Assembly (NCBI RefSeq): GCF_030116705.1
Contig: NZ_JAOTIK010000002.1
Span: forward strand, 186,001-250,000
Length of the DNA: 64,000 nt
Reading direction: 5' to 3'
From: Streptomyces sp. ML-6
GTDB taxonomy: Bacteria > Actinomycetota > Actinomycetes > Streptomycetales > Streptomycetaceae
The notes beneath the pieces were generated by a model. It was not told the DNA's origin. It saw only the letters and a program-made list of their open reading frames with translations, and searched no databases. This document shows, in pieces, positions 1 through 64,000 of this stretch. Within the stretch, counting starts at the first letter, position 1; each line of letters begins with the position of its first letter. A program made the translations under genes and the position numbers.

Positions 1-101
1 GACGAGTGCCACTGTGCCGCCACCCAGACCGTCAGCACCGGCTGCGCCAGGCTGTAGCCGAGCAGCAACGCGTCCTTGGGCGTGTGCTTCCAGATCCGCA
101 C
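1..101 (-). CDS. Membrane protein, N-terminal fragment (cut by left edge)
   Basis: A GTG at 101 is preceded by a perfect GAGGAG ribosome site (107-112) with five bases spacing, which overlaps the stop of the amidinotransferase gene. The 33 visible residues begin MRIWKHTPKDALLLGYSLAQ and continue with a hydrophobic stretch, so this looks like the first membrane helix of an integral membrane protein. The rest lies outside the window. The start resembles fatty-acid desaturase or hydroxylase type membrane enzymes, but that is a weak impression from too few residues. The position, 9 bases after the previous stop, indicates that it belongs to the same operon as the amidinotransferase. Confidence 0.5.
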   Translation of the reverse strand, partial: MRIWKHTPKDALLLGYSLAQPVLTVWVAAQWHS

Positions 102-110
102 GGTGACTCC

Positions 111-1199
111 TCAGAGGTAACTGCACAGCGTTCCGCGGCGGCGCACGTCGAGCGTCGCGCAGTGGAACGAGCCGCCGAAGCTGTTGAAGTTGCGGAAGTT
201 GCACAGGATCGGGGTGAAGCCGAAGTTCTTGAGCACCTGGATCATCGGCTCGTCCTGGCGCTCGACGATCACCCGGTCCTCGTCCAGCATCAGGATGTTC
301 ATGTTGATCCACTTGCTGGTCATGTACAGCGGGTGGGTGTCGGGCAGGACCGGCCGGGGGGCGGGCCTGACGTCCCAGCCCCTGAAGAGGTCCGGCACCT
401 TCGGCACGCGCTCGGGGTTGACGAGGAGTTTCCCGGGGGCCATCGGCACCAGGGTCGCGTCGATGTGCATGGGGTGGGTGTCGTTGAACTCGAGTACGTG
501 GATGCGGTATTCGTCGCCGAGGTGGCGCCGCAGCCACTCGATGCCGAAGTCGTTGGTCACGTTGCTCTTCTGCGCGATGATGTCGCGTCCGCACCGGGTG
601 AAGTCCGCGGCGTCGAAGGTCGGTTCGAACTCGGTGACGACCAGGTGGGGGGAGCCGTCCGGGCGGGGGCGCTCGGTCCATTCCTGGTCGAACTGCTCGT
701 CCGTCAGCTCGGGCTTCGGGCCGGCGCTCCACCTGGCGCCGCCCCGGAAGTACTCCTTGAGCAGGGGGCGGTAGGCGAGCGATTCGTAGTAGCGCGAGCG
801 CCAGGCCATCGGGCACTCGATGATGTCGTCGCCGACCACCAGGAGCGCGTCGCGCGGCATCGCGGCGTACATGCCGCTGCTGGTCCAGTGCAGGGTGCTG
901 TAGGTCGTGCGCTGCGCGAGGGGTTCGGGCCGCCGCACGACCACGCCCTCCGCCCGGAGGATGTGCGCGAACTCCTCCAGCTCCCGGCGCGCGGCCTCGA
1001 CCCGCTCGGCGGGGAAGGGCCGGCCCGCCTGGCTGCGGAACGTCTCGTGCATGTCCTGCGGCAGCACCGGGGGCAGCGCCTCGTGCCACGGCGGGAAGCT
1101 GGCGTCGTCGACGATCCCGACGATGACCTCCTCCAGCGGGTCCCATTCGGTGTACGAACACACGGGCCCGGCCGTAGCGGTGTCGTTGTGCCCAGTCAT
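111..1199 (-). CDS. Arginine:glycine amidinotransferase (AGAT-like)
   Basis: This 362-residue protein should move the amidino group of arginine onto glycine or another amine, giving guanidinoacetate or a guanidino product plus ornithine. Similarity to vertebrate GATM is obvious along the whole length: the N-terminal SYTEWDPLEEVIVG, the central MPRDALLVVG and APMAWRSR-like blocks, and the catalytic triad: Asp in FDAADF (residues 195-200), His245 in HPMHIDAT and Cys347 in GGSFHCATLDVRRRG. All key residues are present, so it should be active. The ATG overlaps the thioesterase stop (TGATG), which couples it to the NRPS-accessory operon. In cylindrospermopsin biosynthesis (CyrA) a related enzyme makes the guanidinoacetyl starter. 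Whether this one makes a free precursor or modifies a tailored amine cannot be read from sequence. Confidence 0.93.
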   Translation of the reverse strand: MTGHNDTATAGPVCSYTEWDPLEEVIVGIVDDASFPPWHEALPPVLPQDMHETFRSQAGRPFPAERVEAARRELEEFAHILRAEGVVVRRPEPLAQRTTYSTLHWTSSGMYAAMPRDALLVVGDDIIECPMAWRSRYYESLAYRPLLKEYFRGGARWSAGPKPELTDEQFDQEWTERPRPDGSPHLVVTEFEPTFDAADFTRCGRDIIAQKSNVTNDFGIEWLRRHLGDEYRIHVLEFNDTHPMHIDATLVPMAPGKLLVNPERVPKVPDLFRGWDVRPAPRPVLPDTHPLYMTSKWINMNILMLDEDRVIVERQDEPMIQVLKNFGFTPILCNFRNFNSFGGSFHCATLDVRRRGTLCSYL

Positions 1200-1966
1200 C
1201 ACATCTGCCTTTCGGTAGTACGGGACAGCCCTTCCGCGAGTTCCTGCCGCAGCACCCGGGGCGCGGCGAGGAACGAGTGGTGCGTCCCGGGGAGTTCGAC
1301 GTGCCGGAACTGTCCCGGCGCGGCGTACGGGGCCCAGCCGGCCATCTGCTGCGGCCGGATCTCCACGTCGTACCGCCAGCCGATCGACCGCACCCGGCTG
1401 GGCAGGACGACCGGTTCGTCGAGGCGGTAGAGCTGGTTGGCGGTGAGGTCGGCGCGCATCACCCGCAGGCTCAGCGCCAGGACGTCCGGGTGCGGTTCGC
1501 CTCCCATGACGCGGGTCTGGCGGGCGAGTTCGGCGGTCAGCTGCCGGTCGTTCATCGACAGGTAGCGTCCGTAGGGGCCCAGGTGCGGGGCGACCTGGGA
1601 GGAGACGAACACGCAGGCCGGGGCGGGGAGCCCGCTCCCGGCGATCGTCACCGCGGTGGCGAAGGCGGCCAGTGCGCTCCCGCAGTGGCCGAAGAAGCCG
1701 TAGGGGCGGTCCAGGTGGGGTTCCAGGCTGCCGACGAGTTGTTCGGCCAGTTCCTCGTAGGTGCCGAAGTGCGGTTCGCGCAGGCGGTTCTCCCGGCCGG
1801 GCGGTTGCAGCAGGCACACCTCGATGTCCGAGCCGCCGTCCGTGATCCGGCGCGGCCACCGGTTGAACATGGATGCGCCGAGTCCGGAGTACGGGAAGCA
1901 GAACAGCCGGGCCGTGCAGTCGTCGCGCACGGGCCGCAGGAAGGTCTTGTCGCGCGGGGCCCTCAC
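1199..1966 (-). CDS. Type II thioesterase with Cys nucleophile
   Basis: A 255-residue alpha/beta hydrolase of the GrsT/RifR type II thioesterase family, which hydrolyses acyl or aminoacyl groups from carrier proteins. Family landmarks are LFCFPYSGLGAS near residue 20, LQPPGRENR near 53, the nucleophile elbow FFGHCGSAL (residues 91-99) and the terminal GTHHSFL with the catalytic His. The elbow is GHCGS instead of the usual GHSMG: Cys95 replaces the Ser, and the last Gly of GxSxG is Ser. The GTG start at 1966 overlaps the P450 stop (GTGA), and the end overlaps the amidinotransferase ATG. It probably either releases the amino acid matured on the neighbouring A-PCP protein, as NikP2 does in nikkomycin synthesis, or edits stalled carriers. 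Confidence 0.88.
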   Translation of the reverse strand: MRAPRDKTFLRPVRDDCTARLFCFPYSGLGASMFNRWPRRITDGGSDIEVCLLQPPGRENRLREPHFGTYEELAEQLVGSLEPHLDRPYGFFGHCGSALAAFATAVTIAGSGLPAPACVFVSSQVAPHLGPYGRYLSMNDRQLTAELARQTRVMGGEPHPDVLALSLRVMRADLTANQLYRLDEPVVLPSRVRSIGWRYDVEIRPQQMAGWAPYAAPGQFRHVELPGTHHSFLAAPRVLRQELAEGLSRTTERQM

Positions 1967-3255
1967 ACGGTCACCGGTCCGTCCTCGGCCACCGCCGCCT
2001 CGATGGTGCGGCGCGCCCCCGGGGAGAGCCGGGCGCGCAGCGGCAGGCTCTTGATGCCGGCCACGAAGTTGGACGCCAGGTGTTCCACGGGGCCGGCGAG
2101 GGTGAAGCGTTCCACGGCGGGGACGAGCGTTCGGAACAGCGCGTCCAGCGCGATCCTCGCCAGGGGTGCGCCGATGCAGTAGTGCGGGCCGAAGCCGAAG
2201 GCCACGTGCCGGTTGGGGCTGCGGGTGAGGTCGAACCGGTAGGGGTCGGCGAAGATCTCCTCGTCGCGGTTGGCCGAGCCGAGCCAGGCCACCACCGCGT
2301 CGCCCTCCCGGATGTGCCGGCCGCGCAGGTGGGTGTCGCGGGTGGCGTGGCGCAGGAAGTGGTTGGCCGGGGACGACCAGCGCAGGCCCTCCTCGATCGC
2401 GGTGGAGGTCAGCGAGGGGTCGGCCCGCCAGCGGTCCCACTCCCGGGGGTGGTCGACGAGTGCGAGGACGGTGGCGGCGACGGCGTGCGGTGTGGTGACG
2501 TTCGCGCCGAGGAGCAGGCTGTAGCAGTTGTAGACGAGTTCGTCGTGGCGCAGCGGGCGCCCGTCCGCCTCCATGCCGAGCAGGAACCCCACCAGGTCGT
2601 CGCCCGGGTCGCGGCGGCGCCTGCGCACCAGGCCGGAGAAGTAGGCGAACAGTTCGTGGTGGGCGGCGGCCAGGGTGCCGTGTCCCTCGGAGTGCCGGTA
2701 GTCGGCGTCCTGCGGGGCGATGGCCGTGGTGGTCAGCCGGGTCAGCCGGTCCCAGTCCTCCTCCGGCAGGCCCATCAGCGTGCCGGTGAACGCCATCGGG
2801 AAGCGGGCGCCCGCCTCGGCCAGGTCCCACACCCCGCCGTCGAGCAGCGGTGCGAGCATGCGGTGCACCACGCGGCGGACCTGCGGGTTGTAGGGGCGCA
2901 GGGCCTGGTGGGAGAGCACCTTGGCCATCGGCTTGCGCAGCGCGGTGTGCACCGGCGGGTCGCTGGCAGCCATCATCCGGTTGCCCGCGGGGTCGGTGCC
3001 GCCCAGTACGGACAGCAGGGTGCCCCTGCTGGAGGTGAACCTGGTGTGGTCGCGCAGCACGGTGTTGACGTCGTGGTACCGGGTGACCGACCAGAAGGAG
3101 CGCCCGTCGGGGAGGGTGCTCAGGTGCACGGGGGTGTGGCGGCGCATCCGGGCCCAGAGGGGGTGGGGGTCGCCGGTGGCGTAGAAGTCGTGGTCCGACA
3201 GGTCGACCGCGCCGGGGCCGGGGCCGTCGTCGTGGGGCGGGGCGGTGATCCTCAC
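1963..3255 (-). CDS. Cytochrome P450 (candidate hydroxylase of a PCP-bound amino acid)
   Basis: A 430-residue soluble bacterial P450. The heme loop FGFGPHYCIGAPLARI and the ExxR helix (EEGLRW) are intact. The oxygen-activating I-helix reads LLLGANVTTPHAV, so the usual Asp/Glu before Thr is Val. The GTG start at 3255 overlaps the stop of the A-PCP gene (GTGA), so the two proteins are made together. An A-PCP didomain coupled to a P450 and a thioesterase is the standard arrangement for beta-hydroxylation of a carrier-bound amino acid (NovH/NovI, NikP1/NikQ). With the Val-like code of the A domain, a hydroxyvaline-type product is the first hypothesis. It could instead act on the finished compound. 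Confidence 0.9.
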   Translation of the reverse strand: MRITAPPHDDGPGPGAVDLSDHDFYATGDPHPLWARMRRHTPVHLSTLPDGRSFWSVTRYHDVNTVLRDHTRFTSSRGTLLSVLGGTDPAGNRMMAASDPPVHTALRKPMAKVLSHQALRPYNPQVRRVVHRMLAPLLDGGVWDLAEAGARFPMAFTGTLMGLPEEDWDRLTRLTTTAIAPQDADYRHSEGHGTLAAAHHELFAYFSGLVRRRRRDPGDDLVGFLLGMEADGRPLRHDELVYNCYSLLLGANVTTPHAVAATVLALVDHPREWDRWRADPSLTSTAIEEGLRWSSPANHFLRHATRDTHLRGRHIREGDAVVAWLGSANRDEEIFADPYRFDLTRSPNRHVAFGFGPHYCIGAPLARIALDALFRTLVPAVERFTLAGPVEHLASNFVAGIKSLPLRARLSPGARRTIEAAVAEDGPVTV

Positions 3256-4970
3256 CTGTGGTCCTCCCCCGCGGCGAGCATCTCGGCGAGTTCCGCGACG
3301 GTCGGGTGTTCGTAGAAGGCGACCGGGGCCACCGTGCGTCCGTACCGCTCGTCGATCTCGACGGTGATCCGGGTGGCCATCAGCGAATGTCCGCCCAGCT
3401 CGAAGAAGTCGTCGTCGACGCCCACTTCGTCGATCTGCAGCAGGTCGGCCCACAGTTCGGCGAGCCATCTCTCGTGCTCGTCGGCCGGGGCGCGGTAGTC
3501 GGTGCTCAGCTCCGGGCGGCCGGGCATGGTCGTCGCGGCGAGTTGGGCGCGGTCGGTCTTGCCGTTGCGGTTCAGCGGCAGCTCGTCGACGCGCAGGTAG
3601 ACCGCGGGGATCATGTAGCGCGGTACGAGTGCGGCCAGGTGGGTGCGGAGTTCGGCCGTGGTGAGCGTGCGCTCGGTGACGTAGAAGGCGGCGAGGATCC
3701 GTTCGCCGTGCGGCCGTTGGGCGACGACCGCGGCGTCGTCGATCTCCGGGTGGGTGCGCAGGGCCGCCTCTATCTCGTTCGGCTCGACCCGAAAGCCGCG
3801 GATCTTGAGCTGGAGGTCGGTGCGGCCGAGGAATTCCAGGGCCCCGTCGGGGCGGCGCCGGGCCAGGTCGCCGGTGCGGTGGAGCCGTCCGCCGGGAGTG
3901 GTGGCGAACGGGTCGGGGAGGAAGCGTGCCGCCGTCAGGGCCGGGTCGCCCTGGTATCCGTGGGCGAGTCCGGACCCGCCCGTGTACAGCTCTCCGGGCC
4001 GGCCCTCGGGCACCGGCAGCAGGTGCTCGTCGAGGAGGTGCACGGTGCTGCCGGTGAGGGGTACGCCGATGGGCACCGGGCCTTCGCCGACCGCCCCGGT
4101 GACCACGTGGCAGGTGGTGAACGTGGTGTTCTCGGTGGGGCCGTACCCGTTGACCAGTCTGATGTCGGGCAGTTCGCGCAGCGCCCGCTCGACATGGGCG
4201 GTGGAGAGCACGTCGCCGCCGGCGATCAGGTGCCGCAGTCCGCGCATGCCCCGCAGCCGGTGGGCGGTGACCACGGAGTGGAACAGCCCGGCGGTCAGCC
4301 ACAGGGTGGTGACGCCCTCCCGCCGGACCAGGTCCTCGATGCCGGCCGGGGAGGGGTCCTCGGGCGGGGCGACGACCAGGCGGGCGCCGTTGAGCAGCGG
4401 GCCCCACAGTTCGAGTGTCGACGCGTCGAAGGCCACGGGGGCCAGGAGCAGGAAAACGTCGTCGGGCCGTATCGGCAGCAGTTCCTGTTCCCGTACGAGG
4501 CGGATCACCGCGCGGTGCGGGACGCACACGCCTTTCGGGGCGCCGGTCGAGCCGGAGGTGTAGGCGAGGTACGCCGTGCTCTGGGGGCCGGATCCGGGCA
4601 GGGGCGCCGGGTCCGGGGCGGCGGTCGCGGCGGCCAGCAGTTCGGGCGTCACCACGAGTTGGGCTCCCGCGTCCTTGAGCACCAGTGCCCGGCGCTCCTC
4701 GGGCTGCTGCGGGTCCAGGGCGAGGTAGCAGCCGCCCGCCTTGAGCACGGCCAGCAGGGTCACCACCAGGTCGGCCGACCGCGGCAGGTCGACGGCCACC
4801 CGGGACTCGGGGACCACGCCGAGCTCGCGCAGGTGTCCGGCCAGGAGGCCGGCGCGCGCGTCCAGTTCGGCGTACGAGAGGGTGGCGTCGGGCGCGCTGA
4901 CCGCGACGGCATCGGGCCGGGCGGCCACTTGACGGGCGAACGCGGCGGTGATGGTGCTCGCGTGGTGCAT
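3252..4970 (-). CDS. Stand-alone NRPS adenylation-carrier didomain (A-PCP), valine-like code
   Basis: This 572-residue protein consists of an A domain (residues about 15-480) and a C-terminal PCP whose phosphopantetheine Ser529 lies in ELGGHSLMATR. Core motifs are YTSGSTGAPKG (A3), NGYGPTENT (A5), GELYTGG (A6), YRTGD-like HRTGDLARR (A7) and NRNGKTD (A10). The pocket residues read by eye from A4-A5 are D-A-L-W-I-G-G-T-F plus Lys, one change from the classical valine code DAFWIGGTFK, so L-valine or a close analogue is the likely substrate. There is no condensation domain, so the aminoacyl-PCP is a platform for modification by the co-transcribed P450. The ATG at 4970 starts exactly at the conserved N-terminal block. 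Confidence 0.93.
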   Translation of the reverse strand: MHHASTITAAFARQVAARPDAVAVSAPDATLSYAELDARAGLLAGHLRELGVVPESRVAVDLPRSADLVVTLLAVLKAGGCYLALDPQQPEERRALVLKDAGAQLVVTPELLAAATAAPDPAPLPGSGPQSTAYLAYTSGSTGAPKGVCVPHRAVIRLVREQELLPIRPDDVFLLLAPVAFDASTLELWGPLLNGARLVVAPPEDPSPAGIEDLVRREGVTTLWLTAGLFHSVVTAHRLRGMRGLRHLIAGGDVLSTAHVERALRELPDIRLVNGYGPTENTTFTTCHVVTGAVGEGPVPIGVPLTGSTVHLLDEHLLPVPEGRPGELYTGGSGLAHGYQGDPALTAARFLPDPFATTPGGRLHRTGDLARRRPDGALEFLGRTDLQLKIRGFRVEPNEIEAALRTHPEIDDAAVVAQRPHGERILAAFYVTERTLTTAELRTHLAALVPRYMIPAVYLRVDELPLNRNGKTDRAQLAATTMPGRPELSTDYRAPADEHERWLAELWADLLQIDEVGVDDDFFELGGHSLMATRITVEIDERYGRTVAPVAFYEHPTVAELAEMLAAGEDHR

Positions 4971-5015
4971 GCAGTCCTCCTCTGCTGGGTTCTCCGGCTT
5001 CGCCGGCCGGGCCGG

Positions 5016-5723
5016 TCAGTGGCTGTGCCGCAGCCCGTCGGGGACCGCCGTCCACACCGCGGCGGCGGTGGCGACGAGGTGACCGGACGCGGTGTGGACC
5101 GAGCTGCCGACGCTCACCGTGCGGCCGTGCGCGCCGAGCCGCTCGGCGACCACCACGTGGGGCGTGTCGGGCTCGATGCGGCCGGGGACGACGACCGAGA
5201 GCCTGCTGAGCACCTGCGGGGCCGGACGCCCGTCGACCCAGCCCCCGGGGCAGTCGAGCACGCACCACAACATGTCCGGGTCGTCGGTGCGCGGTGTCCA
5301 GGGGCAGGCCACGGTGTGCGGCCGGCCGGGTACGGCCCCGGGGGTCAGGTGCAGCCCGTCGGTGCGGCGGGGGCCGCAGGCGAAGCAGGTCGGGAACGGG
5401 TGCTCGGTGCGGCCGGGGAAGCGACGGGCCGCGATCCGCGCGGTGGTGAGGTCGACCGGAGGCACCGCCCACGGGGCCCGGCCCGCCGAGGAGACGGTGG
5501 CGACCAGGGTGTCGCCCGCGCGGACGGAGACACGTTTGCCGACGCCCTTCACCTCCATCGGGGTTTCCAGTGGTGGGGCGGCGAGCAGCGTCACGGCCAC
5601 TGGCGGCTCCAGACCGGAAGCGCGGGCGAAGACCGCGCACGCATACCCGCCATGGGCTGAGTGCGCAGGACCGTTGAAGGCGCGACCGATGGTCGCGCTC
5701 GCTGTTGCTTTTGCGCCTGCCAC
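5016..5723 (-). CDS. Hotdog-fold acyl thioesterase-like protein
   Basis: A 235-residue protein that starts the minus-strand operon, 45 bases upstream of the A-PCP gene. The N-terminal half has a hotdog-type segment (FNGPAHSAHGGYACAVFA, residues 16-33). A central CFACGPRRTDGLHL motif is typical of a poorly described double-hotdog thioesterase-like family. No nucleophile can be named with certainty. Its place beside a free carrier protein suggests hydrolysis or proofreading of carrier- or CoA-bound acyl groups, but this is inference. The start at 5723 is the first Met; no strong ribosome site decides between it and a slightly later start. Confidence 0.65.
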   Translation of the reverse strand: MAGAKATASATIGRAFNGPAHSAHGGYACAVFARASGLEPPVAVTLLAAPPLETPMEVKGVGKRVSVRAGDTLVATVSSAGRAPWAVPPVDLTTARIAARRFPGRTEHPFPTCFACGPRRTDGLHLTPGAVPGRPHTVACPWTPRTDDPDMLWCVLDCPGGWVDGRPAPQVLSRLSVVVPGRIEPDTPHVVVAERLGAHGRTVSVGSSVHTASGHLVATAAAVWTAVPDGLRHSH

Positions 5724-6030
5724 AAGAGGTCATGGTGTCCGGGGGCGTGCTCACCGAGGTGGCAGCCGCCGACGTCCCGGCCGGGCGATCGTCTCTGCTC
5801 AGGGCCGCTTCGGCAGGGGCGATACGGGAGTCCCACGGCGGACGGCGCCGAAGTGTCCACCGCACGCGCGGCCGGGTCGTCTCCCGTACCGAATCCACTG
5901 CCGTCCCACCGGACGGCCTTCTGGTCTCGGTCTCCGTCGCACGCGGGCGGTCCCCGGGCGGCCGGGAGGTGCCAGGCCGGCGGGCGACGATGGGGGCGGC
6001 CTGTGCGGAACGAGCGTGAGGGAGTCTGGA
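5724..6030. other. Divergent intergenic region
   Basis: About 300 bases lie between the minus-strand operon start (5723) and the plus-strand flavoprotein start (6031). It must hold the promoters of both transcripts. I see a GAGGGAG ribosome site at its right end (for 6031), but no convincing -35/-10 pair, palindrome or repeat. Confidence 0.4.
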
Positions 6031-7182
6031 ATGGACGTTCCATCCTCTGCCGGGGTGGTGATCGTCGGTGGCGGGATCATGGGCACCAGCGTCGCGTTCC
6101 ACCTGGCCGAGGCCGGCGTGCGCGACGTGGTGCTGGTCGAGCGGGACGAGCTGGGGTCGGGCTCCACGTGCAAGGCCGCCGGCGGGGTGCGCGCGCAGTT
6201 CTCCGACGCGCTCAACATCCGTCTCGGCGCCCGCGGTCTGGCCGCCTACCACCGCTTCGGCAGCCGGCCCGGACAGGACGTGGACCTGCGCACCCCGGGT
6301 TACCTGTTCCTGCTCTCGCGGCCGCAGGACGTGGAGTCCTTCGAGGCGGGCGTCGCCCTCCAGAACGAACTGGGCGTGCCGAGCAGGATGGTGGGGCCGG
6401 ACGAGGCCAAGCGGCTGTCTCCGCTGATCGAGACGGACGGGCTGCTGGCCGGGGCGTTCTCGCCGCAGGACGGGTACTGCACACCGGAGTCGGCCCTCCT
6501 CGGGTACGCCGTCGGGGCCAGGCGCCACGGCGCCACGCTGCTGACCGGTTGCGAGGTGCTCGGGATCGAGACCCGGGGCGGGGAGATCCGCGCCGTGCAC
6601 ACCACCGGCGGCCGGATCGGGACGTCGACGGTCGTCTGCGCGGCGGGCGCCTGGTCGTCCGCGGTGGGCGAGATGGTGGGCGTCCGCCTGCCGGTCACCC
6701 CGTACCGCAGGCAACTGGCGTTCACCGAGCCGGTCGCGCCCGGCGTGCCGGTGCCGATGACGCTCGACTTCTCCTCGGCCTTCTACTTCCGGCGCGAGGG
6801 CCGGGGCCTGATGTTCGGCATGTCCGATCCGAAGGAGCCGCCGGGCTTCCGGCTCGACCGCACGGACGAGTGGCTGTCCGAACTCGCGCAGAAGATGGCC
6901 ACGCGGGTGCCCGGCGTGCTCGGCACCGGTATCACCGGCGGGTGGGCGGGCCTGTACGAAGTCACCCCGGACCACAACGCCCTGATCGGAGAGGCCCCGG
7001 AGGTCGGCCGTTTCCTCTACACCACCGGGTTCTCCGGGCACGGCTTCATGCAGGCGCCGGCCGCCGGAGAGATCGTGCGCGATCTGGTGCTGGGCAGGGA
7101 GCCGTTCGTCGACGTCGGCCCCCTGGACGCGCGGCGGTTCGACGGCGCCGCACAGCTGCGGACGGAGAGCAACTATGTCTGA
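6031..7182 (+). CDS. FAD-dependent amino acid oxidase-like protein (DAO/sarcosine oxidase family)
   Basis: A 383-residue flavoprotein with the N-terminal dinucleotide site VVIVGGGIMGTSVAFHLAE (residues 9-27), the acidic residue ending the second strand (VLVERDE), and a C-terminal FAD-contact block (GLYEVTPDHNALIGE, then TTGFSGHGFMQAP). This is the DadA / glycine oxidase / sarcosine oxidase fold, which oxidises a C-N bond next to a carboxyl group to an imine. The start is fixed by GAGGGAG eight bases upstream of ATG. Its stop overlaps the start of a free PCP gene, which overlaps MbtH. The tight cassette suggests the substrate is an aminoacyl or peptidyl group on that PCP or the A-PCP protein. 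Oxidation of free glycine or guanidinoacetate is an alternative. Confidence 0.88.
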   Translation: MDVPSSAGVVIVGGGIMGTSVAFHLAEAGVRDVVLVERDELGSGSTCKAAGGVRAQFSDALNIRLGARGLAAYHRFGSRPGQDVDLRTPGYLFLLSRPQDVESFEAGVALQNELGVPSRMVGPDEAKRLSPLIETDGLLAGAFSPQDGYCTPESALLGYAVGARRHGATLLTGCEVLGIETRGGEIRAVHTTGGRIGTSTVVCAAGAWSSAVGEMVGVRLPVTPYRRQLAFTEPVAPGVPVPMTLDFSSAFYFRREGRGLMFGMSDPKEPPGFRLDRTDEWLSELAQKMATRVPGVLGTGITGGWAGLYEVTPDHNALIGEAPEVGRFLYTTGFSGHGFMQAPAAGEIVRDLVLGREPFVDVGPLDARRFDGAAQLRTESNYV

Positions 7183-7462
7183 CCGGGCAGGACCCGAGAA
7201 CCCCGGGAGCACGGCCGCCGCTCCCGCCGATCCCTCGGCGGTGATCGCCGGCTCCTGGCGCGCGGTGCTCGGCGTGCCGGCGCTCACCGAGGACGACGAT
7301 TTCTTCGAGCTCGGCGGCGACTCGATCATGGTGACCCGGATCGTGTCCTACCTGCGGCGCGAACTGGGGGTCGAGGTGGACATGGTGCAGGTGTGGGAGA
7401 CCCCGCTGTTCGGTGAGTTCCGGGACGCGGTGACGGCGCAGATGGGAGAGGGAACGACATGA
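7175..7462 (+). CDS. Free-standing peptidyl carrier protein
   Basis: A 95-residue carrier protein with a single PCP domain. The phosphopantetheine attachment motif DDFFELGGDSIMVTRIV (Ser in GGDS) is intact, followed by the typical helix 3 and helix 4 segments. It begins inside the end of the oxidase gene (8-base overlap) and ends inside the MbtH gene (ATGA), so all three are translationally coupled. A discrete PCP next to an NRPS that ends in a C domain without its own downstream A-PCP makes it a candidate acceptor-substrate carrier for that terminal C domain. Confidence 0.93.
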   Translation: MSDRAGPENPGSTAAAPADPSAVIAGSWRAVLGVPALTEDDDFFELGGDSIMVTRIVSYLRRELGVEVDMVQVWETPLFGEFRDAVTAQMGEGTT

Positions 7463-7695
7463 GCACGCACAACGGCACCGGTGACGAGGGTGACGGGAAC
7501 GAGACCCGCTACGGCGTCGTGATCAACGACGAGGAGCAGTACTCGATCTGGCCCGCGCACCGAGAGGTCCCGGCGGGCTGGCGGGAGACCGGAACGCAGG
7601 GGACCAAGCAGGAGTGTCTGGACCACATCGACGTGGTGTGGACGGACATGCGGCCCCGGAGCCTGCGGGAGCAGATGGCCGCACAGGAGGCGTAG
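7459..7695 (+). CDS. MbtH-like protein
   Basis: A 78-residue MbtH-family chaperone of adenylation domains. The signature NDEEQYSIWP, the WP/GW pair and the C-terminal DIVW-like segment HIDVVWTDMRPRSLR are present. MbtH proteins bind A domains and are needed for their solubility or activity. The likely partners are the A-PCP protein at 3252-4970, the NRPS at 9022-14976, or both. It starts on an ATGA overlap with the carrier gene. A strong inverted repeat follows 136 bases downstream. Confidence 0.96.
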   Translation: MSTHNGTGDEGDGNETRYGVVINDEEQYSIWPAHREVPAGWRETGTQGTKQECLDHIDVVWTDMRPRSLREQMAAQEA

Positions 7696-7830
7696 CCGGG
7701 CGCCCGGCCTCCGTGCACCGGTTCCGCTACGGTGCACCGGGGCCGGAGTTCCGGGTTCGTGGTCCGGGTCCCGAGGCCGTCGTACGTGTCCCGGAGCCGG
7801 ACTCGGAGTCCTTGTCCCCGAGTCGTGGTC

Positions 7831-7874
7831 CGTGCCGAAGCCCCGGCGGGCAACCCCGCCGGGGCTTCGGCACG
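7831..7874. terminator. Bidirectional hairpin terminator
   Basis: A perfect 20-base-pair stem (7831-7850 with 7855-7874) closes on a CAAC loop. It sits between the convergent MbtH gene (+) and the 2OG oxygenase gene (-), eight bases from the latter's stop. There is no clear U-tract, as is usual in high-GC actinomycetes. It probably ends transcription from both sides. Confidence 0.85.
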
Positions 7875-7881
7875 GGCTCTC

Positions 7882-8739
7882 TCAGGTCCAGCAGAGGACT
7901 TCGTCGTCGACCAGGCCGGTGAAACAGGTCAGCAGGAGCCTGCCGCGCTCGGCCGCCGAGCCGCCGCCGAGCACGGCGTGCACCAGATTGCCGTTGATCA
8001 CGCACAGGTCGCCCGTCGCCACCGGGACGGTCAGCGAGGCGTGGCCGGTCAGCAGCTCGGGAGGGTACGGGTACCCGCTGTGGCTGAGGCCCAGGCGCGC
8101 GCGGCTCCGGTCGTCGGGCGCGATGTTCCACAGCCGCAGCTGTCCCCGCCCCCCGGGGACGTGCGGGTAGACATTGACCGCCATCACCCGCCGGACGCGC
8201 TGGATCTCGAAGCCGGCCTGGAGGGGATCGCTGAGTTGTGCGAGATCGTCGTGGGGCAGCAGCAGGAACTCACGGGAGTCGTTGTTCCAGCACACCGCCT
8301 TGGACGGGCCGGCTTCCCGGCCGTCGTGTCCGGCGGGGCGGACCACGCCGATCCGCTCGGCCAGCGCCTCGCGCAGCCGGGCGATCGGGTCCCACGCGCC
8401 GTCGTACAGGGCGGCCACGGCCTCCCGTGCGTCCGCTGCGGCCTCGAGGTAGTCCCGGGTGGAGAGGTCGATGTGCGACGCGCCGAGGATGTGGGCCTCG
8501 ATGCCTTCGGCGCCCTCGCCGTAGCGCGGGGTGCGGTGCGGGGAGTCCCAGAAGTTCCGCGTGAGGGTGGCGCACTGGGCCGCGGGCACGAAGTGCCGTA
8601 CCCGGTAGGCGGCCAGTCGGCCGTTCAGGACGTCCAGTACGCGCTCGATGTCGAGCGCGCCCTCGCTCTCGTGCAGCTGGAAACGGTCGGCGGGCAGAAC
8701 CTCGCCGGTGATCGACGGTGCGGTGACTTCGGTGGTCAT
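7882..8739 (-). CDS. Fe(II)/2-oxoglutarate-dependent oxygenase-like protein
   Basis: A 285-residue protein with the layout of a non-heme iron oxygenase. It has a HxD pair in [11 protein letters not shown] (about residue 155), a distal His in [11 protein letters not shown] (about 253), and a following Arg in RGRLLLTCF suited to bind 2-oxoglutarate. The HxD carboxylate is present, so hydroxylation or desaturation rather than halogenation is expected. It stands alone on the minus strand between the MbtH cassette and the NRPS, sharing a divergent intergenic region with the NRPS. It probably hydroxylates an amino acid or the assembled product. The exact family is not recognised; assignment rests on the facial triad. 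Confidence 0.72.
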
Positions 8740-9021
8740 ACATCCTCCGGCTGGGTTTCACGCCCATGCTGGAGGGCGCGCCTGCCGGGAGGGCGACACG
8801 GCCGCGGCACCCCGTCCGGGCGGATGCGCAGGTGGGCCGCACGACGCGGCGGCGGCCGCGAGTCGACTACGGAATCGGTGCCCGCCGCCCCCGGTGCGGG
8901 CGCTGCCCCGTAGCGTGCCCATAGGCCGGCCCGGCGGCCCCGGCCGAGCAGCGAAGTTGCCCCCGGGGGCGCGTCAACCGGATGTCTCCGGGGCGCGGCC
9001 CGGTTCCACGACGATGCGTAC
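8740..9021. promoter_or_regulatory. Divergent promoter region, oxygenase / NRPS
   Basis: These 280 bases separate the oxygenase start (8739, minus) from the NRPS start (9022, plus) and must drive both. The NRPS ATG has no good Shine-Dalgarno site. No clear operator palindrome is visible. Confidence 0.4.
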
Positions 9022-12000
9022 ATGACGGCAGGAAATCAATCGGCGGCGCGCCGCCGGGAACTCCTCGGTCTGCTCCTGCGTCGCGACGGCCTCGCGCGGG
9101 ACACGATCGGGCGGGCCGCTCGCGACCGACCGCTCCCTCTCTCGTTCGCCCAGCAGCGGCTGTGGGTGCTGGACCGGCTTCTCGGGGAGAGCCCCGTCTA
9201 CACCGCTCCGCTGGCCCACCGGATGCGCGGGCCGCTCTCCGTGCCCGCGCTGCGGGCGGCGTTCACCGACGTGGTCGCGCGGCACGAGGCGCTGCGCACC
9301 AGGTTCACCACGCACGGAACCGAACCCGGGCAGGTGATCGACGAGCCGGCGCCGGTTCCCCTCGCCGTGGTCGACCTGACCGGGCACCCGGCCGCCGAGG
9401 CCGAGGCGCGCGCACTGGCCCGTGCGGAGGCGGCGCGGCCCTTCGACCTGGAGAGCGGGCCGCTGCTGCGCACGACCGTGCTCGTCCTGGCTCCGGACGA
9501 CCACGTGCTGTTGCTGAGCATGCATCACATCGTCGTCGACAGCTGGTCGTTGGGCGTGCTCTTTCGCGAACTGCGCACGGCGTACGAGGCCCGGCTGGCG
9601 GGGCGCCCCTGCGAACTCCCGGAACTGCGGGTGCAGTACGCCGACTTCGCCGCGTGGCAGCGCTCCGCGGCCACCCGCGAGCGCTTCGCGGCGGATCTGG
9701 AGCACTGGGTCGCCACCCTGCGCGGCGCGCCGCAGATCGTCACCCTGCCGCAGGACCGGCCCCGCCCGGTCGTGCCCACGTACAAGGGCGCGGAGCACCT
9801 GTTCACGGTCCCTGCCGACACCTCCGCCGCCCTGCGCGGGCTGGCGGTGGCGGAGCAGGCCACGCTGTTCATGGTGCTGCTCGCGGTGCTGGACGCGCTC
9901 CTGGCCCGCTACACCGGGGAGGAGGACGTGGTCGTCGGCTCGCCGGTGGCGGGGCGCGATCTCGCCGAGCTGGAGCCGTTGATCGGGTTCTTCATCAACA
10001 GCGTCAACCTCCGTACCGATCTGTCGGGCGACCCCACCTTCCGCGAGCTGATCGGCCGGGTCCGGCGTACGGCGCTGGACGCCTTCGACCACCAGCAGCT
10101 GCCGTTCGACGTCCTGGTCGAGCGGCTCCAGCCGGTGCGTCAGCTCAGTGTCCACCCGCTGCACCAGATCAGCTTCCAGGTCACCGAGCAGAGCGACCGG
10201 TCGACGGACCTGCTGCTGGCCCAGGTCGAGGGCGGTGTGGGCGAGGCCGCGCCGGCCCTGCCGGACGTCGAGGTGACGGCGTTCCCCACCGGTACCGGCA
10301 CCCACCACTTCGACCTCGCGATGGGGCTGGCCGAAGGGCCGGACGGGCTGGTGGCCCGGCTGGAGTACGCGGCCGACCTCTACGACGCCGGGACCATCGA
10401 ACGCTTCGCGGACAGTTTCCGCACCTTCGCGCGGGCCGCCGTCGCCGCGCCCGACACCCCGATCTCCGCACTGCCGCTGCTGGGCGAGCGGGAGCGGACG
10501 CGGGTGCTGGAGGAGTGGAACGACACCGCGCGGCCCGATGCCGACCAGCGCTGTCTGCACGAGCTGATCGCCTCCCAGGCCCGCCGCAGGCCGGCGGGGA
10601 TCGCCGTGCGCGACGGGGACCGGGAGCTGACGTACGGCCGGCTCGACGCCTGCGCCAATGCCCTGGCGCACCGGTTGCGCGCCCTGGGCGCCGGGCCCGA
10701 GCGCATCGTCGCGGTCTGCGCCGAGCGGTCGGTGGAGGCGGTCGTGGCCCTCGTGGGGGTGATGAAGGCCGGCGCCGCCGTCGTCGTCCTCGACCCGGAG
10801 CAGCCGGAGTCCCGGCTGCGCCGCCTGCTGGCCGACACCGGCGCCCTGGCGGTGGTCACCCGGCGCGCGGGGCATGCCCGTCTGCCGCGCGATGTCGTCC
10901 CCGTCGTCGAGCTGGACCCGGACCTGACGGTGCCGGCCCACCTTCCCACCACCGCACCGGTCACCGGTGTGGGTCCCGACAACATCGCGCACGCCGTGCA
11001 CACCTCCGGCTCCACGGGCGAGCCCAAGTGCATCCTCACCCCGCACCGGGGGGCTGCCAACCTCATCGCGTGCGACACCGCCGAGTACGGCCTGGGCCCC
11101 GGCGACCGGCTGCTGCAGAAGGCGCCCTTCACCTTCGACGCGTCCATGTGGGAGGTGATCTGGCCGCTGACCGCGGGCGCCACCGTCGTGGTCGCCGCCC
11201 CCGGCGGCCAGCGCGACCCGGACTACCTGGCCCGGCTCGTCCAGGACGAGCAGGTGACGCTGGTCCACTTCGTGCCCGTGATGCTGCGCGAGTTCCTCGC
11301 CACGCCCCGCGTCGCGCAGTGCACCTCGTTGCGGCAGGTGCACTGCGGCGGCGAGGCGATCACGCCGGACCTGGTGGAGCGCTTCCACGAGGTGCTGCCG
11401 TGGGCGGAGCTGCACAACCAGTACGGGCCGGCCGAGGTCTCGGGGCAGACGAACTTCTGGCGGCTGGAGCCGGGGATCACCCGCATCCCGCTCGGGCGCG
11501 CGGCGTGGAACACCCGCATGTACGTCCTGGACCGGTACGGCGCCCCGGTGCCGCAGGGCGTGACCGGCGAGCTGTACCTGGCGGGCACGGGCGTGGCCCG
11601 CGGCTACCACGGCAGGCCGGGGCTGACCGCCGAACGGTTCCTGCCCGATCCGTTCGGCCCGCCCGGCAGCCGGGTGTACCGCACCGGTGACCTGGTGCGG
11701 TGGATCGGCGACGGCAACCTGGAGTTCGTCGGCCGCGCCGACCACCAGGTGAAGATCCGCGGCTTCCGGATCGAACCCGGGGAGGTGGAGGGGCACCTCA
11801 CGGCCCATCCCGGCGTGCGGGAGGCGGTCGTCGTGGCCCGCGGCGGCCCGTCCGGGGACAAGAGGCTCGTCGCCTACGTCGTGGCCGCGGACGATTCCGT
11901 GGTCCCGGGGCTGCGCGCGCACCTGGCCGAGAGGGTGCCCGAGTACATGGTGCCCGCGGTGATCGTGCCGCTCGACGCGTTGCCGCTCAACCGCAACGGC

Positions 12001-14976
12001 AAGGTGGACCAGCGGGCGCTGCCCGAGCCCGCCGTCACCGGGCGCGGCGCGCTGGTGCGGCCCCGTACCCGCGAGGAGCACCTGTTCGCCGGCATCTGGT
12101 GCGCCGTGCTCGGGCTCGAGGAGGTCGGGGTCGACGAGAACTTCTTCGCCCTCGGCGGCGACTCGCTGCGGGCCATCGAGGTGGCCACGCGGGCCGGTGA
12201 GGCGGGGTACCGGATCACGCCCAACCAGCTGTTCCAGCACCAGGTCCTGGCCGACCTGGCAGCCGAGGCGACGGCGGTCGGGGCCGGGCGGGCACCGGTC
12301 GCGGAGCAGGAGGAGGTCACCGGCCGCTGCCCGCTGACCCCGATCCAGCACGCGTTCTTCGCGGAGGGCGACCCGGAGCGCGACCACCTCACCCAGTACA
12401 CGGTGCTCGAACTGGCGCCGGACCTGGCGCCGGACGTCCTCGACACCGCGCTCGACGCGCTGGTGGCGCACCACGACCAGTTGCGGGCCGCGTTCCGTCG
12501 CGACCGCGACGGCTGGGTGCAGGAGATCCTCCCGCACGAGCCCCGCCGCCGCATCGAGCGCCTGGGGCCGGCCGTCGGGGCCGAGGCCGCGTTGCGCCAC
12601 GCGGTCGACGGCTTCGACCTCGGGGCCGGGGTGGTCCTGCGCGCCGCGCTGACGGGCCGCCGGCTGGTGCTGGCCGTGCACCACCTGTGTGTGGACGTGG
12701 TGTCCTGGCGGGTGCTGCTGGAGGATCTCGGCACCCTCTGCCGGGGCGGTGACCTGCCGGCGAGGACCACGTCCTTCTCGGCCTGGGCGGACCGGCTGCA
12801 CGAGCGGGCCCGCGACCCGGAGCTCGTGCGGGAGGCGGAGGTCTGGCGCGGTCTCGTGCCCGAGGCGGTGCCACCGCTCCCGCGCGAGGGCGGCGGGCCG
12901 GGGGCCGGGGGCACGCGCGACGCCACGGCGGTCATCGGGGCCGAGCTCGGTGAGCAGGAGACGCGCGCCCTGCTCACCGAGGTGCCCGCGGCTTTCCGGG
13001 CGGAGGCGAAGGACACCGTACTGGCGGCGCTCGCACTGGCGCTGTGCCGCTGGACCGGCTCGCCGGACGTGCTCGTGGACGTGGAGGGCCACGGCCGGGA
13101 GCCGCTGTTCGCCGAGGTCGACCTGACGCGCACCGTCGGCTGGTTCACCGCCGTGCATCCGGTCGCCGTACGGGGCGTCGACCCGGACGACGTAGTGGGC
13201 TGCCTGGCCGCGGTGCGCGAGAGCGTCGCGGCGGTGCCCGGCCGCGGCATCGGCCACGGGCTGCTCCTGCGGCCGGGGGCCGAGGGCCCGCTGTCCGGGC
13301 TCGCCCGCGCCGAGGTGCAGCTGAACTACCTGGGCCGTACGGACGACACCGCCGCCGCGCACGAGGTGTTCACCACCGTCGGCGATCCGGTGCGCGCGCT
13401 CGGCGCGGGCACCCGGCCCCTCCCCTACCCGGTCGAGGTCGTCGCGCAGGTGGCCGGTGGCCGGCTGCGGGTCGCGCTGTCCTACGACACCGGGGCGTTC
13501 GCCGCGAGGACCATGGAGGCCCTCGCCTCCGGAGTGGTCACGGCGCTGTCCGAGATCGCCGGGGCCGCCGCCCGAGCGGACGCCGGCTTCCGCATCGGGG
13601 CGGACTTTCCACTGGCCGGGCTGTCCACTGCCGAACTGGCCCGCCAGTTCGGCTCCTGTCGGGGCATCGAGGACATCTGCCCGCTCTCCCCGGTGCAGGA
13701 GGGCATCCTCTTCCACACGGTGCAGAGCGACGACGCCCGGCTCTACACGACCCGGCTGTCCTGGCAGGCGGACGGGCTGGACCCGGACGCCTTCGCGCAG
13801 GCCTGGCGGGAAGCGGCGAGCCGGGTGCCCGTGCTGCGGACCCGGGTCGTGTGGCGGCTGGTCGACCGGCCGCTCCAGGTGGTCGACGAGCGGGCGCGGT
13901 TCCCGGTAGCCCGGCTGGACTGGTCGGCGCGGCCGGCGGCGGAACGGAGCCGGGCGCTCGACGAACTGCTCGCCTCCGGGCGGGAGTTCGACCTGGAGCG
14001 GGGGCCGCTGGTGCGGATCACCCTGATCGACGAGGGGGTCGACGGGTGGCGGGTGCTGATGGAGGCGCACCATCTGGTGATCGACGGGTGGAGCAGCGCG
14101 ATCCTCGTCGACGACGTGCTGGCGCTGTACCGGGCCATCCGCGACGACGCCCCGATGCACCGCCCGGCCCGCAGGCCCTTCCGGGACTACCTCGCCTGGC
14201 TGGCCGGCCGGGACAGCACTCCGGACCACGAGTTCTGGACCCGCTACCTGGCCGGGTTCACCGAGCCCACTCCCCTGCCGCCGGGCCGGGAACCGGGCCG
14301 GCCCGGCGGCCACCAGCTGTACGAGGTCGGGCTGCCGGAAGGGCTCGGTGAGCGGCTGGACACCTTCGTCCGGTCCGCCCGGCTCACCCGCAGCACCGTC
14401 TTCCAGGCCGCCTGGGGACTGGTCCTCGCCAGTCACGCCCGCACGGACGACGTGGTGTTCGGCGCCACCGTCTCCGGCCGCTCGGGGCCGGCCGGCATCG
14501 AGCAGATGATCGGCATGTTCATCAACACCCTGCCCCTGCGCGTACGTGTCGACTCCGTTTCCCCGCCGGGCAGTTGGCTCCGCGGGATCCAGGAAGCGCG
14601 GGGCCGGATGCCCTCGGAGCACACCCCGCTCACGGCCGTCGCGCGCTGTGCCGAGGTCAGCAGGCGCCGGCCGCTGTTCAGCACGGTCGTGGTGTTCGAG
14701 AACTATCCGGTCGCCGACGAGGTCCGGACGGCCCTGCACGGCGGCGGGGCCGGGGCGCTGCGGGTCGCGGACTCCAACAACTACCCGCTGACCTTGATCG
14801 TCGAGGACGGTCCCCGGCCCGCGGCGCGGCTGATGTTCGACACCGGCCGGTTCGACCTGGCCCAGGTGGACCGCGTGGGGCGCGCCCTGGCCGCCGCGCT
14901 GGGCGCGCTCACCGATCCGGCATGCGCCTCGCTCGCCGACGTCCTGCCCCACATCGACGCCGCCCGTGCGTCCTGA
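9022..14976 (+). CDS. Nonribosomal peptide synthetase, C-A-PCP-E-C
   Basis: A 1,984-residue NRPS. The first C domain (about 30-470, HHIVVDSWS) accepts an acyl or polyketide donor. The A domain (about 500-1000) has [24 protein letters not shown] and NRNGK. The PCP follows with Ser1048 (GGDSL). The epimerization domain (about 1097-1515) has [16 protein letters not shown] and NYLGR. The final C domain (about 1547-1973) has SPVQEGILF and HHLVIDGWS, typical of D-donor/L-acceptor C domains. The A-pocket residues read as D-A-W-H-H-G-Q-G-Q plus Lys, which matches no code I know. The module therefore adds one D-configured residue and hands it to an acceptor that must come on another carrier protein, plausibly 7175-7462 or the A-PCP. 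No thioesterase is attached; release is left to a trans enzyme. Confidence 0.95.
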
Positions 14977-14992
14977 CTGCCCGGAGGTGCGC

Positions 14993-16495
14993 ATGTTCCA
15001 CGATCTGGCCGACGCGCTGGAAGAGGTCCTGCCGGAGATCCTGGCCGGTACGAACACCCCCGGTGTGGCGGTGGCGCTCGCCACCGGCACCGAACTGCGC
15101 GGGATGGGGGCGGGGTACGCCGACCTGGCCCGGGGGGTGCCGATGACGGGGGCCTCGTCCGCGACCGCCGGTTCGCTGAGCAAGCCGTTGGTCGGGCTGG
15201 CGCTCACCCGGCTCGCCGAGGCCGGTGACATCGAGGTGGACGGCCCGATCGCGCCGTTCCTCCCCCCTGGTGCCCGGCCCGCCAATCCGGAGGCACAACA
15301 GCCGGTCACGGCGGGCATGCTCACCTCGCACACCGGGGGGTACCGCACCGACATCATCGACGCCGAGCTGACCCGGCCCCGCCCGATCGCCGAGTACGTG
15401 GCGCTGCGCCACGAGGCCGGTACCACCCCTGAGTACGGCGGGGTGTGTCCCCTCTACGGGCCGCCGGGCCAATTCGCCTACTCCAGCTTCGGCATGTCCG
15501 TGGTGGGCTGTGCCGTCGAGCAGGTGGCGGGGGAGAACTACGCGTCCTACGTGGACCGTTCGGTCTTCAAGGCGCTGGGCATGGACTCCTCCGCCCTGCC
15601 CACCGGTTCCGGGCAGCCGTCCCGGTGGGACGAGTTGGTGGACGGTGCGGGCCACGCCACCGGGTACATGGGGTTCGGTCCGTGGTGCGTGCCCTCGCCC
15701 GTCTACCACTCGGCGACCTACCCGGGCGCCGGGCTGGTGACCTCTCCCCTCGACTACGCCCGGCTGTTCCAGTCGCTGCTGCGGACCTCCAAGGGCGCCG
15801 ACGGGGTGGTCGGTCCCGCGGGTCTCCAGGCGATGCTGCGTCCGCGGGTCACCCGCTCCAGCCCGGTCACCCCGGACACGTTCGCGGGGACGGGCCTGGA
15901 GATGAGCAGTCCCGAGCGCGACGGCCGGCTGTGGTGGTGGGGTCACTCCGCCGCCTACCCGTGGGGGTACTGGTGGGATGCGCGGGTCTACCCCCACCTC
16001 GATCTGGTCGTGGTGGCCATGGCCAACAAGTGGGACATGATGCGACTGCACAACCCGGCCGACCGCAACGCCGCGGGCATCGTGGCCCAGTGGGCCGCCC
16101 GCTGGGCCGCCCACGGTGTGCCGCCCCGCCGCCGACGGGCCGTCGGCCGCCGGGAAGCGGTCGCGCCGGGGCCCGAGGCGTCTTCGCTGATGGGCGCCGT
16201 CGTCGGGGAGCGGGCGTACGCGGCGCTCGGTCTCACCGGCCGGTTCGACGCCGCCACCGTGCGGTCCATGGCGGAGCGCACCCGCCCGTTCGACGGCACG
16301 CCGACGCCCGGTCCCGACGTGGACGCGTTCGCGAGCGGGGTCGCGGACCTCGCGGAACTGGCACCCGATCCGGGGCGCATCCGCCGGTACGCCCGCGAGC
16401 GGGGTCCCGAGGCCGCGCTGTGGGCGCTCGAATGCGGCGCCACCTCGGCGGAGTTCCCGCTGCCCGCTCCTGTCTTCTGCGCACCCCACCGGTGA
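14993..16495 (+). CDS. Serine hydrolase of the beta-lactamase/PBP superfamily, candidate trans-release enzyme
   Basis: A 500-residue protein of the serine beta-lactamase / penicillin-binding-protein fold. The nucleophile motif is SLSK (Ser61, Lys64), and the tyrosine motif is YSSFG (Tyr163). Start 14993 is set by GGAGG five bases upstream, 16 bases after the NRPS stop; an in-frame earlier start would lie inside the NRPS. No signal peptide is obvious, so it acts in the cytoplasm. Members of this fold (SurE in surugamide) are trans-acting peptide cyclases that work after D-residues. Sitting directly behind an NRPS that has an E domain but no thioesterase, it is a good candidate for product release. 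A self-resistance or ester-hydrolase role is the alternative. The C-terminal 130 residues are not assigned. Confidence 0.82.
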   Translation: MFHDLADALEEVLPEILAGTNTPGVAVALATGTELRGMGAGYADLARGVPMTGASSATAGSLSKPLVGLALTRLAEAGDIEVDGPIAPFLPPGARPANPEAQQPVTAGMLTSHTGGYRTDIIDAELTRPRPIAEYVALRHEAGTTPEYGGVCPLYGPPGQFAYSSFGMSVVGCAVEQVAGENYASYVDRSVFKALGMDSSALPTGSGQPSRWDELVDGAGHATGYMGFGPWCVPSPVYHSATYPGAGLVTSPLDYARLFQSLLRTSKGADGVVGPAGLQAMLRPRVTRSSPVTPDTFAGTGLEMSSPERDGRLWWWGHSAAYPWGYWWDARVYPHLDLVVVAMANKWDMMRLHNPADRNAAGIVAQWAARWAAHGVPPRRRRAVGRREAVAPGPEASSLMGAVVGERAYAALGLTGRFDAATVRSMAERTRPFDGTPTPGPDVDAFASGVADLAELAPDPGRIRRYARERGPEAALWALECGATSAEFPLPAPVFCAPHR

Positions 16496-16504
16496 GGGGC
16501 CCCG

Positions 16505-18061
16505 ATGTATCTGACCCAGCCGTTGCACCGGGCCCTGCAGCAGTACCCGGACCGGATCGCGACCGTGCACGGGGAGCGGGCGCGTGATTTCGCCACCCAC
16601 GTCGACCGGGTGGCCCGGCTGGCGGCCGGACTGCGCTCGCTCGGGCTCGCCCCCGGCGAGCGGGTCGCCATGTACGCGTTGAACTCCGACCGCTACCTCG
16701 AACACCTCATGGCCGTCCCCTGGGCGGACGCGGTGCTCGCCCCGGTGAACACCCGCTGGGCGGAGCCGGAGGTGGCCCTCGCGCTGAACGACTGCGAGGC
16801 CCGGCTGCTCGTCGTGGACGACGCGTTCGCCGCCGCGGTGCCGGCACTGCGCGACAGCTGCCCGGGGGTCCGGCACGTGGTGTACGCGGGCGAGGGGCCC
16901 GCTCCCGAGGGCTGCACGGACTACGAGGAGCTGATCGCCGCGAGCGCCCCGGTGCCGGACGCGCGCCGGCGGGGTGACGCGCTGGCCGCGCTGTTCTACA
17001 CCGGCGGCACGACGGGTGCCCCCAAGGGCGTCATGCTCAGCCACGCCAACCTGCTGACCTCCGCCCTGGGCTGCCTGGCATCAGGGTTCCTCGCCACCCC
17101 CGGCGGGCGTTTCCTGCACACCGCGCCGATGTTCCACCTCGGGGACCTCGCGCACTGGGTCATGCAGTCGGTGGCGGGCAACACCCAGGTGACTCTCCCG
17201 GGCTTCGACCCCGCCGCGCTGCTCGCCGCAGTGCCCGCGCACGGGGTCACCGACCTGTTCCTGGTGCCGACGATGCTTCAACTGCTGCTCGATCATGAGG
17301 ACTTCACCCCCGAGCCGATGGCCGGGCTGCGACGGCTGGTGTACGCGGCCTCGCCCATGCCCAGACAGTTGCTGGACCGGGTCACCGCGCTGCTCCCGCA
17401 CCTCGAACTCGTACAGGCGTACGGCATGACGGAACTGTCGCCCGCGGTCACCCTGCTCTCCCCCGCCGACCACGGCGGGCCGCACCGCTACTCGGCGGGC
17501 CGGGCCGCCGCGCACGCCGAGGTCCGGGTGGTCGCCCCGGACGGCACGGTGGTACCGCCCGGCGAGGTCGGGGAGATCACCTGCCGGGGCGGGCACGTCA
17601 TGCAGGGGTACTGGGGCAGGCCCGAGCAGACCGCCGAGACGGTACGGGACGGCTGGCTGCGCACCGGCGACGCGGGCTACCTGGACCCCGACGGCTATCT
17701 GTACGTGGTCGACCGGATCAAGGACATGATCATCACCGGTGGTGAGAACGTCTGGTCCGGCGAGGTGGAGAACGCCCTGCGCGAGCATCCCGCCGTGGCC
17801 TCCTGCGCGGTGATCGGGGTGCCCGACGAGCGGTACGGCGAACGGGTGCACGCGGTGGTGGTGGCCGCCCCCGGCCGGCGTCCCACGGCCGCCGAACTCG
17901 ACGGCCACCTGCGCGCCCGGCTGGCGGGCTACAAGATCCCCCGCGGCTACGACTTCCTCGACGAACTGCCGCTGTCCGGTGCGGGCAAGGTGCTGAAGAG
18001 CCGCCTGCGCGAGGGCCACCCGGTCCCGGCACCCCCGGCCGATCCCGTAGTGGGCCCATGA
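16505..18061 (+). CDS. Acyl-CoA ligase (ANL superfamily)
   Basis: A 518-residue acyl-CoA synthetase or acyl-ACP ligase. The P-loop YTGGTTGAPKGVMLSH, the adenine motif QAYGMTELSP, the hinge region TGDAGYLDPDGYLYVVDRIKD and the C-terminal catalytic Lys region (SGAGKVLK) are all intact. No carrier domain is fused. It starts 9 bases after the serine hydrolase stop, so it shares the NRPS transcript. It probably activates the carboxylic acid that starts the polyketide or is acylated onto the first NRPS C domain. A guanidino acid made by the amidinotransferase is an attractive but unproven substrate. Confidence 0.9.
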   Translation: MYLTQPLHRALQQYPDRIATVHGERARDFATHVDRVARLAAGLRSLGLAPGERVAMYALNSDRYLEHLMAVPWADAVLAPVNTRWAEPEVALALNDCEARLLVVDDAFAAAVPALRDSCPGVRHVVYAGEGPAPEGCTDYEELIAASAPVPDARRRGDALAALFYTGGTTGAPKGVMLSHANLLTSALGCLASGFLATPGGRFLHTAPMFHLGDLAHWVMQSVAGNTQVTLPGFDPAALLAAVPAHGVTDLFLVPTMLQLLLDHEDFTPEPMAGLRRLVYAASPMPRQLLDRVTALLPHLELVQAYGMTELSPAVTLLSPADHGGPHRYSAGRAAAHAEVRVVAPDGTVVPPGEVGEITCRGGHVMQGYWGRPEQTAETVRDGWLRTGDAGYLDPDGYLYVVDRIKDMIITGGENVWSGEVENALREHPAVASCAVIGVPDERYGERVHAVVVAAPGRRPTAAELDGHLRARLAGYKIPRGYDFLDELPLSGAGKVLKSRLREGHPVPAPPADPVVGP

Positions 18062-18202
18062 GGTCCGCGCCGCCCCCGCGCCGGCCTGCGCTTTCGCGGG
18101 GAGCGGCCCGGCAGCCGAACGACCCGCCCCCGCCATCCGGCTCCGCGACGATGAGCCCGGACGGCGGCCTGCCCGCCGCGAAGCCCTCGTCCGCCGACCT
18201 CA

Positions 18203-18208
18203 AGGAGG
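18203..18208 (+). promoter_or_regulatory. Ribosome binding site that fixes the AT-AT-ER start
   Basis: AGGAGG at 18203-18208 lies one base from an ATG at 18210, too close to use it. It is 7 bases from the in-frame GTG at 18216, which is therefore the better start. Confidence 0.7.
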
Positions 18209-18215
18209 AATGACC

Positions 18216-21200
18216 GTGGCGCACCCGACGGTGTTCATGTTCGCGGGGCAGGGCTCGCAGTTCTACGGCATGGGCAGGCAACTGCGCGCGGAACACCCGG
18301 TGTTCGACCGCACGCTGCGCACGCTGGACACCATGTTCGCCGACGCCGGGCTGCCGGGCCGGCTGGAGGAGCTGTACCGCACGGACAGGGGGCCGCGGGA
18401 CTCCTTCGACCGCTTCGCCCACACCCATCCGGCGATCCTCATGGTCGAACTGGGCCTGCTGGACGTGCTGCTGGCCGAGGGCGTCGGGCCGGACTACGTA
18501 CTGGGCACCAGTCTGGGCGAGTACGCCGCCGCTGCCGCGGCCGGGGTCCTGGACCGTGAGGACCTGACCCGTGCGGTCGCCGCCCAGGTGCGGCTCACCG
18601 AGGAGCTGTGCCCGCCCGGCGGCATGCTCGCCGTGCTCGCCGAGGTCAGCCGGTTCGACCCGGAGCAGCCCCCTTGGCGGGGGCTGGAACTGGCGGCCGT
18701 CAACTACGCGCGGCACTTCGTGGTCTCCGGCACACCGGACGCGCTGGACGCGGCCGAGCGGGCGCTGGCCGCCGAGGGCACGGCCTGTCAGCGCCTGCCG
18801 GTGCGCTACGCCTTCCACTCCTCCCAGGTGGACGTGGTGGCGGAACCGTACCGGCGGATGATGGCGGGCATCGCGCTGAGGCCCCCGGGAGTGGAACTGG
18901 TCTCCTGCGCGACCGGCGCGGTCATCGGCGAGGTGACGCCCGAGCACATGTGGGACACGGTGCGCGGCCCGATCCGCTTCCGGGAAGCGATCCGGACGCT
19001 GGAGGCACAGCACGACGAGGTGCGCTACGTCGACCTCGGCCCGTCCCCGACGCTGGCGGGCTTCGCCGCACACTCCTTCCGTGCCGGGTCGGGAGCGCGG
19101 GCGAGGGCCCTGCTCCACCCCTTCGTGCCTCCCGACACGGCGCTGAAGGAGATCAAGGAAATCTGCAGCCCCGCCCCTGCCTCCGCCCCTGTCCCCGCTC
19201 CGGTTTCCGCCGGGCGGGCGGCCGGGCCGGTGGCGCTGCTGTTCCCCGGTCAGGGGTCCCAGCGGCGGGGCATGGCCGAGGGGTTGTTCGCGGAGTTTCC
19301 CGACCTGGTCGCGGAGGCGGACGACACGCTCGGCTACTCGGTCGAGGAGCTCTGCCGGTACGACCCGAGGGGCGAGCTGGACCGGACCGAGTTCACCCAG
19401 CCCGCGCTGTTCGTCGCCAACGCGCTGCACTACCGCGCCTGGCAGCGCGAGCACGGGGACCGGGCGGCGTTCTTCGCCGGTCACAGCCTCGGCGAGTACT
19501 CCGCCCTGTGGGCGGCGGGCGCCTTCGACTTCGTCACCGGGCTGCGACTGGTGCGCAGGCGCGGCGCGTTGATGGCCGCGGCGCCCGAGGGCGCCATGGC
19601 CGCGGTGATCGGGATGGACGAGGACCAGGTCCGGGGGGTGCTGGCAGGGGGCGCGTCGGCCGCCGTCGACGTGGCCAACCTCAACGGCGCCGGTCAGGTG
19701 GTGGTGTCCGGCCCCCGGGAGGCGGTGCTCGGGGCGAAGGCCGCCTTTCTGGCCGCGGGTGCCGCCGGATACGTTCCGCTCCGGGTGAGCGGCGCCTTCC
19801 ACTCCCGTCAGATGTCGGCCGCGGCGGCGGACTTCGCCGATTTCCTCGCGCGGACCGACCTGCGGGCGCCCCGGTTGCCGGTGATCGCCAACACCACCGG
19901 GGCACCGTATCCCGAAGGCGACATCCGCCCCGTCCTCACGGCCCAGCTCACCAGCCCGGTCCGCTGGGAGGAGAGCGTGCGCCACCTGCTCTCCCAGGTG
20001 CCCGAGCTGGTGGAGGTGGGGCCCGGGACGGTGCTCACCAAGCTGCTCGACAAGATCCGTGCCGCCGTACCGGCCGTGCCAGTACCAACCACGCCCGTAC
20101 CTGCCGTGCCTGTACCAACCACTCCCGTACCAGCCATGGCTGCCCCGGCCACGCCCGTACCGGCCGTTCCCGTACCGCCCTCGGTGTCATCGGCGCGGCA
20201 GGGGGTCGCCGACGGCCGTACGGCGGTCCCGGCAGGTGCCTCCGCGCCGGGAGCCGGGGCCCTGGGCAGCGACCGGTTCCGTGCCGCGTACGGGGTCCGG
20301 CACGCCTATGTGTGCGGGTCCATGTTCCGCGGCATCTCGTCCGAGGCCCTGGTCGCCCGGGCCGCCCGGGCCGGACTGCTCGCGTTCTACGGCGCGGGCG
20401 GCCTGGCCCCCGAGGCGGTCGACGCGGCGCTGGGCCGGCTGCGGGGCGAACTGGGCGGGCTCACCTTCGGGGTGAACCTGCCGCAGGGGCCGGACGAGGA
20501 GGCGAGGGTGGACCTGCTGCTGGCCCACGGGGTGAGCGCGGTGGAGGCCTCCGGTTTCACCGAGGTCACTCCCGCGCTCGCGCGCTACCGGCTGCGCGGG
20601 CTGGCCCGGGGCGCCGACGGCGGGGTGGTGGCGCACCACCGTGTCCTGGCCAAGGTCACCCTGCCCCGGGCCGCCGAGGCGTTCCTGCGGCCGGTGCCCG
20701 AGGGGCTGGTGCGCGCGCTGCGCGCCGGGGGCGCCATCACGGCGGAGCAGGCCGAACTCGCCGCGCTCCTTCCCGCCGTCGACGACCTCTGTCTGGAGGC
20801 GGACTCCGGCGGGCACACCGACCGCGGTGCGCTCGCGGTGCTGCTGCCGGCGGTGCTGCGGCTGCGGGCGCGGCTCGGGGCCGACGGGGTGCGGCTGGGC
20901 GCCGCGGGCGGGCTCGGCACCCCGGAGGCGATCGCCGCCGCGTTCCTGCTCGGTGCGGACTTCGTCCTCACCGGGTCGGTGAACCTGTGCACGGCCGAGT
21001 CGGGGATCAGCGACGTGGCCAAGGACATGCTGGAGAACATCGCGGTCGGCGACACGGACTACGCCCCGAGCGCGGGGGCGTTCGAGACGGGCGGGCAGAC
21101 GCAGGTGCTGGGGCGCGGCGTCTTCTTCCCGGGCCGGGCCCGCAAGCTGCTCGAACTCCACCGTGCGCACGCCTCGCTGGAGGAACTCGACGTACGGACC

Positions 21201-21554
21201 CGCACCATACTGGAGCAGCGGTGGTTCCGCCGCCCGCTGGAGCAGGTGTGGCGGGAGACCCGGGCGTACTTCGCGGAGCACGACCCGGGGGAGGCGGAGC
21301 GTGCCGAGCGCGATCCGCACCACCGGATGGCCCTGGTCTTCCGCTGGTACCTCGCGGAGAGCCAACGCCTGGCGATCGAGGGCGACAAGGACCGCCGCGT
21401 CGACTTCCAGATCCACTGCGGACCCGCGCTCGCCGCGTTCAACGACTGGGTGTCCGGCACCGATCTGGAGCACTGGCCCGACCGCCACGTCGAGAACATC
21501 GCGGATCGACTGATGACCGCCGCAGCCGACCACCTCGCAGGAGTGAGCCAATGA
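18216..21554 (+). CDS. Trans-acting acyltransferase / acyl hydrolase / enoylreductase (AT-AT-ER)
   Basis: This protein of about 1,112 residues supplies the PKS in trans. AT1 (1-310) starts with FMFAGQGSQ and has active-site loop GTSLGEY with distal YAFHS. The Thr in place of His before the Ser suggests an acyl-hydrolase (editing) role. AT2 (about 335-630) has the canonical LLFPGQGSQ, GHSLGEYSA and GAFHS and should load malonyl units. A proline/valine-rich linker (20067-20184) joins them to a PfaD-type flavin enoylreductase (about 690-1112, with LRLGAAGGLGTPEA-like flavin site and GSVNLCTAESG). The same architecture occurs in leinamycin (LnmG) and oxazolomycin (OzmM) clusters. The stop overlaps the PKS start by ATGA, coupling the two. 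Confidence 0.95.
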   Translation: MAHPTVFMFAGQGSQFYGMGRQLRAEHPVFDRTLRTLDTMFADAGLPGRLEELYRTDRGPRDSFDRFAHTHPAILMVELGLLDVLLAEGVGPDYVLGTSLGEYAAAAAAGVLDREDLTRAVAAQVRLTEELCPPGGMLAVLAEVSRFDPEQPPWRGLELAAVNYARHFVVSGTPDALDAAERALAAEGTACQRLPVRYAFHSSQVDVVAEPYRRMMAGIALRPPGVELVSCATGAVIGEVTPEHMWDTVRGPIRFREAIRTLEAQHDEVRYVDLGPSPTLAGFAAHSFRAGSGARARALLHPFVPPDTALKEIKEICSPAPASAPVPAPVSAGRAAGPVALLFPGQGSQRRGMAEGLFAEFPDLVAEADDTLGYSVEELCRYDPRGELDRTEFTQPALFVANALHYRAWQREHGDRAAFFAGHSLGEYSALWAAGAFDFVTGLRLVRRRGALMAAAPEGAMAAVIGMDEDQVRGVLAGGASAAVDVANLNGAGQVVVSGPREAVLGAKAAFLAAGAAGYVPLRVSGAFHSRQMSAAAADFADFLARTDLRAPRLPVIANTTGAPYPEGDIRPVLTAQLTSPVRWEESVRHLLSQVPELVEVGPGTVLTKLLDKIRAAVPAVPVPTTPVPAVPVPTTPVPAMAAPATPVPAVPVPPSVSSARQGVADGRTAVPAGASAPGAGALGSDRFRAAYGVRHAYVCGSMFRGISSEALVARAARAGLLAFYGAGGLAPEAVDAALGRLRGELGGLTFGVNLPQGPDEEARVDLLLAHGVSAVEASGFTEVTPALARYRLRGLARGADGGVVAHHRVLAKVTLPRAAEAFLRPVPEGLVRALRAGGAITAEQAELAALLPAVDDLCLEADSGGHTDRGALAVLLPAVLRLRARLGADGVRLGAAGGLGTPEAIAAAFLLGADFVLTGSVNLCTAESGISDVAKDMLENIAVGDTDYAPSAGAFETGGQTQVLGRGVFFPGRARKLLELHRAHASLEELDVRTRTILEQRWFRRPLEQVWRETRAYFAEHDPGEAERAERDPHHRMALVFRWYLAESQRLAIEGDKDRRVDFQIHCGPALAAFNDWVSGTDLEHWPDRHVENIADRLMTAAADHLAGVSQ
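20067..20184 (+). repeat. Degenerate repeat encoding a Pro/Val/Thr linker
   Basis: Near-repeats of a unit coding for VPAVPVPTTP run between AT2 and the enoylreductase. The DNA repeats are imperfect but clear. The peptide should be an extended flexible tether between the two enzyme halves. Confidence 0.75.
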
Positions 21555-24500
21555 GCAAGCAGCCGCGGAACGCGGGGATCGCGGTCGTCGGCATCGGATG
21601 CCGCTTCCCCGGCGCGAACGATCACCATGAGTTCCTCGCCAACCTCACCGACCGGGTCGACGCCGTCCGCGAGATCCCCGACCACCGGTGGAACGCCTCC
21701 GAGTTGTACGACCCGGACCGGAGCGCCCCCGGTCGCTCCGTCAGCAAGTGGTGCGGCCTGGTCGACCGCCCGTACGACTTCGACCACGGGTTCTTCGGCA
21801 TCGCGCCGCGCGAGGCCCGGCTGCTGGATCCGTTGCAGCGGCTGCTGATGGAGGTCACCCAGCACTGCGTGGAGGACGCGGGCACCACCGTCGCCGCGTT
21901 GGGGGCCTCCCGCACCGCGGTCTACGTGGGCAACATGGAGCGCGACCACATGGCCGAGCTGACCAGCCCCGGGCACCCCGTGGAGAGCCACTCGGTGCTC
22001 GGCGTCTACGACTGTCTGCTGGCCAACCGGCTGTCCCAGGTGTTCGGGCTCGGCGGGGCCAGTCTGGCGGTGGACGCCGCGTGCGCCTCGTCGCTGGTGG
22101 CCGTGCACCTGGGCATGCAGGCGCTGGCCACGGGCGAGGCGGACCACGTGCTGGCGGGTGGGGCGAACCTCAACCTGCACCCCTGGAAGTACATCGGGTT
22201 CTCCAAGTCCAGGATGCTCAGCCCCACCGGCCGCTGCCGCACCTTCGACCGGGACGCCGACGGGTTCGTGCCCGGGGACGGCGTGGGCATGGTGCTGCTG
22301 CGCAGGCTCGAGGACGCGGTGCGCGACGGCGACCACGTCTACGGGGTCATCCGCGGCAGCGCCGTCAACCACGGGCGCAAGCGGGCCACCATCACCGCGC
22401 CCACCGTGGCGTCCCAGCGCGACGTGGTCTCCGAGGCGATCGAGCGGGCAGCGGTGAGCCCGGCCGACATCACCTTCGTGGAGACCCACGGCACCGGCAC
22501 GTCACTGGGTGACCCGATCGAGGTGGAGGCGCTGCGCCAGGTGTTCGCGCCGGCCTCGCGCGGCACCGGCTGGTGCACGCTGGGCGCGGTCAAGTCCGGC
22601 ATCGGGCACCTGGAGGGCGCGGCGGGCGTCGCGGGCCTGATCAAGGTGCTGATGATGTTGTCCGAGCGGCGCATCGTGCCCAACCTGCACATGCGTACCC
22701 TCAACCCGCTCATCCGGCTGGAGGGTTCGCCGTTCCGGCTGGCCTCGGACAACGCCGAGTGGCACCCGTCCGCTCCGGGGAGGCCCCGGCTGGCCGGGGT
22801 CAGTTCGTTCGGCTTCGGCGGGGTGAACGCGCACCTCGTCGTCGAGGAGTACGTACCCGTCGAGCGCCCGGCCCGGCCCGCGCGCCCCCTGCCGTTCCTG
22901 CTGTCCGCGGCCTCGGCGACATCGCTGGAGAAGCTCGCCGAGCGGTGGCGGCGGTCGGGTCCGCAGGGTCCGCCGGCCGACCTGTGCACCACTCTCGCGG
23001 TCGGCCGCACGCACCTGCCGTACCGGCTCGGGGGCGTGGTCACGGGAATCGAGGAGATCACGGCCCTGCTGGAGGGGGAACGGCCCGCCGCCACGCCGGA
23101 GGAGGGGCCCTGGACGCTGCGGGTCGGCCTGCTGGACGTACCCGACGACGTCGGGGCGTTCGTGGACGCGTTCTCGCGGGTGATCGACGCACCGCTGGCC
23201 GAAATGCTGCGTACCGCCGAGGGAGGTGCGCGGCAGCGGTGCCTGTACACCACCGCGGTGACCTCGGCGCTGCTGCGCTTCGGGCTGCGGCCGGCCCTGG
23301 TGCTGGCGAGCGGGCCGGGCAGCTGGCCCGCGCTGGCCGCGCTGGGGGCCCTGGACCCGCGGAGCGCGGCCGACCTGGCCGGGGGCGAAACGGTGCGGGG
23401 TACGGTGCGCGCCCCGTCGCTGCCGCTGGCCGTGCCGGGGACCGACCGGGTGGTGGCTCCCTTCCGGGTGGACGCCGCCCATCTCGCCCGGCTGCGGGGG
23501 GCCGCGGTGGAGGGTGCGGAGCTGGCCCGCCTGGTCGAGCTGGCGGGCCGGCTGGACGCCCAGCGGACGTATCGGCACAACGTGGGCGACTGGCGCCGGG
23601 CGCTGCGGGAGCGCGGCCGCGACGACGATCCGGCGCGGGAACCGGACGGCTCCACCGACCCGCTCGTGACCGCCCTGGCCCTGCAGAACGCGTTGGACCG
23701 GCTGAACCGCAAGTGGGGTCTGCCGCTCGCCCGGCACCTGGCGGACGCGAGTGCGCTGGAACTGCTGGACCTGCTGCTCGACGGCGTGGTCGAACCGGGT
23801 GACGTACTCGACCTGCTGGCCGGTGAATCCGTCGCCCCCCGCCATCCGGACCGTGCCGATCCGACGGACGAGGAGCGCTATCCGGTGCTGCGCCGGGTGG
23901 GCGGCCTGCCGGACGACCTGGCCGGTGTCGATGCCTGGGCCCGGTTCGCGGAGCTGGCCGGGTCCGCCGCAACGGCGCCCGAGGGGCACTCGGTCGTTTC
24001 GGTGGGTGCGGTGGGTTCGGCGGGTGACGTCGCCGGCGAGGTCCGGGTCGCCTCCGGCAGCGACCCCCTGACCGGGCCGCTGACGGAGCTGTGGCGGCGC
24101 GGGGTGGACGTGCGCTGGGAGGACCATCCGGTGGCCATCGCCGGGTTCAAGGTCCCCCTGCCGACGACCCGGTTCGACAGCGTGGAGCACCGGGTCCCGC
24201 CGGTCGGGCGGACGGTGCCGGAGTCCGCCGCCGCCGGGGAAAGGGCCCCCGAGCCCGCCGCCCCGGAAACGGTGCCGGAGCCTGCGGCCCCCGAGCCCGC
24301 CGTCGAGGAGGGTGTCGTCGAGCTGCGGGCCGAGTGGGAGGCCACCGAGCGGGTGCCCGCGCCCGCCGTGGGCCGGGTGCTGGTGATCGGCCCGTCCGGG
24401 GCCGCTGTCGGGCACCTCGCCGAGGCGTGCCTGCCCGGCCGGGTGCGCACCGTCGACCCGGCGGCGCTGCCGGGGGACGACGACCCCGAGGCGTGGCGCC

Positions 24501-27500
24501 GGGCCGTCGACGGGGGCGGGGCACCCGACGCGGTGGTGCTCTGCTGCACCGGGTCGGCCACCGACACGGCCGTCGCGGCCCTGCGGGTGGCGAACGCGGT
24601 CTACGGCCGGGGCACGCGGGTGCTCGCGGTCTGCCCGCTGGTGGGCGGTTCGGTCTCGCCGGAGCTGGCCGCGCTCACCGGTCTCGCCAGGAGCCTGGCG
24701 CGCGAGACCCGCTCCGTACCGTTCCGCGCGATCGCGGTTCCCGGTGCCCTCGACGCCCGTTCCACCTGGGAGTCCGTCGCGGACGAACTCGGACGGTCGG
24801 ACGGCACGGAGCTCGTCCGGCACGCGGAGGGCGGCCGGCTCACCCGTCGCTACGTCCCCGTCCGTCCGGCCCCCGCCGCCCCCGCGGCCCTGGGCGTCCG
24901 CCCCGGCGGCGTCTACCTGCTCACCGGCGGCACCGGGGGGGTCGGCCGGCTGGTCGCCGAGCACCTGCTGGCCGTGCCCGGGGTACGGGTCGCCGTGGTG
25001 GGCCGCTCGCCGGCTCCCCGGGAGGACGGGCGGGAGCGGGTGGCCCACTTCCGGGCCGACGTGTCGGACCCCGCCGAGGCGCGCGCAGTGGTCGGCCGGG
25101 TGCGTGAACGCTTCGGCACGCTGACCGGAGTCCTGCACGCCGCGGGCGTGCTGCGGGACGGGTACCTGGCGCAGAAGTCCGCCGCGGACCTGCGCGCGGT
25201 CTTCGCACCGAAGGTGCGCGGCGCCGTCAACCTGGACCGGGCCACCCGGGACGATCCGCTGGAACTGTTCGTGCTGTTCTCGTCGATGGTCGCTGCGGTC
25301 GGCAACCCGGGGCAGGCCGACTACGCCGCCGCCAATGCCTTCCTCGACCAGTTCGCCGAAGTCCGGGAGACGCTGCGGGCGGTGGGCGAACGGTCCGGGC
25401 GCACCCTGTCGATCGGCTGGCCGGTGTGGCGGGACGGAGGCATGACCGTCACGGACCGGGGCGTGCTCGGCCCCGGGGCCGGGGTGCTGCCCATGCCGAC
25501 CGGCACCGCGCTGGCGGTGCTCGACCGGCTGCTCGCGGGCGCCACCGGTGCCCGGCCGTTCGTCCACGGCGTCCCCCACCGGGTGCCCGAGCTGCTCGAC
25601 CCCGTCCCGGATCCCGGCATCCCGGCCGGTGGACCGGCGGAGCGCGGGGTCCGCCCGGCCCCGGCGGCCGACCGGACGCAGCTGGTCGCCTGGGCCAGGG
25701 AGTACGTGGCCGAGGTCATCGGGGAGTTGCGCGGGGTCCCCGCCGGGGACGTGGATCTGGGCCTGACACTGGACCAGTACGGGCTGGACTCCATTGTGAT
25801 CAGCGAGTTCAACGCCCGGACCGAGGCGCGGATCGGCTCCGTCGGGGAGACGCTGCTCTTCGAGAGCCGCACGCTCGAGGCCGCCGCGGAGCGGATCGCG
25901 CAACTGCGCCCGGCGGAACTGACCGCCCGCTACGGTGCCACGGCCACGGAGCCCGAACCTGCGGCGGTTCCCGCCCCCGACGCCGGCCCCGACGCGGCGG
26001 ACGGCCACGGCGCCGAGGAGGCGGATGCGCGCGGCGGCGGGGCGGCCCGTGCCCGCCGCGCCGAAGTGCCGGACACCGCCGAAGTGGCGGACGACGCCGA
26101 GGTCGCGGACGACGACATCGCGATCATCGGGCTCGCCGGGCGGTACCCCCAGGCCCCGGACCTGGACGCCTTCTGGGACAACCTGCTGCGGGGCCGCGAC
26201 TGCGTGACCCCGATACCGGAGAGCCGCTGGACCCCCGGCCCGGAGACCTACTGCGAGCGGGGCGCGTTCCTCGACGACGTCTACGCGTTCGATCCGCTGT
26301 TCTTCAACATCTCCCCCCGCGACGCGGAGCTGATGGACCCGCAGGAACGCCTCTTCCTCCAGACCGCGTGGCACGCGTTCGAGGACGCCGGGTACCCGCC
26401 GGGGCGCCTGGGCGACCCACGGGCTCCGGGCGGGCGCCCGGTGGGCGTGTTCGTCGGTGTCACCACGCAGACCCACCTGCTGTGGGGGCCGGACCAGCAG
26501 CGGGCCGGCCATCCGGTGGTGCCGCCGTCGCCGCAGTGGTCCGTCGCCAACCGCGTCTCCTACTGGCTCGACCTGCGCGGGCCCAGCATGCCGGTGGACA
26601 CCGCGTGCGCGTCCTCGCTGACGGCCATCCATCTCGCGGCGCGCAGCATGGCGCGCGGAGAGTGCCGGATGGCGCTCGTCGGCGGCGTCAACCTCTACCT
26701 CCACCCGGCCAAGTACGACTGGCTGTGCAGCCTCCAGATGCTCTCGCGCACCGGTCGTTGCCACACCTTCGGTGCCGGGGCCGACGGGTTCGTGCCCGGC
26801 GAGGGGGTGGGCGCGGCGCTGCTCAAGCCCCTGCGCGCCGCGCTCGCCGACGGTGACCCGATCCGCGGCGTGATCAAGGGGAGCGCGGTCAACCACGGGG
26901 GCCGGACCACCGGGTACACCGTCCCCAGCCCCCTCGCCCAGGCCGAGGTCGTCTCCGCCGCGCTCGCGCGGGCCGGGGTCCCGCCGGCCACCGTGGGATA
27001 CGTCGAGGCGCACGGCACCGGTACCGCGCTCGGCGACCCGGTCGAGATCGCGGGGCTCGCCCGGGCCTTCGCCGGGGTGCCGGCCGGAAGCTGCGCGATC
27101 GGTTCGGTGAAGACCAACGTCGGGCACCTCGAATCGGCGGCGGGCATGGCCGGACTGACCAAGGTGCTCCTGCAACTGGAGTCCGGCACGCTGGTGCCGT
27201 CCTTGCACGGCGCGGAGCCGAACCCGCGCATCGACTTCTCCGCCACGCCCTTCGCCCTTCAGCGCGAGGCGGCCGACTGGCCCGGTACGGCCGACGGCGG
27301 CCCGCCCCGGCGCGCGGGCATCAGCGCCTTCGGGGCGGGCGGCGCCAACGCGCACGTGGTCGTGGAGGAGGCGCCCCGGCAGCGGCACCCGCGCGGTGCC
27401 GAGCACGGCGAGCACCTGGTCGTGGTCTCCGCCTACGACCGCGAGCGGCTGGCCGAGCACTGCGCCGACCTGGCCGGGGCGATCCGTGCCCGGGCCGGCG

Positions 27501-30500
27501 AACTGCGCGTGTCCGAGATCGCCTACCAGCTGCAGGTGCGCCGTGAGCCGCAGTCCGAGCGGCTGGCCCTCCTGGTCGGTGATCCCACGGCACTCGCGGA
27601 CCGGCTCGCCGACTTCGCCGCGGGCCGGGAGCCGGCGGGCGAGCACTGGACCACCGTCCGGGACCGCGCCGCCCGCACCCGGCTGCTGGAGCGGCTGCCG
27701 CAGGCGCTCGCCCGGCGCGACTGGGCCGCGGTGGCCGGGGCGTGGGTGGCGGGCGCCGACGTGCCGTGGGAGTCGTTGCACGACGCTCCGACGCCGCACG
27801 TACGGCTGCCCGGCTACCCGTTCGCGCGCGAGCACCACCGGCTGCCCGAGCTGCCCCCGACGGCGACAGCGGCGCCGCCGGACACCCGGCCGGGGACCGC
27901 GCATCCCTGGGTGCGCGAGAGTCCCGGGGAGGACGGCGTCGGCGTCGAGTTCACCGGGGACGAGCCGGTACTGGCCCAGCACCGGGTGGACGGGACACCG
28001 GTCTTCCCCGCCGCCGGCTGCGTGGAACTGGTCCGCGCGGCGGCACACGCCGAGCCGGGCGCGGGCCGGCTGGTCCGGCTGCGCAACAACGTGTGGTCGA
28101 CGCCGATCGCCGTGCCGGAGCCCCGCACCCTGCGGGTGTCGCTGCGGGACGGGCACCACGGCGACTACGAGGTCACCGGCCCGGAAACCACCCACGTGAC
28201 CGGCAGGGTCGAGACGGCGCCCGCCGAGGACCTGCCGCCCCTGGACGTGGCGGCGATCCGGGCCCGGTGCACGCGGACAACGGACGGCGAACGCCTCTAC
28301 ACCTCGGTCCGGGAGCGCGGACTCGACCTCGGGCCCTTCTACCGGGGCGTCGAGCGATTGCACTGGAACGGCGACGAGGCGCTGGCCGAACTCCGCCTGC
28401 CGGACGGCGGCCACGGCTGTGTGCTGCACCCCGGCCTGCTCGACTCCGCCTTCCAGGCCTCGCTCTGGCTGCTGGGGCAGCGGTTCGAGCGGCTGTACCT
28501 GCCGTTCAGCATCGGCACGATCGAGATCCTCGGGGAGCTGCCCGCCGCCCCGGTGGCGCACGTGGTGGTGCGCAGGGCGAGCGCCGAGGGCTGCAAGCTG
28601 GAGGTGCACCTCGCCGACGGGTCCGGCCGCGTCGTGCTGCGGGTGCTCGACTTCTGGGTCCGCCCCTGGCCCGGTGGCGAGGCGTGGTCCGGGTTCTGCC
28701 CCGCCTGGGTCGAGGAGGAGCCGGGCGCGAAGGCCGTCCCGGAGTCCGCGCTGATCCTCGCGCCCACGGAGCACGCGGGCGCGCGGCTGGCCGGTGAGCT
28801 GTCCCGGCAGGCCGGTACGCCGGTGCTCTCGTCCGTGGCGGTGCCCCGCCGGGACCACCGCACCGGAGCGGGCCCCTTCCGGCCGCGCCCGGACTCCGAC
28901 GCGGACTTCGACGCCCTGCTGGCGGCGGCGGGACCGGTGGACACCGTGCTCTTCGCGTGGCCCGGGGCGGAGGAGAGCGAGCTGGAGGCACAGCTGGCCG
29001 ACGGGCTGCTGCCCCTGTTCCGCCTCGTCGGGGCGTTGCTGCGGGCCGATGACAAGCGGCCCGTGCGGCTGGTGTGCGCCGTCGCGGACGGCGTGCCCGG
29101 CTACCGGGCCCTCGGGGGCTTCCTGCGTACGCTCACCCGGGAGAGCCCCCGCATCTCCCACGTGCTGGTCGTCGGCGCCGCCCCGGAGCAACTGGCGGCC
29201 GAGGCGCTCGGTGCCGCCGGGGGCACCGAGGTGCGCCACCGCGACGGCAGCCGCACCGTACGGCGGTGGCGGCGCCGCACCCCCGCGCCCGCGACGGCAC
29301 CGGCGGTGCGGGACGACGGTGTCTACCTGGTCACCGGTGGGGCCGGTGGTCTGGGCGCCCAGGTCGCCCGATGGCTCGCACGGACCGCCGGGGCCCGGGT
29401 GGTGATCGTCGGCCGCTCCGCCGAGGACGAGCACGTCGCCGGGGTGCTCGGCCGGGTGCGGGCGGCGGGCGGCCAGGCGGTGTACGTCCGTGCCGACGTG
29501 TCCACGGCGGAGGGGGCCCGTACGGCGGTACGGGCGGCCACGGCCGCGTTCGGCGCGCTGCACGGGATCTTCCACTGCGCCGGTGTGCTGCGGGACGGAT
29601 ACCTGGTGCACCAGGATGCCGGGCGGCTCCGCGATGTCGTCGCCGCGAAGGCGTTCGGTGCCGTGCACCTCGACGCGGCGGTGGCGGACCGGGGGCTGGA
29701 CTTCTTCTGTCTGTTCTCCTCGGTGGCCGCCGCGGTGGGCAGCGCGGGACAGGCGGGCTACGCCTATGCCAACGCCTTCCTCGACGCCTTCGCCGAGCAG
29801 CGCCCCGGCCGGACCGTCTCGGTCGCCTGGCCGCTGTGGGCCGATGGCGGAATGGGGGTGGACGCCGAGGCCGCCGAGGCGTTGCGGGTGGCGTTCGGGC
29901 TGCGGCCGCTCGCCACCGACACCGGGCTTGCGGCACTGGCCGCGGTGCTCGCGGGCGAGGACCGGCAGGTGCTGGTCGCCCCGGGCGACGGCGCCGTACT
30001 GGCACGGGTGCTCGACGGGACGGCCGGACCCACGACCGCCGGGTCGCCCGGGTCACTTGGATCGCCCGGGTCGCTTGTGACCCCTGGAGCGCCCGTGCCG
30101 CCCGTGTCTCCTGAAGTGCCCGTGCCGACGGCCGGGGGCGGGGAGCGGGCCGAAGCGGTGGCGGACGACTTCGCCGCCGCCGTCGCCGAGGTGCTCGTCG
30201 CCGAGGTGGCGTCGGTGATCAAGCTCGATCCGTCACGGATCGACCGGGAGCGGCCGATCGGGGACTACGGCTTCGACTCGCTGTCCTTCACCGCGCTGGC
30301 CAACCGGCTGGTGGAGCGGCTCGGGGTGGACCTCACCCCGGCGCTGTTCTTCGAGTACACGACGGTCCAGGACGTCGCGCATCACATCGCCGAGACCCAC
30401 TCCGCGCAACTGGCGGCCCGCCTCACCCCTGCGCGCCGGACGGCCCCCGAACCGGCCGCTGCCACGCCCACGACCGCGCCCGCGATCACGACCACTCCCA

Positions 30501-33500
30501 CACCCGCACCCGCACCCGCACCCGCACCCGCACCCGCAAGCAACAAGCTCCCCTCCCGCCCTTCCGGGGACCGCCCTTCCCGGGACGAACCGATCGCGAT
30601 CATCGGCATGCACGGCATCCTGCCGGGCAGTTCGGACCTGGCCGAGTTCTGGCGCAATCTGGGGGCCGGGCGCGACATGGTCACCGAGATCCCCGCGGAC
30701 CGGTGGGACTGGCGCGCGTACTACCACGCGACCGCCGGGCCGGGCCGGACGAACAGCCGGTGGGGCGGCTTCGTGCCCCAGGTGGACCGCTTCGACGCCC
30801 GCTTCTTCGGCATCTCGCCGCGCGAGGCCGAGCTGATGGACCCGCAGCAGCGGCTGTTCCTGGAGACCGCGTACAAGACGGTGGAGGAGGCGGGCTACCG
30901 TCCGTCCGACCTGGCGAAGGGCCGCACCGGACTGTTCGTCGGCGCCGCCAGTCACGACTACTACGACCTGCTGCGCGACGCGGGCGTGCCGGTCGAGGCG
31001 TTCACCACCACCGGCATGTTCCACGCCATCCTCGCCAACCGGGTGTCGTACCTGCTCGGCCTCACGGGGCCGAGCCTGCCCATCGACACCGCCTGCTCCA
31101 GTTCGCTGGTGGCGCTGCGCTCCGCGGTGGAATCGATCCGCGCGGGCAGTTGCGACACCGCGATCGTCGGCGGGGTCAACCTGCTGCTGTCGCCGACGAT
31201 CTTCATCTCGTTCGCGCGGGCGGGCATGCTCAGCCCCACCGGCCGCTGCCGCACCTTCGACGCGGGAGCCGACGGCTACGTGCGGGCGGAAGGGGTGGGC
31301 GCCCTGCTGCTGAAGCCGCTCGCGCGGGCGGAGCGGGACGGCGACCACATCCACGCGGTCGTCCGGGGCAGCGCGGTCAACCACGGCGGCAAGGTCAACA
31401 CCCTGACCACGCCCAACCCGAACGCGCAGGCGGACCTCATCGTGCGCGCCTTCGAAGAGGCGGGCGTCGATCCCGCCACCGTCGGATACCTGGAGCTGCA
31501 CGGCACCGGCACGGCGCTCGGCGACCCCATCGAGGTCAACGGGGTGAAACGGGCCTTCACCGAGCTGCGCGGGCGCGCCGGACTGCCGCCGCTCACCGGA
31601 CCGACCACGCTCATCGGCTCGGTCAAGTCGAACATCGGCCACCTCGAAGCGGCCGCCGGGCTGGCCGGCATCTTCAAAGTGGTGCTGTCCATGAAGCACG
31701 GTCAGATCCCCGGGAACCTGCACCTGGAGGAGGTGAACCCGCAGATCAGGCTCGACGGCTCCGGGCTGGCCCTCGTGGACCGCACCCTGCCGTGGCCCCG
31801 GCCGAAGGCCGACGACGGCACCGAACTCCCCCGCCGCGCCGGGGTCAGCTCCTTCGGCTTCGGCGGGGTCAACGGGCACGTGCTCCTGGAGGAGTACGTC
31901 GCCGCCGAAAGCGAACCCGCCCCGCCCGGCGAGCAGGTGTTCGTACTCTCCGCGCAGGACCAGGAGCGGCTGCGCGAGTACGCGGCCCTCCTCGCGGACG
32001 CGGTCCGGCCGCTCGACGGGGCCGGGCCGGAGCCGGGCAGGGAGCCGGGTGCGGAGCTGGTCGCCGAAGTCGCCGCCGTACTGGGCGTGGACCCGGGGGA
32101 CGTGCCGTTCGACGAACCGCTGGCCGACCTGGGAATGTCCCGGCACCAGGCCCTGCTGCTCGCCGACCGGCTGGATTCGGCGGGCCTGCCCGGCCGGCAT
32201 CCGGACACGCTGACCGCGCGGACGGTGGCGGAGCTGGCCGCGGGGACGGCACCGGGCGGACAGGACGGGCCCTCCCCGGCGGGCCCGCTCGCCGACATCG
32301 CGTACACGCTCCAGACCGGCCGTGAACCGATGGCGCACCGCCTTGCGGTGGTCACCGGCTCGGCGGCCGAACTCGCCGACGAGCTGGCCGCCTTCGCCGC
32401 CTCCGGCGTGCCGGGCCCCCGCACCAGGACGGGCGTGGCGGAAGGCGGTCGTGGGCCTGCCGCCGAGGGCGGTCCGACCGAGCCGGCCGAGAGGTGGGTC
32501 GTCGGCTCCCCGGTCGACTGGGCGGCTCTGCACGCGGGCCGGTCCCCCAAGCGGCTCAGCCTGCCCACCTACCCGTTCGCCCGCGACCGCCACTGGATAC
32601 CGGGGTCGGCCGGGCCCGGTCAACGCCCGCTGGACGGACCGCTCCCCCTGGTGGACGGCCCGCGCCCGCTGGTGGAAGGGCCGGGCACGCCGGACGGCGA
32701 CGGCACGGTCTACCGCGCCCGGCTGGAGCGCACGGACCGCATCGTCGACGAACACCGGGTGCACGGCTCGCCCGTGCTCGCCGGTGTGGTGCAGGCCGAG
32801 CTGGCCGCAGCCGCGCTGGCCGCGCACCGGGGCGGGCCGCGCCGGTTGACCCGGATCGCCTGGCTGCGTCCGCTGGTGGTGCCCGACGAGGGGTGCGAGG
32901 TGCGGGTCCGGCTCACCGAGCGGGACGGCGGGATCGCCCACGAGCTCCGGACGGCCGACGGCACCGTCTACAGCACCGGCCTGTGGGTGCCCGGTGACGG
33001 CGCCGCGAGGCCGCCCGCTCCGTACGACCTGGACGCCGTACGGGGCCGGTGTGCCGAGGAGTACGGACAGCAGGAGATCTACCGCACGTTCGAAGGGATC
33101 GGCATCGTCCACGGCGAGCTGTTCCGCGGGCTGCGGCACGCGGTCGCCGGCGAGGGCGAACTGCTGGCCCGCTTCACGGCCGAGGTTCCCCTGCCGCACC
33201 GGACGACGTTCCATCCGACCGTCCTGGACGCCGCGCTGCAGGCCGTCACCGTGCTCACCGGGGCGGAGCCGGGCACCACCCGGTTGCCGTTCGCGGCCGA
33301 TTCCGTCGAGCTGCTGGCCCCGGTGCCGACCGCGGGCCACGTGCACGTGCGCTCCCGGGGCGGGGAGGGGCACGACGTGACGGTGCTCGACGGAACGGGC
33401 CGGCCCTGTGTGCTGTTGCTCGGGGTCGTCGTGCGGGCGCAGCGGCCCGGCCTGTTCTACCGGCCCTGCTGGCGGCCCGCCGGGCCGGCGCCCGCCGGGC

Positions 33501-36500
33501 CGGTGCACGGGCCCGCCCTGATCGTCCACTCGGCGGGTTCGGTGGAACTGGCCGACGCACTGACCGCCCGTCACCAGGGGCCGGTGCACCGGATCGACGT
33601 GGCACAGCTCGCCCGCCCCGGTCTGGCCGATCGCCTGCGCGGGCTCGGGGAGCTGCGGCACGTGTGGTTCCTCGCCCTGTCGGCCGACGGCGGTGGGGGC
33701 GCGCGGGCGCTGTTCCGGCTGGTCCGCGGGCTCACCGAGGCGGATCTGATCCAGCGGGTGCGGTCCGTCCGCTCGGTCACCTCGGGCGCGCAGGACGTGG
33801 GGGGCAGGCGGGTCACCGACCCGGTCGCCGCCGAGCTGACCGGGATGAGCAAGGCCCTGGCCAAGGAGTATCCGCGGATCGGGGTGAGCTGCGTCGATCT
33901 CGCGGACCCGGTGGTGGACGCCGGGCAGGCCGCCGACGCGCTGCTGGCGGAGCCCGTTCACCGGAACAACAACCGGGACGTCGCTCTCCTGGGCGGCCAC
34001 CGGCTGGTCCGCGGGCTGCGTCCGGTCCACCTGCCGCCGCCCGCCCGGCCGGTGTTCCGTGAGGGCGGCAGTTATCTGGTCGTCGGTGGTGCGGGCGGCA
34101 TCGGTCTCGCTCTCGCGGATCATCTCGCCGAGAGCGTTTCCGCCCGGATCTTCCTCGTCGGACGCCGTCCGCGGGACGAACGGATCGACCGCGCGCTGGA
34201 CCGGCTGGGCCGGCTGGGCGGGCGGGCCACCTACCACCGGGCGGACGTCACCGACCCGGACGCGATGCGCGCGGTGGCGGCCGAGGCGCGCGCGCACGGT
34301 CCGCTGCACGGAGTCGTGCACGCGGCGATGGTGCTGCGCGACGGGATCGTGGAGCGGACGAGCGAGGAGGCGTTCCACGCCGTCCTCGCCCCCAAGACCG
34401 ACGGGATGCGCGTGCTCGGTGAGGTGTTCGCGGCCGATCCGCTGGACTTCCTGCTGGTGCTGTCCTCGGTGCAGTCGTTCACCGGTGCGGCGGGACAGGC
34501 CAACTACGCGGCGGCCTCCACCGCTCAGGACGCGTACGCGCACCGCCTCGCCGCCGAGTTGCCCTTCCCCGTGCAGTACGTCGGGTTCGGTCCGTGGGCG
34601 CGGGTCGGCCGGGTCGCCGACCGTCACGAGAGCCTCAGCGCCCGCGGGTACCGGCCGATCGAACCGCGGGAGGGCATCGACACGATCGAGCGCGTGCTGG
34701 CGAGCGGCGAGCGCGGCGTGGTGGCGCTGCGCGCCGACGAGGCGGTACTGACCGCGATCGGTGTCGAGCGCGGCCCGGTGGCCCCCGCGGCTCCCGGGGT
34801 CCCCGCCCATGACGGGGACCCCGCCGAGCGGAAGGCGCTGGACGCCTTCATCGGGGAAGTGCTGTGGCACGTCGTGGGGGGCCTCGGTCCGTTCGCCCGC
34901 CCCCACGAGCGGCATCCGGTCGAGGACCTGCCCGAGCTGCTCGGCGCGCTGCCCCGGTACCGGCGGCTGGTCAGGGCGCTGGTCCAGGTCCTGGTGCGCG
35001 GCGGCCACCTCGTGCAGGAGGGTGGGGCGGTGGCCGTCCCGGTGGCGGGGGCGCGGCCGGCGCCGCCCGACCCGGCGCCGCTGCGCGCCCGGTTCCCGGG
35101 CCTCGGTGCCCGGCTGGACCTGGTGGTGCGCTGTCTCGACGCCCTGCCCGAGGTGCTCACCGGTGCCCGGGAGGCCACCGAGGTGCTGTTCCCCGGCGGT
35201 TCCGCCGACCTGGTCACCGCGGTCTACCGGGGCGAGCCGCTGGTCGACTACTGCAACGCGCTGGTCGCCGGGCAGGTCGTCGCCCGGGCCGTCGACGGCC
35301 TGCGGGTGCTGGAGGTCGGCGCGGGGACCGGCAGTACGACCGAGGCCGTGCTGGCCGCGCTGGCCGGGGCCGGTGCGGCGGTCCGGTACGACGTCTCCGA
35401 CATCTCCCCCGGTCTGCTCCGGCAGGCCCGGGCCCGGCTGGAGCGGCCGGGCGTGCGCTTCAGGGTCCTGGACGTCGAACGCCCCGCCGACGCGCAGGGG
35501 TTCGCCGGGGAGCGGTACGACGTGGTGGTGGCGGGGAACGTGCTGCACGCCACGCGCGACCTGGACGCCGCGCTGGGCGAGCTGCGCCGGCTGGTCGCTC
35601 CGGGCGGGCGGCTGGTGCTGAGCGAGGTGACCGTCGTGCAGCCCTTCCACACCGTGACGTTCGGTCTGCTCGACGGCTGGTGGCGGTTCGACGACCCCCA
35701 TCGCAGGCTCCCCGGCTCGCCGTTGCTGGACCCGCACATGTGGCGCGAGCGCCTTGAGCGGGCGGGCTTCGGGGACGTGAGCGTCCTCGGTGCGCCCACC
35801 GCGCCGGGGGTCCTCCCGCAGCGGGTGATCGTCGGAACCGCCGACGACCGGCAGCCGGGGGCAGACGGTGAAGGGGTGCACCGGACCGCGCCCCCGGAAC
35901 CCGTGCCCACGGAACCCGTGCCTACGGAGCCCGCGCCCACCGGGGCCGTCACGGCCGGGTCCGCTCCCGCCGCCCCTCGTTCCGCCGGGCCGGTGGCATC
36001 CGTCGGGCGCGGCGGCGAGGAGGTCCGCGCGCTCGTCGCCGAGCGGGTGGCCGGGTGTCTGGGGCTGCCGGTCGGCAAGGTCCTGCCGGATTCCCCGCTG
36101 TCCGCCCTCGGCCTCGACTCGATCGTCGCCGTGGAGCTGACCAACCAGCTCAGCGACGCGCTCGGCGTCGTGCTGAAGACGATCGTGGTCTTCGAGCACC
36201 CGACGGTCGACGCGCTCGCGGCGCACATCGTCGAGCGGTACGGCGACGCCGTCGGTGTGGGGCCCGCCCCGCACCCCCCGGCCCTGTCCCCCTCACAGGA
36301 ACGGGAGCGGGCCGCCCTGCCGGACGCGGTGCCCTCCCCCGGCCCCGCGGTCGCGCGGGGTGCGGCCACGGGGTTCCGGGCCGTCCGGTTCGAACGGCCC
36401 GGAAGGCCGCAGGACCTGCGCATCGTGCCGATCGAGCCGGTGGCGCCCGGCCGGGGCGAGATCGAGGTCCAGGTCAGGGCGTTCCCGATCAACTTCTCGG

Positions 36501-37552
36501 ACTTCCTGCTCGCCAAGGGGCTCTATCCGATGATGCCGGACTTCCCCTTCACCCCCGGTGTGGAGGTGTCGGGGGTGGTCCGCCGGGTCGGGCCGGGGGT
36601 GACCCGGTTCTCCCCGGGGGACGAGGTGATCGCGCTGACCCGGCCCGAGATGGGAGGCCAGGCGTCGGTGGTGGTGACCGGTGAGGACTTCGCGGTGGCC
36701 AAGCCCCCACATGTCAGCCACGAGAAGGCGTGCGGCTTCCTGGTGCCGTTCCTGGCCATGCACCTGGCGTTCGAGCGGGCCGCGGTGCGGGCCGGCGAGC
36801 GGGTGCTCGTCCCGGCGGCCACCGGCACCACCGGTCTGATCGCGGTGCGGTTGGCCCAGCTCGCGGGGGCCGAGGTCATCGCCACCGCGGGCGGCGAGCA
36901 CAAGATCGCCCACCTGGCCGGACTCGGGGTGCGGGAGGCCATCGACCACCGCCGTGCGGACGTGGTGGGCGAAGTGCTGCGGCGGACGGGCGGCGTGGGC
37001 GTCGACGTCGTGGTGAACACGCTCGGCGACGGTGCCGCGCAGCAGGGGATCGACGTACTCGCCCCGGACGGACGGTACGTCGAGATCGCGGTGTTCGGTC
37101 TCCAGGCGTCCTCCGGGCCGAACCTGTCGCGGCTGGTCGACAACCAGAGTTTCCACAGCTTCAACACCAAGAAGTTCTTCCTGCGGCACCCGGAACGCCG
37201 GGACGAGGTGCTCCGGGCCGCCGCGAAGCACCTCGCCTCCGGCAAGGTCACCCCCACCGTCGCCCATGTCCTGCCATTCGACCGGGTTACCGAGGCCTAC
37301 GCGCTCAAGGAGGACCGCGCGCTCATCGGCCGCGTGGTGGTCACCGTCCCCGACCCGGAGACGGCCCCGGCCCCGGCCCCCGACAGGGAACCCGGCGGGT
37401 ACGAGCGATCTGTCGGGGAGGAGGGATCCGTCGGCGAGCGGCTGCGTGCCGTGCTCGCCCGCGAGTTCGGCGAACGGGCCGTGCCCGCCGACGCCGACCT
37501 GCGGCGCCTGGCCGAACAGCTCGGCGGGGGCGAGGAGGAGCGCGCCGGGTGA
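21551..37552 (+). CDS. Trans-AT modular polyketide synthase, three modules
   Basis: A 5,333-residue PKS with no working internal AT. Module 1: KS (10-437, Cys178), a degenerate AT-like stretch (about 450-720), KR (920-1320, Tyr1258), ACP (Ser1414). Module 2: KS (1519-1940, Cys1686), DH (2117-2373; His2144 in HRVDGTPVFP, Asp2298), KR (2390-2800), ACP (Ser2910). Module 3: KS (3011-3452, Cys3182), a Ser-less ACP-like insert (3502-3567), DH-like domain (3717-3967; His3735, Asp3893), KR (4170-4407), C-methyltransferase (4427-4767, EVGAGTGSTTE), ACP (Ser4857), then an MDR-type enoylreductase (4940-5270) and a short tail. Expected outcome: a beta-hydroxyl after module 1, an alkene after module 2, and an alpha-methylated, possibly reduced unit after module 3. 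There is no loading module or thioesterase, so starter and release are in trans. The start is set by GGAG and an ATGA overlap. Confidence 0.96.
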   Translation: MSKQPRNAGIAVVGIGCRFPGANDHHEFLANLTDRVDAVREIPDHRWNASELYDPDRSAPGRSVSKWCGLVDRPYDFDHGFFGIAPREARLLDPLQRLLMEVTQHCVEDAGTTVAALGASRTAVYVGNMERDHMAELTSPGHPVESHSVLGVYDCLLANRLSQVFGLGGASLAVDAACASSLVAVHLGMQALATGEADHVLAGGANLNLHPWKYIGFSKSRMLSPTGRCRTFDRDADGFVPGDGVGMVLLRRLEDAVRDGDHVYGVIRGSAVNHGRKRATITAPTVASQRDVVSEAIERAAVSPADITFVETHGTGTSLGDPIEVEALRQVFAPASRGTGWCTLGAVKSGIGHLEGAAGVAGLIKVLMMLSERRIVPNLHMRTLNPLIRLEGSPFRLASDNAEWHPSAPGRPRLAGVSSFGFGGVNAHLVVEEYVPVERPARPARPLPFLLSAASATSLEKLAERWRRSGPQGPPADLCTTLAVGRTHLPYRLGGVVTGIEEITALLEGERPAATPEEGPWTLRVGLLDVPDDVGAFVDAFSRVIDAPLAEMLRTAEGGARQRCLYTTAVTSALLRFGLRPALVLASGPGSWPALAALGALDPRSAADLAGGETVRGTVRAPSLPLAVPGTDRVVAPFRVDAAHLARLRGAAVEGAELARLVELAGRLDAQRTYRHNVGDWRRALRERGRDDDPAREPDGSTDPLVTALALQNALDRLNRKWGLPLARHLADASALELLDLLLDGVVEPGDVLDLLAGESVAPRHPDRADPTDEERYPVLRRVGGLPDDLAGVDAWARFAELAGSAATAPEGHSVVSVGAVGSAGDVAGEVRVASGSDPLTGPLTELWRRGVDVRWEDHPVAIAGFKVPLPTTRFDSVEHRVPPVGRTVPESAAAGERAPEPAAPETVPEPAAPEPAVEEGVVELRAEWEATERVPAPAVGRVLVIGPSGAAVGHLAEACLPGRVRTVDPAALPGDDDPEAWRRAVDGGGAPDAVVLCCTGSATDTAVAALRVANAVYGRGTRVLAVCPLVGGSVSPELAALTGLARSLARETRSVPFRAIAVPGALDARSTWESVADELGRSDGTELVRHAEGGRLTRRYVPVRPAPAAPAALGVRPGGVYLLTGGTGGVGRLVAEHLLAVPGVRVAVVGRSPAPREDGRERVAHFRADVSDPAEARAVVGRVRERFGTLTGVLHAAGVLRDGYLAQKSAADLRAVFAPKVRGAVNLDRATRDDPLELFVLFSSMVAAVGNPGQADYAAANAFLDQFAEVRETLRAVGERSGRTLSIGWPVWRDGGMTVTDRGVLGPGAGVLPMPTGTALAVLDRLLAGATGARPFVHGVPHRVPELLDPVPDPGIPAGGPAERGVRPAPAADRTQLVAWAREYVAEVIGELRGVPAGDVDLGLTLDQYGLDSIVISEFNARTEARIGSVGETLLFESRTLEAAAERIAQLRPAELTARYGATATEPEPAAVPAPDAGPDAADGHGAEEADARGGGAARARRAEVPDTAEVADDAEVADDDIAIIGLAGRYPQAPDLDAFWDNLLRGRDCVTPIPESRWTPGPETYCERGAFLDDVYAFDPLFFNISPRDAELMDPQERLFLQTAWHAFEDAGYPPGRLGDPRAPGGRPVGVFVGVTTQTHLLWGPDQQRAGHPVVPPSPQWSVANRVSYWLDLRGPSMPVDTACASSLTAIHLAARSMARGECRMALVGGVNLYLHPAKYDWLCSLQMLSRTGRCHTFGAGADGFVPGEGVGAALLKPLRAALADGDPIRGVIKGSAVNHGGRTTGYTVPSPLAQAEVVSAALARAGVPPATVGYVEAHGTGTALGDPVEIAGLARAFAGVPAGSCAIGSVKTNVGHLESAAGMAGLTKVLLQLESGTLVPSLHGAEPNPRIDFSATPFALQREAADWPGTADGGPPRRAGISAFGAGGANAHVVVEEAPRQRHPRGAEHGEHLVVVSAYDRERLAEHCADLAGAIRARAGELRVSEIAYQLQVRREPQSERLALLVGDPTALADRLADFAAGREPAGEHWTTVRDRAARTRLLERLPQALARRDWAAVAGAWVAGADVPWESLHDAPTPHVRLPGYPFAREHHRLPELPPTATAAPPDTRPGTAHPWVRESPGEDGVGVEFTGDEPVLAQHRVDGTPVFPAAGCVELVRAAAHAEPGAGRLVRLRNNVWSTPIAVPEPRTLRVSLRDGHHGDYEVTGPETTHVTGRVETAPAEDLPPLDVAAIRARCTRTTDGERLYTSVRERGLDLGPFYRGVERLHWNGDEALAELRLPDGGHGCVLHPGLLDSAFQASLWLLGQRFERLYLPFSIGTIEILGELPAAPVAHVVVRRASAEGCKLEVHLADGSGRVVLRVLDFWVRPWPGGEAWSGFCPAWVEEEPGAKAVPESALILAPTEHAGARLAGELSRQAGTPVLSSVAVPRRDHRTGAGPFRPRPDSDADFDALLAAAGPVDTVLFAWPGAEESELEAQLADGLLPLFRLVGALLRADDKRPVRLVCAVADGVPGYRALGGFLRTLTRESPRISHVLVVGAAPEQLAAEALGAAGGTEVRHRDGSRTVRRWRRRTPAPATAPAVRDDGVYLVTGGAGGLGAQVARWLARTAGARVVIVGRSAEDEHVAGVLGRVRAAGGQAVYVRADVSTAEGARTAVRAATAAFGALHGIFHCAGVLRDGYLVHQDAGRLRDVVAAKAFGAVHLDAAVADRGLDFFCLFSSVAAAVGSAGQAGYAYANAFLDAFAEQRPGRTVSVAWPLWADGGMGVDAEAAEALRVAFGLRPLATDTGLAALAAVLAGEDRQVLVAPGDGAVLARVLDGTAGPTTAGSPGSLGSPGSLVTPGAPVPPVSPEVPVPTAGGGERAEAVADDFAAAVAEVLVAEVASVIKLDPSRIDRERPIGDYGFDSLSFTALANRLVERLGVDLTPALFFEYTTVQDVAHHIAETHSAQLAARLTPARRTAPEPAAATPTTAPAITTTPTPAPAPAPAPAPASNKLPSRPSGDRPSRDEPIAIIGMHGILPGSSDLAEFWRNLGAGRDMVTEIPADRWDWRAYYHATAGPGRTNSRWGGFVPQVDRFDARFFGISPREAELMDPQQRLFLETAYKTVEEAGYRPSDLAKGRTGLFVGAASHDYYDLLRDAGVPVEAFTTTGMFHAILANRVSYLLGLTGPSLPIDTACSSSLVALRSAVESIRAGSCDTAIVGGVNLLLSPTIFISFARAGMLSPTGRCRTFDAGADGYVRAEGVGALLLKPLARAERDGDHIHAVVRGSAVNHGGKVNTLTTPNPNAQADLIVRAFEEAGVDPATVGYLELHGTGTALGDPIEVNGVKRAFTELRGRAGLPPLTGPTTLIGSVKSNIGHLEAAAGLAGIFKVVLSMKHGQIPGNLHLEEVNPQIRLDGSGLALVDRTLPWPRPKADDGTELPRRAGVSSFGFGGVNGHVLLEEYVAAESEPAPPGEQVFVLSAQDQERLREYAALLADAVRPLDGAGPEPGREPGAELVAEVAAVLGVDPGDVPFDEPLADLGMSRHQALLLADRLDSAGLPGRHPDTLTARTVAELAAGTAPGGQDGPSPAGPLADIAYTLQTGREPMAHRLAVVTGSAAELADELAAFAASGVPGPRTRTGVAEGGRGPAAEGGPTEPAERWVVGSPVDWAALHAGRSPKRLSLPTYPFARDRHWIPGSAGPGQRPLDGPLPLVDGPRPLVEGPGTPDGDGTVYRARLERTDRIVDEHRVHGSPVLAGVVQAELAAAALAAHRGGPRRLTRIAWLRPLVVPDEGCEVRVRLTERDGGIAHELRTADGTVYSTGLWVPGDGAARPPAPYDLDAVRGRCAEEYGQQEIYRTFEGIGIVHGELFRGLRHAVAGEGELLARFTAEVPLPHRTTFHPTVLDAALQAVTVLTGAEPGTTRLPFAADSVELLAPVPTAGHVHVRSRGGEGHDVTVLDGTGRPCVLLLGVVVRAQRPGLFYRPCWRPAGPAPAGPVHGPALIVHSAGSVELADALTARHQGPVHRIDVAQLARPGLADRLRGLGELRHVWFLALSADGGGGARALFRLVRGLTEADLIQRVRSVRSVTSGAQDVGGRRVTDPVAAELTGMSKALAKEYPRIGVSCVDLADPVVDAGQAADALLAEPVHRNNNRDVALLGGHRLVRGLRPVHLPPPARPVFREGGSYLVVGGAGGIGLALADHLAESVSARIFLVGRRPRDERIDRALDRLGRLGGRATYHRADVTDPDAMRAVAAEARAHGPLHGVVHAAMVLRDGIVERTSEEAFHAVLAPKTDGMRVLGEVFAADPLDFLLVLSSVQSFTGAAGQANYAAASTAQDAYAHRLAAELPFPVQYVGFGPWARVGRVADRHESLSARGYRPIEPREGIDTIERVLASGERGVVALRADEAVLTAIGVERGPVAPAAPGVPAHDGDPAERKALDAFIGEVLWHVVGGLGPFARPHERHPVEDLPELLGALPRYRRLVRALVQVLVRGGHLVQEGGAVAVPVAGARPAPPDPAPLRARFPGLGARLDLVVRCLDALPEVLTGAREATEVLFPGGSADLVTAVYRGEPLVDYCNALVAGQVVARAVDGLRVLEVGAGTGSTTEAVLAALAGAGAAVRYDVSDISPGLLRQARARLERPGVRFRVLDVERPADAQGFAGERYDVVVAGNVLHATRDLDAALGELRRLVAPGGRLVLSEVTVVQPFHTVTFGLLDGWWRFDDPHRRLPGSPLLDPHMWRERLERAGFGDVSVLGAPTAPGVLPQRVIVGTADDRQPGADGEGVHRTAPPEPVPTEPVPTEPAPTGAVTAGSAPAAPRSAGPVASVGRGGEEVRALVAERVAGCLGLPVGKVLPDSPLSALGLDSIVAVELTNQLSDALGVVLKTIVVFEHPTVDALAAHIVERYGDAVGVGPAPHPPALSPSQERERAALPDAVPSPGPAVARGAATGFRAVRFERPGRPQDLRIVPIEPVAPGRGEIEVQVRAFPINFSDFLLAKGLYPMMPDFPFTPGVEVSGVVRRVGPGVTRFSPGDEVIALTRPEMGGQASVVVTGEDFAVAKPPHVSHEKACGFLVPFLAMHLAFERAAVRAGERVLVPAATGTTGLIAVRLAQLAGAEVIATAGGEHKIAHLAGLGVREAIDHRRADVVGEVLRRTGGVGVDVVVNTLGDGAAQQGIDVLAPDGRYVEIAVFGLQASSGPNLSRLVDNQSFHSFNTKKFFLRHPERRDEVLRAAAKHLASGKVTPTVAHVLPFDRVTEAYALKEDRALIGRVVVTVPDPETAPAPAPDREPGGYERSVGEEGSVGERLRAVLAREFGERAVPADADLRRLAEQLGGGEEERAG
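30501..30538 (+). repeat. Hexanucleotide tandem repeat (CACCCG) in PKS linker
   Basis: About 6.3 perfect copies of CACCCG encode a Pro-Ala linker between ACP2 and KS3. The region is slippage-prone, and copy number may vary between strains; each copy adds two residues and keeps the frame. Confidence 0.9.
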
Positions 37553-37749
37553 CCCGCGCGCACGGCGCCCCGCGCGCACGGCGGCCTGCGGCGCCGCTCC
37601 GTAGCGAAACAGCACTACGGCAGCAGAGGGGGTCCGACCTGCGGCGATGGGGGTGTCGGCAGTACCTCGGCACGTCCGCCCGCCACCGGCGGGGCTCGTT
37701 AGTTTGACGTCTCGGAACGGACACGGAACCACACCCGCGAGGAGTGCGC

Positions 37750-38769
37750 ATGCCCGGCGAAATCGAACTGAGCCCCACCGACGACCTCATGGAGATGGTG
37801 GTCGCGGGCTGCACCGCGCAAGCCATCCACACCGCCGCGAAGCTCGGGATCGCGGACGTGCTCGCCGACGGTCCCAGGACCGCCGACGAGATCGCCGCCG
37901 AGGTCGAGGCGCACCCGGACGGCGTCTACCGTCTGCTGCGTGCCCTCACCACGCGGTCGATCTTCACCGAGCTGCCGGGCAGGCGGTTCGCCCTCACGCC
38001 GATGGCCGACGCGCTGCGCCGCGACGCGCCGAACTCGGTGCGTGCCCTGGTCCTGATGGCCGGCCATCCCATCACCTGGGAGACCTGGGGCCAGTTGGCC
38101 CACTCGGTCGTCACCGGTGAGCCGGCGTTCTGGAAGCTGCGCGGGATGCGGGTGTTCGAGTACCTGGCGCGCGACGAGGAGTACGCCGACCTGTTCAACC
38201 AGGCCATGACGTTCAGCTCCAACATCGAGATCCCCACGATTCTGGACGCGTACGACTTCAGCCGGTTCCACACGATCGTGGACGTCGGCGGGGGGCAGGG
38301 ACGGCTGCTGGCGGCGATCCTCCGGGCCACGCCCAAGGCCCGCGGGATGCTGCTGGACATCGAGTCGGTCACCGCGGGCGCACCGCGGGTACTGGCGGAG
38401 GAGGGGGTGGCCGATCGCTGCACCGTGCACAGCGGTTCCTTCTTCGACGCCGTCCCGGCCGGCGGGGACGCCTACGTGCTCAAGCACGTCCTGCACGACT
38501 GGCCGGAGGACAAGGCGGTGGAGATCCTGCGTTCGGTGCGGGCGTCCATCGGTGACAACGGTGAACTGCTGCTGGTGGCGCTGGTCCTGCCGGACGACGG
38601 CTCGCCGCACCTCGGCAAGGTCGTGGACCTGGATCTGCTGCTGGAGTTCGGCGGCCGGCACCGCACGCGGGAGGAGTACCGCCGGCTGCTGGCCGAGGCG
38701 GGGTTCGAACTGCGCCGCGTCGTGCCCACCGCGGGGGCCGCGTCGGTCGTGGAAGCCATTCCGGCCTGA
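37750..38769 (+). CDS. SAM-dependent O-methyltransferase
   Basis: A 339-residue small-molecule O-methyltransferase of the acetylserotonin/caffeate type. It has an N-terminal dimerisation winged helix (LGIADVLADGPRTADEIA), a SAM-binding glycine loop IVDVGGGQGRLLAAIL (about residue 180), and the general-base region LKHVLHDWPEDKAVEIL with the catalytic His. The start at 37750 is fixed by GAGGAG five bases upstream; a GTG six bases earlier overlaps that site. It lies 197 bases after the PKS and should methylate a hydroxyl of the polyketide or peptide product. Confidence 0.92.
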   Translation: MPGEIELSPTDDLMEMVVAGCTAQAIHTAAKLGIADVLADGPRTADEIAAEVEAHPDGVYRLLRALTTRSIFTELPGRRFALTPMADALRRDAPNSVRALVLMAGHPITWETWGQLAHSVVTGEPAFWKLRGMRVFEYLARDEEYADLFNQAMTFSSNIEIPTILDAYDFSRFHTIVDVGGGQGRLLAAILRATPKARGMLLDIESVTAGAPRVLAEEGVADRCTVHSGSFFDAVPAGGDAYVLKHVLHDWPEDKAVEILRSVRASIGDNGELLLVALVLPDDGSPHLGKVVDLDLLLEFGGRHRTREEYRRLLAEAGFELRRVVPTAGAASVVEAIPA

Positions 38770-38799
38770 TTCCTACGCAGGACAAAGGACTGAGGCCTC

Positions 38800-40200
38800 A
38801 TGCCGATACTCCTCGTGGTCGGTGGAGTCACATTCGTCTACAGCACGCTCGAAGCGATGCTCGCACCCGCGCTGCCGCTCATCCGGGCGGGCGTCGGCGG
38901 CACGCCGTCCTCCATCGCGTGGGTGTTCACGGGACTGCTGTTGTCGGGGGCCGTGTGCACCCCGTTGATCGGCCGTCTCGGCGATCTCCACGACAAGAAG
39001 AAACTGTTCCTCGCCGTCCTCTCGATCGTCACGCTCGGCACCGCACTCGCCGGGCTGGCGACGAACGTGCCCGTGCTGGCGGTCGGCCAGATGATGCAGG
39101 GCGCGGGACTGGGGCTCACGCCGCTGTCGATCGGCCTGATGCGCGAGGCGCTGCCGGAGGACCGGGTCAAGAACGGCAACGCGATGATCATCGGGACGTC
39201 GTCGCTGGGGGTCCTGGCCGGCCCGCTGCTGGCCGGCCCGCTGACCTCCGTGCTGTCGTACCGCTGGCTCTTCTGGCTGCCGTTCTTCCTGCTGGTGGCC
39301 CTGATCGGGCTGGCCTTCGCGGTGCTTCCTGAGAGCCCGGCCACGGCCTTCGCCACGCCCCGCGGCCGGGTGGACTGGCTGGGCGCCGGGCTGCTGGGCG
39401 GCGGCCTGCTGACGTTGCTGCTGGGGCTGACGTTCGCCCCGACGTGGGGCTGGGCCTCCGGCGGGTTCCTCGCCACGGCCCTGGGGGCGGCGGTGCTCCT
39501 CACCGCGTTCGTCGTGACGCAGCGGCGGCTGGCGAGTCCGCTGATCGACCTGCGGGAGCGCGGGCGGACCGTCTTCGTCGTCTGTGCCGTCTCGTTCGCC
39601 GTCGGCTGGGCCGTCTTCGCCACCTACACCGCCCTCCCGACGATCACCTCGGCTCCTGCCACGACCGGTTACGGGCTCGCTCTCGACACCACCGTGACGG
39701 GCTGGATCCTGGTGCCCTCCGGTGTGCTCGCCGGCCTCAGCGCGTTCGCCGTCCGCCCGCTCGAACGCCTGGTGGGCACGAAGGCGCTCATGGTGGGCTC
39801 GTGCGTACCGATCCTGGCGGCGCCGGGCGTACTGCTGCTGGACCGGCCCTCGCTCGGGCTGCTCATCACCTCGTCGGCGCTGATGGGTCTGGGCATCGGG
39901 CTCGGGCTGACGCAGGCGATGAACATCGTCGTGACGTCCGTTCCGGCATCCAGGGCCGCGAGCCTGACCGGGCTGATGTTCGTCGTCCGGGCCGTCGGCG
40001 GGAGCCTCGGTGCCCAGATCGGCGGCAGCACCCTGGCCGGCGACGTGATCCCGTCGACCACGTTTCCGACGTGGTCCGCCTTCACGACGATGCTGACCGT
40101 CAGTGCGGTCGTCGGGCTGTTCGCCGTGCTCGTCGCCGCCGCTCTGCCCCGCGGCTCCGCCGCGGTGCCCGAACTCGCCGAAGTCCGGGCTTCGGTGTGA
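38800..40200 (+). CDS. MFS drug exporter
   Basis: A 466-residue major facilitator with 12-14 membrane segments visible as alternating hydrophobic blocks. It has the loop 2-3 motif A (GRLGDLHDKKKLF) and the antiporter region GTSSLGVLAGPLLAGPL characteristic of the drug:H+ antiporter (QacA/EmrB-like) group. It starts 30 bases after the methyltransferase in the same orientation and ends at a strong terminator, so it closes the plus-strand biosynthetic operon. It is the likely exporter of, and self-resistance to, the cluster product. Confidence 0.93.
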   Translation: MPILLVVGGVTFVYSTLEAMLAPALPLIRAGVGGTPSSIAWVFTGLLLSGAVCTPLIGRLGDLHDKKKLFLAVLSIVTLGTALAGLATNVPVLAVGQMMQGAGLGLTPLSIGLMREALPEDRVKNGNAMIIGTSSLGVLAGPLLAGPLTSVLSYRWLFWLPFFLLVALIGLAFAVLPESPATAFATPRGRVDWLGAGLLGGGLLTLLLGLTFAPTWGWASGGFLATALGAAVLLTAFVVTQRRLASPLIDLRERGRTVFVVCAVSFAVGWAVFATYTALPTITSAPATTGYGLALDTTVTGWILVPSGVLAGLSAFAVRPLERLVGTKALMVGSCVPILAAPGVLLLDRPSLGLLITSSALMGLGIGLGLTQAMNIVVTSVPASRAASLTGLMFVVRAVGGSLGAQIGGSTLAGDVIPSTTFPTWSAFTTMLTVSAVVGLFAVLVAAALPRGSAAVPELAEVRASV

Positions 40201-40206
40201 GCCACA

Positions 40207-40249
40207 CGTGAGGGGGCACCGGGGGTCATTCCCCCGGTGCCCCCTCACG
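40207..40249. terminator. Bidirectional hairpin terminator
   Basis: A 19-base-pair perfect stem (40207-40225 with 40231-40249) with loop TCATT lies between the convergent MFS gene (+) and the flavin oxidoreductase gene (-). Confidence 0.88.
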
Positions 40250-40257
40250 GGCGTTTC

Positions 40258-41151
40258 TCAGATCAGTGCCGCCGCCAGTTCCGCGTACTGCTTCCTGGCC
40301 AGGGTGGGCTCGGCCCCCGGGGTGGAGAGGATCTCGACGCAGACGTGGTCCGCGCCGGCCGCGAACTGCTGCTGTACGCGGTGGGCGACGGCGTCCACGT
40401 CCCCGTGGGCGACCATCGCGTCCACGAGCCGGTCGCTGCCGCCGTCCGCCAGGTCGTCCTCGGTGAAGCCGAGCAGGTCCCGCACCGCGTGCCAGCGGGA
40501 GGGCAGTTGGGAGCTGTGCTCGATCCAGTACCGCACGTTCTCCCGGGCCGTCTCGCGTGCGGCCGACCTGTCCGCGTTCAGCACGACGCCCTGCTGCACG
40601 GCGAGCACTTTGTCCGGGCCGAGGATCTGCCGCGCGTGCGCGGTGTGTTCGGCCGGCAGGAAGTACGGGTGCGCTCCCCAGGTACGTTCCCCCGCGAGCG
40701 CGAGCATCCTCGGGCCGACCGCGCCGAGGACCGTCCGGAGCCGGGTGTTCGGCGGGGTGGCCGTGAACAGGGCGGCATCCATCCGGTCGAGGAAGTCGCG
40801 CATCGTCGCACCGGGCGGGCCCCACGTCCGGCCCACCATCTCGGCCAGGTGCGGCACGCCGACCCCGAGGCCGAGCAGGTACCTGTCGGGGAAGGCCTCG
40901 GTGAGGGTGCGCTGCGCCTGCGCCAGGGTGTGCGGGTTGTGCCGGTAGATGTTGGCGACGCCGCTGGCCACGGTGATCCGTGACGTCGCGGACAACAGCA
41001 GTGCCGCCTGGGTCGGGGCGTCCCGTCCGAACCCCTCCGCCGTCCACACCGTGCCGTAGCCGAGGTCCTCGAACTCGGCGACCGCGTCGACGACCTCGGC
41101 CCACGGATGGCTGTCGATCTCGGCGGGCCGTATTCCCACTCTGCCCAGCAT
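40258..41151 (-). CDS. Luciferase-like (LLM) flavin/F420-dependent oxidoreductase
   Basis: A 297-residue TIM-barrel oxidoreductase of the bacterial luciferase superfamily. Landmarks are FEDLGYGTVWTAEGFG near residue 27, ITVASGVANIYRHNP near 58 and the glycine-rich RYLLGLGVGVPH near 91. These fit the F420-dependent branch seen in many actinomycete clusters. The start at 41151 is the first Met before the beta-1 block. It is 12 bases downstream of the P450 gene in the same direction, so a tailoring redox step, such as reduction or oxidation of a C=C or C-N bond, is likely. Confidence 0.87.
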   Translation of the reverse strand: MLGRVGIRPAEIDSHPWAEVVDAVAEFEDLGYGTVWTAEGFGRDAPTQAALLLSATSRITVASGVANIYRHNPHTLAQAQRTLTEAFPDRYLLGLGVGVPHLAEMVGRTWGPPGATMRDFLDRMDAALFTATPPNTRLRTVLGAVGPRMLALAGERTWGAHPYFLPAEHTAHARQILGPDKVLAVQQGVVLNADRSAARETARENVRYWIEHSSQLPSRWHAVRDLLGFTEDDLADGGSDRLVDAMVAHGDVDAVAHRVQQQFAAGADHVCVEILSTPGAEPTLARKQYAELAAALI

Positions 41152-41163
41152 GCTCGTCCTTCC

Positions 41164-42345
41164 TCAGTCGGTCAGCAACGACAGCCTGGTGACGCCCGTC
41201 ATGTACGGACTCGGCTGGAACTGCGGCGCGTCGTCGGGGTCCACGCGGAAGCGGGGGAACCGGTCGAGGAGTGCGTTCATCGCCACTCGGCCCTCCATCC
41301 GGGCCAGTTGGGTTCCGATGCAGAAGTGCACGCCGTGTCCGAAGGCCAGGTGCGGATTGGGGGTCCTGCCGATGTCGAACTCGTGCGGTCGCTCGAACCG
41401 CCGGGGGTCACGGTTGGCCGCCGCGAGCCACAGCAGTACCAACTGGTCGGCCTCGATGGTCTTGTCGCCGATCCGGCCGGGCCGGTTGGTGCAGCGCGAG
41501 ATGGCCGCGAACGAACTCAGGTACCGCAGGGACTCCTCGATCATCCCGGGGATGCGCGAGCGGTCCGCCTCCACCGCCGCACGCGCCTGCCGGAACGTGT
41601 CCATGCACAGGACGGTGTTGCCCAGCAGCATCGTCGTGGTGATGTGTCCCGCGATCAGCAGGACCGCACCGAAGTTCGCCACCTCGGTGTCGCTGAGCCG
41701 TTCGCCGTCCACCTCCGCCTCGACGAGCCGGGTCAGCAGGTCGTTCCTGGGTTTCCCTCGGCGTTCGGTGGCGTGTTCGTGCAGGTAGGCGATCAGCTTG
41801 CCCATCTGGTCCACGGCGTTCTGCGTGGACTCCGGCGTGGGCTCTCCCCGGGTGAATCCCTCGGGCCGCTCGAAGACCTCGCCGACCCACTGCTTGAACA
41901 GGTCCCGGTCGCTGTTGGGCAGGCCGAGCAGGTCGGCGATGACGATCACCGGCAGCGGGTACGCCAGGTCCTCGACCACTTCCATCCGGCCGGATTCGGC
42001 GGACTTGTCGAGCAGTTCGTGCGTCAGCGCGACGATCCTCGGCTCCAGGCTCGAGATCATCTTCGCGGTGAACGCGTGACCGACCAGTTTGCGCAGCTTA
42101 TTGTGCTCGGGCGGATCCATCTTGAGCAGGTTCCCGCGGGAGAACTCGCCCTCGATGGGCACCAGTCGCGCGGTGTCGGAGGAGAACGTGGTGGTGTCGG
42201 CGAGCACGTCGAGCACTTCGGCGTGCCCGTAGACGTTCCACATCCCGGACTGCTCGTCGAAGCTGACCGGCTCGTCGGGATCCTTGCCGTGCAGCCAGAA
42301 CTGGCGCGGGTCGAGATTGCTCCACTGTGCGAAGGCCGTACTCAT
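41164..42345 (-). CDS. Cytochrome P450 (tailoring)
   Basis: A 393-residue CYP107-like P450. The heme ligand loop FGHGVHFCIGTQLAR, the EESLRY helix and the arginine-bearing RDPRRFERP block are intact. The I-helix reads LLIAGHITTTMLLGN, so the acidic residue before Thr is Ile. It sits between the ABC permease and LLM genes, all minus strand, 25 bases from the permease gene. It probably hydroxylates or epoxidises the assembled product after release, in contrast to the first P450, which is tied to the A-PCP protein. Confidence 0.92.
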   Translation of the reverse strand: MSTAFAQWSNLDPRQFWLHGKDPDEPVSFDEQSGMWNVYGHAEVLDVLADTTTFSSDTARLVPIEGEFSRGNLLKMDPPEHNKLRKLVGHAFTAKMISSLEPRIVALTHELLDKSAESGRMEVVEDLAYPLPVIVIADLLGLPNSDRDLFKQWVGEVFERPEGFTRGEPTPESTQNAVDQMGKLIAYLHEHATERRGKPRNDLLTRLVEAEVDGERLSDTEVANFGAVLLIAGHITTTMLLGNTVLCMDTFRQARAAVEADRSRIPGMIEESLRYLSSFAAISRCTNRPGRIGDKTIEADQLVLLWLAAANRDPRRFERPHEFDIGRTPNPHLAFGHGVHFCIGTQLARMEGRVAMNALLDRFPRFRVDPDDAPQFQPSPYMTGVTRLSLLTD

Positions 42346-42370
42346 CGGTGTGCCTCTCCACGTGTCGGAT

Positions 42371-43222
42371 TCACGCCGCTCGCCTGGCGACGCTCTCGCG
42401 CCGGGCCGCCACGGCCGAGCCTGACTCCCGTCGTGCCATCCGGCGCAGCACACCCGGGGCCACCAGGAAGCCCACGGCTCCCCACACCCCGAGCACGCCG
42501 GCCATCTCCAGGAACCGCCAGGACTCGCCGATCTCCGAGGCGGCCATGGCGTCCGGCAGGAACGCGGCCCGCAGTCCCAGGCCCAGCCAGTAGACCGGGA
42601 AGACCTGCGCGATCCACTCCACCCACCCGGGCAGCGAGGAAAGCGGGTAGAACACCCCGGAGAAGCCCACCAGCACCATGATCAGCACCATGATCGGGAC
42701 GAGTCCCTGGGTGCTGCGGAAGAGCGAGCCGAGGATCGCCCCGACGGGCAGGATCGCGAGCATGCCGAGCGCGAGCACCCAGGCCAGGGTCGCCCACGAC
42801 GACACCGCTCCCAGCCGCAGCCCGTCGAACAGGAACGCCACCGGGACCAGCAGGACGAGCAGGACCGCCACGGTGGTCCCGGCCTGCGCGAGCACCTTTC
42901 CCACGACGTAGCCGAGCATGCCGTTCGGGGTGGCCTTGGCGCGCAGCAGCGTGCCGTCCTCCCGGTCGGTGATCAAGGTGAACGCCAGCCCGATCAGGCC
43001 GGTGAACAGTGTGTTGATCCCGAGGATTCCGGGCACCGCGTGGGTGCCGAGGGAGAAGTCGGTGCCGCCCACCGTGGTGTCCCGCAGGAAGTACATCACC
43101 GCCAGCGCGAGGACCGGCCAGAACAGCCAGCCGACCAGCTGGCCCGCGTTGGTCACCGTCTGCCGGAACTCGATCCAGCCGCGGTGCAGCCCCGCGCGCA
43201 GCGCTACCACGCCTGGCTTCAT
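42371..43222 (-). CDS. ABC-2 type exporter permease
   Basis: A 283-residue integral membrane protein with six hydrophobic segments and the ABC-2 pattern (SSLPGWVEWIAQVFPVYWLG near residue 195). Its ATG overlaps the stop of the ATPase gene. With that ATPase it forms a DrrA/DrrB-like exporter. Together with the MFS protein this gives the cluster two export systems. Confidence 0.92.
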   Translation of the reverse strand: MKPGVVALRAGLHRGWIEFRQTVTNAGQLVGWLFWPVLALAVMYFLRDTTVGGTDFSLGTHAVPGILGINTLFTGLIGLAFTLITDREDGTLLRAKATPNGMLGYVVGKVLAQAGTTVAVLLVLLVPVAFLFDGLRLGAVSSWATLAWVLALGMLAILPVGAILGSLFRSTQGLVPIMVLIMVLVGFSGVFYPLSSLPGWVEWIAQVFPVYWLGLGLRAAFLPDAMAASEIGESWRFLEMAGVLGVWGAVGFLVAPGVLRRMARRESGSAVAARRESVARRAA

Positions 43223-44145
43223 GCCTCCTCCATCTCCCGCACCATGGCCAGGTAGACGTCCTCCAAGCTCGCCCGGCGCACTTCGAGGTCACCGACAGCG
43301 TCGCCGTGCCGCTCGAACAGCCCGCGCACGTACCGGGTCGCGTCCTTCACCGAATCCGCCCGGGGCTTGCCGTCGAGCGTGTACCGGACTTCGGTCCTGC
43401 TCCCCACCCGGTGCGCCAGCTCGGCCGCCGTGCCGTCGGCCCTGATCCGGCCGCCCGCCAGGATCACGATCCGGTCGGCCAGCTTTTCGGCCTCGCCCAG
43501 GTCGTGCGTGGTGAGCAGGATCGTCGTGTCCTCCAGGGCGGACAGCCGCTGTATCAGGGCGTGGAACTCCTGCCGGGCCTCCGGGTCGAAACCGGTGGTC
43601 GGCTCGTCGAGGAACAGCAGGTCCGGGTTGCCGATCAGGCCGACGGCCACGTCCAGCCTGCGCCGCTGCCCGCCGGACAGTGCGCCGACCCGGGCGTTCC
43701 TGTGCCCGGTCAGCCCGACCAGGCTGATCATCTCGTCCACGTCGTAGGGCCGTTGGCGCAGCGGCGTGCCGTACGGCGCGTAGTAGCGGCCGAGGTGGTC
43801 GAGGAGTTCACGGACCTTCCACCAGCTGTGGTCGCGCCATGACTGCAGCACGATTCCCAGCCGGGCACGCCATGCCTCGTCCCCGTCGTCCGGGTCGCTT
43901 CCCAGGACACGGACCTCACCGGCCGAGCGCTTGCGGAACCCTTCGAGGATTTCGATGGTGGTCGTCTTGCCCGCCCCGTTGGGTCCCAGCAGCGCGAGGA
44001 CCTCACCGCGGCGCGCGTGGAAATCCACGCCGCACAGCACGTCCTTCGAGCCGTAGCGCATGCGCAGCCCGCGGGTCTCGATGACCGGCCGCTCCTCGGC
44101 GCGCTCGGGCCCGGCGTCCGCGTCCGATGCCGTGGGCACCGCCAC
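43219..44145 (-). CDS. ABC exporter ATPase
   Basis: A 308-residue DrrA-type ATPase. It has Walker A LLGPNGAGKTTT, Q-loop, signature LSGGQRRRLDVA, Walker B LLFLDEPTTGFDP and H-loop LTTHDLGEAE, all intact, and a C-terminal extension of about 70 residues. GTG at 44145 is chosen because GGAGGA lies five bases upstream; a longer reading from 44241 adds a low-complexity, unconserved leader. It overlaps the permease start. It energises export of the product or resistance to it. Confidence 0.94.
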   Translation of the reverse strand: MAVPTASDADAGPERAEERPVIETRGLRMRYGSKDVLCGVDFHARRGEVLALLGPNGAGKTTTIEILEGFRKRSAGEVRVLGSDPDDGDEAWRARLGIVLQSWRDHSWWKVRELLDHLGRYYAPYGTPLRQRPYDVDEMISLVGLTGHRNARVGALSGGQRRRLDVAVGLIGNPDLLFLDEPTTGFDPEARQEFHALIQRLSALEDTTILLTTHDLGEAEKLADRIVILAGGRIRADGTAAELAHRVGSRTEVRYTLDGKPRADSVKDATRYVRGLFERHGDAVGDLEVRRASLEDVYLAMVREMEEA

Positions 44146-44352
44146 GTCTTCCTCCCTCTGCTCGGTTCGGCGCCGATTATTCACAGCGCGGCTGTCGCTC
44201 ACGGCGCTCCCCGTGAGTCCCGGAAGGGCCCTGCCGGCCACTGCTCAGGCGCAGGTCGAAAAGGCCGCTGCGGCACCGGGCAGGGGGAAGTACGGATTCG
44301 CTACGGAAAGGAACGCGTCCGGCATCGACGGCGTGAGCGGTCGTCGTGCCCG

Positions 44353-44392
44353 TGCGGGTGCTTCACGGCTTCTGCGGGCGCTTCACGGCTTC
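44353..44392. repeat. 20-base tandem duplication
   Basis: Two adjacent 20-base units (44353-44372 and 44373-44392) differ at one position. They lie 208 bases upstream of the ABC ATPase start. Confidence 0.85.
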
Positions 44393-44460
44393 GGTGAGGG
44401 CCGTGATCGGCGCGGCCTGTCCGGCCGGCGCGTGCCGCACTGCGGCGAGCATTCACTCAT

Positions 44461-44499
44461 TCCGGCTCGCCGATCCGGCTTGCCGATCCGACTTGCCGA
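44461..44499. repeat. Three 13-base tandem repeats
   Basis: Units TCCGGCTCGCCGA, TCCGGCTTGCCGA and TCCGACTTGCCGA follow each other without spacing; a fourth degraded unit follows. They may be binding sites for a regulator of the exporter operon or simple slippage products. Confidence 0.85.
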
Positions 44500-44666
44500 T
44501 TCCGGCTCGTGGGATGCTCGGCTTCCTGACGAAATGAGCGAGGGCGGGAATCGGCAGGGCGGACTCTTCGTCCGAGGGGCGTTTCGGCCAACAGGCCCAC
44601 ACCGCAGGCCGGCACGCCGTCCCGCCTTCGCTGAGATCTGGGAACGACGCCGTCGTGTGCGGGTGA

Positions 44667-45017
44667 TCAGTCTCCCTGAGACCAGGCGGCCCTCGGCAGC
44701 GACAGATAGACACCGAAATCGACGAGCCCGGTGGCGGCGCGGATGTCCGCGTGCAGCGCGTCCACGCGCTCTTGGCGGTTGGCTTCCCTGCTGGTGGACC
44801 ACTTCGACTTGATCTCGATCACCACCGTCAGGCCGCTCCGGTCCAGCGGGCCCAGCGGCCGGAAGCGGATCTCGACATCCCCGGGTCGCAGTTCGCCGTC
44901 GTACGGCTCCTCGGGGCACTCCACGGCCAGGGACACCAGGTGTGGCAGCACCGAGCCGAGTTCACGTAGCCGGGACTCAGGGACCGTGGACGCATAGGTC
45001 ACTTCGACAAGCGGCAT
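44667..45017 (-). CDS. Tautomerase-like small protein
   Basis: A 116-residue protein beginning MPLVEVTYA. Starting at 45017 places Pro directly after Met, as needed for the catalytic Pro-1 of the tautomerase superfamily. A GTG nine bases upstream would spoil this. The middle is rich in charged residues and ends with GLVDFGVYLSLPRAAWSQGD. Similar short proteins occur in Streptomyces near MarR regulators, as here. The substrate is unknown, and membership of the superfamily rests on the N-terminus and length only. Confidence 0.6.
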   Translation of the reverse strand: MPLVEVTYASTVPESRLRELGSVLPHLVSLAVECPEEPYDGELRPGDVEIRFRPLGPLDRSGLTVVIEIKSKWSTSREANRQERVDALHADIRAATGLVDFGVYLSLPRAAWSQGD

Positions 45018-45241
45018 CCTCGACACCCTAGTACTCCGGTGTGGTTTCGTGATCTACCCGCTGACTGATTGGGCGAGCCGTTGTCGGCGGTGGCCGCGTC
45101 AGGCCGGGCATGGTGGCGCGCGAGGCTGCGGCAGACCCGAAGAGGACTTTGATCGGCGCCTTCGATGTGCACCCAGGGCGAGTTGCAGTGAATGCAGCAT
45201 TCCGATGGTTCGGCGCGCCGGGGAAATGTAGCGTCGCGATC

Positions 45242-46447
45242 ATGGAATCACTGATCGGGAACACCACCGACCAGGCGCCGGCGAACCCGGCCGCCACCGA
45301 TGACATGCTGGCCACTCAGCCGGTCGGCTACTGGAGCGGCCTGGCCCATGCGACCGTCACCCGGCATCTGCGTGACGCGATGGCCAGGATCGACGTCACG
45401 CAGCCGCAGTACTGGGTGCTCAACCGCGTGAACGGCGGTCCCGCGGCGCCGAGCCGCGAGGAGGTCGTCGCGCAGCTGACGCACCTTGCCGACGGGCCGC
45501 ATGAGATCACCAGGGTCGTCGACCAGTTGCTCCACCGCGAGTGGCTCAGGATCGATGACGGGCAGCGCCTGCACCTCACGGATGCCGGGGAGGCCGCCAG
45601 AGCGCGGCTCCGTGAGCTGGCGACCGAGGTACGCACCGTAGTCCACAAGGGCATCAGCGACGAGGAGTACGTGGCCGCGCTCAAGGTACTGCGCAAGATG
45701 GTGGCCAATGTCGAGGGCGACGGGGTTCCTGGTAGTCCGTTCCGACTTCGAGATCTTGTGACGGGCCCGGCCGGGAATGGGCGCGGCCACGGCATGATCA
45801 TCGGTTGGTGTGTGGACGAACGAAGATCGTGCGGCGACCGCCGGCCATGGCGTGAACCCCGCCGCTGGCGGGCGATGTTCGACCAGGCCATGGACCAGAT
45901 CGCGGGGCGGTTCAGCCGAGTTGAACCAAGGGCCACTGCCCGCGCCTGTCTGCTCGGGCCGCTGTCGCGGGTCGGGCGCAAGAACTGCTGGCAGCCGGCC
46001 GAACAGGCCGGCCCACCCCGGCCGGGACCGATGCAGCGGATGCTGCGCCACACCCGCTGGGAGGCCGACGCCGTCCGCGACGACATCCGTGCCTACACTG
46101 TCGAACACCTCGGCACCGACGGCGGTGTCCTGACCGTGGACGAGACCGGCTTCGTGAAGAAGGATCACGCTTCGGCGGGCGCACAACACCAGTACACCGG
46201 CACTGCCGGGCGCGTCGAGAACTCCCAGGTGGGGGTGTTCCTCGCCTACGCCACCGGCCGGGAACGGGCGCTGGCCGACCGCCGACTCCACGTGCCCGAG
46301 CAGTCCTGGTGCGCCGGTCCCGAGCACCGCGACGCTGCCGGGGTACCCGACGAAGTGCGGTCTGCGACCAAGCCCCGTCCGGCCCGGGAGATGATCGCCG
46401 TCCATGTCCTACTTCGTTCCGCTTCCATGCTCCGCACGCCAGGGTGA
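45242..46447 (+). CDS. MarR-family regulator read through into a broken IS701 transposase
   Basis: The reading frame encodes 401 residues in two unrelated parts. Residues 1-160 are a near-complete MarR winged-helix regulator: TQPQYWVLNRV, then the HTH, and the wing LIREW-like LLHREWLRIDDGQRLHLTDAGE. From about residue 165 the frame enters insertion-sequence DNA without a stop. From about 200 it reads as an IS701-type DDE transposase, which breaks off around residue 385. The natural MarR C-terminus has therefore been replaced. MESL at 45242 is preferred over an upstream in-frame start because family homology begins there. The MarR part could still bind DNA. Confidence 0.7.
   Translation: MESLIGNTTDQAPANPAATDDMLATQPVGYWSGLAHATVTRHLRDAMARIDVTQPQYWVLNRVNGGPAAPSREEVVAQLTHLADGPHEITRVVDQLLHREWLRIDDGQRLHLTDAGEAARARLRELATEVRTVVHKGISDEEYVAALKVLRKMVANVEGDGVPGSPFRLRDLVTGPAGNGRGHGMIIGWCVDERRSCGDRRPWREPRRWRAMFDQAMDQIAGRFSRVEPRATARACLLGPLSRVGRKNCWQPAEQAGPPRPGPMQRMLRHTRWEADAVRDDIRAYTVEHLGTDGGVLTVDETGFVKKDHASAGAQHQYTGTAGRVENSQVGVFLAYATGRERALADRRLHVPEQSWCAGPEHRDAAGVPDEVRSATKPRPAREMIAVHVLLRSASMLRTPG
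45790..46405 (+). mobile_element. IS701-family transposase remnant
   Basis: The amino-acid string around RVGRKNCWQPAEQAG, then GGVLTVDETGFVKK (first DDE Asp) and TGTAGRVENSQVGVFLAYAT is the N-terminal half of an IS701 transposase. Homology stops after KPRPAREMI at about 46400, where the C-terminal half is missing. The ends of the element could not be defined. Confidence 0.8.
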
Positions 46448-46901
46448 CGGTCTTGGTGACCGCTTTCTCAGGGGAGTCCGCGATACCGACCAGGACGGAC
46501 ACAGCCACAGCTGAAGCCGCGACCGGGGAAGGGGTACGCATGGGCCTCCCAGAAAGTGGAGAAACAGCCGGACGGTTGAAGTCCTGCTGATCTCTTGAGC
46601 CGCATGGGCGACGACCTCTCTCGCGGGCCAGTTCACCCGATCGATCGGGGAGTGCGGCCTGTTGGCTCCCTGCCGCCCAGCGTGCCGGGGCTGGAATGGT
46701 CTGCCGGAGGATCGTGAGCGGTCGGCCGACTCGTCGTTGAGCGTGCGAAACCTTGTCCCACCTGCTGCTGGGGCTGCCCGTCCCGGTCCCCACGGCCCCG
46801 CCCGCGAACACGCAGCCCGGCCTCATCCTCACCAGGGACCACGACGTGGTCGAACGGACCGTGTCAGCATCAATGTCAGTGCCCTTTGGCAGGGTGTCCG
46901 C
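46448..46901. other. Non-coding / decayed stretch
   Basis: About 450 bases between the IS701 remnant and the next gene. No ORF with recognisable homology is seen; it is probably debris from the insertion and following deletion. Confidence 0.5.
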
Positions 46902-47555
46902 ATGAGCAAAGTAGTCAACTACTCCATGGCGAACCGCGGAGAGATCGCACGTTTCCTGCCTGCCCGGGACCTGAGCGACGACGAATCGCGGCGCCTGGAG
47001 AACATGCGGGCGCATGCACGGGCGCGCCAGGACGGTCTCGATGCCCAGGAGGTGGACTGGGGGCTGTCGGTTCAGGACGCGTTGGAGGAGCTGATTTCCG
47101 GTCGGGCCGATTCCGCTGCGGAGTACGCCGGCAGCGCCTACTACGCGGCCCTCCAGATCGTCATCGACCGCAATGCCTCCGACCCTTCCACCCTGGCGAG
47201 CTACCGCAGCCCCAGCACTCTCTTCTCCGCTCTGGACGATGCGCTGAGCGCGGCCGGGGTCCCTGCGGACCTGCTGCCCTACCAGTACATCTACAGCGGT
47301 CCGCCCGCGGAGATCGGGTTCCGCATCCCCAGCCCCCTGGAGGGTTCGCCGGAGATCGGCTGTTGGCCGCTGGCGAAGGCCGGCCCCGCGGTGAAGGCCT
47401 ACCGGGCGGTGCTGGACCAGGTCGACGCCGACCTGCGGTACGACCTGGAGGAGCTGATCGAGGCCCTCGACAGCTGGTATTCGGAATGGGCCGAAGGTCA
47501 GGGCGCATGGTGGTGGGCCGAAGATGGATCGATCTTCTTCTCCATCACCGGCTGA
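46902..47555 (+). CDS. Conserved hypothetical protein (DUF7691-like)
   Basis: A 217-residue soluble protein beginning MSKVVNYSMANRGEIARFL. The sequence is acidic, with Trp-rich C-terminus (GQGAWWWAEDGSIFFSI) and no membrane segment. It resembles a family of small Streptomyces proteins of unknown function that share the opening residues. The start at 46902 is the first position where that block begins; a longer frame extends upstream without conserved features. The function is not recognised. Confidence 0.75.
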   Translation: MSKVVNYSMANRGEIARFLPARDLSDDESRRLENMRAHARARQDGLDAQEVDWGLSVQDALEELISGRADSAAEYAGSAYYAALQIVIDRNASDPSTLASYRSPSTLFSALDDALSAAGVPADLLPYQYIYSGPPAEIGFRIPSPLEGSPEIGCWPLAKAGPAVKAYRAVLDQVDADLRYDLEELIEALDSWYSEWAEGQGAWWWAEDGSIFFSITG

Positions 47556-47792
47556 ACCGGACCCGGACGGTTTCTCCCCGTCGGCCGTGCGGACTGGTGA
47601 GGCAGGAGCCGATCAATCGATGACGCACACAGTCATGTTGCAGCAGCCACCCTCCGCCATGACCGAAAGTGCACGTTCCGTGCTCTTTCTTGACCGAACC
47701 CGAGGCCGCCACCCGCCAAGCCCAGGGGGGTGCTGACGCCCCGTCCAGCGACCGCTCCAGCTCCCGCTTCACCTTCACCGCCCGCCCCCGCC

Positions 47793-47825
47793 GCGCGACC
47801 GTGTTTCCCGGAAACACGGTCGCGC
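47793..47825. promoter_or_regulatory. 33-base near-perfect palindrome
   Basis: Two 16-base arms (47793-47808 and 47810-47825) are exact inverted copies around a single central base. The core is GTGTTTCC/GGAAACAC. It ends 30 bases before the ATG at 47856, a fitting place for an operator or a transcript hairpin. Confidence 0.75.
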
Positions 47826-47855
47826 CGGGCCGTGCCCCGTTGTTACAAGAGAGGC

Positions 47856-48523
47856 ATGGGAATCTGGACCGGCGCCTTCATCGCGCCCCCGGCGCCCACT
47901 CTCCTGCGCCCGGAGGCGTTCGGCCGACTCGCGGTCGAGCCGGCACGCGAACGTGTGGTCCGGACCCCGTGGGCGCTCATCGCCGGCAAGCTCTGTGTGA
48001 ACGCGAGTCTCGACTGGGGCAGCGTGAGCGGGCAGGCCCGCTGGAAGCATCCCCCGTCGGCACGGTGCTGCGGACCGAGGAGTACCCGGGAGAAGTGCTG
48101 GACCCGGACGACACCCCCGCCCTGGGCCCCTCGCGCGAGGAGGCCCGGCTGCTCGCCTCCGGTAAGAAGGTGCTCGACCTGCTGCCGACGCTGCGGGCCA
48201 CCCCGTACGGAGACGAGGGCATCGCCGTCGTCTTCGCCCCCATGGACTTCGGCAACCGGGCGATCACCGACTGCTTCCGGTACGAGGGCCGTCGCACGAC
48301 ACTGGCCTGCTTCGCCCTGGCGAGCCCGCAGAACCGGCCGCTGTCCACCAACGACTGCGGCGAACCCGGCGGGCCGACGCTTGCGGTGCGGACCCGTGTG
48401 GTCCACACCTTCAAGCACGCACTGGGCCGCCTCGGCCCGGAGGACGGCCCCCTACCGGCGCCCGCCTCCGTCGCCTCCCGCTGCTTCGGACCAGGGCAGG
48501 TCAGCGGCAAGACCTGGGGCTGA
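47856..48523 (+). pseudogene. Frameshifted hypothetical gene
   Basis: The ATG at 47856 has a good AAGAGAGG ribosome site and opens a frame reading MGIWTGAFIAPPAPTLLRPE for about 60 residues. Near 48030-48060 the coding signal moves to another frame, which continues with GTVLRTEEYPGEVLDPDDTP to a stop at 48523. Codon-position GC and the continuous protein-like composition support one original gene of about 220 residues with a single-base indel. The family is unknown. A sequencing error would give the same picture. Confidence 0.6.
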
Positions 48524-48769
48524 ACCCGTCCGACACCCTGCCCCGGACCCGCCGCCTCACCCCAGGTCGAAGAATCCCGTCCTCGAGGACCACCCCCGGG
48601 CAATCGCGCTCGCCGGTGAGCCTGACGGAGAAGGACGGCCCTCTGTCCCGCTCCATCCAGCAGCCGGCGTCCGGGCGGTGCGGCGCAGGATCGCGGTGCG
48701 GTGGCGGGGAAACACGGGTGCCCCGGTCCGGAACAGCCCAACTGCTGAAGATCCGGAACTCCGGCGTGG

Positions 48770-50359
48770 TCATGCCCGCAGGAGCCGCCCGACGGCGAAG
48801 CCGTGGTCGCGTTCCAGTTGCGATGTCCGGGCGGGGTCGCCGGAGAGCATCGCCTCGTGGACGTGCTCGGCGCTGAGGGGCACGGCGTCGGTCCCGCCCG
48901 TACGTCGGCGTGCCGCAGCGAGCAGGGCGCTCGTCACCGTGGGAACGAGGGCGCCGTGACCGGCGACCGCGAGGATGAAGGGGATCACTCCCGCAACCAC
49001 CGAGCCCAGGCAGGTGAGCGCGACCGGGCCGCCGCGGTCCCCATCGAGGAAGTGGTCGGACAGACCCCAGGTGAACACCGCGGAGAGTATGTTCACGAAC
49101 ATCAGGAGGAACGCCAGGATCCCCGGCATGAGTGTCGTCGTGCCGCGGCCCACGGCACGACGGGGCATCAGCCGGAGGCCGAGCCACTCCGCGCTCTGCC
49201 ACATCGTGACGAGAACCGCCGCGCCCAGCGACCAGGGCAGCCAGGCCGGCCCGTCGGGATCCCCGGTGAACCAGGCCGCGGGGGCCAGGAACGCGCCGGC
49301 GACGGCAACGAGGCCGGCCACCACACCGACGGTCCAGGCACCTGGCGTGCCGGCCCCTGGGTTGAACACGTCGGCCCAGTGGGGTGCGACCGGGCCGATG
49401 GCCGGTCCGTCGCCGCCAGAGGCCGGCCGGCGTAGTTCCTCGCCCGGCGAGTCGAATTGCTGCCCGACGATCTGCCGCTCCACAACGGTGTGTTCGGGAT
49501 CGAACCCCCCGGTGTCCCCGGTGTCCCCGCTGTCGGTGGTCTGCGGTGTCCGGGCCCAGACATCGATGACGTGGCCCGGCGCCGGTGCCCACCGGGGGTA
49601 CTCCGCGACCTGGAACTCCAGTGTGGTGACGGGCTGTTCCCGGGTCTCGGCGCGTACCCGGAACACCGGCTGCTGATCGAGCCACCACCCCCGGTGCTCG
49701 ACGTCCGTGACGACAGCCGTCGAGTGCCGGCCGGTCGCCCGGATGTGCTCGGTGAGTTCGGCGTGCGCAAGGCCCGCCCGCCACGCCCGGGACGCGGCCG
49801 GGAGCGGGCGGATCCCGAGGGTGAGCAGCATGCCCGCGATCGGTACCGTGAGCACCACGATCAGCAGCGTCTGCTCCGGATCGGGGTTCCAGAACAGGAG
49901 TGCCAGCACCCCCGCGAGCACGGTTGCGGCTCCCGCCGCGACGAGGCGGACCGCCGACGGCAGCCGACGCAACGCACCCGGCGCCAGTGAATGATGCCCC
50001 GAAACGGTCTTCGCTCCACGGCTCGCCCAGCCGAGCACACCGACGACGGAAGAGGTGAGCCCGTCGGTGAGGGGCATGAACGCGAACGGCACGAGCGACA
50101 CGACGAGCAGCCAGCCCGCAACGCCCCCGGCGCTGTCCCGGAGCAGGGCGAACGGGGTCACCCCGAGCATGTCGAACAGCCCCAGGCATGTGGCGAAGAA
50201 CAGGCCTCCCGTGGTCACGCCGGTCAACGCGATCTGGAACGGGATCGCCCGCCGGTACGCCTCGCGGAGCTGCGGGGCCGACTCGCGCGGGACCAGGGCG
50301 CCGGATATCGCTCCAGGCGCCGCGGCAGCGGAGGTCGGGGGGGCGAGCTGGAAGGCCAT
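48770..50359 (-). CDS. Integral membrane protein of unknown function
   Basis: A 529-residue protein with four or five hydrophobic segments in the first 190 residues, a soluble central domain (about 190-330, beta-rich, including WWLDQQPVFRVRAETREQ) and at least four further segments (about 340-480). The tail is short and charged. The arrangement resembles actinobacterial DUF3592-like sensor or scaffold proteins, but no catalytic motif is evident. Large shadow frames lie opposite it. It is monocistronic between the frameshifted gene and an IS5 remnant. Confidence 0.72.
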   Translation of the reverse strand: MAFQLAPPTSAAAAPGAISGALVPRESAPQLREAYRRAIPFQIALTGVTTGGLFFATCLGLFDMLGVTPFALLRDSAGGVAGWLLVVSLVPFAFMPLTDGLTSSVVGVLGWASRGAKTVSGHHSLAPGALRRLPSAVRLVAAGAATVLAGVLALLFWNPDPEQTLLIVVLTVPIAGMLLTLGIRPLPAASRAWRAGLAHAELTEHIRATGRHSTAVVTDVEHRGWWLDQQPVFRVRAETREQPVTTLEFQVAEYPRWAPAPGHVIDVWARTPQTTDSGDTGDTGGFDPEHTVVERQIVGQQFDSPGEELRRPASGGDGPAIGPVAPHWADVFNPGAGTPGAWTVGVVAGLVAVAGAFLAPAAWFTGDPDGPAWLPWSLGAAVLVTMWQSAEWLGLRLMPRRAVGRGTTTLMPGILAFLLMFVNILSAVFTWGLSDHFLDGDRGGPVALTCLGSVVAGVIPFILAVAGHGALVPTVTSALLAAARRRTGGTDAVPLSAEHVHEAMLSGDPARTSQLERDHGFAVGRLLRA

Positions 50360-50699
50360 CGTCGTCTCCTGTGGTCAAGCTCGGGCCCGAACGTGGGCTG
50401 TTCATCGGAACGTCGCGCTCGAGCAGAGCGTTTCGCATGCCCCGATGCGTTGCCGCTCCGGTCTGTTGGGGTGCCGTGTTGCCCGGTTTCCGGACAAGGA
50501 GCGGGGGGACGAAGTCGCTCTCCGCAGCCGGCATGGGCCAGGTCGGACGGTGCCGTGGAGTCGATGTTCTTCTCGTGCTCGATGCCGACCGTCCACTCGC
50601 GGACGATCCGGCGCCTGAACGCGCGTGGTCCCATACCCGTTCAGGACTGTTTCCGGTGCGTACTCGGTTGCGGCGTGAACCGACCTGGGCGAGGTCTTC
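50360..50699. other. Non-coding stretch
   Basis: No supportable gene. It presumably holds the promoter of the minus-strand membrane protein and degraded upstream sequence of the IS5 remnant. Confidence 0.4.
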
Positions 50700-50835
50700 T
50701 CCACGAGCCTCTGCTTGGCTGCATCAGTTCAAACGGCTCCGGATCCGCTACGAACGACGCGCCGACCTCCATCAGGGCCTGCTCGAACTGGCCTGCAGCC
50801 TCATCTGCCTCCGTCGCCTGCGCACCATACGGTGA
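50700..50835 (+). pseudogene. IS5-family transposase C-terminal remnant
   Basis: The last 41 residues of the frame read AWLHQFKRLRIRYERRADLH followed by a leucine-rich tail ending in LRRLRTIR. This is the characteristic C-terminus of IS5/IS1182-like DDE transposases of Streptomyces (RTFAWLH...RYERR). Everything upstream of about 50700 lacks transposase homology, so only the 3' end of the element remains. Confidence 0.8.
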
Positions 50836-50844
50836 AATGAGCGG

Positions 50845-51864
50845 TCAGACGAGGGTGATCGGATTGGTGAGGGCGGCGACGTCCCCGTCGGGATGGCGGA
50901 CCTCGATGCGGACGAACATTGACTCCTCCGCCGTCGTGTCCCACTGCACCACACCTGCCCCATCGCCGGGGAGAGAAGCGCGGTGAACCTTTCCTCGATC
51001 GGTGTGGAAGCTGACAGTCCCCACCGGCACGCCTCGCACTGCTGCATGCACTTCAACCTGCCCGCCATAAGTTGTGAGCTGTTCTCCCACCCCGGCAACA
51101 TGACCGTCGGCATTGGCAGTGAACGTCACGTCCACGTCCGCCGACTCGGCGATCCAACTGCGGCCGGCACGGATTCCGGCCAGGATCGCCTCGGTGTTCA
51201 GCTCCTCGGCGAAGACCACGGTGTGAGGGATGCCGATCTGCCCTTCCAAGTGGGCGTCGCTGTTGCCCATCGCCGACCGCCACGCTCCCGTGTGAATGCC
51301 CGCTGCAAGGCTCCGCCCCCACTCCGCCAAGGCGGCCTCGTTGTCAGCGTTCCACGGTCGGTCCGAAGTCCACAGTCCGTTCCAGACTTCCACCACGTCG
51401 AAGCCCCGGAAGGAGAACATGAAGTCGCCCGACGGATAGGGCGCATGCGGGTGTGCGGCCACGCACAGCCCTCCGACTTGATGGACCTGATCTAGGCACT
51501 GATCGATCACCCCGTCCCTGACCTGGTGGTTCCAGTCGATGACCTCGCCGGATTTGATGCCGAGCGCGAGCCAGTGCCCGGTCTTCGTGGTCACCTCCTC
51601 ACCAAGAATGATCAAGAAGTCATCGGCAGCCAGGTGCCCCCACGCGCCGAATTTCGCAGCTGAGTTGTGCTCCGTCGTCGCCATGAAGTCGAGCCCGGCA
51701 GCGCGCCCCCGAACGGCCAACTCTTCAGGAGTGAGTTCCCCATCCGAGTGGACCGAGTGGACATGGCAGTCCCCGCGGTACCAGGCCGCCCCGCGTCCGA
51801 CCGCCCGCGTCGGCGGGAAGCTCAAGTTCGACAAGGCTCTCCCCCTAAAGTCCTGTGGAGCCAA
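50845..51864 (-). CDS. PHP-domain metal-dependent hydrolase
   Basis: A protein of about 339 residues with the PHP phosphoesterase fold. Metal-ligand motifs are YRGDCHVHSVHSDGELTPEEL (motif I: HxH), TTEHNS (II), an acidic ILGEEVTT (III), AAHPHAPYP (IV) and MGNSDAHLEG (VI). The last 90 residues form a beta-rich accessory domain. It probably hydrolyses phosphate mono- or diesters; the substrate is unknown. The upstream end is unsettled: the longest frame opens with a TTG at 51864 and no ribosome site, and a later start before the HxH block is possible. Confidence 0.85.
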   Translation of the reverse strand: MAPQDFRGRALSNLSFPPTRAVGRGAAWYRGDCHVHSVHSDGELTPEELAVRGRAAGLDFMATTEHNSAAKFGAWGHLAADDFLIILGEEVTTKTGHWLALGIKSGEVIDWNHQVRDGVIDQCLDQVHQVGGLCVAAHPHAPYPSGDFMFSFRGFDVVEVWNGLWTSDRPWNADNEAALAEWGRSLAAGIHTGAWRSAMGNSDAHLEGQIGIPHTVVFAEELNTEAILAGIRAGRSWIAESADVDVTFTANADGHVAGVGEQLTTYGGQVEVHAAVRGVPVGTVSFHTDRGKVHRASLPGDGAGVVQWDTTAEESMFVRIEVRHPDGDVAALTNPITLV

Positions 51865-52146
51865 CGCGCAACCAGAGCTACCAGTTCCATCGCACCACTG
51901 AGCGCCGTCTCAGCCGAGAGGTCAGATCGCATTCTGAAACGATCAGTTACTGGATCCAGAGTGCCCGGAGGGGGCGTGCACGGTGATCATGGCCCGCCAC
52001 GACGTCGCCGACGGCGGCACCGGCCCGGCCCTGCCCCTCCGTGCCTCCGCCGCGACCGTCGTCACCGCGCCGACCCGCTCCCCCCTCTGCTGTCCCAGGT
52101 GGTGATCTCCTCCGTGCGGTGGGGCCCCTGCATCGTGGTCGGCCGC

Positions 52147-53331
<1,185 letters not shown>

Positions 53332-53416
53332 GGCTGCCCCTTCGGGAGTACGGCGTCGTGGCTTCCTCCAGTTTGTTCGTCCGCGCCTTGACCAGAGGCG
53401 TTCGAGCGCAACTTTG

Positions 53417-53428
53417 GCAATATATTGC
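53417..53428. promoter_or_regulatory. Perfect 12-base palindrome, candidate Lrp operator
   Basis: GCAATATATTGC is its own reverse complement and lies in the 155-base divergent region between the PLP enzyme and Lrp genes. It is an AT-rich island in very GC-rich DNA, which is typical of Lrp/AsnC sites. A related imperfect site follows at 53469-53479. Confidence 0.7.
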
Positions 53429-53468
53429 GCGTACCTCTGGCTTTTACTTGTGCAAGAGGTGGCTTTTC

Positions 53469-53479
53469 AGCAATATTCT
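53469..53479. promoter_or_regulatory. Second half-site related to the Lrp operator candidate
   Basis: AGCAATATTCT repeats the GCAATAT half of the perfect palindrome, centred 52 bases away (about five helical turns). It overlaps the region where the Lrp ribosome site would be, so binding would block the regulator's own expression. Confidence 0.5.
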
Positions 53480-53486
53480 GCCGCTC

Positions 53487-53924
53487 ATGGATGATGTGGA
53501 TCGGTCGATTCTGGCCGTGCTCGAACACAGCGGGCGGATCAGCAACAACGAGCTCGCCGCCCGGGTCGGGCTGTCGCCCTCGCCGTGTCTGCGGCGGGTA
53601 CGGAACATGGAGGAGTCCGGAGTGATCCGCGGCTACCGGGCGCTGATCGACCCGGCCGCGGTCGGCCGCGGGCTACGGGTGTTCGCCGGTGTCCGGCTGA
53701 TGCGGCACACCCGTGCGGACGTGGTCGCCTTCGAGGAAGGAGTCATGGCCCTGTCCGGGGTGGTCGCCTGCCATCACATCACCGGGAGCTTCGACTATCT
53801 CGTCCAGGTCGAGGTGGCCGACCTGCCCGCCTACGAGGAGTTCCACGCCAACCAGTTGGCCGACCTGCCCGGCGTCGCCACGGTCAACAGCTTCGTCATC
53901 ATGAAGACCCTCGACACCGCCTGA
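53487..53924 (+). CDS. Lrp/AsnC-family transcriptional regulator
   Basis: A 145-residue regulator. It has an N-terminal HTH (MDDVDRSILAVLEHSGRISN, then RVGLSPSPCLRRVRNMEESG) followed by an RAM ligand-binding domain (about 65-140) with the GSFDYLVQVEV core. The start at 53487 gives the canonical Lrp N-terminus, although no ribosome site is visible just upstream and translation may be leaderless. It lies back-to-back with the PLP enzyme gene and probably controls it in response to an amino acid such as methionine. Confidence 0.93.
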   Translation: MDDVDRSILAVLEHSGRISNNELAARVGLSPSPCLRRVRNMEESGVIRGYRALIDPAAVGRGLRVFAGVRLMRHTRADVVAFEEGVMALSGVVACHHITGSFDYLVQVEVADLPAYEEFHANQLADLPGVATVNSFVIMKTLDTA

Positions 53925-54320
53925 CGCCCCTGCCCCCGCGTCGGCCGGCAGGAACGGGAGCGGAATCCTCGGACCGTCCGCGTACCGGAGGGTTGCGCAC
54001 GGTCGGCGCGGCACAAAGGCCGGGCTCCTTGGTGAGGGGCGCCCCGGGGGGCCTGGGTGAAGGTGGTGTCAGGGGCAGCTTTCGGGCGTTCTCGGAGGTG
54101 GCCTTCATGGCGTTCTGTTTCTTCTCGCCGGAGACGAATGCACTCCGTCCGCTCCGGCCGACCAGGTCGGCGCTCCTGGACCTCGACCGACATTCGGGCC
54201 CCTCCCCCTTCAGGAGGCCGTGGCCCGTTCGGCGAGCTCCCCTTGCCGAACGGGGCGTGCTGCCGCGGGAGTAATGGCCGGGGTGGGCCGCCCCGTCGTG
54301 TCACGCTGGGGCCTTGTCCG
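53925..54320. other. Non-coding stretch
   Basis: About 400 bases after the Lrp gene. No conserved ORF, hairpin or repeat was recognised. Confidence 0.4.
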
Positions 54321-54344
54321 ATGACGGAGGGTCAGGAGGCCGAC

Positions 54345-54419
54345 GTGTACCGCTCGCGTGAGTGGCTGGGTGAGTCGATGCGTGACCGCGGTGCGGCTGC
54401 GGTGGCCGGGCGGTCATGA
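54345..54419 (+). CDS. Possible 24-residue leader peptide coupled to the phosphatase gene
   Basis: A GTG at 54345 follows AGGAGG by five bases, the best ribosome site in the area. The frame encodes 24 residues ending AAAVAGRS, and its TGA overlaps the phosphatase ATG (ATGA at 54416). The phosphatase itself has no Shine-Dalgarno site, so translation may depend on reading this small ORF. An in-frame ATG at 54321 would lengthen it to 32 residues. No homology is recognised. Confidence 0.4.
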   Translation: MYRSREWLGESMRDRGAAAVAGRS

Positions 54420-55783
54420 TGGCAGGCCGGCAGGAGGAACCCGAGCAGTCTCCCGTCGACCTGACCCTGCGGCTGGATCGTCAGCTGGACCGGATCGCCG
54501 CGCAGTTGCGGGAACTGGCCACCGCCAAGGACCGGCTGCAGGGGCTGCTGAACGCGGTGCTGGCGATCAGCCAGGAGGTGGATCTGCCCGCGGTCCTGCA
54601 CCGGATCGTGACCACCGCCAGGGAGCTGGTCGGCGCCCGCTACGGCGCGCTGGGCGTGCTGGACGAGTCCGGCGAGCAACTGGAGCAGTTCATCACGGCG
54701 GGCCTTTCGGAGTCCGAGCGCGACCACCTGGCCGGGATCGAGTTCCCCCGGGGCCACGGTGTTCTCGGGCATCTGATCCACCATCCCGAGCCCCTGCGCG
54801 TCGATGACATCCGTGCCCATCCCGCCTCGGCCGGGTTCCCACCGGGCCACCCGCACATGCGCACCCTCCTGGGCGTCGCCATCAGTGTCCGCGGCACCAT
54901 CTACGGCGACCTCTACCTGTCCGAACGCCATGACGGGCAGCCCTTCGACCGTGACGACGAGGACATCGTCGTCACCCTGGCCGGCGCCGCCGGCATCGCC
55001 ATCGAGAAGGTCAGCCTGCTCGAGCAGATCCGTACCAGCGCCGAACACTTCCAGCGCCTCCTGCTGCCCGCCCTGCCCGATCTGCACCCCTTCACCGGCG
55101 CCGCCATCTACCGCCCGGCTTCCAGTCCCGGCCATCTCGGCGGGGACTGGTACGACGTCCTGTGGCTGCCCGACAACACGTGCGCCGTCGTGATCGGCGA
55201 CGTGGTCGGCCACGACCTGCGTGCAGCCGCCGCCATGGCCCAGACCCGCAACATGCTGCGAGCCCTGCTCTACGACCGGCTCGCCCCACCCAGTGCTGTC
55301 CTCGCCCAGCTGGACCGCACCCTGAACGGCATCACCGACCTGCCCGTCACCACCGTCTGCCTGGCCCGTATCGAGCCCGCAGAAGACGGCTGGAGGCTGC
55401 ACTGGAGCACGGCCGGTCACCTTCCCCCGCTCCTGATCGGCCCCGAAGGGCACACGGAGTACCTGCATGCCGAACCGGGCCTGCCGCTCGCGGTCGACAC
55501 CGACCAGAACCGTCCCGACCACACCCATCCGGTGCCCGCCGGGGCCACGGTGGTCTTCTTCACCGACGGGCTCGTCGAACACCCCCGCCACTCCATCGAC
55601 CACGGCCTGGCCCGGCTCGCCGAACACGCCGCCGGTCATGCCCACCTGCCCCTGGACGACTTCGTACGCCTCCTCGCCGACCACCACCCCAGCGACGGCC
55701 ACGACGACCTGGCCATCCTCGCCCTGCGCACCCCGCCCGCCGCCGCTCGCCGAGCCCCCGCCGACGCGAACGACCGGGGCTGA
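54416..55783 (+). CDS. GAF-domain SpoIIE/PP2C serine phosphatase
   Basis: A 455-residue regulator. A short N-terminal coiled coil is followed by a GAF domain (about 50-195: GARYGALGVLDESGEQLEQF, ending GAAGIAIEKV), then a PPM/SpoIIE phosphatase domain (about 215-445). Metal-binding motifs GGDWYDVLWLP, VVIGDVVGHDL, FFTDGLVEHP and GHDDLAILALR are intact. Streptomyces carry many such RsbU-like phosphatases, which act on anti-anti-sigma factors in response to small ligands. No anti-sigma partner is adjacent. Confidence 0.93.
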   Translation: MMAGRQEEPEQSPVDLTLRLDRQLDRIAAQLRELATAKDRLQGLLNAVLAISQEVDLPAVLHRIVTTARELVGARYGALGVLDESGEQLEQFITAGLSESERDHLAGIEFPRGHGVLGHLIHHPEPLRVDDIRAHPASAGFPPGHPHMRTLLGVAISVRGTIYGDLYLSERHDGQPFDRDDEDIVVTLAGAAGIAIEKVSLLEQIRTSAEHFQRLLLPALPDLHPFTGAAIYRPASSPGHLGGDWYDVLWLPDNTCAVVIGDVVGHDLRAAAAMAQTRNMLRALLYDRLAPPSAVLAQLDRTLNGITDLPVTTVCLARIEPAEDGWRLHWSTAGHLPPLLIGPEGHTEYLHAEPGLPLAVDTDQNRPDHTHPVPAGATVVFFTDGLVEHPRHSIDHGLARLAEHAAGHAHLPLDDFVRLLADHHPSDGHDDLAILALRTPPAAARRAPADANDRG

Positions 55784-56216
55784 TACGGGCCGGCGTCCCG
55801 GGGCGCCGTGGCCAGTGGTGCGGGAGAGGATGCCCACCCCTGCCGGTCCAGGGGCCCACGACCGGTCGAACAGCCCGTTACCGGGCGGGCGGGGGTGCCG
55901 GGACTCGCCCGGTGCGTCGGTCGCTCCGGAGCATGCGTGAAGTGGCGGGACATACCATCCCAGGACCGGCCATCGGGGTGAGGCAACGGCTGAACCGATC
56001 CGGACTGCCGCACCCTGCGTTGACGAAGAACGCCTGACCCGGGGCAGATACCGGCCACATGACGCGCGCATTATCGCCGCATGCGGGGAAACAGGGCAAG
56101 TTCACCGTTTTTCTCCCCTGCGGCCGCATACGGTGGACTCGCCGCCCGCACACCGCCCGGCCGGCGGGAAGCGGCGGCAGGCATCGAGGCCGGGAAGAAG
56201 GATGAGGAAGGCCCCA
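55784..56216. other. Non-coding stretch
   Basis: About 430 bases between the phosphatase and the next gene. No conserved ORF or structure was recognised. It probably carries a promoter for the gene at 56217. Confidence 0.4.
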
Positions 56217-57773
56217 GTGAGCGAGTTGGACGAGCGAATGCCGGGACGCCGGTGGACGGTACGGCTGGACCCCGTCGGCCGGGGCGGCACGTCGGTGCGC
56301 GTCTCGTGCAGTCGGCCCGCCTGCGCCGAACAGCGGCTTCCCTCGGCGGCCGCCGGCCGTGCGGCGGCCGTCGCCCACCTCAAGGCCCACCTGCGCGCCG
56401 CCTCCGCCCCCAGGTCCGGGACGTACTGCGCATGCCGGGCCGAGGGCTGCCACGCCCATCTGCCCGATACCGACCGCCACGCACGTACCGAACCCTGGCG
56501 GTGCGGCGGGCCAGTGGTCCTGGCCGTGACAACCGATCGCGAAGGCCGCTGGTGGCAGGCCCTGGAGTGCTGCTCGCGGTGCGCGGCCGCCACCCCGGGA
56601 GCGAAGACCACGGCCACCGCCCCGGAAGTAAAGACCGCGGCCACCGCCCGGGAGGCGAGGACCGCGACTGCCTCCCGGCCTGCCGACCGCCCGGCCCCCG
56701 CAGCGACAGCGGCGGGCGCGAACATGCCGCAGTTCTCCCACGCCGACCAGGCGCCGACCGGCCCGGTTCCGGCTCCTCGCTCCGCGCCGGGGCGGCGTCG
56801 TCCCCGACAGGTGAAGATCGCCCAGCGGGTCATTCCACGCACCCTGCGTCCCGTCGCCCTGCGGGACGAACTCGTCGAACTCGGCGGCCTCTTCCGCGCC
56901 TACCAACAGCGCGACCAACCCGACCTGGAACTCCTGGCCGACCTCCACAGCCGCAAGGCGAGCGCCTTCGCCGCCTGGGCCGAGGCCACCGGCGACCCGG
57001 GCCTGCGCCTGGACGCCCAGCGTGCCGAGCAGGCCGCCGCCACTGTCCTTCTCCAGCACCAGCAGCGCACCGGCCAGGGCACGAGCAGCGACACCCCGGC
57101 CGTGGCCCGCCTGCTGACCCGCCCCGGCCAGTGGGACTGTGCCCGGTCCGTCCTGGCCCACGTCACCGAAACCGCCCCGCTGCCCGGGCCGGAGGCGCGC
57201 CTGCTGATGGTGATGCTGACGCTGCGCACCGCGCACACCGGCACGGGCAATCTTGTCGGCCAGGACCTCACCAACCTGGGCCTGGGAGAGCCGGCGGACC
57301 TGGTCGCACAACTGGTCGACTGCGGTTGGCTCCGCCTCTCCTCCACCCTCGCCGACCTGCTCGCTTCCCGGCCCGAGAACCCCACCGCCATCACCGTCCC
57401 CTCCCTGGTTCCCGATGAGGACGGCTCGGGACCGTTCACGTTCGGCAGGAAACTGCGGCCCAAGCTCTCCGGGTGGGCCCAGAGAACCATCACGGACAAG
57501 AAGCTCCGCAAGGCCAAGGCCCCTGCCGCCACCCGGCTGCTCGCCCTGGTCCTGGCCACCCACAGCAACGGCGACGGCGATCTGGGCCCCGATGGCCAGG
57601 GCATCGACCTGGACCAGCTCTTCTCCTGGTGCGCCATCACGCCCGGCGAACTGTCGCCCCTGACCGACCAGCTGACCGCAACGGACTGGCTCGCCGAAGT
57701 CGCCGTCACCCCCACCCGTCTCACCGGCCGACTGACCGAGCGGGTCCTGCCGCTCACCTGCCCCCTCACCTAG
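56217..57773 (+). CDS. Cys-rich hypothetical protein
   Basis: A 518-residue protein of unknown function. GTG at 56217 is chosen because AGGAAGG lies five bases upstream; an ATG at 56202 has its purine tract touching the codon. The N-terminal 130 residues hold clustered Cys/His pairs (SCSRPAC, HLKAHL, YCACRAEGCHAHL, CCSRC) that look like zinc-binding sites. A 70-residue Ala/Thr/Pro linker follows, then a helical C-terminal half (about 220-518) with winged-helix-like segments (LGLGEPADLVAQLVDCGWLR). The overall plan suggests a nucleic-acid-binding protein, but no family is recognised. Confidence 0.68.
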   Translation: MSELDERMPGRRWTVRLDPVGRGGTSVRVSCSRPACAEQRLPSAAAGRAAAVAHLKAHLRAASAPRSGTYCACRAEGCHAHLPDTDRHARTEPWRCGGPVVLAVTTDREGRWWQALECCSRCAAATPGAKTTATAPEVKTAATAREARTATASRPADRPAPAATAAGANMPQFSHADQAPTGPVPAPRSAPGRRRPRQVKIAQRVIPRTLRPVALRDELVELGGLFRAYQQRDQPDLELLADLHSRKASAFAAWAEATGDPGLRLDAQRAEQAAATVLLQHQQRTGQGTSSDTPAVARLLTRPGQWDCARSVLAHVTETAPLPGPEARLLMVMLTLRTAHTGTGNLVGQDLTNLGLGEPADLVAQLVDCGWLRLSSTLADLLASRPENPTAITVPSLVPDEDGSGPFTFGRKLRPKLSGWAQRTITDKKLRKAKAPAATRLLALVLATHSNGDGDLGPDGQGIDLDQLFSWCAITPGELSPLTDQLTATDWLAEVAVTPTRLTGRLTERVLPLTCPLT

Positions 57774-57778
57774 TGTCC

Positions 57779-57821
57779 TGCGCCAGGAACGGCGACGTCG
57801 AGAGCTGTCGTTCCTGGCGCA
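57779..57821. terminator. Hairpin downstream of the Cys-rich protein gene
   Basis: Two perfect 13-base arms (57779-57791 and 57809-57821) enclose a 17-base loop. The left arm begins six bases after the stop at 57773. It is probably a terminator, or possibly an insertion-sequence end. Confidence 0.65.
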
Positions 57822-58202
57822 TCACACCAGGCAAAATCCTCACGCCGTGACAGCGAAGTGGCCATCCCACGACAGCCACGACTCAACAGCGCTCAACGAC
57901 GAACACGCTGTCCAGCAAGCCACCCACCCCATCAAGACCCGCTGGCGCTCAACCCGCTGGCGCCGCCCCACACATCCACAGAACTCGTCGATGTGCCGGC
58001 TCCGCAGTGGGGCACATATTGCCCGGGTCAGCTGTTGAGGCACTCGTAGTTGCATTCACGCAGGCGGCGGTCCTGGGGAAGCAGCACTGTGGTGCCTGCG
58101 AAGGGCGATCCGCGCGGTGTCACGGCGCAATGCAGGGCGGCGTAGAAGGGACGAGTGATCCGTTCATCGAGTGGGTGTGTCGAACGCACGCCCACTCGGG
58201 GT
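57822..58202. other. Non-coding stretch
   Basis: About 380 bases between the hairpin and the end of the broken permease gene. Short frames exist on both strands but none has protein-like conservation. Confidence 0.4.
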
Positions 58203-59108
58203 TCATTCCTGTCCGAAGCGCCGGCCCGCCAGCAGCACGATGGCCAGGGCCGGCAGCACGATCAGCGCGGGTTCCAGTGTGACCGGCGGCGTCCAGCCCC
58301 ACCACCTGGGACTGTCCTGGAACCACGCCGGTACGTCCGCCTCCGGCAGGGGCATCGTGCGGCGCAGGGCGTCGACGCCCTAGGTGAGCGGGTTGACCAG
58401 CACGGTCGCGCCAAGCCACGGCGGCAGCGAACCCACGGGGAAGAACGCCCCCGAAAGCATCACGGCTGGTGCCATCACCAGCCCGGAAACGGCCTGGAGG
58501 CTCTCCGGGCGTTGCACGTACACGGCTGCTGCCGCGCCCAGTGCGGTGAGTGCGAACGCCAGTAGGGTGCTCTCGCAGAGGACCATCAGCAAACGCGGGT
58601 GGTAGGGCACCCCGCACAGGCCGGCGAGAGCGAGGACGGGGAGGGTGTACAGGGCGCCGGTTGTTGCTCCGCCGAGGCAGACTCCGGCGAGTAGTGCGCC
58701 TCGCCGTACTGGTGCTACGAGCATCTGTCGCAGGAATCCGGACTGCCGGTCCCACATGATCGCTGTCCCCACGGCGATGGCCGGGCCTTGCACGATCATC
58801 AGCAGCATGCCGGGCAGTAGGAACGCCTGGTAATGGCCGAGGTCTCCGCCTGCCGACCCCATGCCGCCGCCGAGTACGAAGAGGAAGAGCATCGGGGCGG
58901 CCAGGCCCATGACCAGCCGGGCCCGGTTGCGCAGAAAGCGGGCCAGTTCGCGGCGCCAGAGGATCCCGAGGGTGCGGAGGACCGAGGTGTACGGCCCGGT
59001 GTCGTGGGCGGTGCTCGGGGGAACGACGGCAGTGCTGGTGGGCATTGTCGGTGGCAGCATGAGGGTGACTCCTCTGCGTTCCCAAAGAAGCTTTCCGGTG
59101 AAACGCAT
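58203..59108 (-). pseudogene. Lasso-cluster ABC-2 permease, disrupted by a nonsense codon
   Basis: The frame starts at ATG 59108, overlapping the ATPase stop (TGATG), and reads as an ABC-2 exporter permease with six membrane segments. At 58380-58382 a TAG interrupts the conserved block NPLTYGVDALRR exactly at its Tyr (NPLT-stop-GVDALRR). The same frame continues open for 58 codons with the expected last membrane helix (PALIVLPALAIVLLAGRR) to the natural TGA at 58203. A TAC or TAT to TAG change of one base explains this. The truncated protein would lack its final membrane segment and is probably inactive. Confidence 0.88.
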
Positions 59109-59610
59109 CAGAGGGGGCGGTCCGTGTGGTGCAGGAACACGTCGTCGAGGGTGGGTGGCTCGACCGTCACTGCCCGCACCGGTACGGCCAGCGCGGCAAG
59201 TTCGGCGCACAGCCGGGGGACGAGTGCGGCCCCGTCCGGCGTTCGGAGCCGTACTCCCCCGGGGCCGGTCCATGTGGGTAGCCCAAGCAGCCGGTGCACG
59301 GCTTCGGCGACCTGTGCGTCGTCGTCGGTGCGCAGCGTGACGATGTCGGCGCCGATCATCGCTTTCAGTTCTCGGGGCGACCCCTCCGCGGCCAGGCTGC
59401 CGTGATCGATGATGGCGATCTGGTCGCAGTGTTCAGCCTCTTGCAGGTGGTGTGTGGTCAGGAAGACGGTGGTGTCGTGTTCCTGGCACAGTCGTCGCAG
59501 GTGCTCCCAGATGGCGACACGGGTGTGGGGGTCGAGGCTGGTGACGGCCTTGCGGTCCCGTAGGACTTGCTCAGTTCTTCGGTCCGTACGGCGATGTCGT
59601 TGTCGTGCAT
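59108..59610 (-). pseudogene. Lasso-cluster ABC ATPase, internal deletion and frameshift
   Basis: The start MHDNDIAVRTEELSKSYG at 59610 is a normal ABC ATPase N-terminus. One base later the frame shifts, and the sequence continues DRKAVTSLDPHTRVAIWEHL, meaning that the early AV-x-x-LD block is joined directly to the D-loop block after Walker B. About 140 residues are missing: Walker A, Q-loop, signature and Walker B. The H-loop (FLTTHHLQEAEHCDQIA) and the C-terminal regulatory part up to 59108 remain. Recombination between the two similar GCCTCGACC segments explains the join. The protein cannot bind or hydrolyse ATP. Confidence 0.9.
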
Positions 59611-59627
59611 GCCGGTTTCTGTTGGTG

Positions 59628-60044
59628 TCAGGACCGCGGTGCGATCGTGATGAGGGGCGGGGTGCCCTGGATGAGTGCGGGTTCTTCGACCTGTCGGCCC
59701 TCCGCCTCCACCCATGCGTGCGCCATCATGGGGACGGTGCGCGTCCCGGTCCGCCAGGTCGGCCAGCTCCCTCGCGCCCGGCACAGCAGCGCGGTCGCGA
59801 TGGAGCGCGGCACGCACCCCTGTCCCGCGCACCGCACGCTCACGGACACCACTTCGGTCCGTGCGCGTGCGGCCTCGGCGTAGGTCGCGGGCCGCCCGCC
59901 GCGCGAGCAGGCGGTCAGGATCCGCCGGATGCGGAGCGGGGAGAGCCGGCCGATCAGATGGGCGGCTGCGACTGCCAGCAGTGGCAGCAATCTGCGATGC
60001 AGCGGCAGTCGGTTTCGTTCGCGGAACACGACAGGCACGCTCAT
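59628..60044 (-). CDS. Lasso peptide leader peptidase (B2 protein)
   Basis: A 138-residue transglutaminase-like cysteine protease of the lasso B2 family, which removes the leader of the precursor. The catalytic Cys lies in GQGCVPRSIATALLCRARGS (about residue 76) and the His in MAHAWVEAEG (about 108). The usual acidic third residue near WVEVDG is Glu here. The first 60 residues are the basic, Leu/Arg-rich segment typical of the family. Its ATG overlaps the B1 stop (ATGA). It looks intact. Confidence 0.92.
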   Translation of the reverse strand: MSVPVVFRERNRLPLHRRLLPLLAVAAAHLIGRLSPLRIRRILTACSRGGRPATYAEAARARTEVVSVSVRCAGQGCVPRSIATALLCRARGSWPTWRTGTRTVPMMAHAWVEAEGRQVEEPALIQGTPPLITIAPRS

Positions 60045-60298
60045 ACGGTCACCAGTCCGTTTCCTGACAGCTCGGCGGTGAGTGCGTCCACATCGGCTGC
60101 TGCTCGTTCCTGGCTGACCTCGTACCGTTCCATGATCATCTTGATCACGTCGGCCGGTTCGGAGCCATCGAGCAGGGCGTGCAGGATGAGGGCACCGCTC
60201 GGGTTGACCTTGAAGTAGCGGCCTTTTCGCTCGTCGAGGAGAACCATGCCGTCTTCGACGTCGGAGGCGGAGACATGTTTGCCCAGGGTCATACTCAT
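60041..60298 (-). CDS. Lasso peptide B1 / PqqD-like RiPP recognition element
   Basis: An 85-residue stand-alone recognition element that binds the precursor leader and delivers it to B2. Family pattern: VSASDVEDGMVLLDERKGRY, then FKVNPSGALILHALLDG and a helical end rich in charged residues. The ATG at 60298 overlaps the cyclase stop (ATGA) and its own stop overlaps the B2 start, so C, B1 and B2 are translationally coupled. Confidence 0.93.
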   Translation of the reverse strand: MSMTLGKHVSASDVEDGMVLLDERKGRYFKVNPSGALILHALLDGSEPADVIKMIMERYEVSQERAAADVDALTAELSGNGLVTV

Positions 60299-62160
60299 GC
60301 GGCCACTGTCCTTCCGGGAGCGGTGGCGGTCGGTGCCGGGGCGTGGGCGCGCAGCCAGGTCTCGACTGCCAGGGTGGCTTCCAGTGCGACGAGGGAGAGC
60401 CGGGGCGGGTACATGCTCAGGCATGCCCGGCGCAGCAGGTCCGCGTCGATGAGGCCGAGCCGGGCCAGGATCGGCTGGTCGAGCAGTTCTGCCAGCTGGG
60501 TGCGGTGGGCACGCAGTCCGTCGTGCAGTTCGGCGCTGTACTCGCCCTTGGTGTTGCGGGTGAGCAGTTCGGCAGGCACGGTCTGTCCCATCGCAAGTTT
60601 GAGGAGGGGTTTGTAGGCGAAGGGGGTGGTGCGTTCGTCGAGCCTCACGGACAGGGCGGCTTCGATGACCCGGTCGTCGTAGTACGGGTAGTGCGTCGGC
60701 AGGCCCGCCTCGCTGGTGATCCGGGCGAGGTGCCGTACCAGCCGGGTGCCGTTGCGGATGGACCACAAGGCCTCGTGCTGGCCGTGGGTCGTCGCGAGCG
60801 GTTCGACTTGCGCTGCTGTCCGCAGGAGTGCTTCTCGGGCCGGCGTCACCGCCTCGGGGCTTGCCCAGGGCGGGAGTTGGGGGCGCGTCATCTGCCAGCT
60901 CAGGGCCGGGGTGCCGTCCAGGGCGAGGACTGGTGACAGGTCTCGGGCTGTTCTGGCGAGCCAGTCGCCGTACGGCCGGTTGTCTGCCAGCGCGCGCAGG
61001 GTCGGGAGCCAGCGCCACCGCTGGGCGGAGGCATGCGCGCGCAGGTGGGTGATGGCCGTGCGCGGCCGGGTGCGCAGGATGGTGTGCGGGTAGGGCGTCC
61101 GGGCGGACAGGATCTGGTAGGCGCCCTCGCCGGATAGGCGCAGTCGTGATCCCCGGGCCGCCAGTCGGCGCGCGACCTCGGCGAACGAGGCGCGGACGCG
61201 CAGGCCCGGCCCCGGTTCGTCGACCCCCTCGCCCGCGTGCAGCACACCGGTGTGGTGTGCGGGCAGGTCGCTTGTCGGCACGGTCATGTGCTCCACGTCC
61301 GGGAGACCTGCGGCGGCCCGGTGGGCCCAGGCGAGGTCGTCATTGGCAGGGTCGGCGCCGTCGAGTGTGAAGGCAAGCAACCGGGACTTCCCGTGGGCGG
61401 CCAGGAAACACAGGGATGTCGAGTCGATCCCTCCGGACAGGTCCGCGCTGATCAGCCCGCCGGGCCCGGTGCGGACGGCGACTGCGTCCGTGAGCGCCCG
61501 GGCGAGTTGTTCGGCGCCCTCGGCGAGGGACAGCTCGGGTTCGGGGGCCTTCCACCAGGCGCGGGTCCGGGCGGTGCCGTCGGTGTCGGTGAACAGCGCC
61601 GTGCCGGCGGGGACAGCCGATACTCCTCGCCACAGGGGTTGATCGCCGAGCGGGTGCGGAAGGAGCGGATCCATCAGCCGGGCCGCGACGAGTTGTTCGT
61701 CGAGGTCCGCGCGTGTGGCGTTGGCCAGCACGTCCAAGCGATCACAGGCAACGGTGACCCCGGCTACCCGGGTGAAGAACAGCCGCCGCAGTCTCGAAGC
61801 CGTGCCCTGGGAACGAAGGCACCCGTCCTGTGAGGCGAGCAGGTGGCAGCTTCCGGAGGTGGCTCGGCCGATCCGGTCGAGAGCGGCAAGCGCGTCGCTG
61901 TGCGCTGCCGACAGAGCAGTGAGGTGTTCCCGGGTCATCGACGAGGGGCCCACGACCGCGACTCGGGCCCGGCCCGCCTCGGCGACGAGCATCTCGTCGT
62001 CGGTCCAGCGGCCCACGAGCCATGGGCGTCCGGAGGGGTGTTCCACACTGCGGGTCCCGGCTGCGCGGAGCAGTGCGGCAGCCGCGCGGGCCGCGTCACA
62101 GTCCGGAAGAACGGCAAACCAGCCGCTTCCCTCCACCGAATGGCCCGGCACCACACTCAT
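60295..62160 (-). CDS. Lasso peptide cyclase (C protein, asparagine synthetase-like)
   Basis: A 621-residue protein. The N-terminal part (about 1-210) is a glutaminase-like domain without the catalytic N-terminal Cys. The C-terminal part (about 220-610) is an ATP-pyrophosphatase with PP-loop ADLSGGIDSTSLCFLAA and the later YYDDRVIEAALSV and KLAMGQTVPAELLTRNTKGEY blocks. It adenylates the Asp or Glu side chain of the core peptide and forms the macrolactam ring. The start at 62160 has GGGAG just upstream, with a second Met one codon earlier. No internal lesion is seen. Confidence 0.94.
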   Translation of the reverse strand: MSVVPGHSVEGSGWFAVLPDCDAARAAAALLRAAGTRSVEHPSGRPWLVGRWTDDEMLVAEAGRARVAVVGPSSMTREHLTALSAAHSDALAALDRIGRATSGSCHLLASQDGCLRSQGTASRLRRLFFTRVAGVTVACDRLDVLANATRADLDEQLVAARLMDPLLPHPLGDQPLWRGVSAVPAGTALFTDTDGTARTRAWWKAPEPELSLAEGAEQLARALTDAVAVRTGPGGLISADLSGGIDSTSLCFLAAHGKSRLLAFTLDGADPANDDLAWAHRAAAGLPDVEHMTVPTSDLPAHHTGVLHAGEGVDEPGPGLRVRASFAEVARRLAARGSRLRLSGEGAYQILSARTPYPHTILRTRPRTAITHLRAHASAQRWRWLPTLRALADNRPYGDWLARTARDLSPVLALDGTPALSWQMTRPQLPPWASPEAVTPAREALLRTAAQVEPLATTHGQHEALWSIRNGTRLVRHLARITSEAGLPTHYPYYDDRVIEAALSVRLDERTTPFAYKPLLKLAMGQTVPAELLTRNTKGEYSAELHDGLRAHRTQLAELLDQPILARLGLIDADLLRRACLSMYPPRLSLVALEATLAVETWLRAHAPAPTATAPGRTVAA

Positions 62161-62203
62161 CATCTCCCTGCGGATTCTTTGCGCATCGGCGTATCGCGCC
62201 GCT

Positions 62204-62410
62204 TCATTGCACAGCTTCACCGGCTGCTGAACCGGCCACCGCAGGGCTGTTGAGCTCGTACCAATCCCCCGTGCCCGTACGGGTGTTGTCCGGCGGGCCC
62301 GCACTCGGCGACGCCGGGCCGATCCTGGCGATGCTGGGTACGCCATCGGCCCGATGACCGGGATCGCAGGACTCACCGTGCTGCTCGCCACCCCCCTTTC
62401 CGTCCGGCAT
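62204..62410 (-). CDS. Candidate lasso peptide precursor
   Basis: A 68-residue ORF immediately upstream of the cyclase (43-base gap), the usual place of gene A. The leader contains VPSIARIG (residues 24-31), which fits the PxLxxxG part of the B1-binding motif, with Asp rather than Tyr three residues before Pro. Residue Thr43 would be the conserved Thr at -2 if the core starts at Thr45. That core of 24 residues (45-68) would place Glu52 at position 8 for an eight-member ring, followed by Leu, Asn, Ser, Pro and a small-residue tail ending AVQ. Weak points: no good ribosome site, a Pro/Gly-rich spacer and no bulky plug residues. A Gly46 start with a seven-member ring is the alternative. Confidence 0.5.
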   Translation of the reverse strand: MPDGKGGGEQHGESCDPGHRADGVPSIARIGPASPSAGPPDNTRTGTGDWYELNSPAVAGSAAGEAVQ

Positions 62411-62697
62411 CCCGCAAACGGCAGAGCCTCTGAACCCGCCTGGCCGCATGCTGGATCCTCGCCCTGCTGATGCTCCGCTGGGCACGGGGACGCGCACGCA
62501 AGCGGGTGCGGCCATGATGCGGAGACCCACCGGCCTCAGCCTGTTCCGCCCGGAACCGTGTCACCACGAGCGCACCGTGTTCCCACACCTTGGACGAAGC
62601 TGTTGCCGTTCGAGCTGCCGCGCGACCTTCGCGGCCCCGCCCCGGTGGCGGGACCGCACGCGTGGCGTGGTGCGCGAGGGGCGTGGTACGCGGGTGG

Positions 62698-63777
62698 TCA
62701 CCGCTGGGCGTGGCGTTCCAGGTAGATGGAGGTGAAGACGGCGACCTTGGCGCGCAGGGCCCAGGGGTCGAAGGGTTTGCTGATGTAGTCGACGGCGCCG
62801 GCCGCGTATCCGCGGGCGGAGTGTTCGGAGTCCACGCCCATCGCGGTGAGGAAGATGATGGGGACGTCGCGGTTCCGGGGGCGGCGTTTGATGTGCGCGC
62901 AGGTTTCGTAGCCGTCCATCTCCGGCATCTGCACGTCCATGATGATGACGGCGAAGTCCTCGTGGTCGAGCAGTGCCTTGAGTGCTTCGCGCCCGGAGGA
63001 GACGGTGACGAGTTCCTGGTCGAGGGAGGCCAGTACCGCGGTCATCGCGAGGAGGTTGCCCGGCTGGTCGTCGACGATGAGTATCTTGGGCATGTCCCGG
63101 GGCGCGGCGGCGGGCAGCGGGGGTGCGGGCTTCTCCACGGCGTCCAGCTGGCGTTCGAGCAGAGTGCAGCGGTCCTCGGCCGCGGTCCGCAGGGCCTGTG
63201 CCTCGCGGAGCTCCGTCCTCAGCCGCTGCACGTCCAGCTGGAGGTCGTCGCGTTCCTGGAGGAGGCCGGAGATGTCGGGGCGGGCCGCCGCGAGTTCGTC
63301 GGCCCGTCTTCGTTCGGCGATCCGGTCGGCCTCCAGCTGGCTGAGGCGGACCTCCAGGTCCGCGATGCGGTGCGTACGTTCCAGCAGCGCGTCGCCCAGG
63401 ACGTCGCCGCGGACACTCGACCGCCGGGAGACCCGGTCGGCGTCGGCCAGCTGCTGCTCCAGGATCTCCACCGCGTGCCGGGGAGAGGCCCCGGCATCGA
63501 CGGCCGCTCCGTACAGCCCGCGTACGAACTCGATGGCATCGGTGGTGACCGCGGCTCCACGGTGCTCGGCGAGGTCCGTGAAGAGGTCCGTGATCACCTG
63601 CCACGGGGGTAAGCGGGTGCCGTTCAGGTAGCGCGAGAACGTCCCCGGATCACGTCGGCGCCGGGCCGCGTACCGGCGCACGGACACCTCCAGCCCCTCG
63701 AACAGCTCGCGCAGGGCCTGCGCCAGGGCCCGGGAGGTATCCGTGAGGTCGTCCCCCAGCGGCCGCAGCTCACCCAT
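62698..63777 (-). CDS. HTH - coiled coil - receiver-domain protein
   Basis: A 359-residue signalling protein with reversed order. The N-terminal 100 residues hold an XRE-like HTH (RRYAARRRRDPGTFSRYLNG), the middle (about 120-225) is a long heptad-rich coiled coil (DLEVRLSQLEADRIAERRRA), and the C-terminal 125 residues are a response-regulator receiver domain: KILIVDDQ acidic pair, phospho-acceptor Asp in IIMDVQMPEMDG, Thr in FLTAMG and Lys in ISKPFD. All receiver residues are present. ATG at 63777 overlaps the upstream membrane protein gene by 8 bases. No histidine kinase is nearby. Confidence 0.9.
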   Translation of the reverse strand: MGELRPLGDDLTDTSRALAQALRELFEGLEVSVRRYAARRRRDPGTFSRYLNGTRLPPWQVITDLFTDLAEHRGAAVTTDAIEFVRGLYGAAVDAGASPRHAVEILEQQLADADRVSRRSSVRGDVLGDALLERTHRIADLEVRLSQLEADRIAERRRADELAAARPDISGLLQERDDLQLDVQRLRTELREAQALRTAAEDRCTLLERQLDAVEKPAPPLPAAAPRDMPKILIVDDQPGNLLAMTAVLASLDQELVTVSSGREALKALLDHEDFAVIIMDVQMPEMDGYETCAHIKRRPRNRDVPIIFLTAMGVDSEHSARGYAAGAVDYISKPFDPWALRAKVAVFTSIYLERHAQR

Positions 63778-64000
63778 GGTTCTCTCCCTCCCCGGCGCCC
63801 ACGTGCCGGTCCTGGTTGCCTTCGGCGTCGATGAGGCGGTTGAAGAAGGGCACCGCCAGCCCCACGGCGGCAAGACCGGCGAGCAGGCTGTGCGGCGTGC
63901 TCTCGCCCGCGAGCGCGGTCAGCCCGCCCGCTGCCGCGCCGGCGAGTAGGGCGAGCAGGAGCACCAAGGTTGTCCTCAGTGACAACAGCGGCCGGTCCAC
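63770..64000 (-). CDS. Small membrane protein, possibly cut by right edge
   Basis: A 76-residue frame with two hydrophobic helices (TLVLLLALLAGAAAGGLTAL and LLAGLAAVGLAVPFF) and a short charged tail. A GTG sits exactly at the window edge, so the true start may lie outside. It overlaps the receiver-domain gene by 8 bases and is probably co-translated with it, perhaps as a membrane sensor or anchor. No family is recognised. Confidence 0.65.
   Translation of the reverse strand: MDRPLLSLRTTLVLLLALLAGAAAGGLTALAGESTPHSLLAGLAAVGLAVPFFNRLIDAEGNQDRHVGAGEGENHG

What the first reader, a model, noticed from the sequence alone, without database searches (positions are those of the whole stretch)
111..44145. 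Hybrid NRPS / trans-AT PKS cluster with a GATM-like amidinotransferase: product not recognised
The cluster combines three trans-AT PKS modules, an AT-AT-ER protein, a C-A-PCP-E-C NRPS, a separate A-PCP/P450/TE sub-pathway, a flavin oxidase/PCP/MbtH cassette and an arginine:glycine amidinotransferase. Seen: all domains and the catalytic triad of the amidinotransferase. Known: guanidinoacetate is a PKS starter in cylindrospermopsin. Inference: a guanidino-bearing acyl-D-aminoacyl product, with a small polyketide part carrying an alpha-methyl group. I cannot match this gene set to a named compound.
Basis: partly seen in the sequence, partly recalled or inferred. Interest (0 to 1): 0.85.

Follow-up and report, generated by a model that had tools for sequence, protein, structure and literature searches.

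The report
Orphan cluster with spare leucyl-tRNA synthetase
A soil-bacterium gene cluster builds an unidentified peptide-polyketide, probably bearing a guanidine group, and just outside the stretch first read it carries a second, foreign-looking copy of the leucine-charging enzyme, which suggests that the product is an antibiotic aimed at that enzyme.

Summary
The window cuts the cluster: about 15 kb to the left lie a SARP regulator, aldo-keto reductase, 2OG oxygenase, radical SAM enzyme, C-A-PCP-reductase, Leu-code A-PCP, membrane di-iron oxygenase and a complete second leucyl-tRNA synthetase (LeuRS). Five clusters from other genera share the LeuRS slot, amidinotransferase, di-iron and 2OG oxygenases, flavin oxidase, Leu-code A-PCP and an NRPS with a similar unusual A code. 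This LeuRS is 39% identical to the genome's other copy. Best reading: an orphan LeuRS inhibitor with a guanidino amino acid made by a portable cassette, the second LeuRS being self-resistance, as AgnB2 is for agrocin 84. Against: the LeuRS lineage, altered active-site motif included, is the only LeuRS found in some other actinobacteria, so its sequence does not show resistance. The cassette also occurs without PKS, against a guanidinoacetate starter.

The parts
1..101 (-). g23, 5' end within the window (whole gene window -852..101): membrane FA-desaturase/hydroxylase-like di-iron enzyme, PF00487
   Evidence: Pfam on the Actinophytocola orthologue, 73% identical; three His boxes kept in 7 of 7 compared
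111..1199 (-). g24 AGAT-type amidinotransferase; expected to transfer the amidino group of Arg to an unknown amine
   Evidence: Solved relatives HsvA 5wpi, SxtG 6u1r, human AGAT 1jdw; triad kept in 7 of 7 and pocket residue Asn->His in 7 of 7
1199..1966 (-). g25 discrete thioesterase with a Cys in the nucleophile motif (GHCG)
   Evidence: PF00975; Cys in 4 of 4
1963..3255 (-). g26 cytochrome P450, probably acting on the aminoacyl-S-PCP of g27
   Evidence: PF00067; role inferred from A-PCP/P450/TE precedent (recalled)
3252..4970 (-). g27 A-PCP, code DALWIGGTF (Val-like)
   Evidence: Pfam; code; code table recalled
5016..5600 (-). g28, present in the 4 trans-AT clusters, no family match
6055..7182 (+). 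g29 FAD-dependent amine oxidase (DAO fold); cassette member
   Evidence: PF01266; in all 6 LeuRS-bearing clusters and in CB03234
7241..7462 (+). g30 stand-alone PCP
   Evidence: PF00550
7459..7695 (+). g31 MbtH-like protein
   Evidence: PF03621
7882..8739 (-). g32 Fe/2OG oxygenase; C-terminal half like L-isoleucine dioxygenase HilA; cassette member
   Evidence: NF041274, 91 bits, below its cut-off of 500; H[DE]D...H motif in 7 of 7
9022..14976 (+). g33 NRPS C-A-PCP-E-C with unusual A code DAWHHGQGQ
   Evidence: Pfam; orthologues in 5 relatives, code similar, three C/E motifs in 6 of 6
14993..16495 (+). g34 beta-lactamase-fold serine hydrolase with SurE-like Ser-Lys/Tyr/His set; possible release or editing enzyme
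   Evidence: PF00144; motifs in 5 of 5
16505..18061 (+). g35 acyl-AMP ligase, probable PKS starter activation
   Evidence: PF00501; NCBIfam long-chain-acyl ligase-like
18210..21554 (+). g36 discrete AT-AT-ER (PfaD) protein
   Evidence: the eight nearest full-length other proteins are 60-82% identical
21551..37552 (+). g37 AT-less PKS: KS-KR-ACP / KS-DH-KR-ACP / KS-DH-KR-cMT-ACP-ADH(ER)
37750..38769 (+). g38 O-methyltransferase
   Evidence: PF00891; relatives in 2 of the followed clusters, NB11 65% and N. ninae 58%
38800..40200 (+). g39 MFS exporter
   Evidence: PF07690
40258..41151 (-). g40 luciferase-like monooxygenase
   Evidence: PF00296
41164..42345 (-). g41 cytochrome P450
   Evidence: PF00067
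42371..43222 (-). g42 ABC transporter permease
   Evidence: PF12698
43219..44145 (-). g43 ABC transporter ATPase; probable right end of the cluster
   Evidence: PF00005; DDE transposase at 45242-46447 follows

Best explanation
An orphan hybrid trans-AT PKS/NRPS cluster of about 59 kb (window -15100 to 44145) whose product most likely inhibits leucyl-tRNA synthetase. Proposed working. (1) The amidinotransferase g24 moves the amidino group of Arg onto an amine; the di-iron oxygenase g23, 2OG oxygenases g32 and g18, aldo-keto reductase g17 and flavin oxidase g29 finish a guanidino amino acid. (2) The g33 A domain, which has an unusual code kept across the family, loads that residue and the E domain inverts it. 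(3) The g35/g36/g37 line builds a short alpha-methylated acyl chain that is joined at the first C domain of g33. (4) Leu on the A-PCP g22 and a hydroxylated Val-like residue from g27/g26/g25 are added through stand-alone carriers. (5) The upstream C-A-PCP-reductase g20, with the radical SAM enzyme g19, adds a last residue and releases it reductively. (6) The extra LeuRS g21 keeps translation running while the product poisons the normal LeuRS. Shown: the genes, domains, motifs, synteny and second LeuRS. Inferred: substrates, order, product and target.
For: The LeuRS g21 (L003:14706-17201) scores 898 bits against a 548-bit cut-off for leuS_bact; its HMGH, MSKS, DSSWY and editing motifs are intact. 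The genome has another LeuRS in a 997-aa frame, 39% identical. In the window's genus (unnamed; Streptomyces by its nearest named relatives) a LeuRS this close to g21 (E<=1e-180) is rare: 4 of 391 other genomes, in two of them as a second copy. Of six relatives followed in detail, five (Actinophytocola, Saccharomonospora, Nocardia ninae, Micromonospora MW-13, Salinispora oceanensis) carry a LeuRS inside the cluster and another LeuRS elsewhere. In the window and these five it goes with an A-PCP of code DAWFLGHVV and the g33-type NRPS; the sixth, CB03234, has the cassette but lacks all three. Saccharomonospora fills the slot with a different LeuRS lineage (46-48% identity), as expected if the function is selected. 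Precedent: AgnB2, an extra LeuRS giving immunity to agrocin 84 (PMC5059758, abstract and passages).
Against: The LeuRS type is common in the class (197 of 394 genomes at E<=1e-180). Of 12 such genomes outside the genus that I checked, 11 have it as their one strong LeuRS match and G630 has two. The motif change that first looked like a resistance mark, GG[KR]EHATGH for GGV[ET]HAILH, is also in the LeuRS of family f18 (L125 from G654), where G654, G662 and G678 show one LeuRS each (genomes 85-95% complete). So it is a lineage mark and no evidence of resistance. The Saccharomonospora LeuRS and the 65% copy in G335 lack it. Copies of the same clade sit away from any amidinotransferase relative in the stretches read from G181 and G778. 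The 46%-type copy is the only strong LeuRS match in G057 and G309, so there it seems to have replaced the usual one. The relatives were chosen through g24, and the other loci were seen only within 10 kb of it. A codes rest on a template and table recalled from memory. No compound, activity or inhibition is known.
Confidence: 0.55

Rival explanations
1. The amidinotransferase is an ornithine supplier: it turns Arg into Orn for the assembly line and the guanidino by-product is not in the molecule.
For: This is how AGAT-like genes in the gobichelin, ulleungmycin and noursamycin/curacomycin clusters are read (PMC7459860, passages). Several g24 relatives sit beside NRPS genes.
Against: None of the four NRPS A domains that gave a code (g20, g22, g27, g33) has an acidic residue at the positions expected for Orn (expectation recalled). 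The gene occurs with two oxygenase genes at 27 of 71 loci, and 17 of these 27 show no NRPS- or PKS-like match in the DNA fetched.
Confidence: 0.15
2. The extra LeuRS is a biosynthetic enzyme: it makes leucyl-tRNA as donor for a tRNA-dependent ligation.
For: tRNA synthetases in some clusters serve synthesis (valanimycin VlmL; recalled). A Leu-loading A-PCP is also present.
Against: No GNAT, FemABX or cyclodipeptide-synthase-like family matched among the window cluster genes scanned. The synthetic and editing motifs are complete, and Leu already seems to be activated by g22.
Confidence: 0.1
3. The extra LeuRS is a passenger, or a spare copy for general use, with no link to the product.
For: LeuRS genes of the same clade occur in other genomes of the genus without this cluster nearby, the type is common in the class, and its motif change is a lineage feature. 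A foreign LeuRS can even replace the usual one (G057, G309).
Against: It sits in the cluster in six genera although gene order and backbone genes vary, and one cluster has another LeuRS lineage in the slot.
Confidence: 0.17
4. Guanidinoacetate made by g24 is loaded by g35 as PKS starter, as in cylindrospermopsin.
For: An acyl-AMP ligase lies before the AT and PKS genes and g24 is AGAT-like.
Against: No g35 or g37 orthologue was found with the cassette in the stretches read from Micromonospora, Salinispora and CB03234, nor a g35 orthologue among the genes called in the N. ninae PKS cluster. The pocket Asn of AGAT is His in 7 of 7.
Confidence: 0.06

Closest known systems
Agrocin 84 / AgnB2 self-immunity LeuRS
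   Same: A second LeuRS encoded with an antibiotic pathway. AgnB2 lacks the leucine-specific insertion, and g21 aligns to AgnB2 (5ah5) in one piece but to Thermus (1h3n) and E. coli (4aq7 group) LeuRS in two.
   Different: Agrocin 84 is a leucyl-adenylate analogue; this is a PKS/NRPS product. AgnB2 has KQSKS; g21 has AMSKS, like most ordinary LeuRS of related lineages. The short form is also usual in those lineages (about 830 aa), not special to g21.
Mupirocin-type trans-AT clusters with a resistant synthetase
   Same: trans-AT PKS with an AT-AT-ER protein and a second synthetase of the target family (mupirocin facts recalled, not tested).
   Different: Target there is IleRS; no such cassette and no peptide part like this (recalled).
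Ketomemicin (ktm)
   Same: An amidinotransferase (KtmE) is in the pathway and one product has a guanidine on an N-terminal Val (PMC11943689, passages).
   Different: Six-gene ATP-grasp pathway independent of NRPS; no LeuRS among the six genes named.
Phaseolotoxin cluster (amtA with desaturase genes phtH/desI)
   Same: Amidinotransferase together with fatty-acid-desaturase-like genes (PMC3927611, passages).
   Different: AmtA uses Lys and gives homoarginine and Orn; no PKS/NRPS is named in those passages. AmtA was not compared by sequence here.
SxtG, HsvA and human AGAT (and CyrA, recalled)
   Same: Same enzyme family and triad; HsvA 414, SxtG 406, AGAT 394 bits.
   Different: Different pocket (Asn->His, Ser->Thr against human AGAT) and different partner genes; the inosamine-phosphate enzyme 1bwd is further off (229 bits).
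SurE-type cyclase systems (surugamide, desotamides)
   Same: Beta-lactamase-fold stand-alone hydrolase beside an NRPS with an E domain (PMC7459860 passages).
   Different: g33 ends in a C domain, not E, and an upstream module ends in a reductase here and in what looks like a TE in Saccharomonospora.

Membership tests
trans-AT PKS | KS modules without in-line acyltransferase | tested here: met
   no Acyl_transf match in 10 overlapping pieces of g37
trans-AT PKS | discrete acyltransferase in the cluster | tested here: met
   g36 AT-AT-ER
trans-AT PKS | KS domains fall in trans-AT clades | not tested
   no reference KS set or transATor here
AGAT-type amidinotransferase | Asp/His/Cys catalytic triad and full-length homology | tested here: met
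AGAT-type amidinotransferase | glycine as acceptor | tested here: inconclusive
   Met and one Ser of the pocket kept, Asn->His and Ser->Thr (pocket roles recalled)
self-resistance by second target copy (AgnB2 principle) | second complete copy of the target enzyme in the cluster, another copy elsewhere in the genome | tested here: met
self-resistance by second target copy (AgnB2 principle) | catalytic motifs kept, with changes that set the cluster copy apart from ordinary LeuRS | tested here: inconclusive
   motifs kept; the GG[KR]EHATGH change is shared with the apparently only LeuRS of family f18
self-resistance by second target copy (AgnB2 principle) | product inhibits the ordinary copy and not the cluster copy | not testable with these tools
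   needs compound and enzyme assay
ornithine-supplying amidinotransferase | assembly line has an Orn-loading A domain | tested here: not met
   codes DVMFFTIIY, DAWFLGHVV, DALWIGGTF, DAWHHGQGQ; interpretation from a recalled code table
SurE-type cyclised peptide | last NRPS module ends in E | tested here: not met
   g33 ends in C
SurE-type cyclised peptide | Ser-Lys/Tyr/His hydrolase | tested here: met
   motifs in 5 of 5
ketomemicin cluster | aldolase, PLP C-acyltransferase and ATP-grasp ligase genes | tested here: not met
   no such Pfam match among the window cluster genes scanned

The most novel reading that the evidence does not exclude
A family of nonribosomal LeuRS inhibitors spread over at least six actinomycete genera. 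Its shared active part (a Leu unit plus a D-configured guanidino amino acid made by the amidinotransferase/di-iron/2OG/flavin-oxidase cassette) is grafted onto different backbones, trans-AT polyketide in some and peptidic in others. The cassette alone makes an exported guanidino amino acid in CB03234, Photorhabdus and Xenorhabdus.
Probability: 0.32. Interest if true: 0.85.

Novelty: new variant of a known kind. Interest (0 to 1): 0.66.

Why it matters
LeuRS is a proven drug target: tavaborole and GSK3036656 act on it (PMC7916415, 12 of 31 places seen). In those passages agrocin 84 is the one natural LeuRS inhibitor named; I recall granaticin as another. This cluster gives a concrete, testable target for an orphan assembly line and a search handle (second LeuRS plus cassette) for a whole family. 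The cassette itself (amidinotransferase, membrane di-iron oxygenase, 2OG oxygenase), found in Streptomyces, Photorhabdus, Xenorhabdus and others, probably makes a guanidino amino acid that I could not match to a known one.

Tried and rejected
Guanidinoacetate as PKS starter: given low weight because the cassette occurs without PKS. Ornithine supply: kept as a rival. LeuRS as a lineage duplicate: rejected, since it is 39% identical to the genome's other LeuRS. LeuRS as a gene special to this cluster: rejected, since the type is common elsewhere. Active-site change as a resistance mark: put forward, then dropped after searches showed the same motif in the apparently only LeuRS of family f18. SurE cyclisation as the main release: not filed, because g33 ends in C. 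Class-wide co-occurrence count: g24 at E<=1e-150 was found in 1 of 394 genomes, the window's own, so no contingency test was possible. Rfam and tRNA scans of the window found nothing. PDB search with the di-iron oxygenase gave no match. PF02274 found another gene in the genome, not g24. First gene calling on N. ninae failed and was repeated with a lower GC3 threshold. Structure prediction was not used.

Paper searches whose listings showed no match to this cluster: no papers; 3; 2; 16 listed of 17; 11 of 12; 25 of 31; 'leucyl-tRNA synthetase' in none of the 25; 13. Only open-access PMC text is held there.

Full report
WHAT IS THERE. The window is C2:186001-250000 of a 9.13-Mb, five-contig genome. 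Gene calls are from my own codon-usage script, named g1-g60 over C2:150001-250000; window position = L003 position minus 20000. In g37 (residues): KS 10-505, KR 1120-1295, ACP 1384-1449; KS from about 1521, DH 2133-2372, KR 2590-2765, ACP 2881-2946; KS from 3013, DH 3713-3963, KR 4173-4349, methyltransferase 4587-4688, ACP 4829-4893, zinc-ADH/ER 4967-5264. The KS active-site Cys and HGTGT are present in all three. g32 has no Pfam match; it resembles the C-terminal half of the isoleucine dioxygenase HilA and has an H[DE]D...H iron motif.

WHAT THE WINDOW CUTS OFF. To the left lie (L003 coordinates) SARP regulator g16 (4900-6690), aldo-keto reductase g17 (6733-7716), 2OG oxygenase g18 (7713-8456), KamA-like radical SAM enzyme g19 (8944-10059), C-A-PCP-reductase g20 (10056-14468), LeuRS g21 (14706-17201), A-PCP g22 (17322-19151) and FA-desaturase-like g23 (19148 to window 101). 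g16-g18 and a C-A-PCP module stand in the same order in Saccharomonospora, so they belong. Beyond g16 lie what looks by eye like a broken tyrosine recombinase (g14/g15) and an APH-like kinase. On the right a DDE transposase (45242-46447) follows.

RELATIVES. A scan with g24 gave 71 loci. Of these, 38 hold a g23-type gene, 27 hold both g23 and g32 types, and g23 lies within 200 bp of g24 in 26 of 38. Only up to 10 kb on each side was seen. Within that, of the 27, one has a PKS-like match, nine an NRPS-like match and 17 neither. I followed six of the 71 in depth: Actinophytocola xinjiangensis, Saccharomonospora NB11, Nocardia ninae, Micromonospora MW-13, Salinispora oceanensis and Streptomyces CB03234. 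The first three share the trans-AT PKS with the window; MW-13 and S. oceanensis have other NRPS genes. Present in the window and the first five: LeuRS, g22, g23, g24, g29, g32, g33. Not universal: g17 and g18 were not found in the Actinophytocola stretch, g18 not in MW-13; g25-g28, g30 and g34-g38 are confined to subsets. CB03234 has g16-g18, g23, g24, g29 and g32 but only one LeuRS and no g22 or g33. Beside its cassette stand an EamA exporter and genes like cystathionine beta-synthase, dihydroxy-acid dehydratase, an acetolactate-synthase-like enzyme and an amino acid dehydrogenase. MW-13 and N. ninae share a LeuA/B/C/D-like set with an aminotransferase. In Photorhabdus L031 and Xenorhabdus L041 the g24 and g23 types stand near an EamA exporter. 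I read this as a portable cassette for a guanidino amino acid; that reading is inference.

ADENYLATION CODES. With a recalled PheA template: g22 DAWFLGHVV in 6 of 6 clusters (Leu-like); g27 DALWIGGTF or DALWLGG-- in 4 of 4 (Val-like); g33 DAWHHGQGQ in three, DAWHHGQ--, DVWHHGQ-- and DVWHIGQIQ in one each (no known code that I recall); g20 DVMFFTIIY against DLVSFACVI in Saccharomonospora, where the module ends in what looks like a thioesterase instead of a reductase (by eye).

THE LEURS. The genome has one other full LeuRS, in a 997-aa frame; identity is 39%. In a draw of 392 genomes of the genus, 4 besides this one hold a match at E<=1e-180. None of the four shows a g24 relative among the genes called in a 40-kb stretch around it. 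In G181 and G335 the gene is a second copy; in G057 and G309 (the 46% type) it is the only strong LeuRS match. In the class, 197 of 394 genomes hold the type. Of 12 such genomes outside the genus that I checked, 11 have one strong LeuRS match and G630 has two, so it is an ordinary enzyme there.

On the tree (56 rows, quick IQ-TREE) the cluster copies of the window, Actinophytocola, MW-13, S. oceanensis and N. ninae fall in a 38-row set (SH-aLRT 100). For most rows of this set I do not know whether they are second copies; one, L125 of family f18, comes from a genome (G654) with a single LeuRS match. The other 13 of 14 class genomes that I fetched for this comparison fall outside the set. Saccharomonospora NB11 falls with the 46% copies of G057 and G309. 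The motif around the active-site His pair reads GG[KR]EH in 37 of 38 rows of the set and ..TGH in 35 of 38, L125 included. Of 14 rows outside it (13 class genomes and P0209) 1 has K and none has TG. I had first taken this change for a resistance mark; since L125 shares it, it marks a lineage. The HMGH, MSKS, editing and DSSWY motifs are intact, so the enzyme should work.

MECHANISM AND RIVALS. The best account is still self-resistance to a LeuRS inhibitor, after AgnB2. It now rests on position and recurrence, not on sequence marks: LeuRS, the Leu-code A-PCP and g33 are present together in six clusters and absent together in CB03234, and one cluster has another LeuRS lineage in the slot. It does not say what part of the product binds LeuRS. 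Ornithine supply, a biosynthetic LeuRS, a passenger LeuRS and a guanidinoacetate starter are set out under rivals. The KtmE case suggests that an amidinotransferase can put a guanidine on an alpha-amine, so the acceptor here could be an amino acid other than glycine; His for Asn in the pocket of 7 of 7 fits a changed acceptor. After I lowered the main reading from 0.6 to 0.55, raised the passenger rival from 0.13 to 0.17, and lowered the novel case from 0.35 to 0.32 and the interest from 0.68 to 0.66.

PAPERS. Seen: PMC5059758 (abstract, outline, passages), PMC7916415, PMC11943689, PMC7459860, PMC13185094 and PMC3927611 (passages only); all others as search listings. Statements on mupirocin, valanimycin, cylindrospermopsin, granaticin and A codes are recalled.

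VERDICT. A real, conserved, apparently uncharacterised cluster; observation right, boundary wrong, interpretation half right. The new element is the second LeuRS and, with it, a target hypothesis that an enzyme assay can decide.

Noticed in passing
L031:9977-13737 and L041:8748-13145: Photorhabdus and Xenorhabdus carry amidinotransferase and di-iron oxygenase genes (with the 2OG oxygenase in L041) near an EamA exporter; X. hominickii shows three places with 70% matches on three contigs. Probably an exported guanidino amino acid.
   Followed up: partly
L106:8443-14182 and L137:13263-19281: Second LeuRS of the same clade in two other genomes of the genus (G181, G778), with no amidinotransferase relative in the stretch read, and with the same two neighbours (80-83% alike): another LeuRS-linked locus.
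   Followed up: partly
L110:17907-20000 to L111:1-372 and L112:18220-20000 to L113:1-685: G057 and G309 seem to have replaced the usual LeuRS of their genus by a 46%-type LeuRS: it is the only strong match to the editing domain in each.
   Followed up: partly
window 1199-1966: Discrete thioesterase with Cys in place of the nucleophile Ser (GHCG), kept in 4 of 4.
   Followed up: no
L082:10614-12719: Saccharomonospora has a 701-aa protein with ThiF and nitroreductase matches directly after the PKS gene.
   Followed up: no
L116:8942-14379: LeuA/B/C/D-like genes and an aminotransferase near the Micromonospora cluster, with relatives in N. ninae; LeuA-like and LeuB-like score below their cut-offs. 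Leu supply or chain elongation.
   Followed up: partly
L114/L115 (G004:C13:212977-227253): CB03234 cassette without NRPS in the stretch read, with dihydroxy-acid dehydratase, cystathionine beta-synthase, acetolactate-synthase-like and amino acid dehydrogenase genes.
   Followed up: partly
window 45242-47555: DDE_5 transposase and a DUF7691 gene right of the cluster; a broken tyrosine-recombinase-like gene (by eye) lies left of it at about -17760..-16790: possible mobile island.
   Followed up: no
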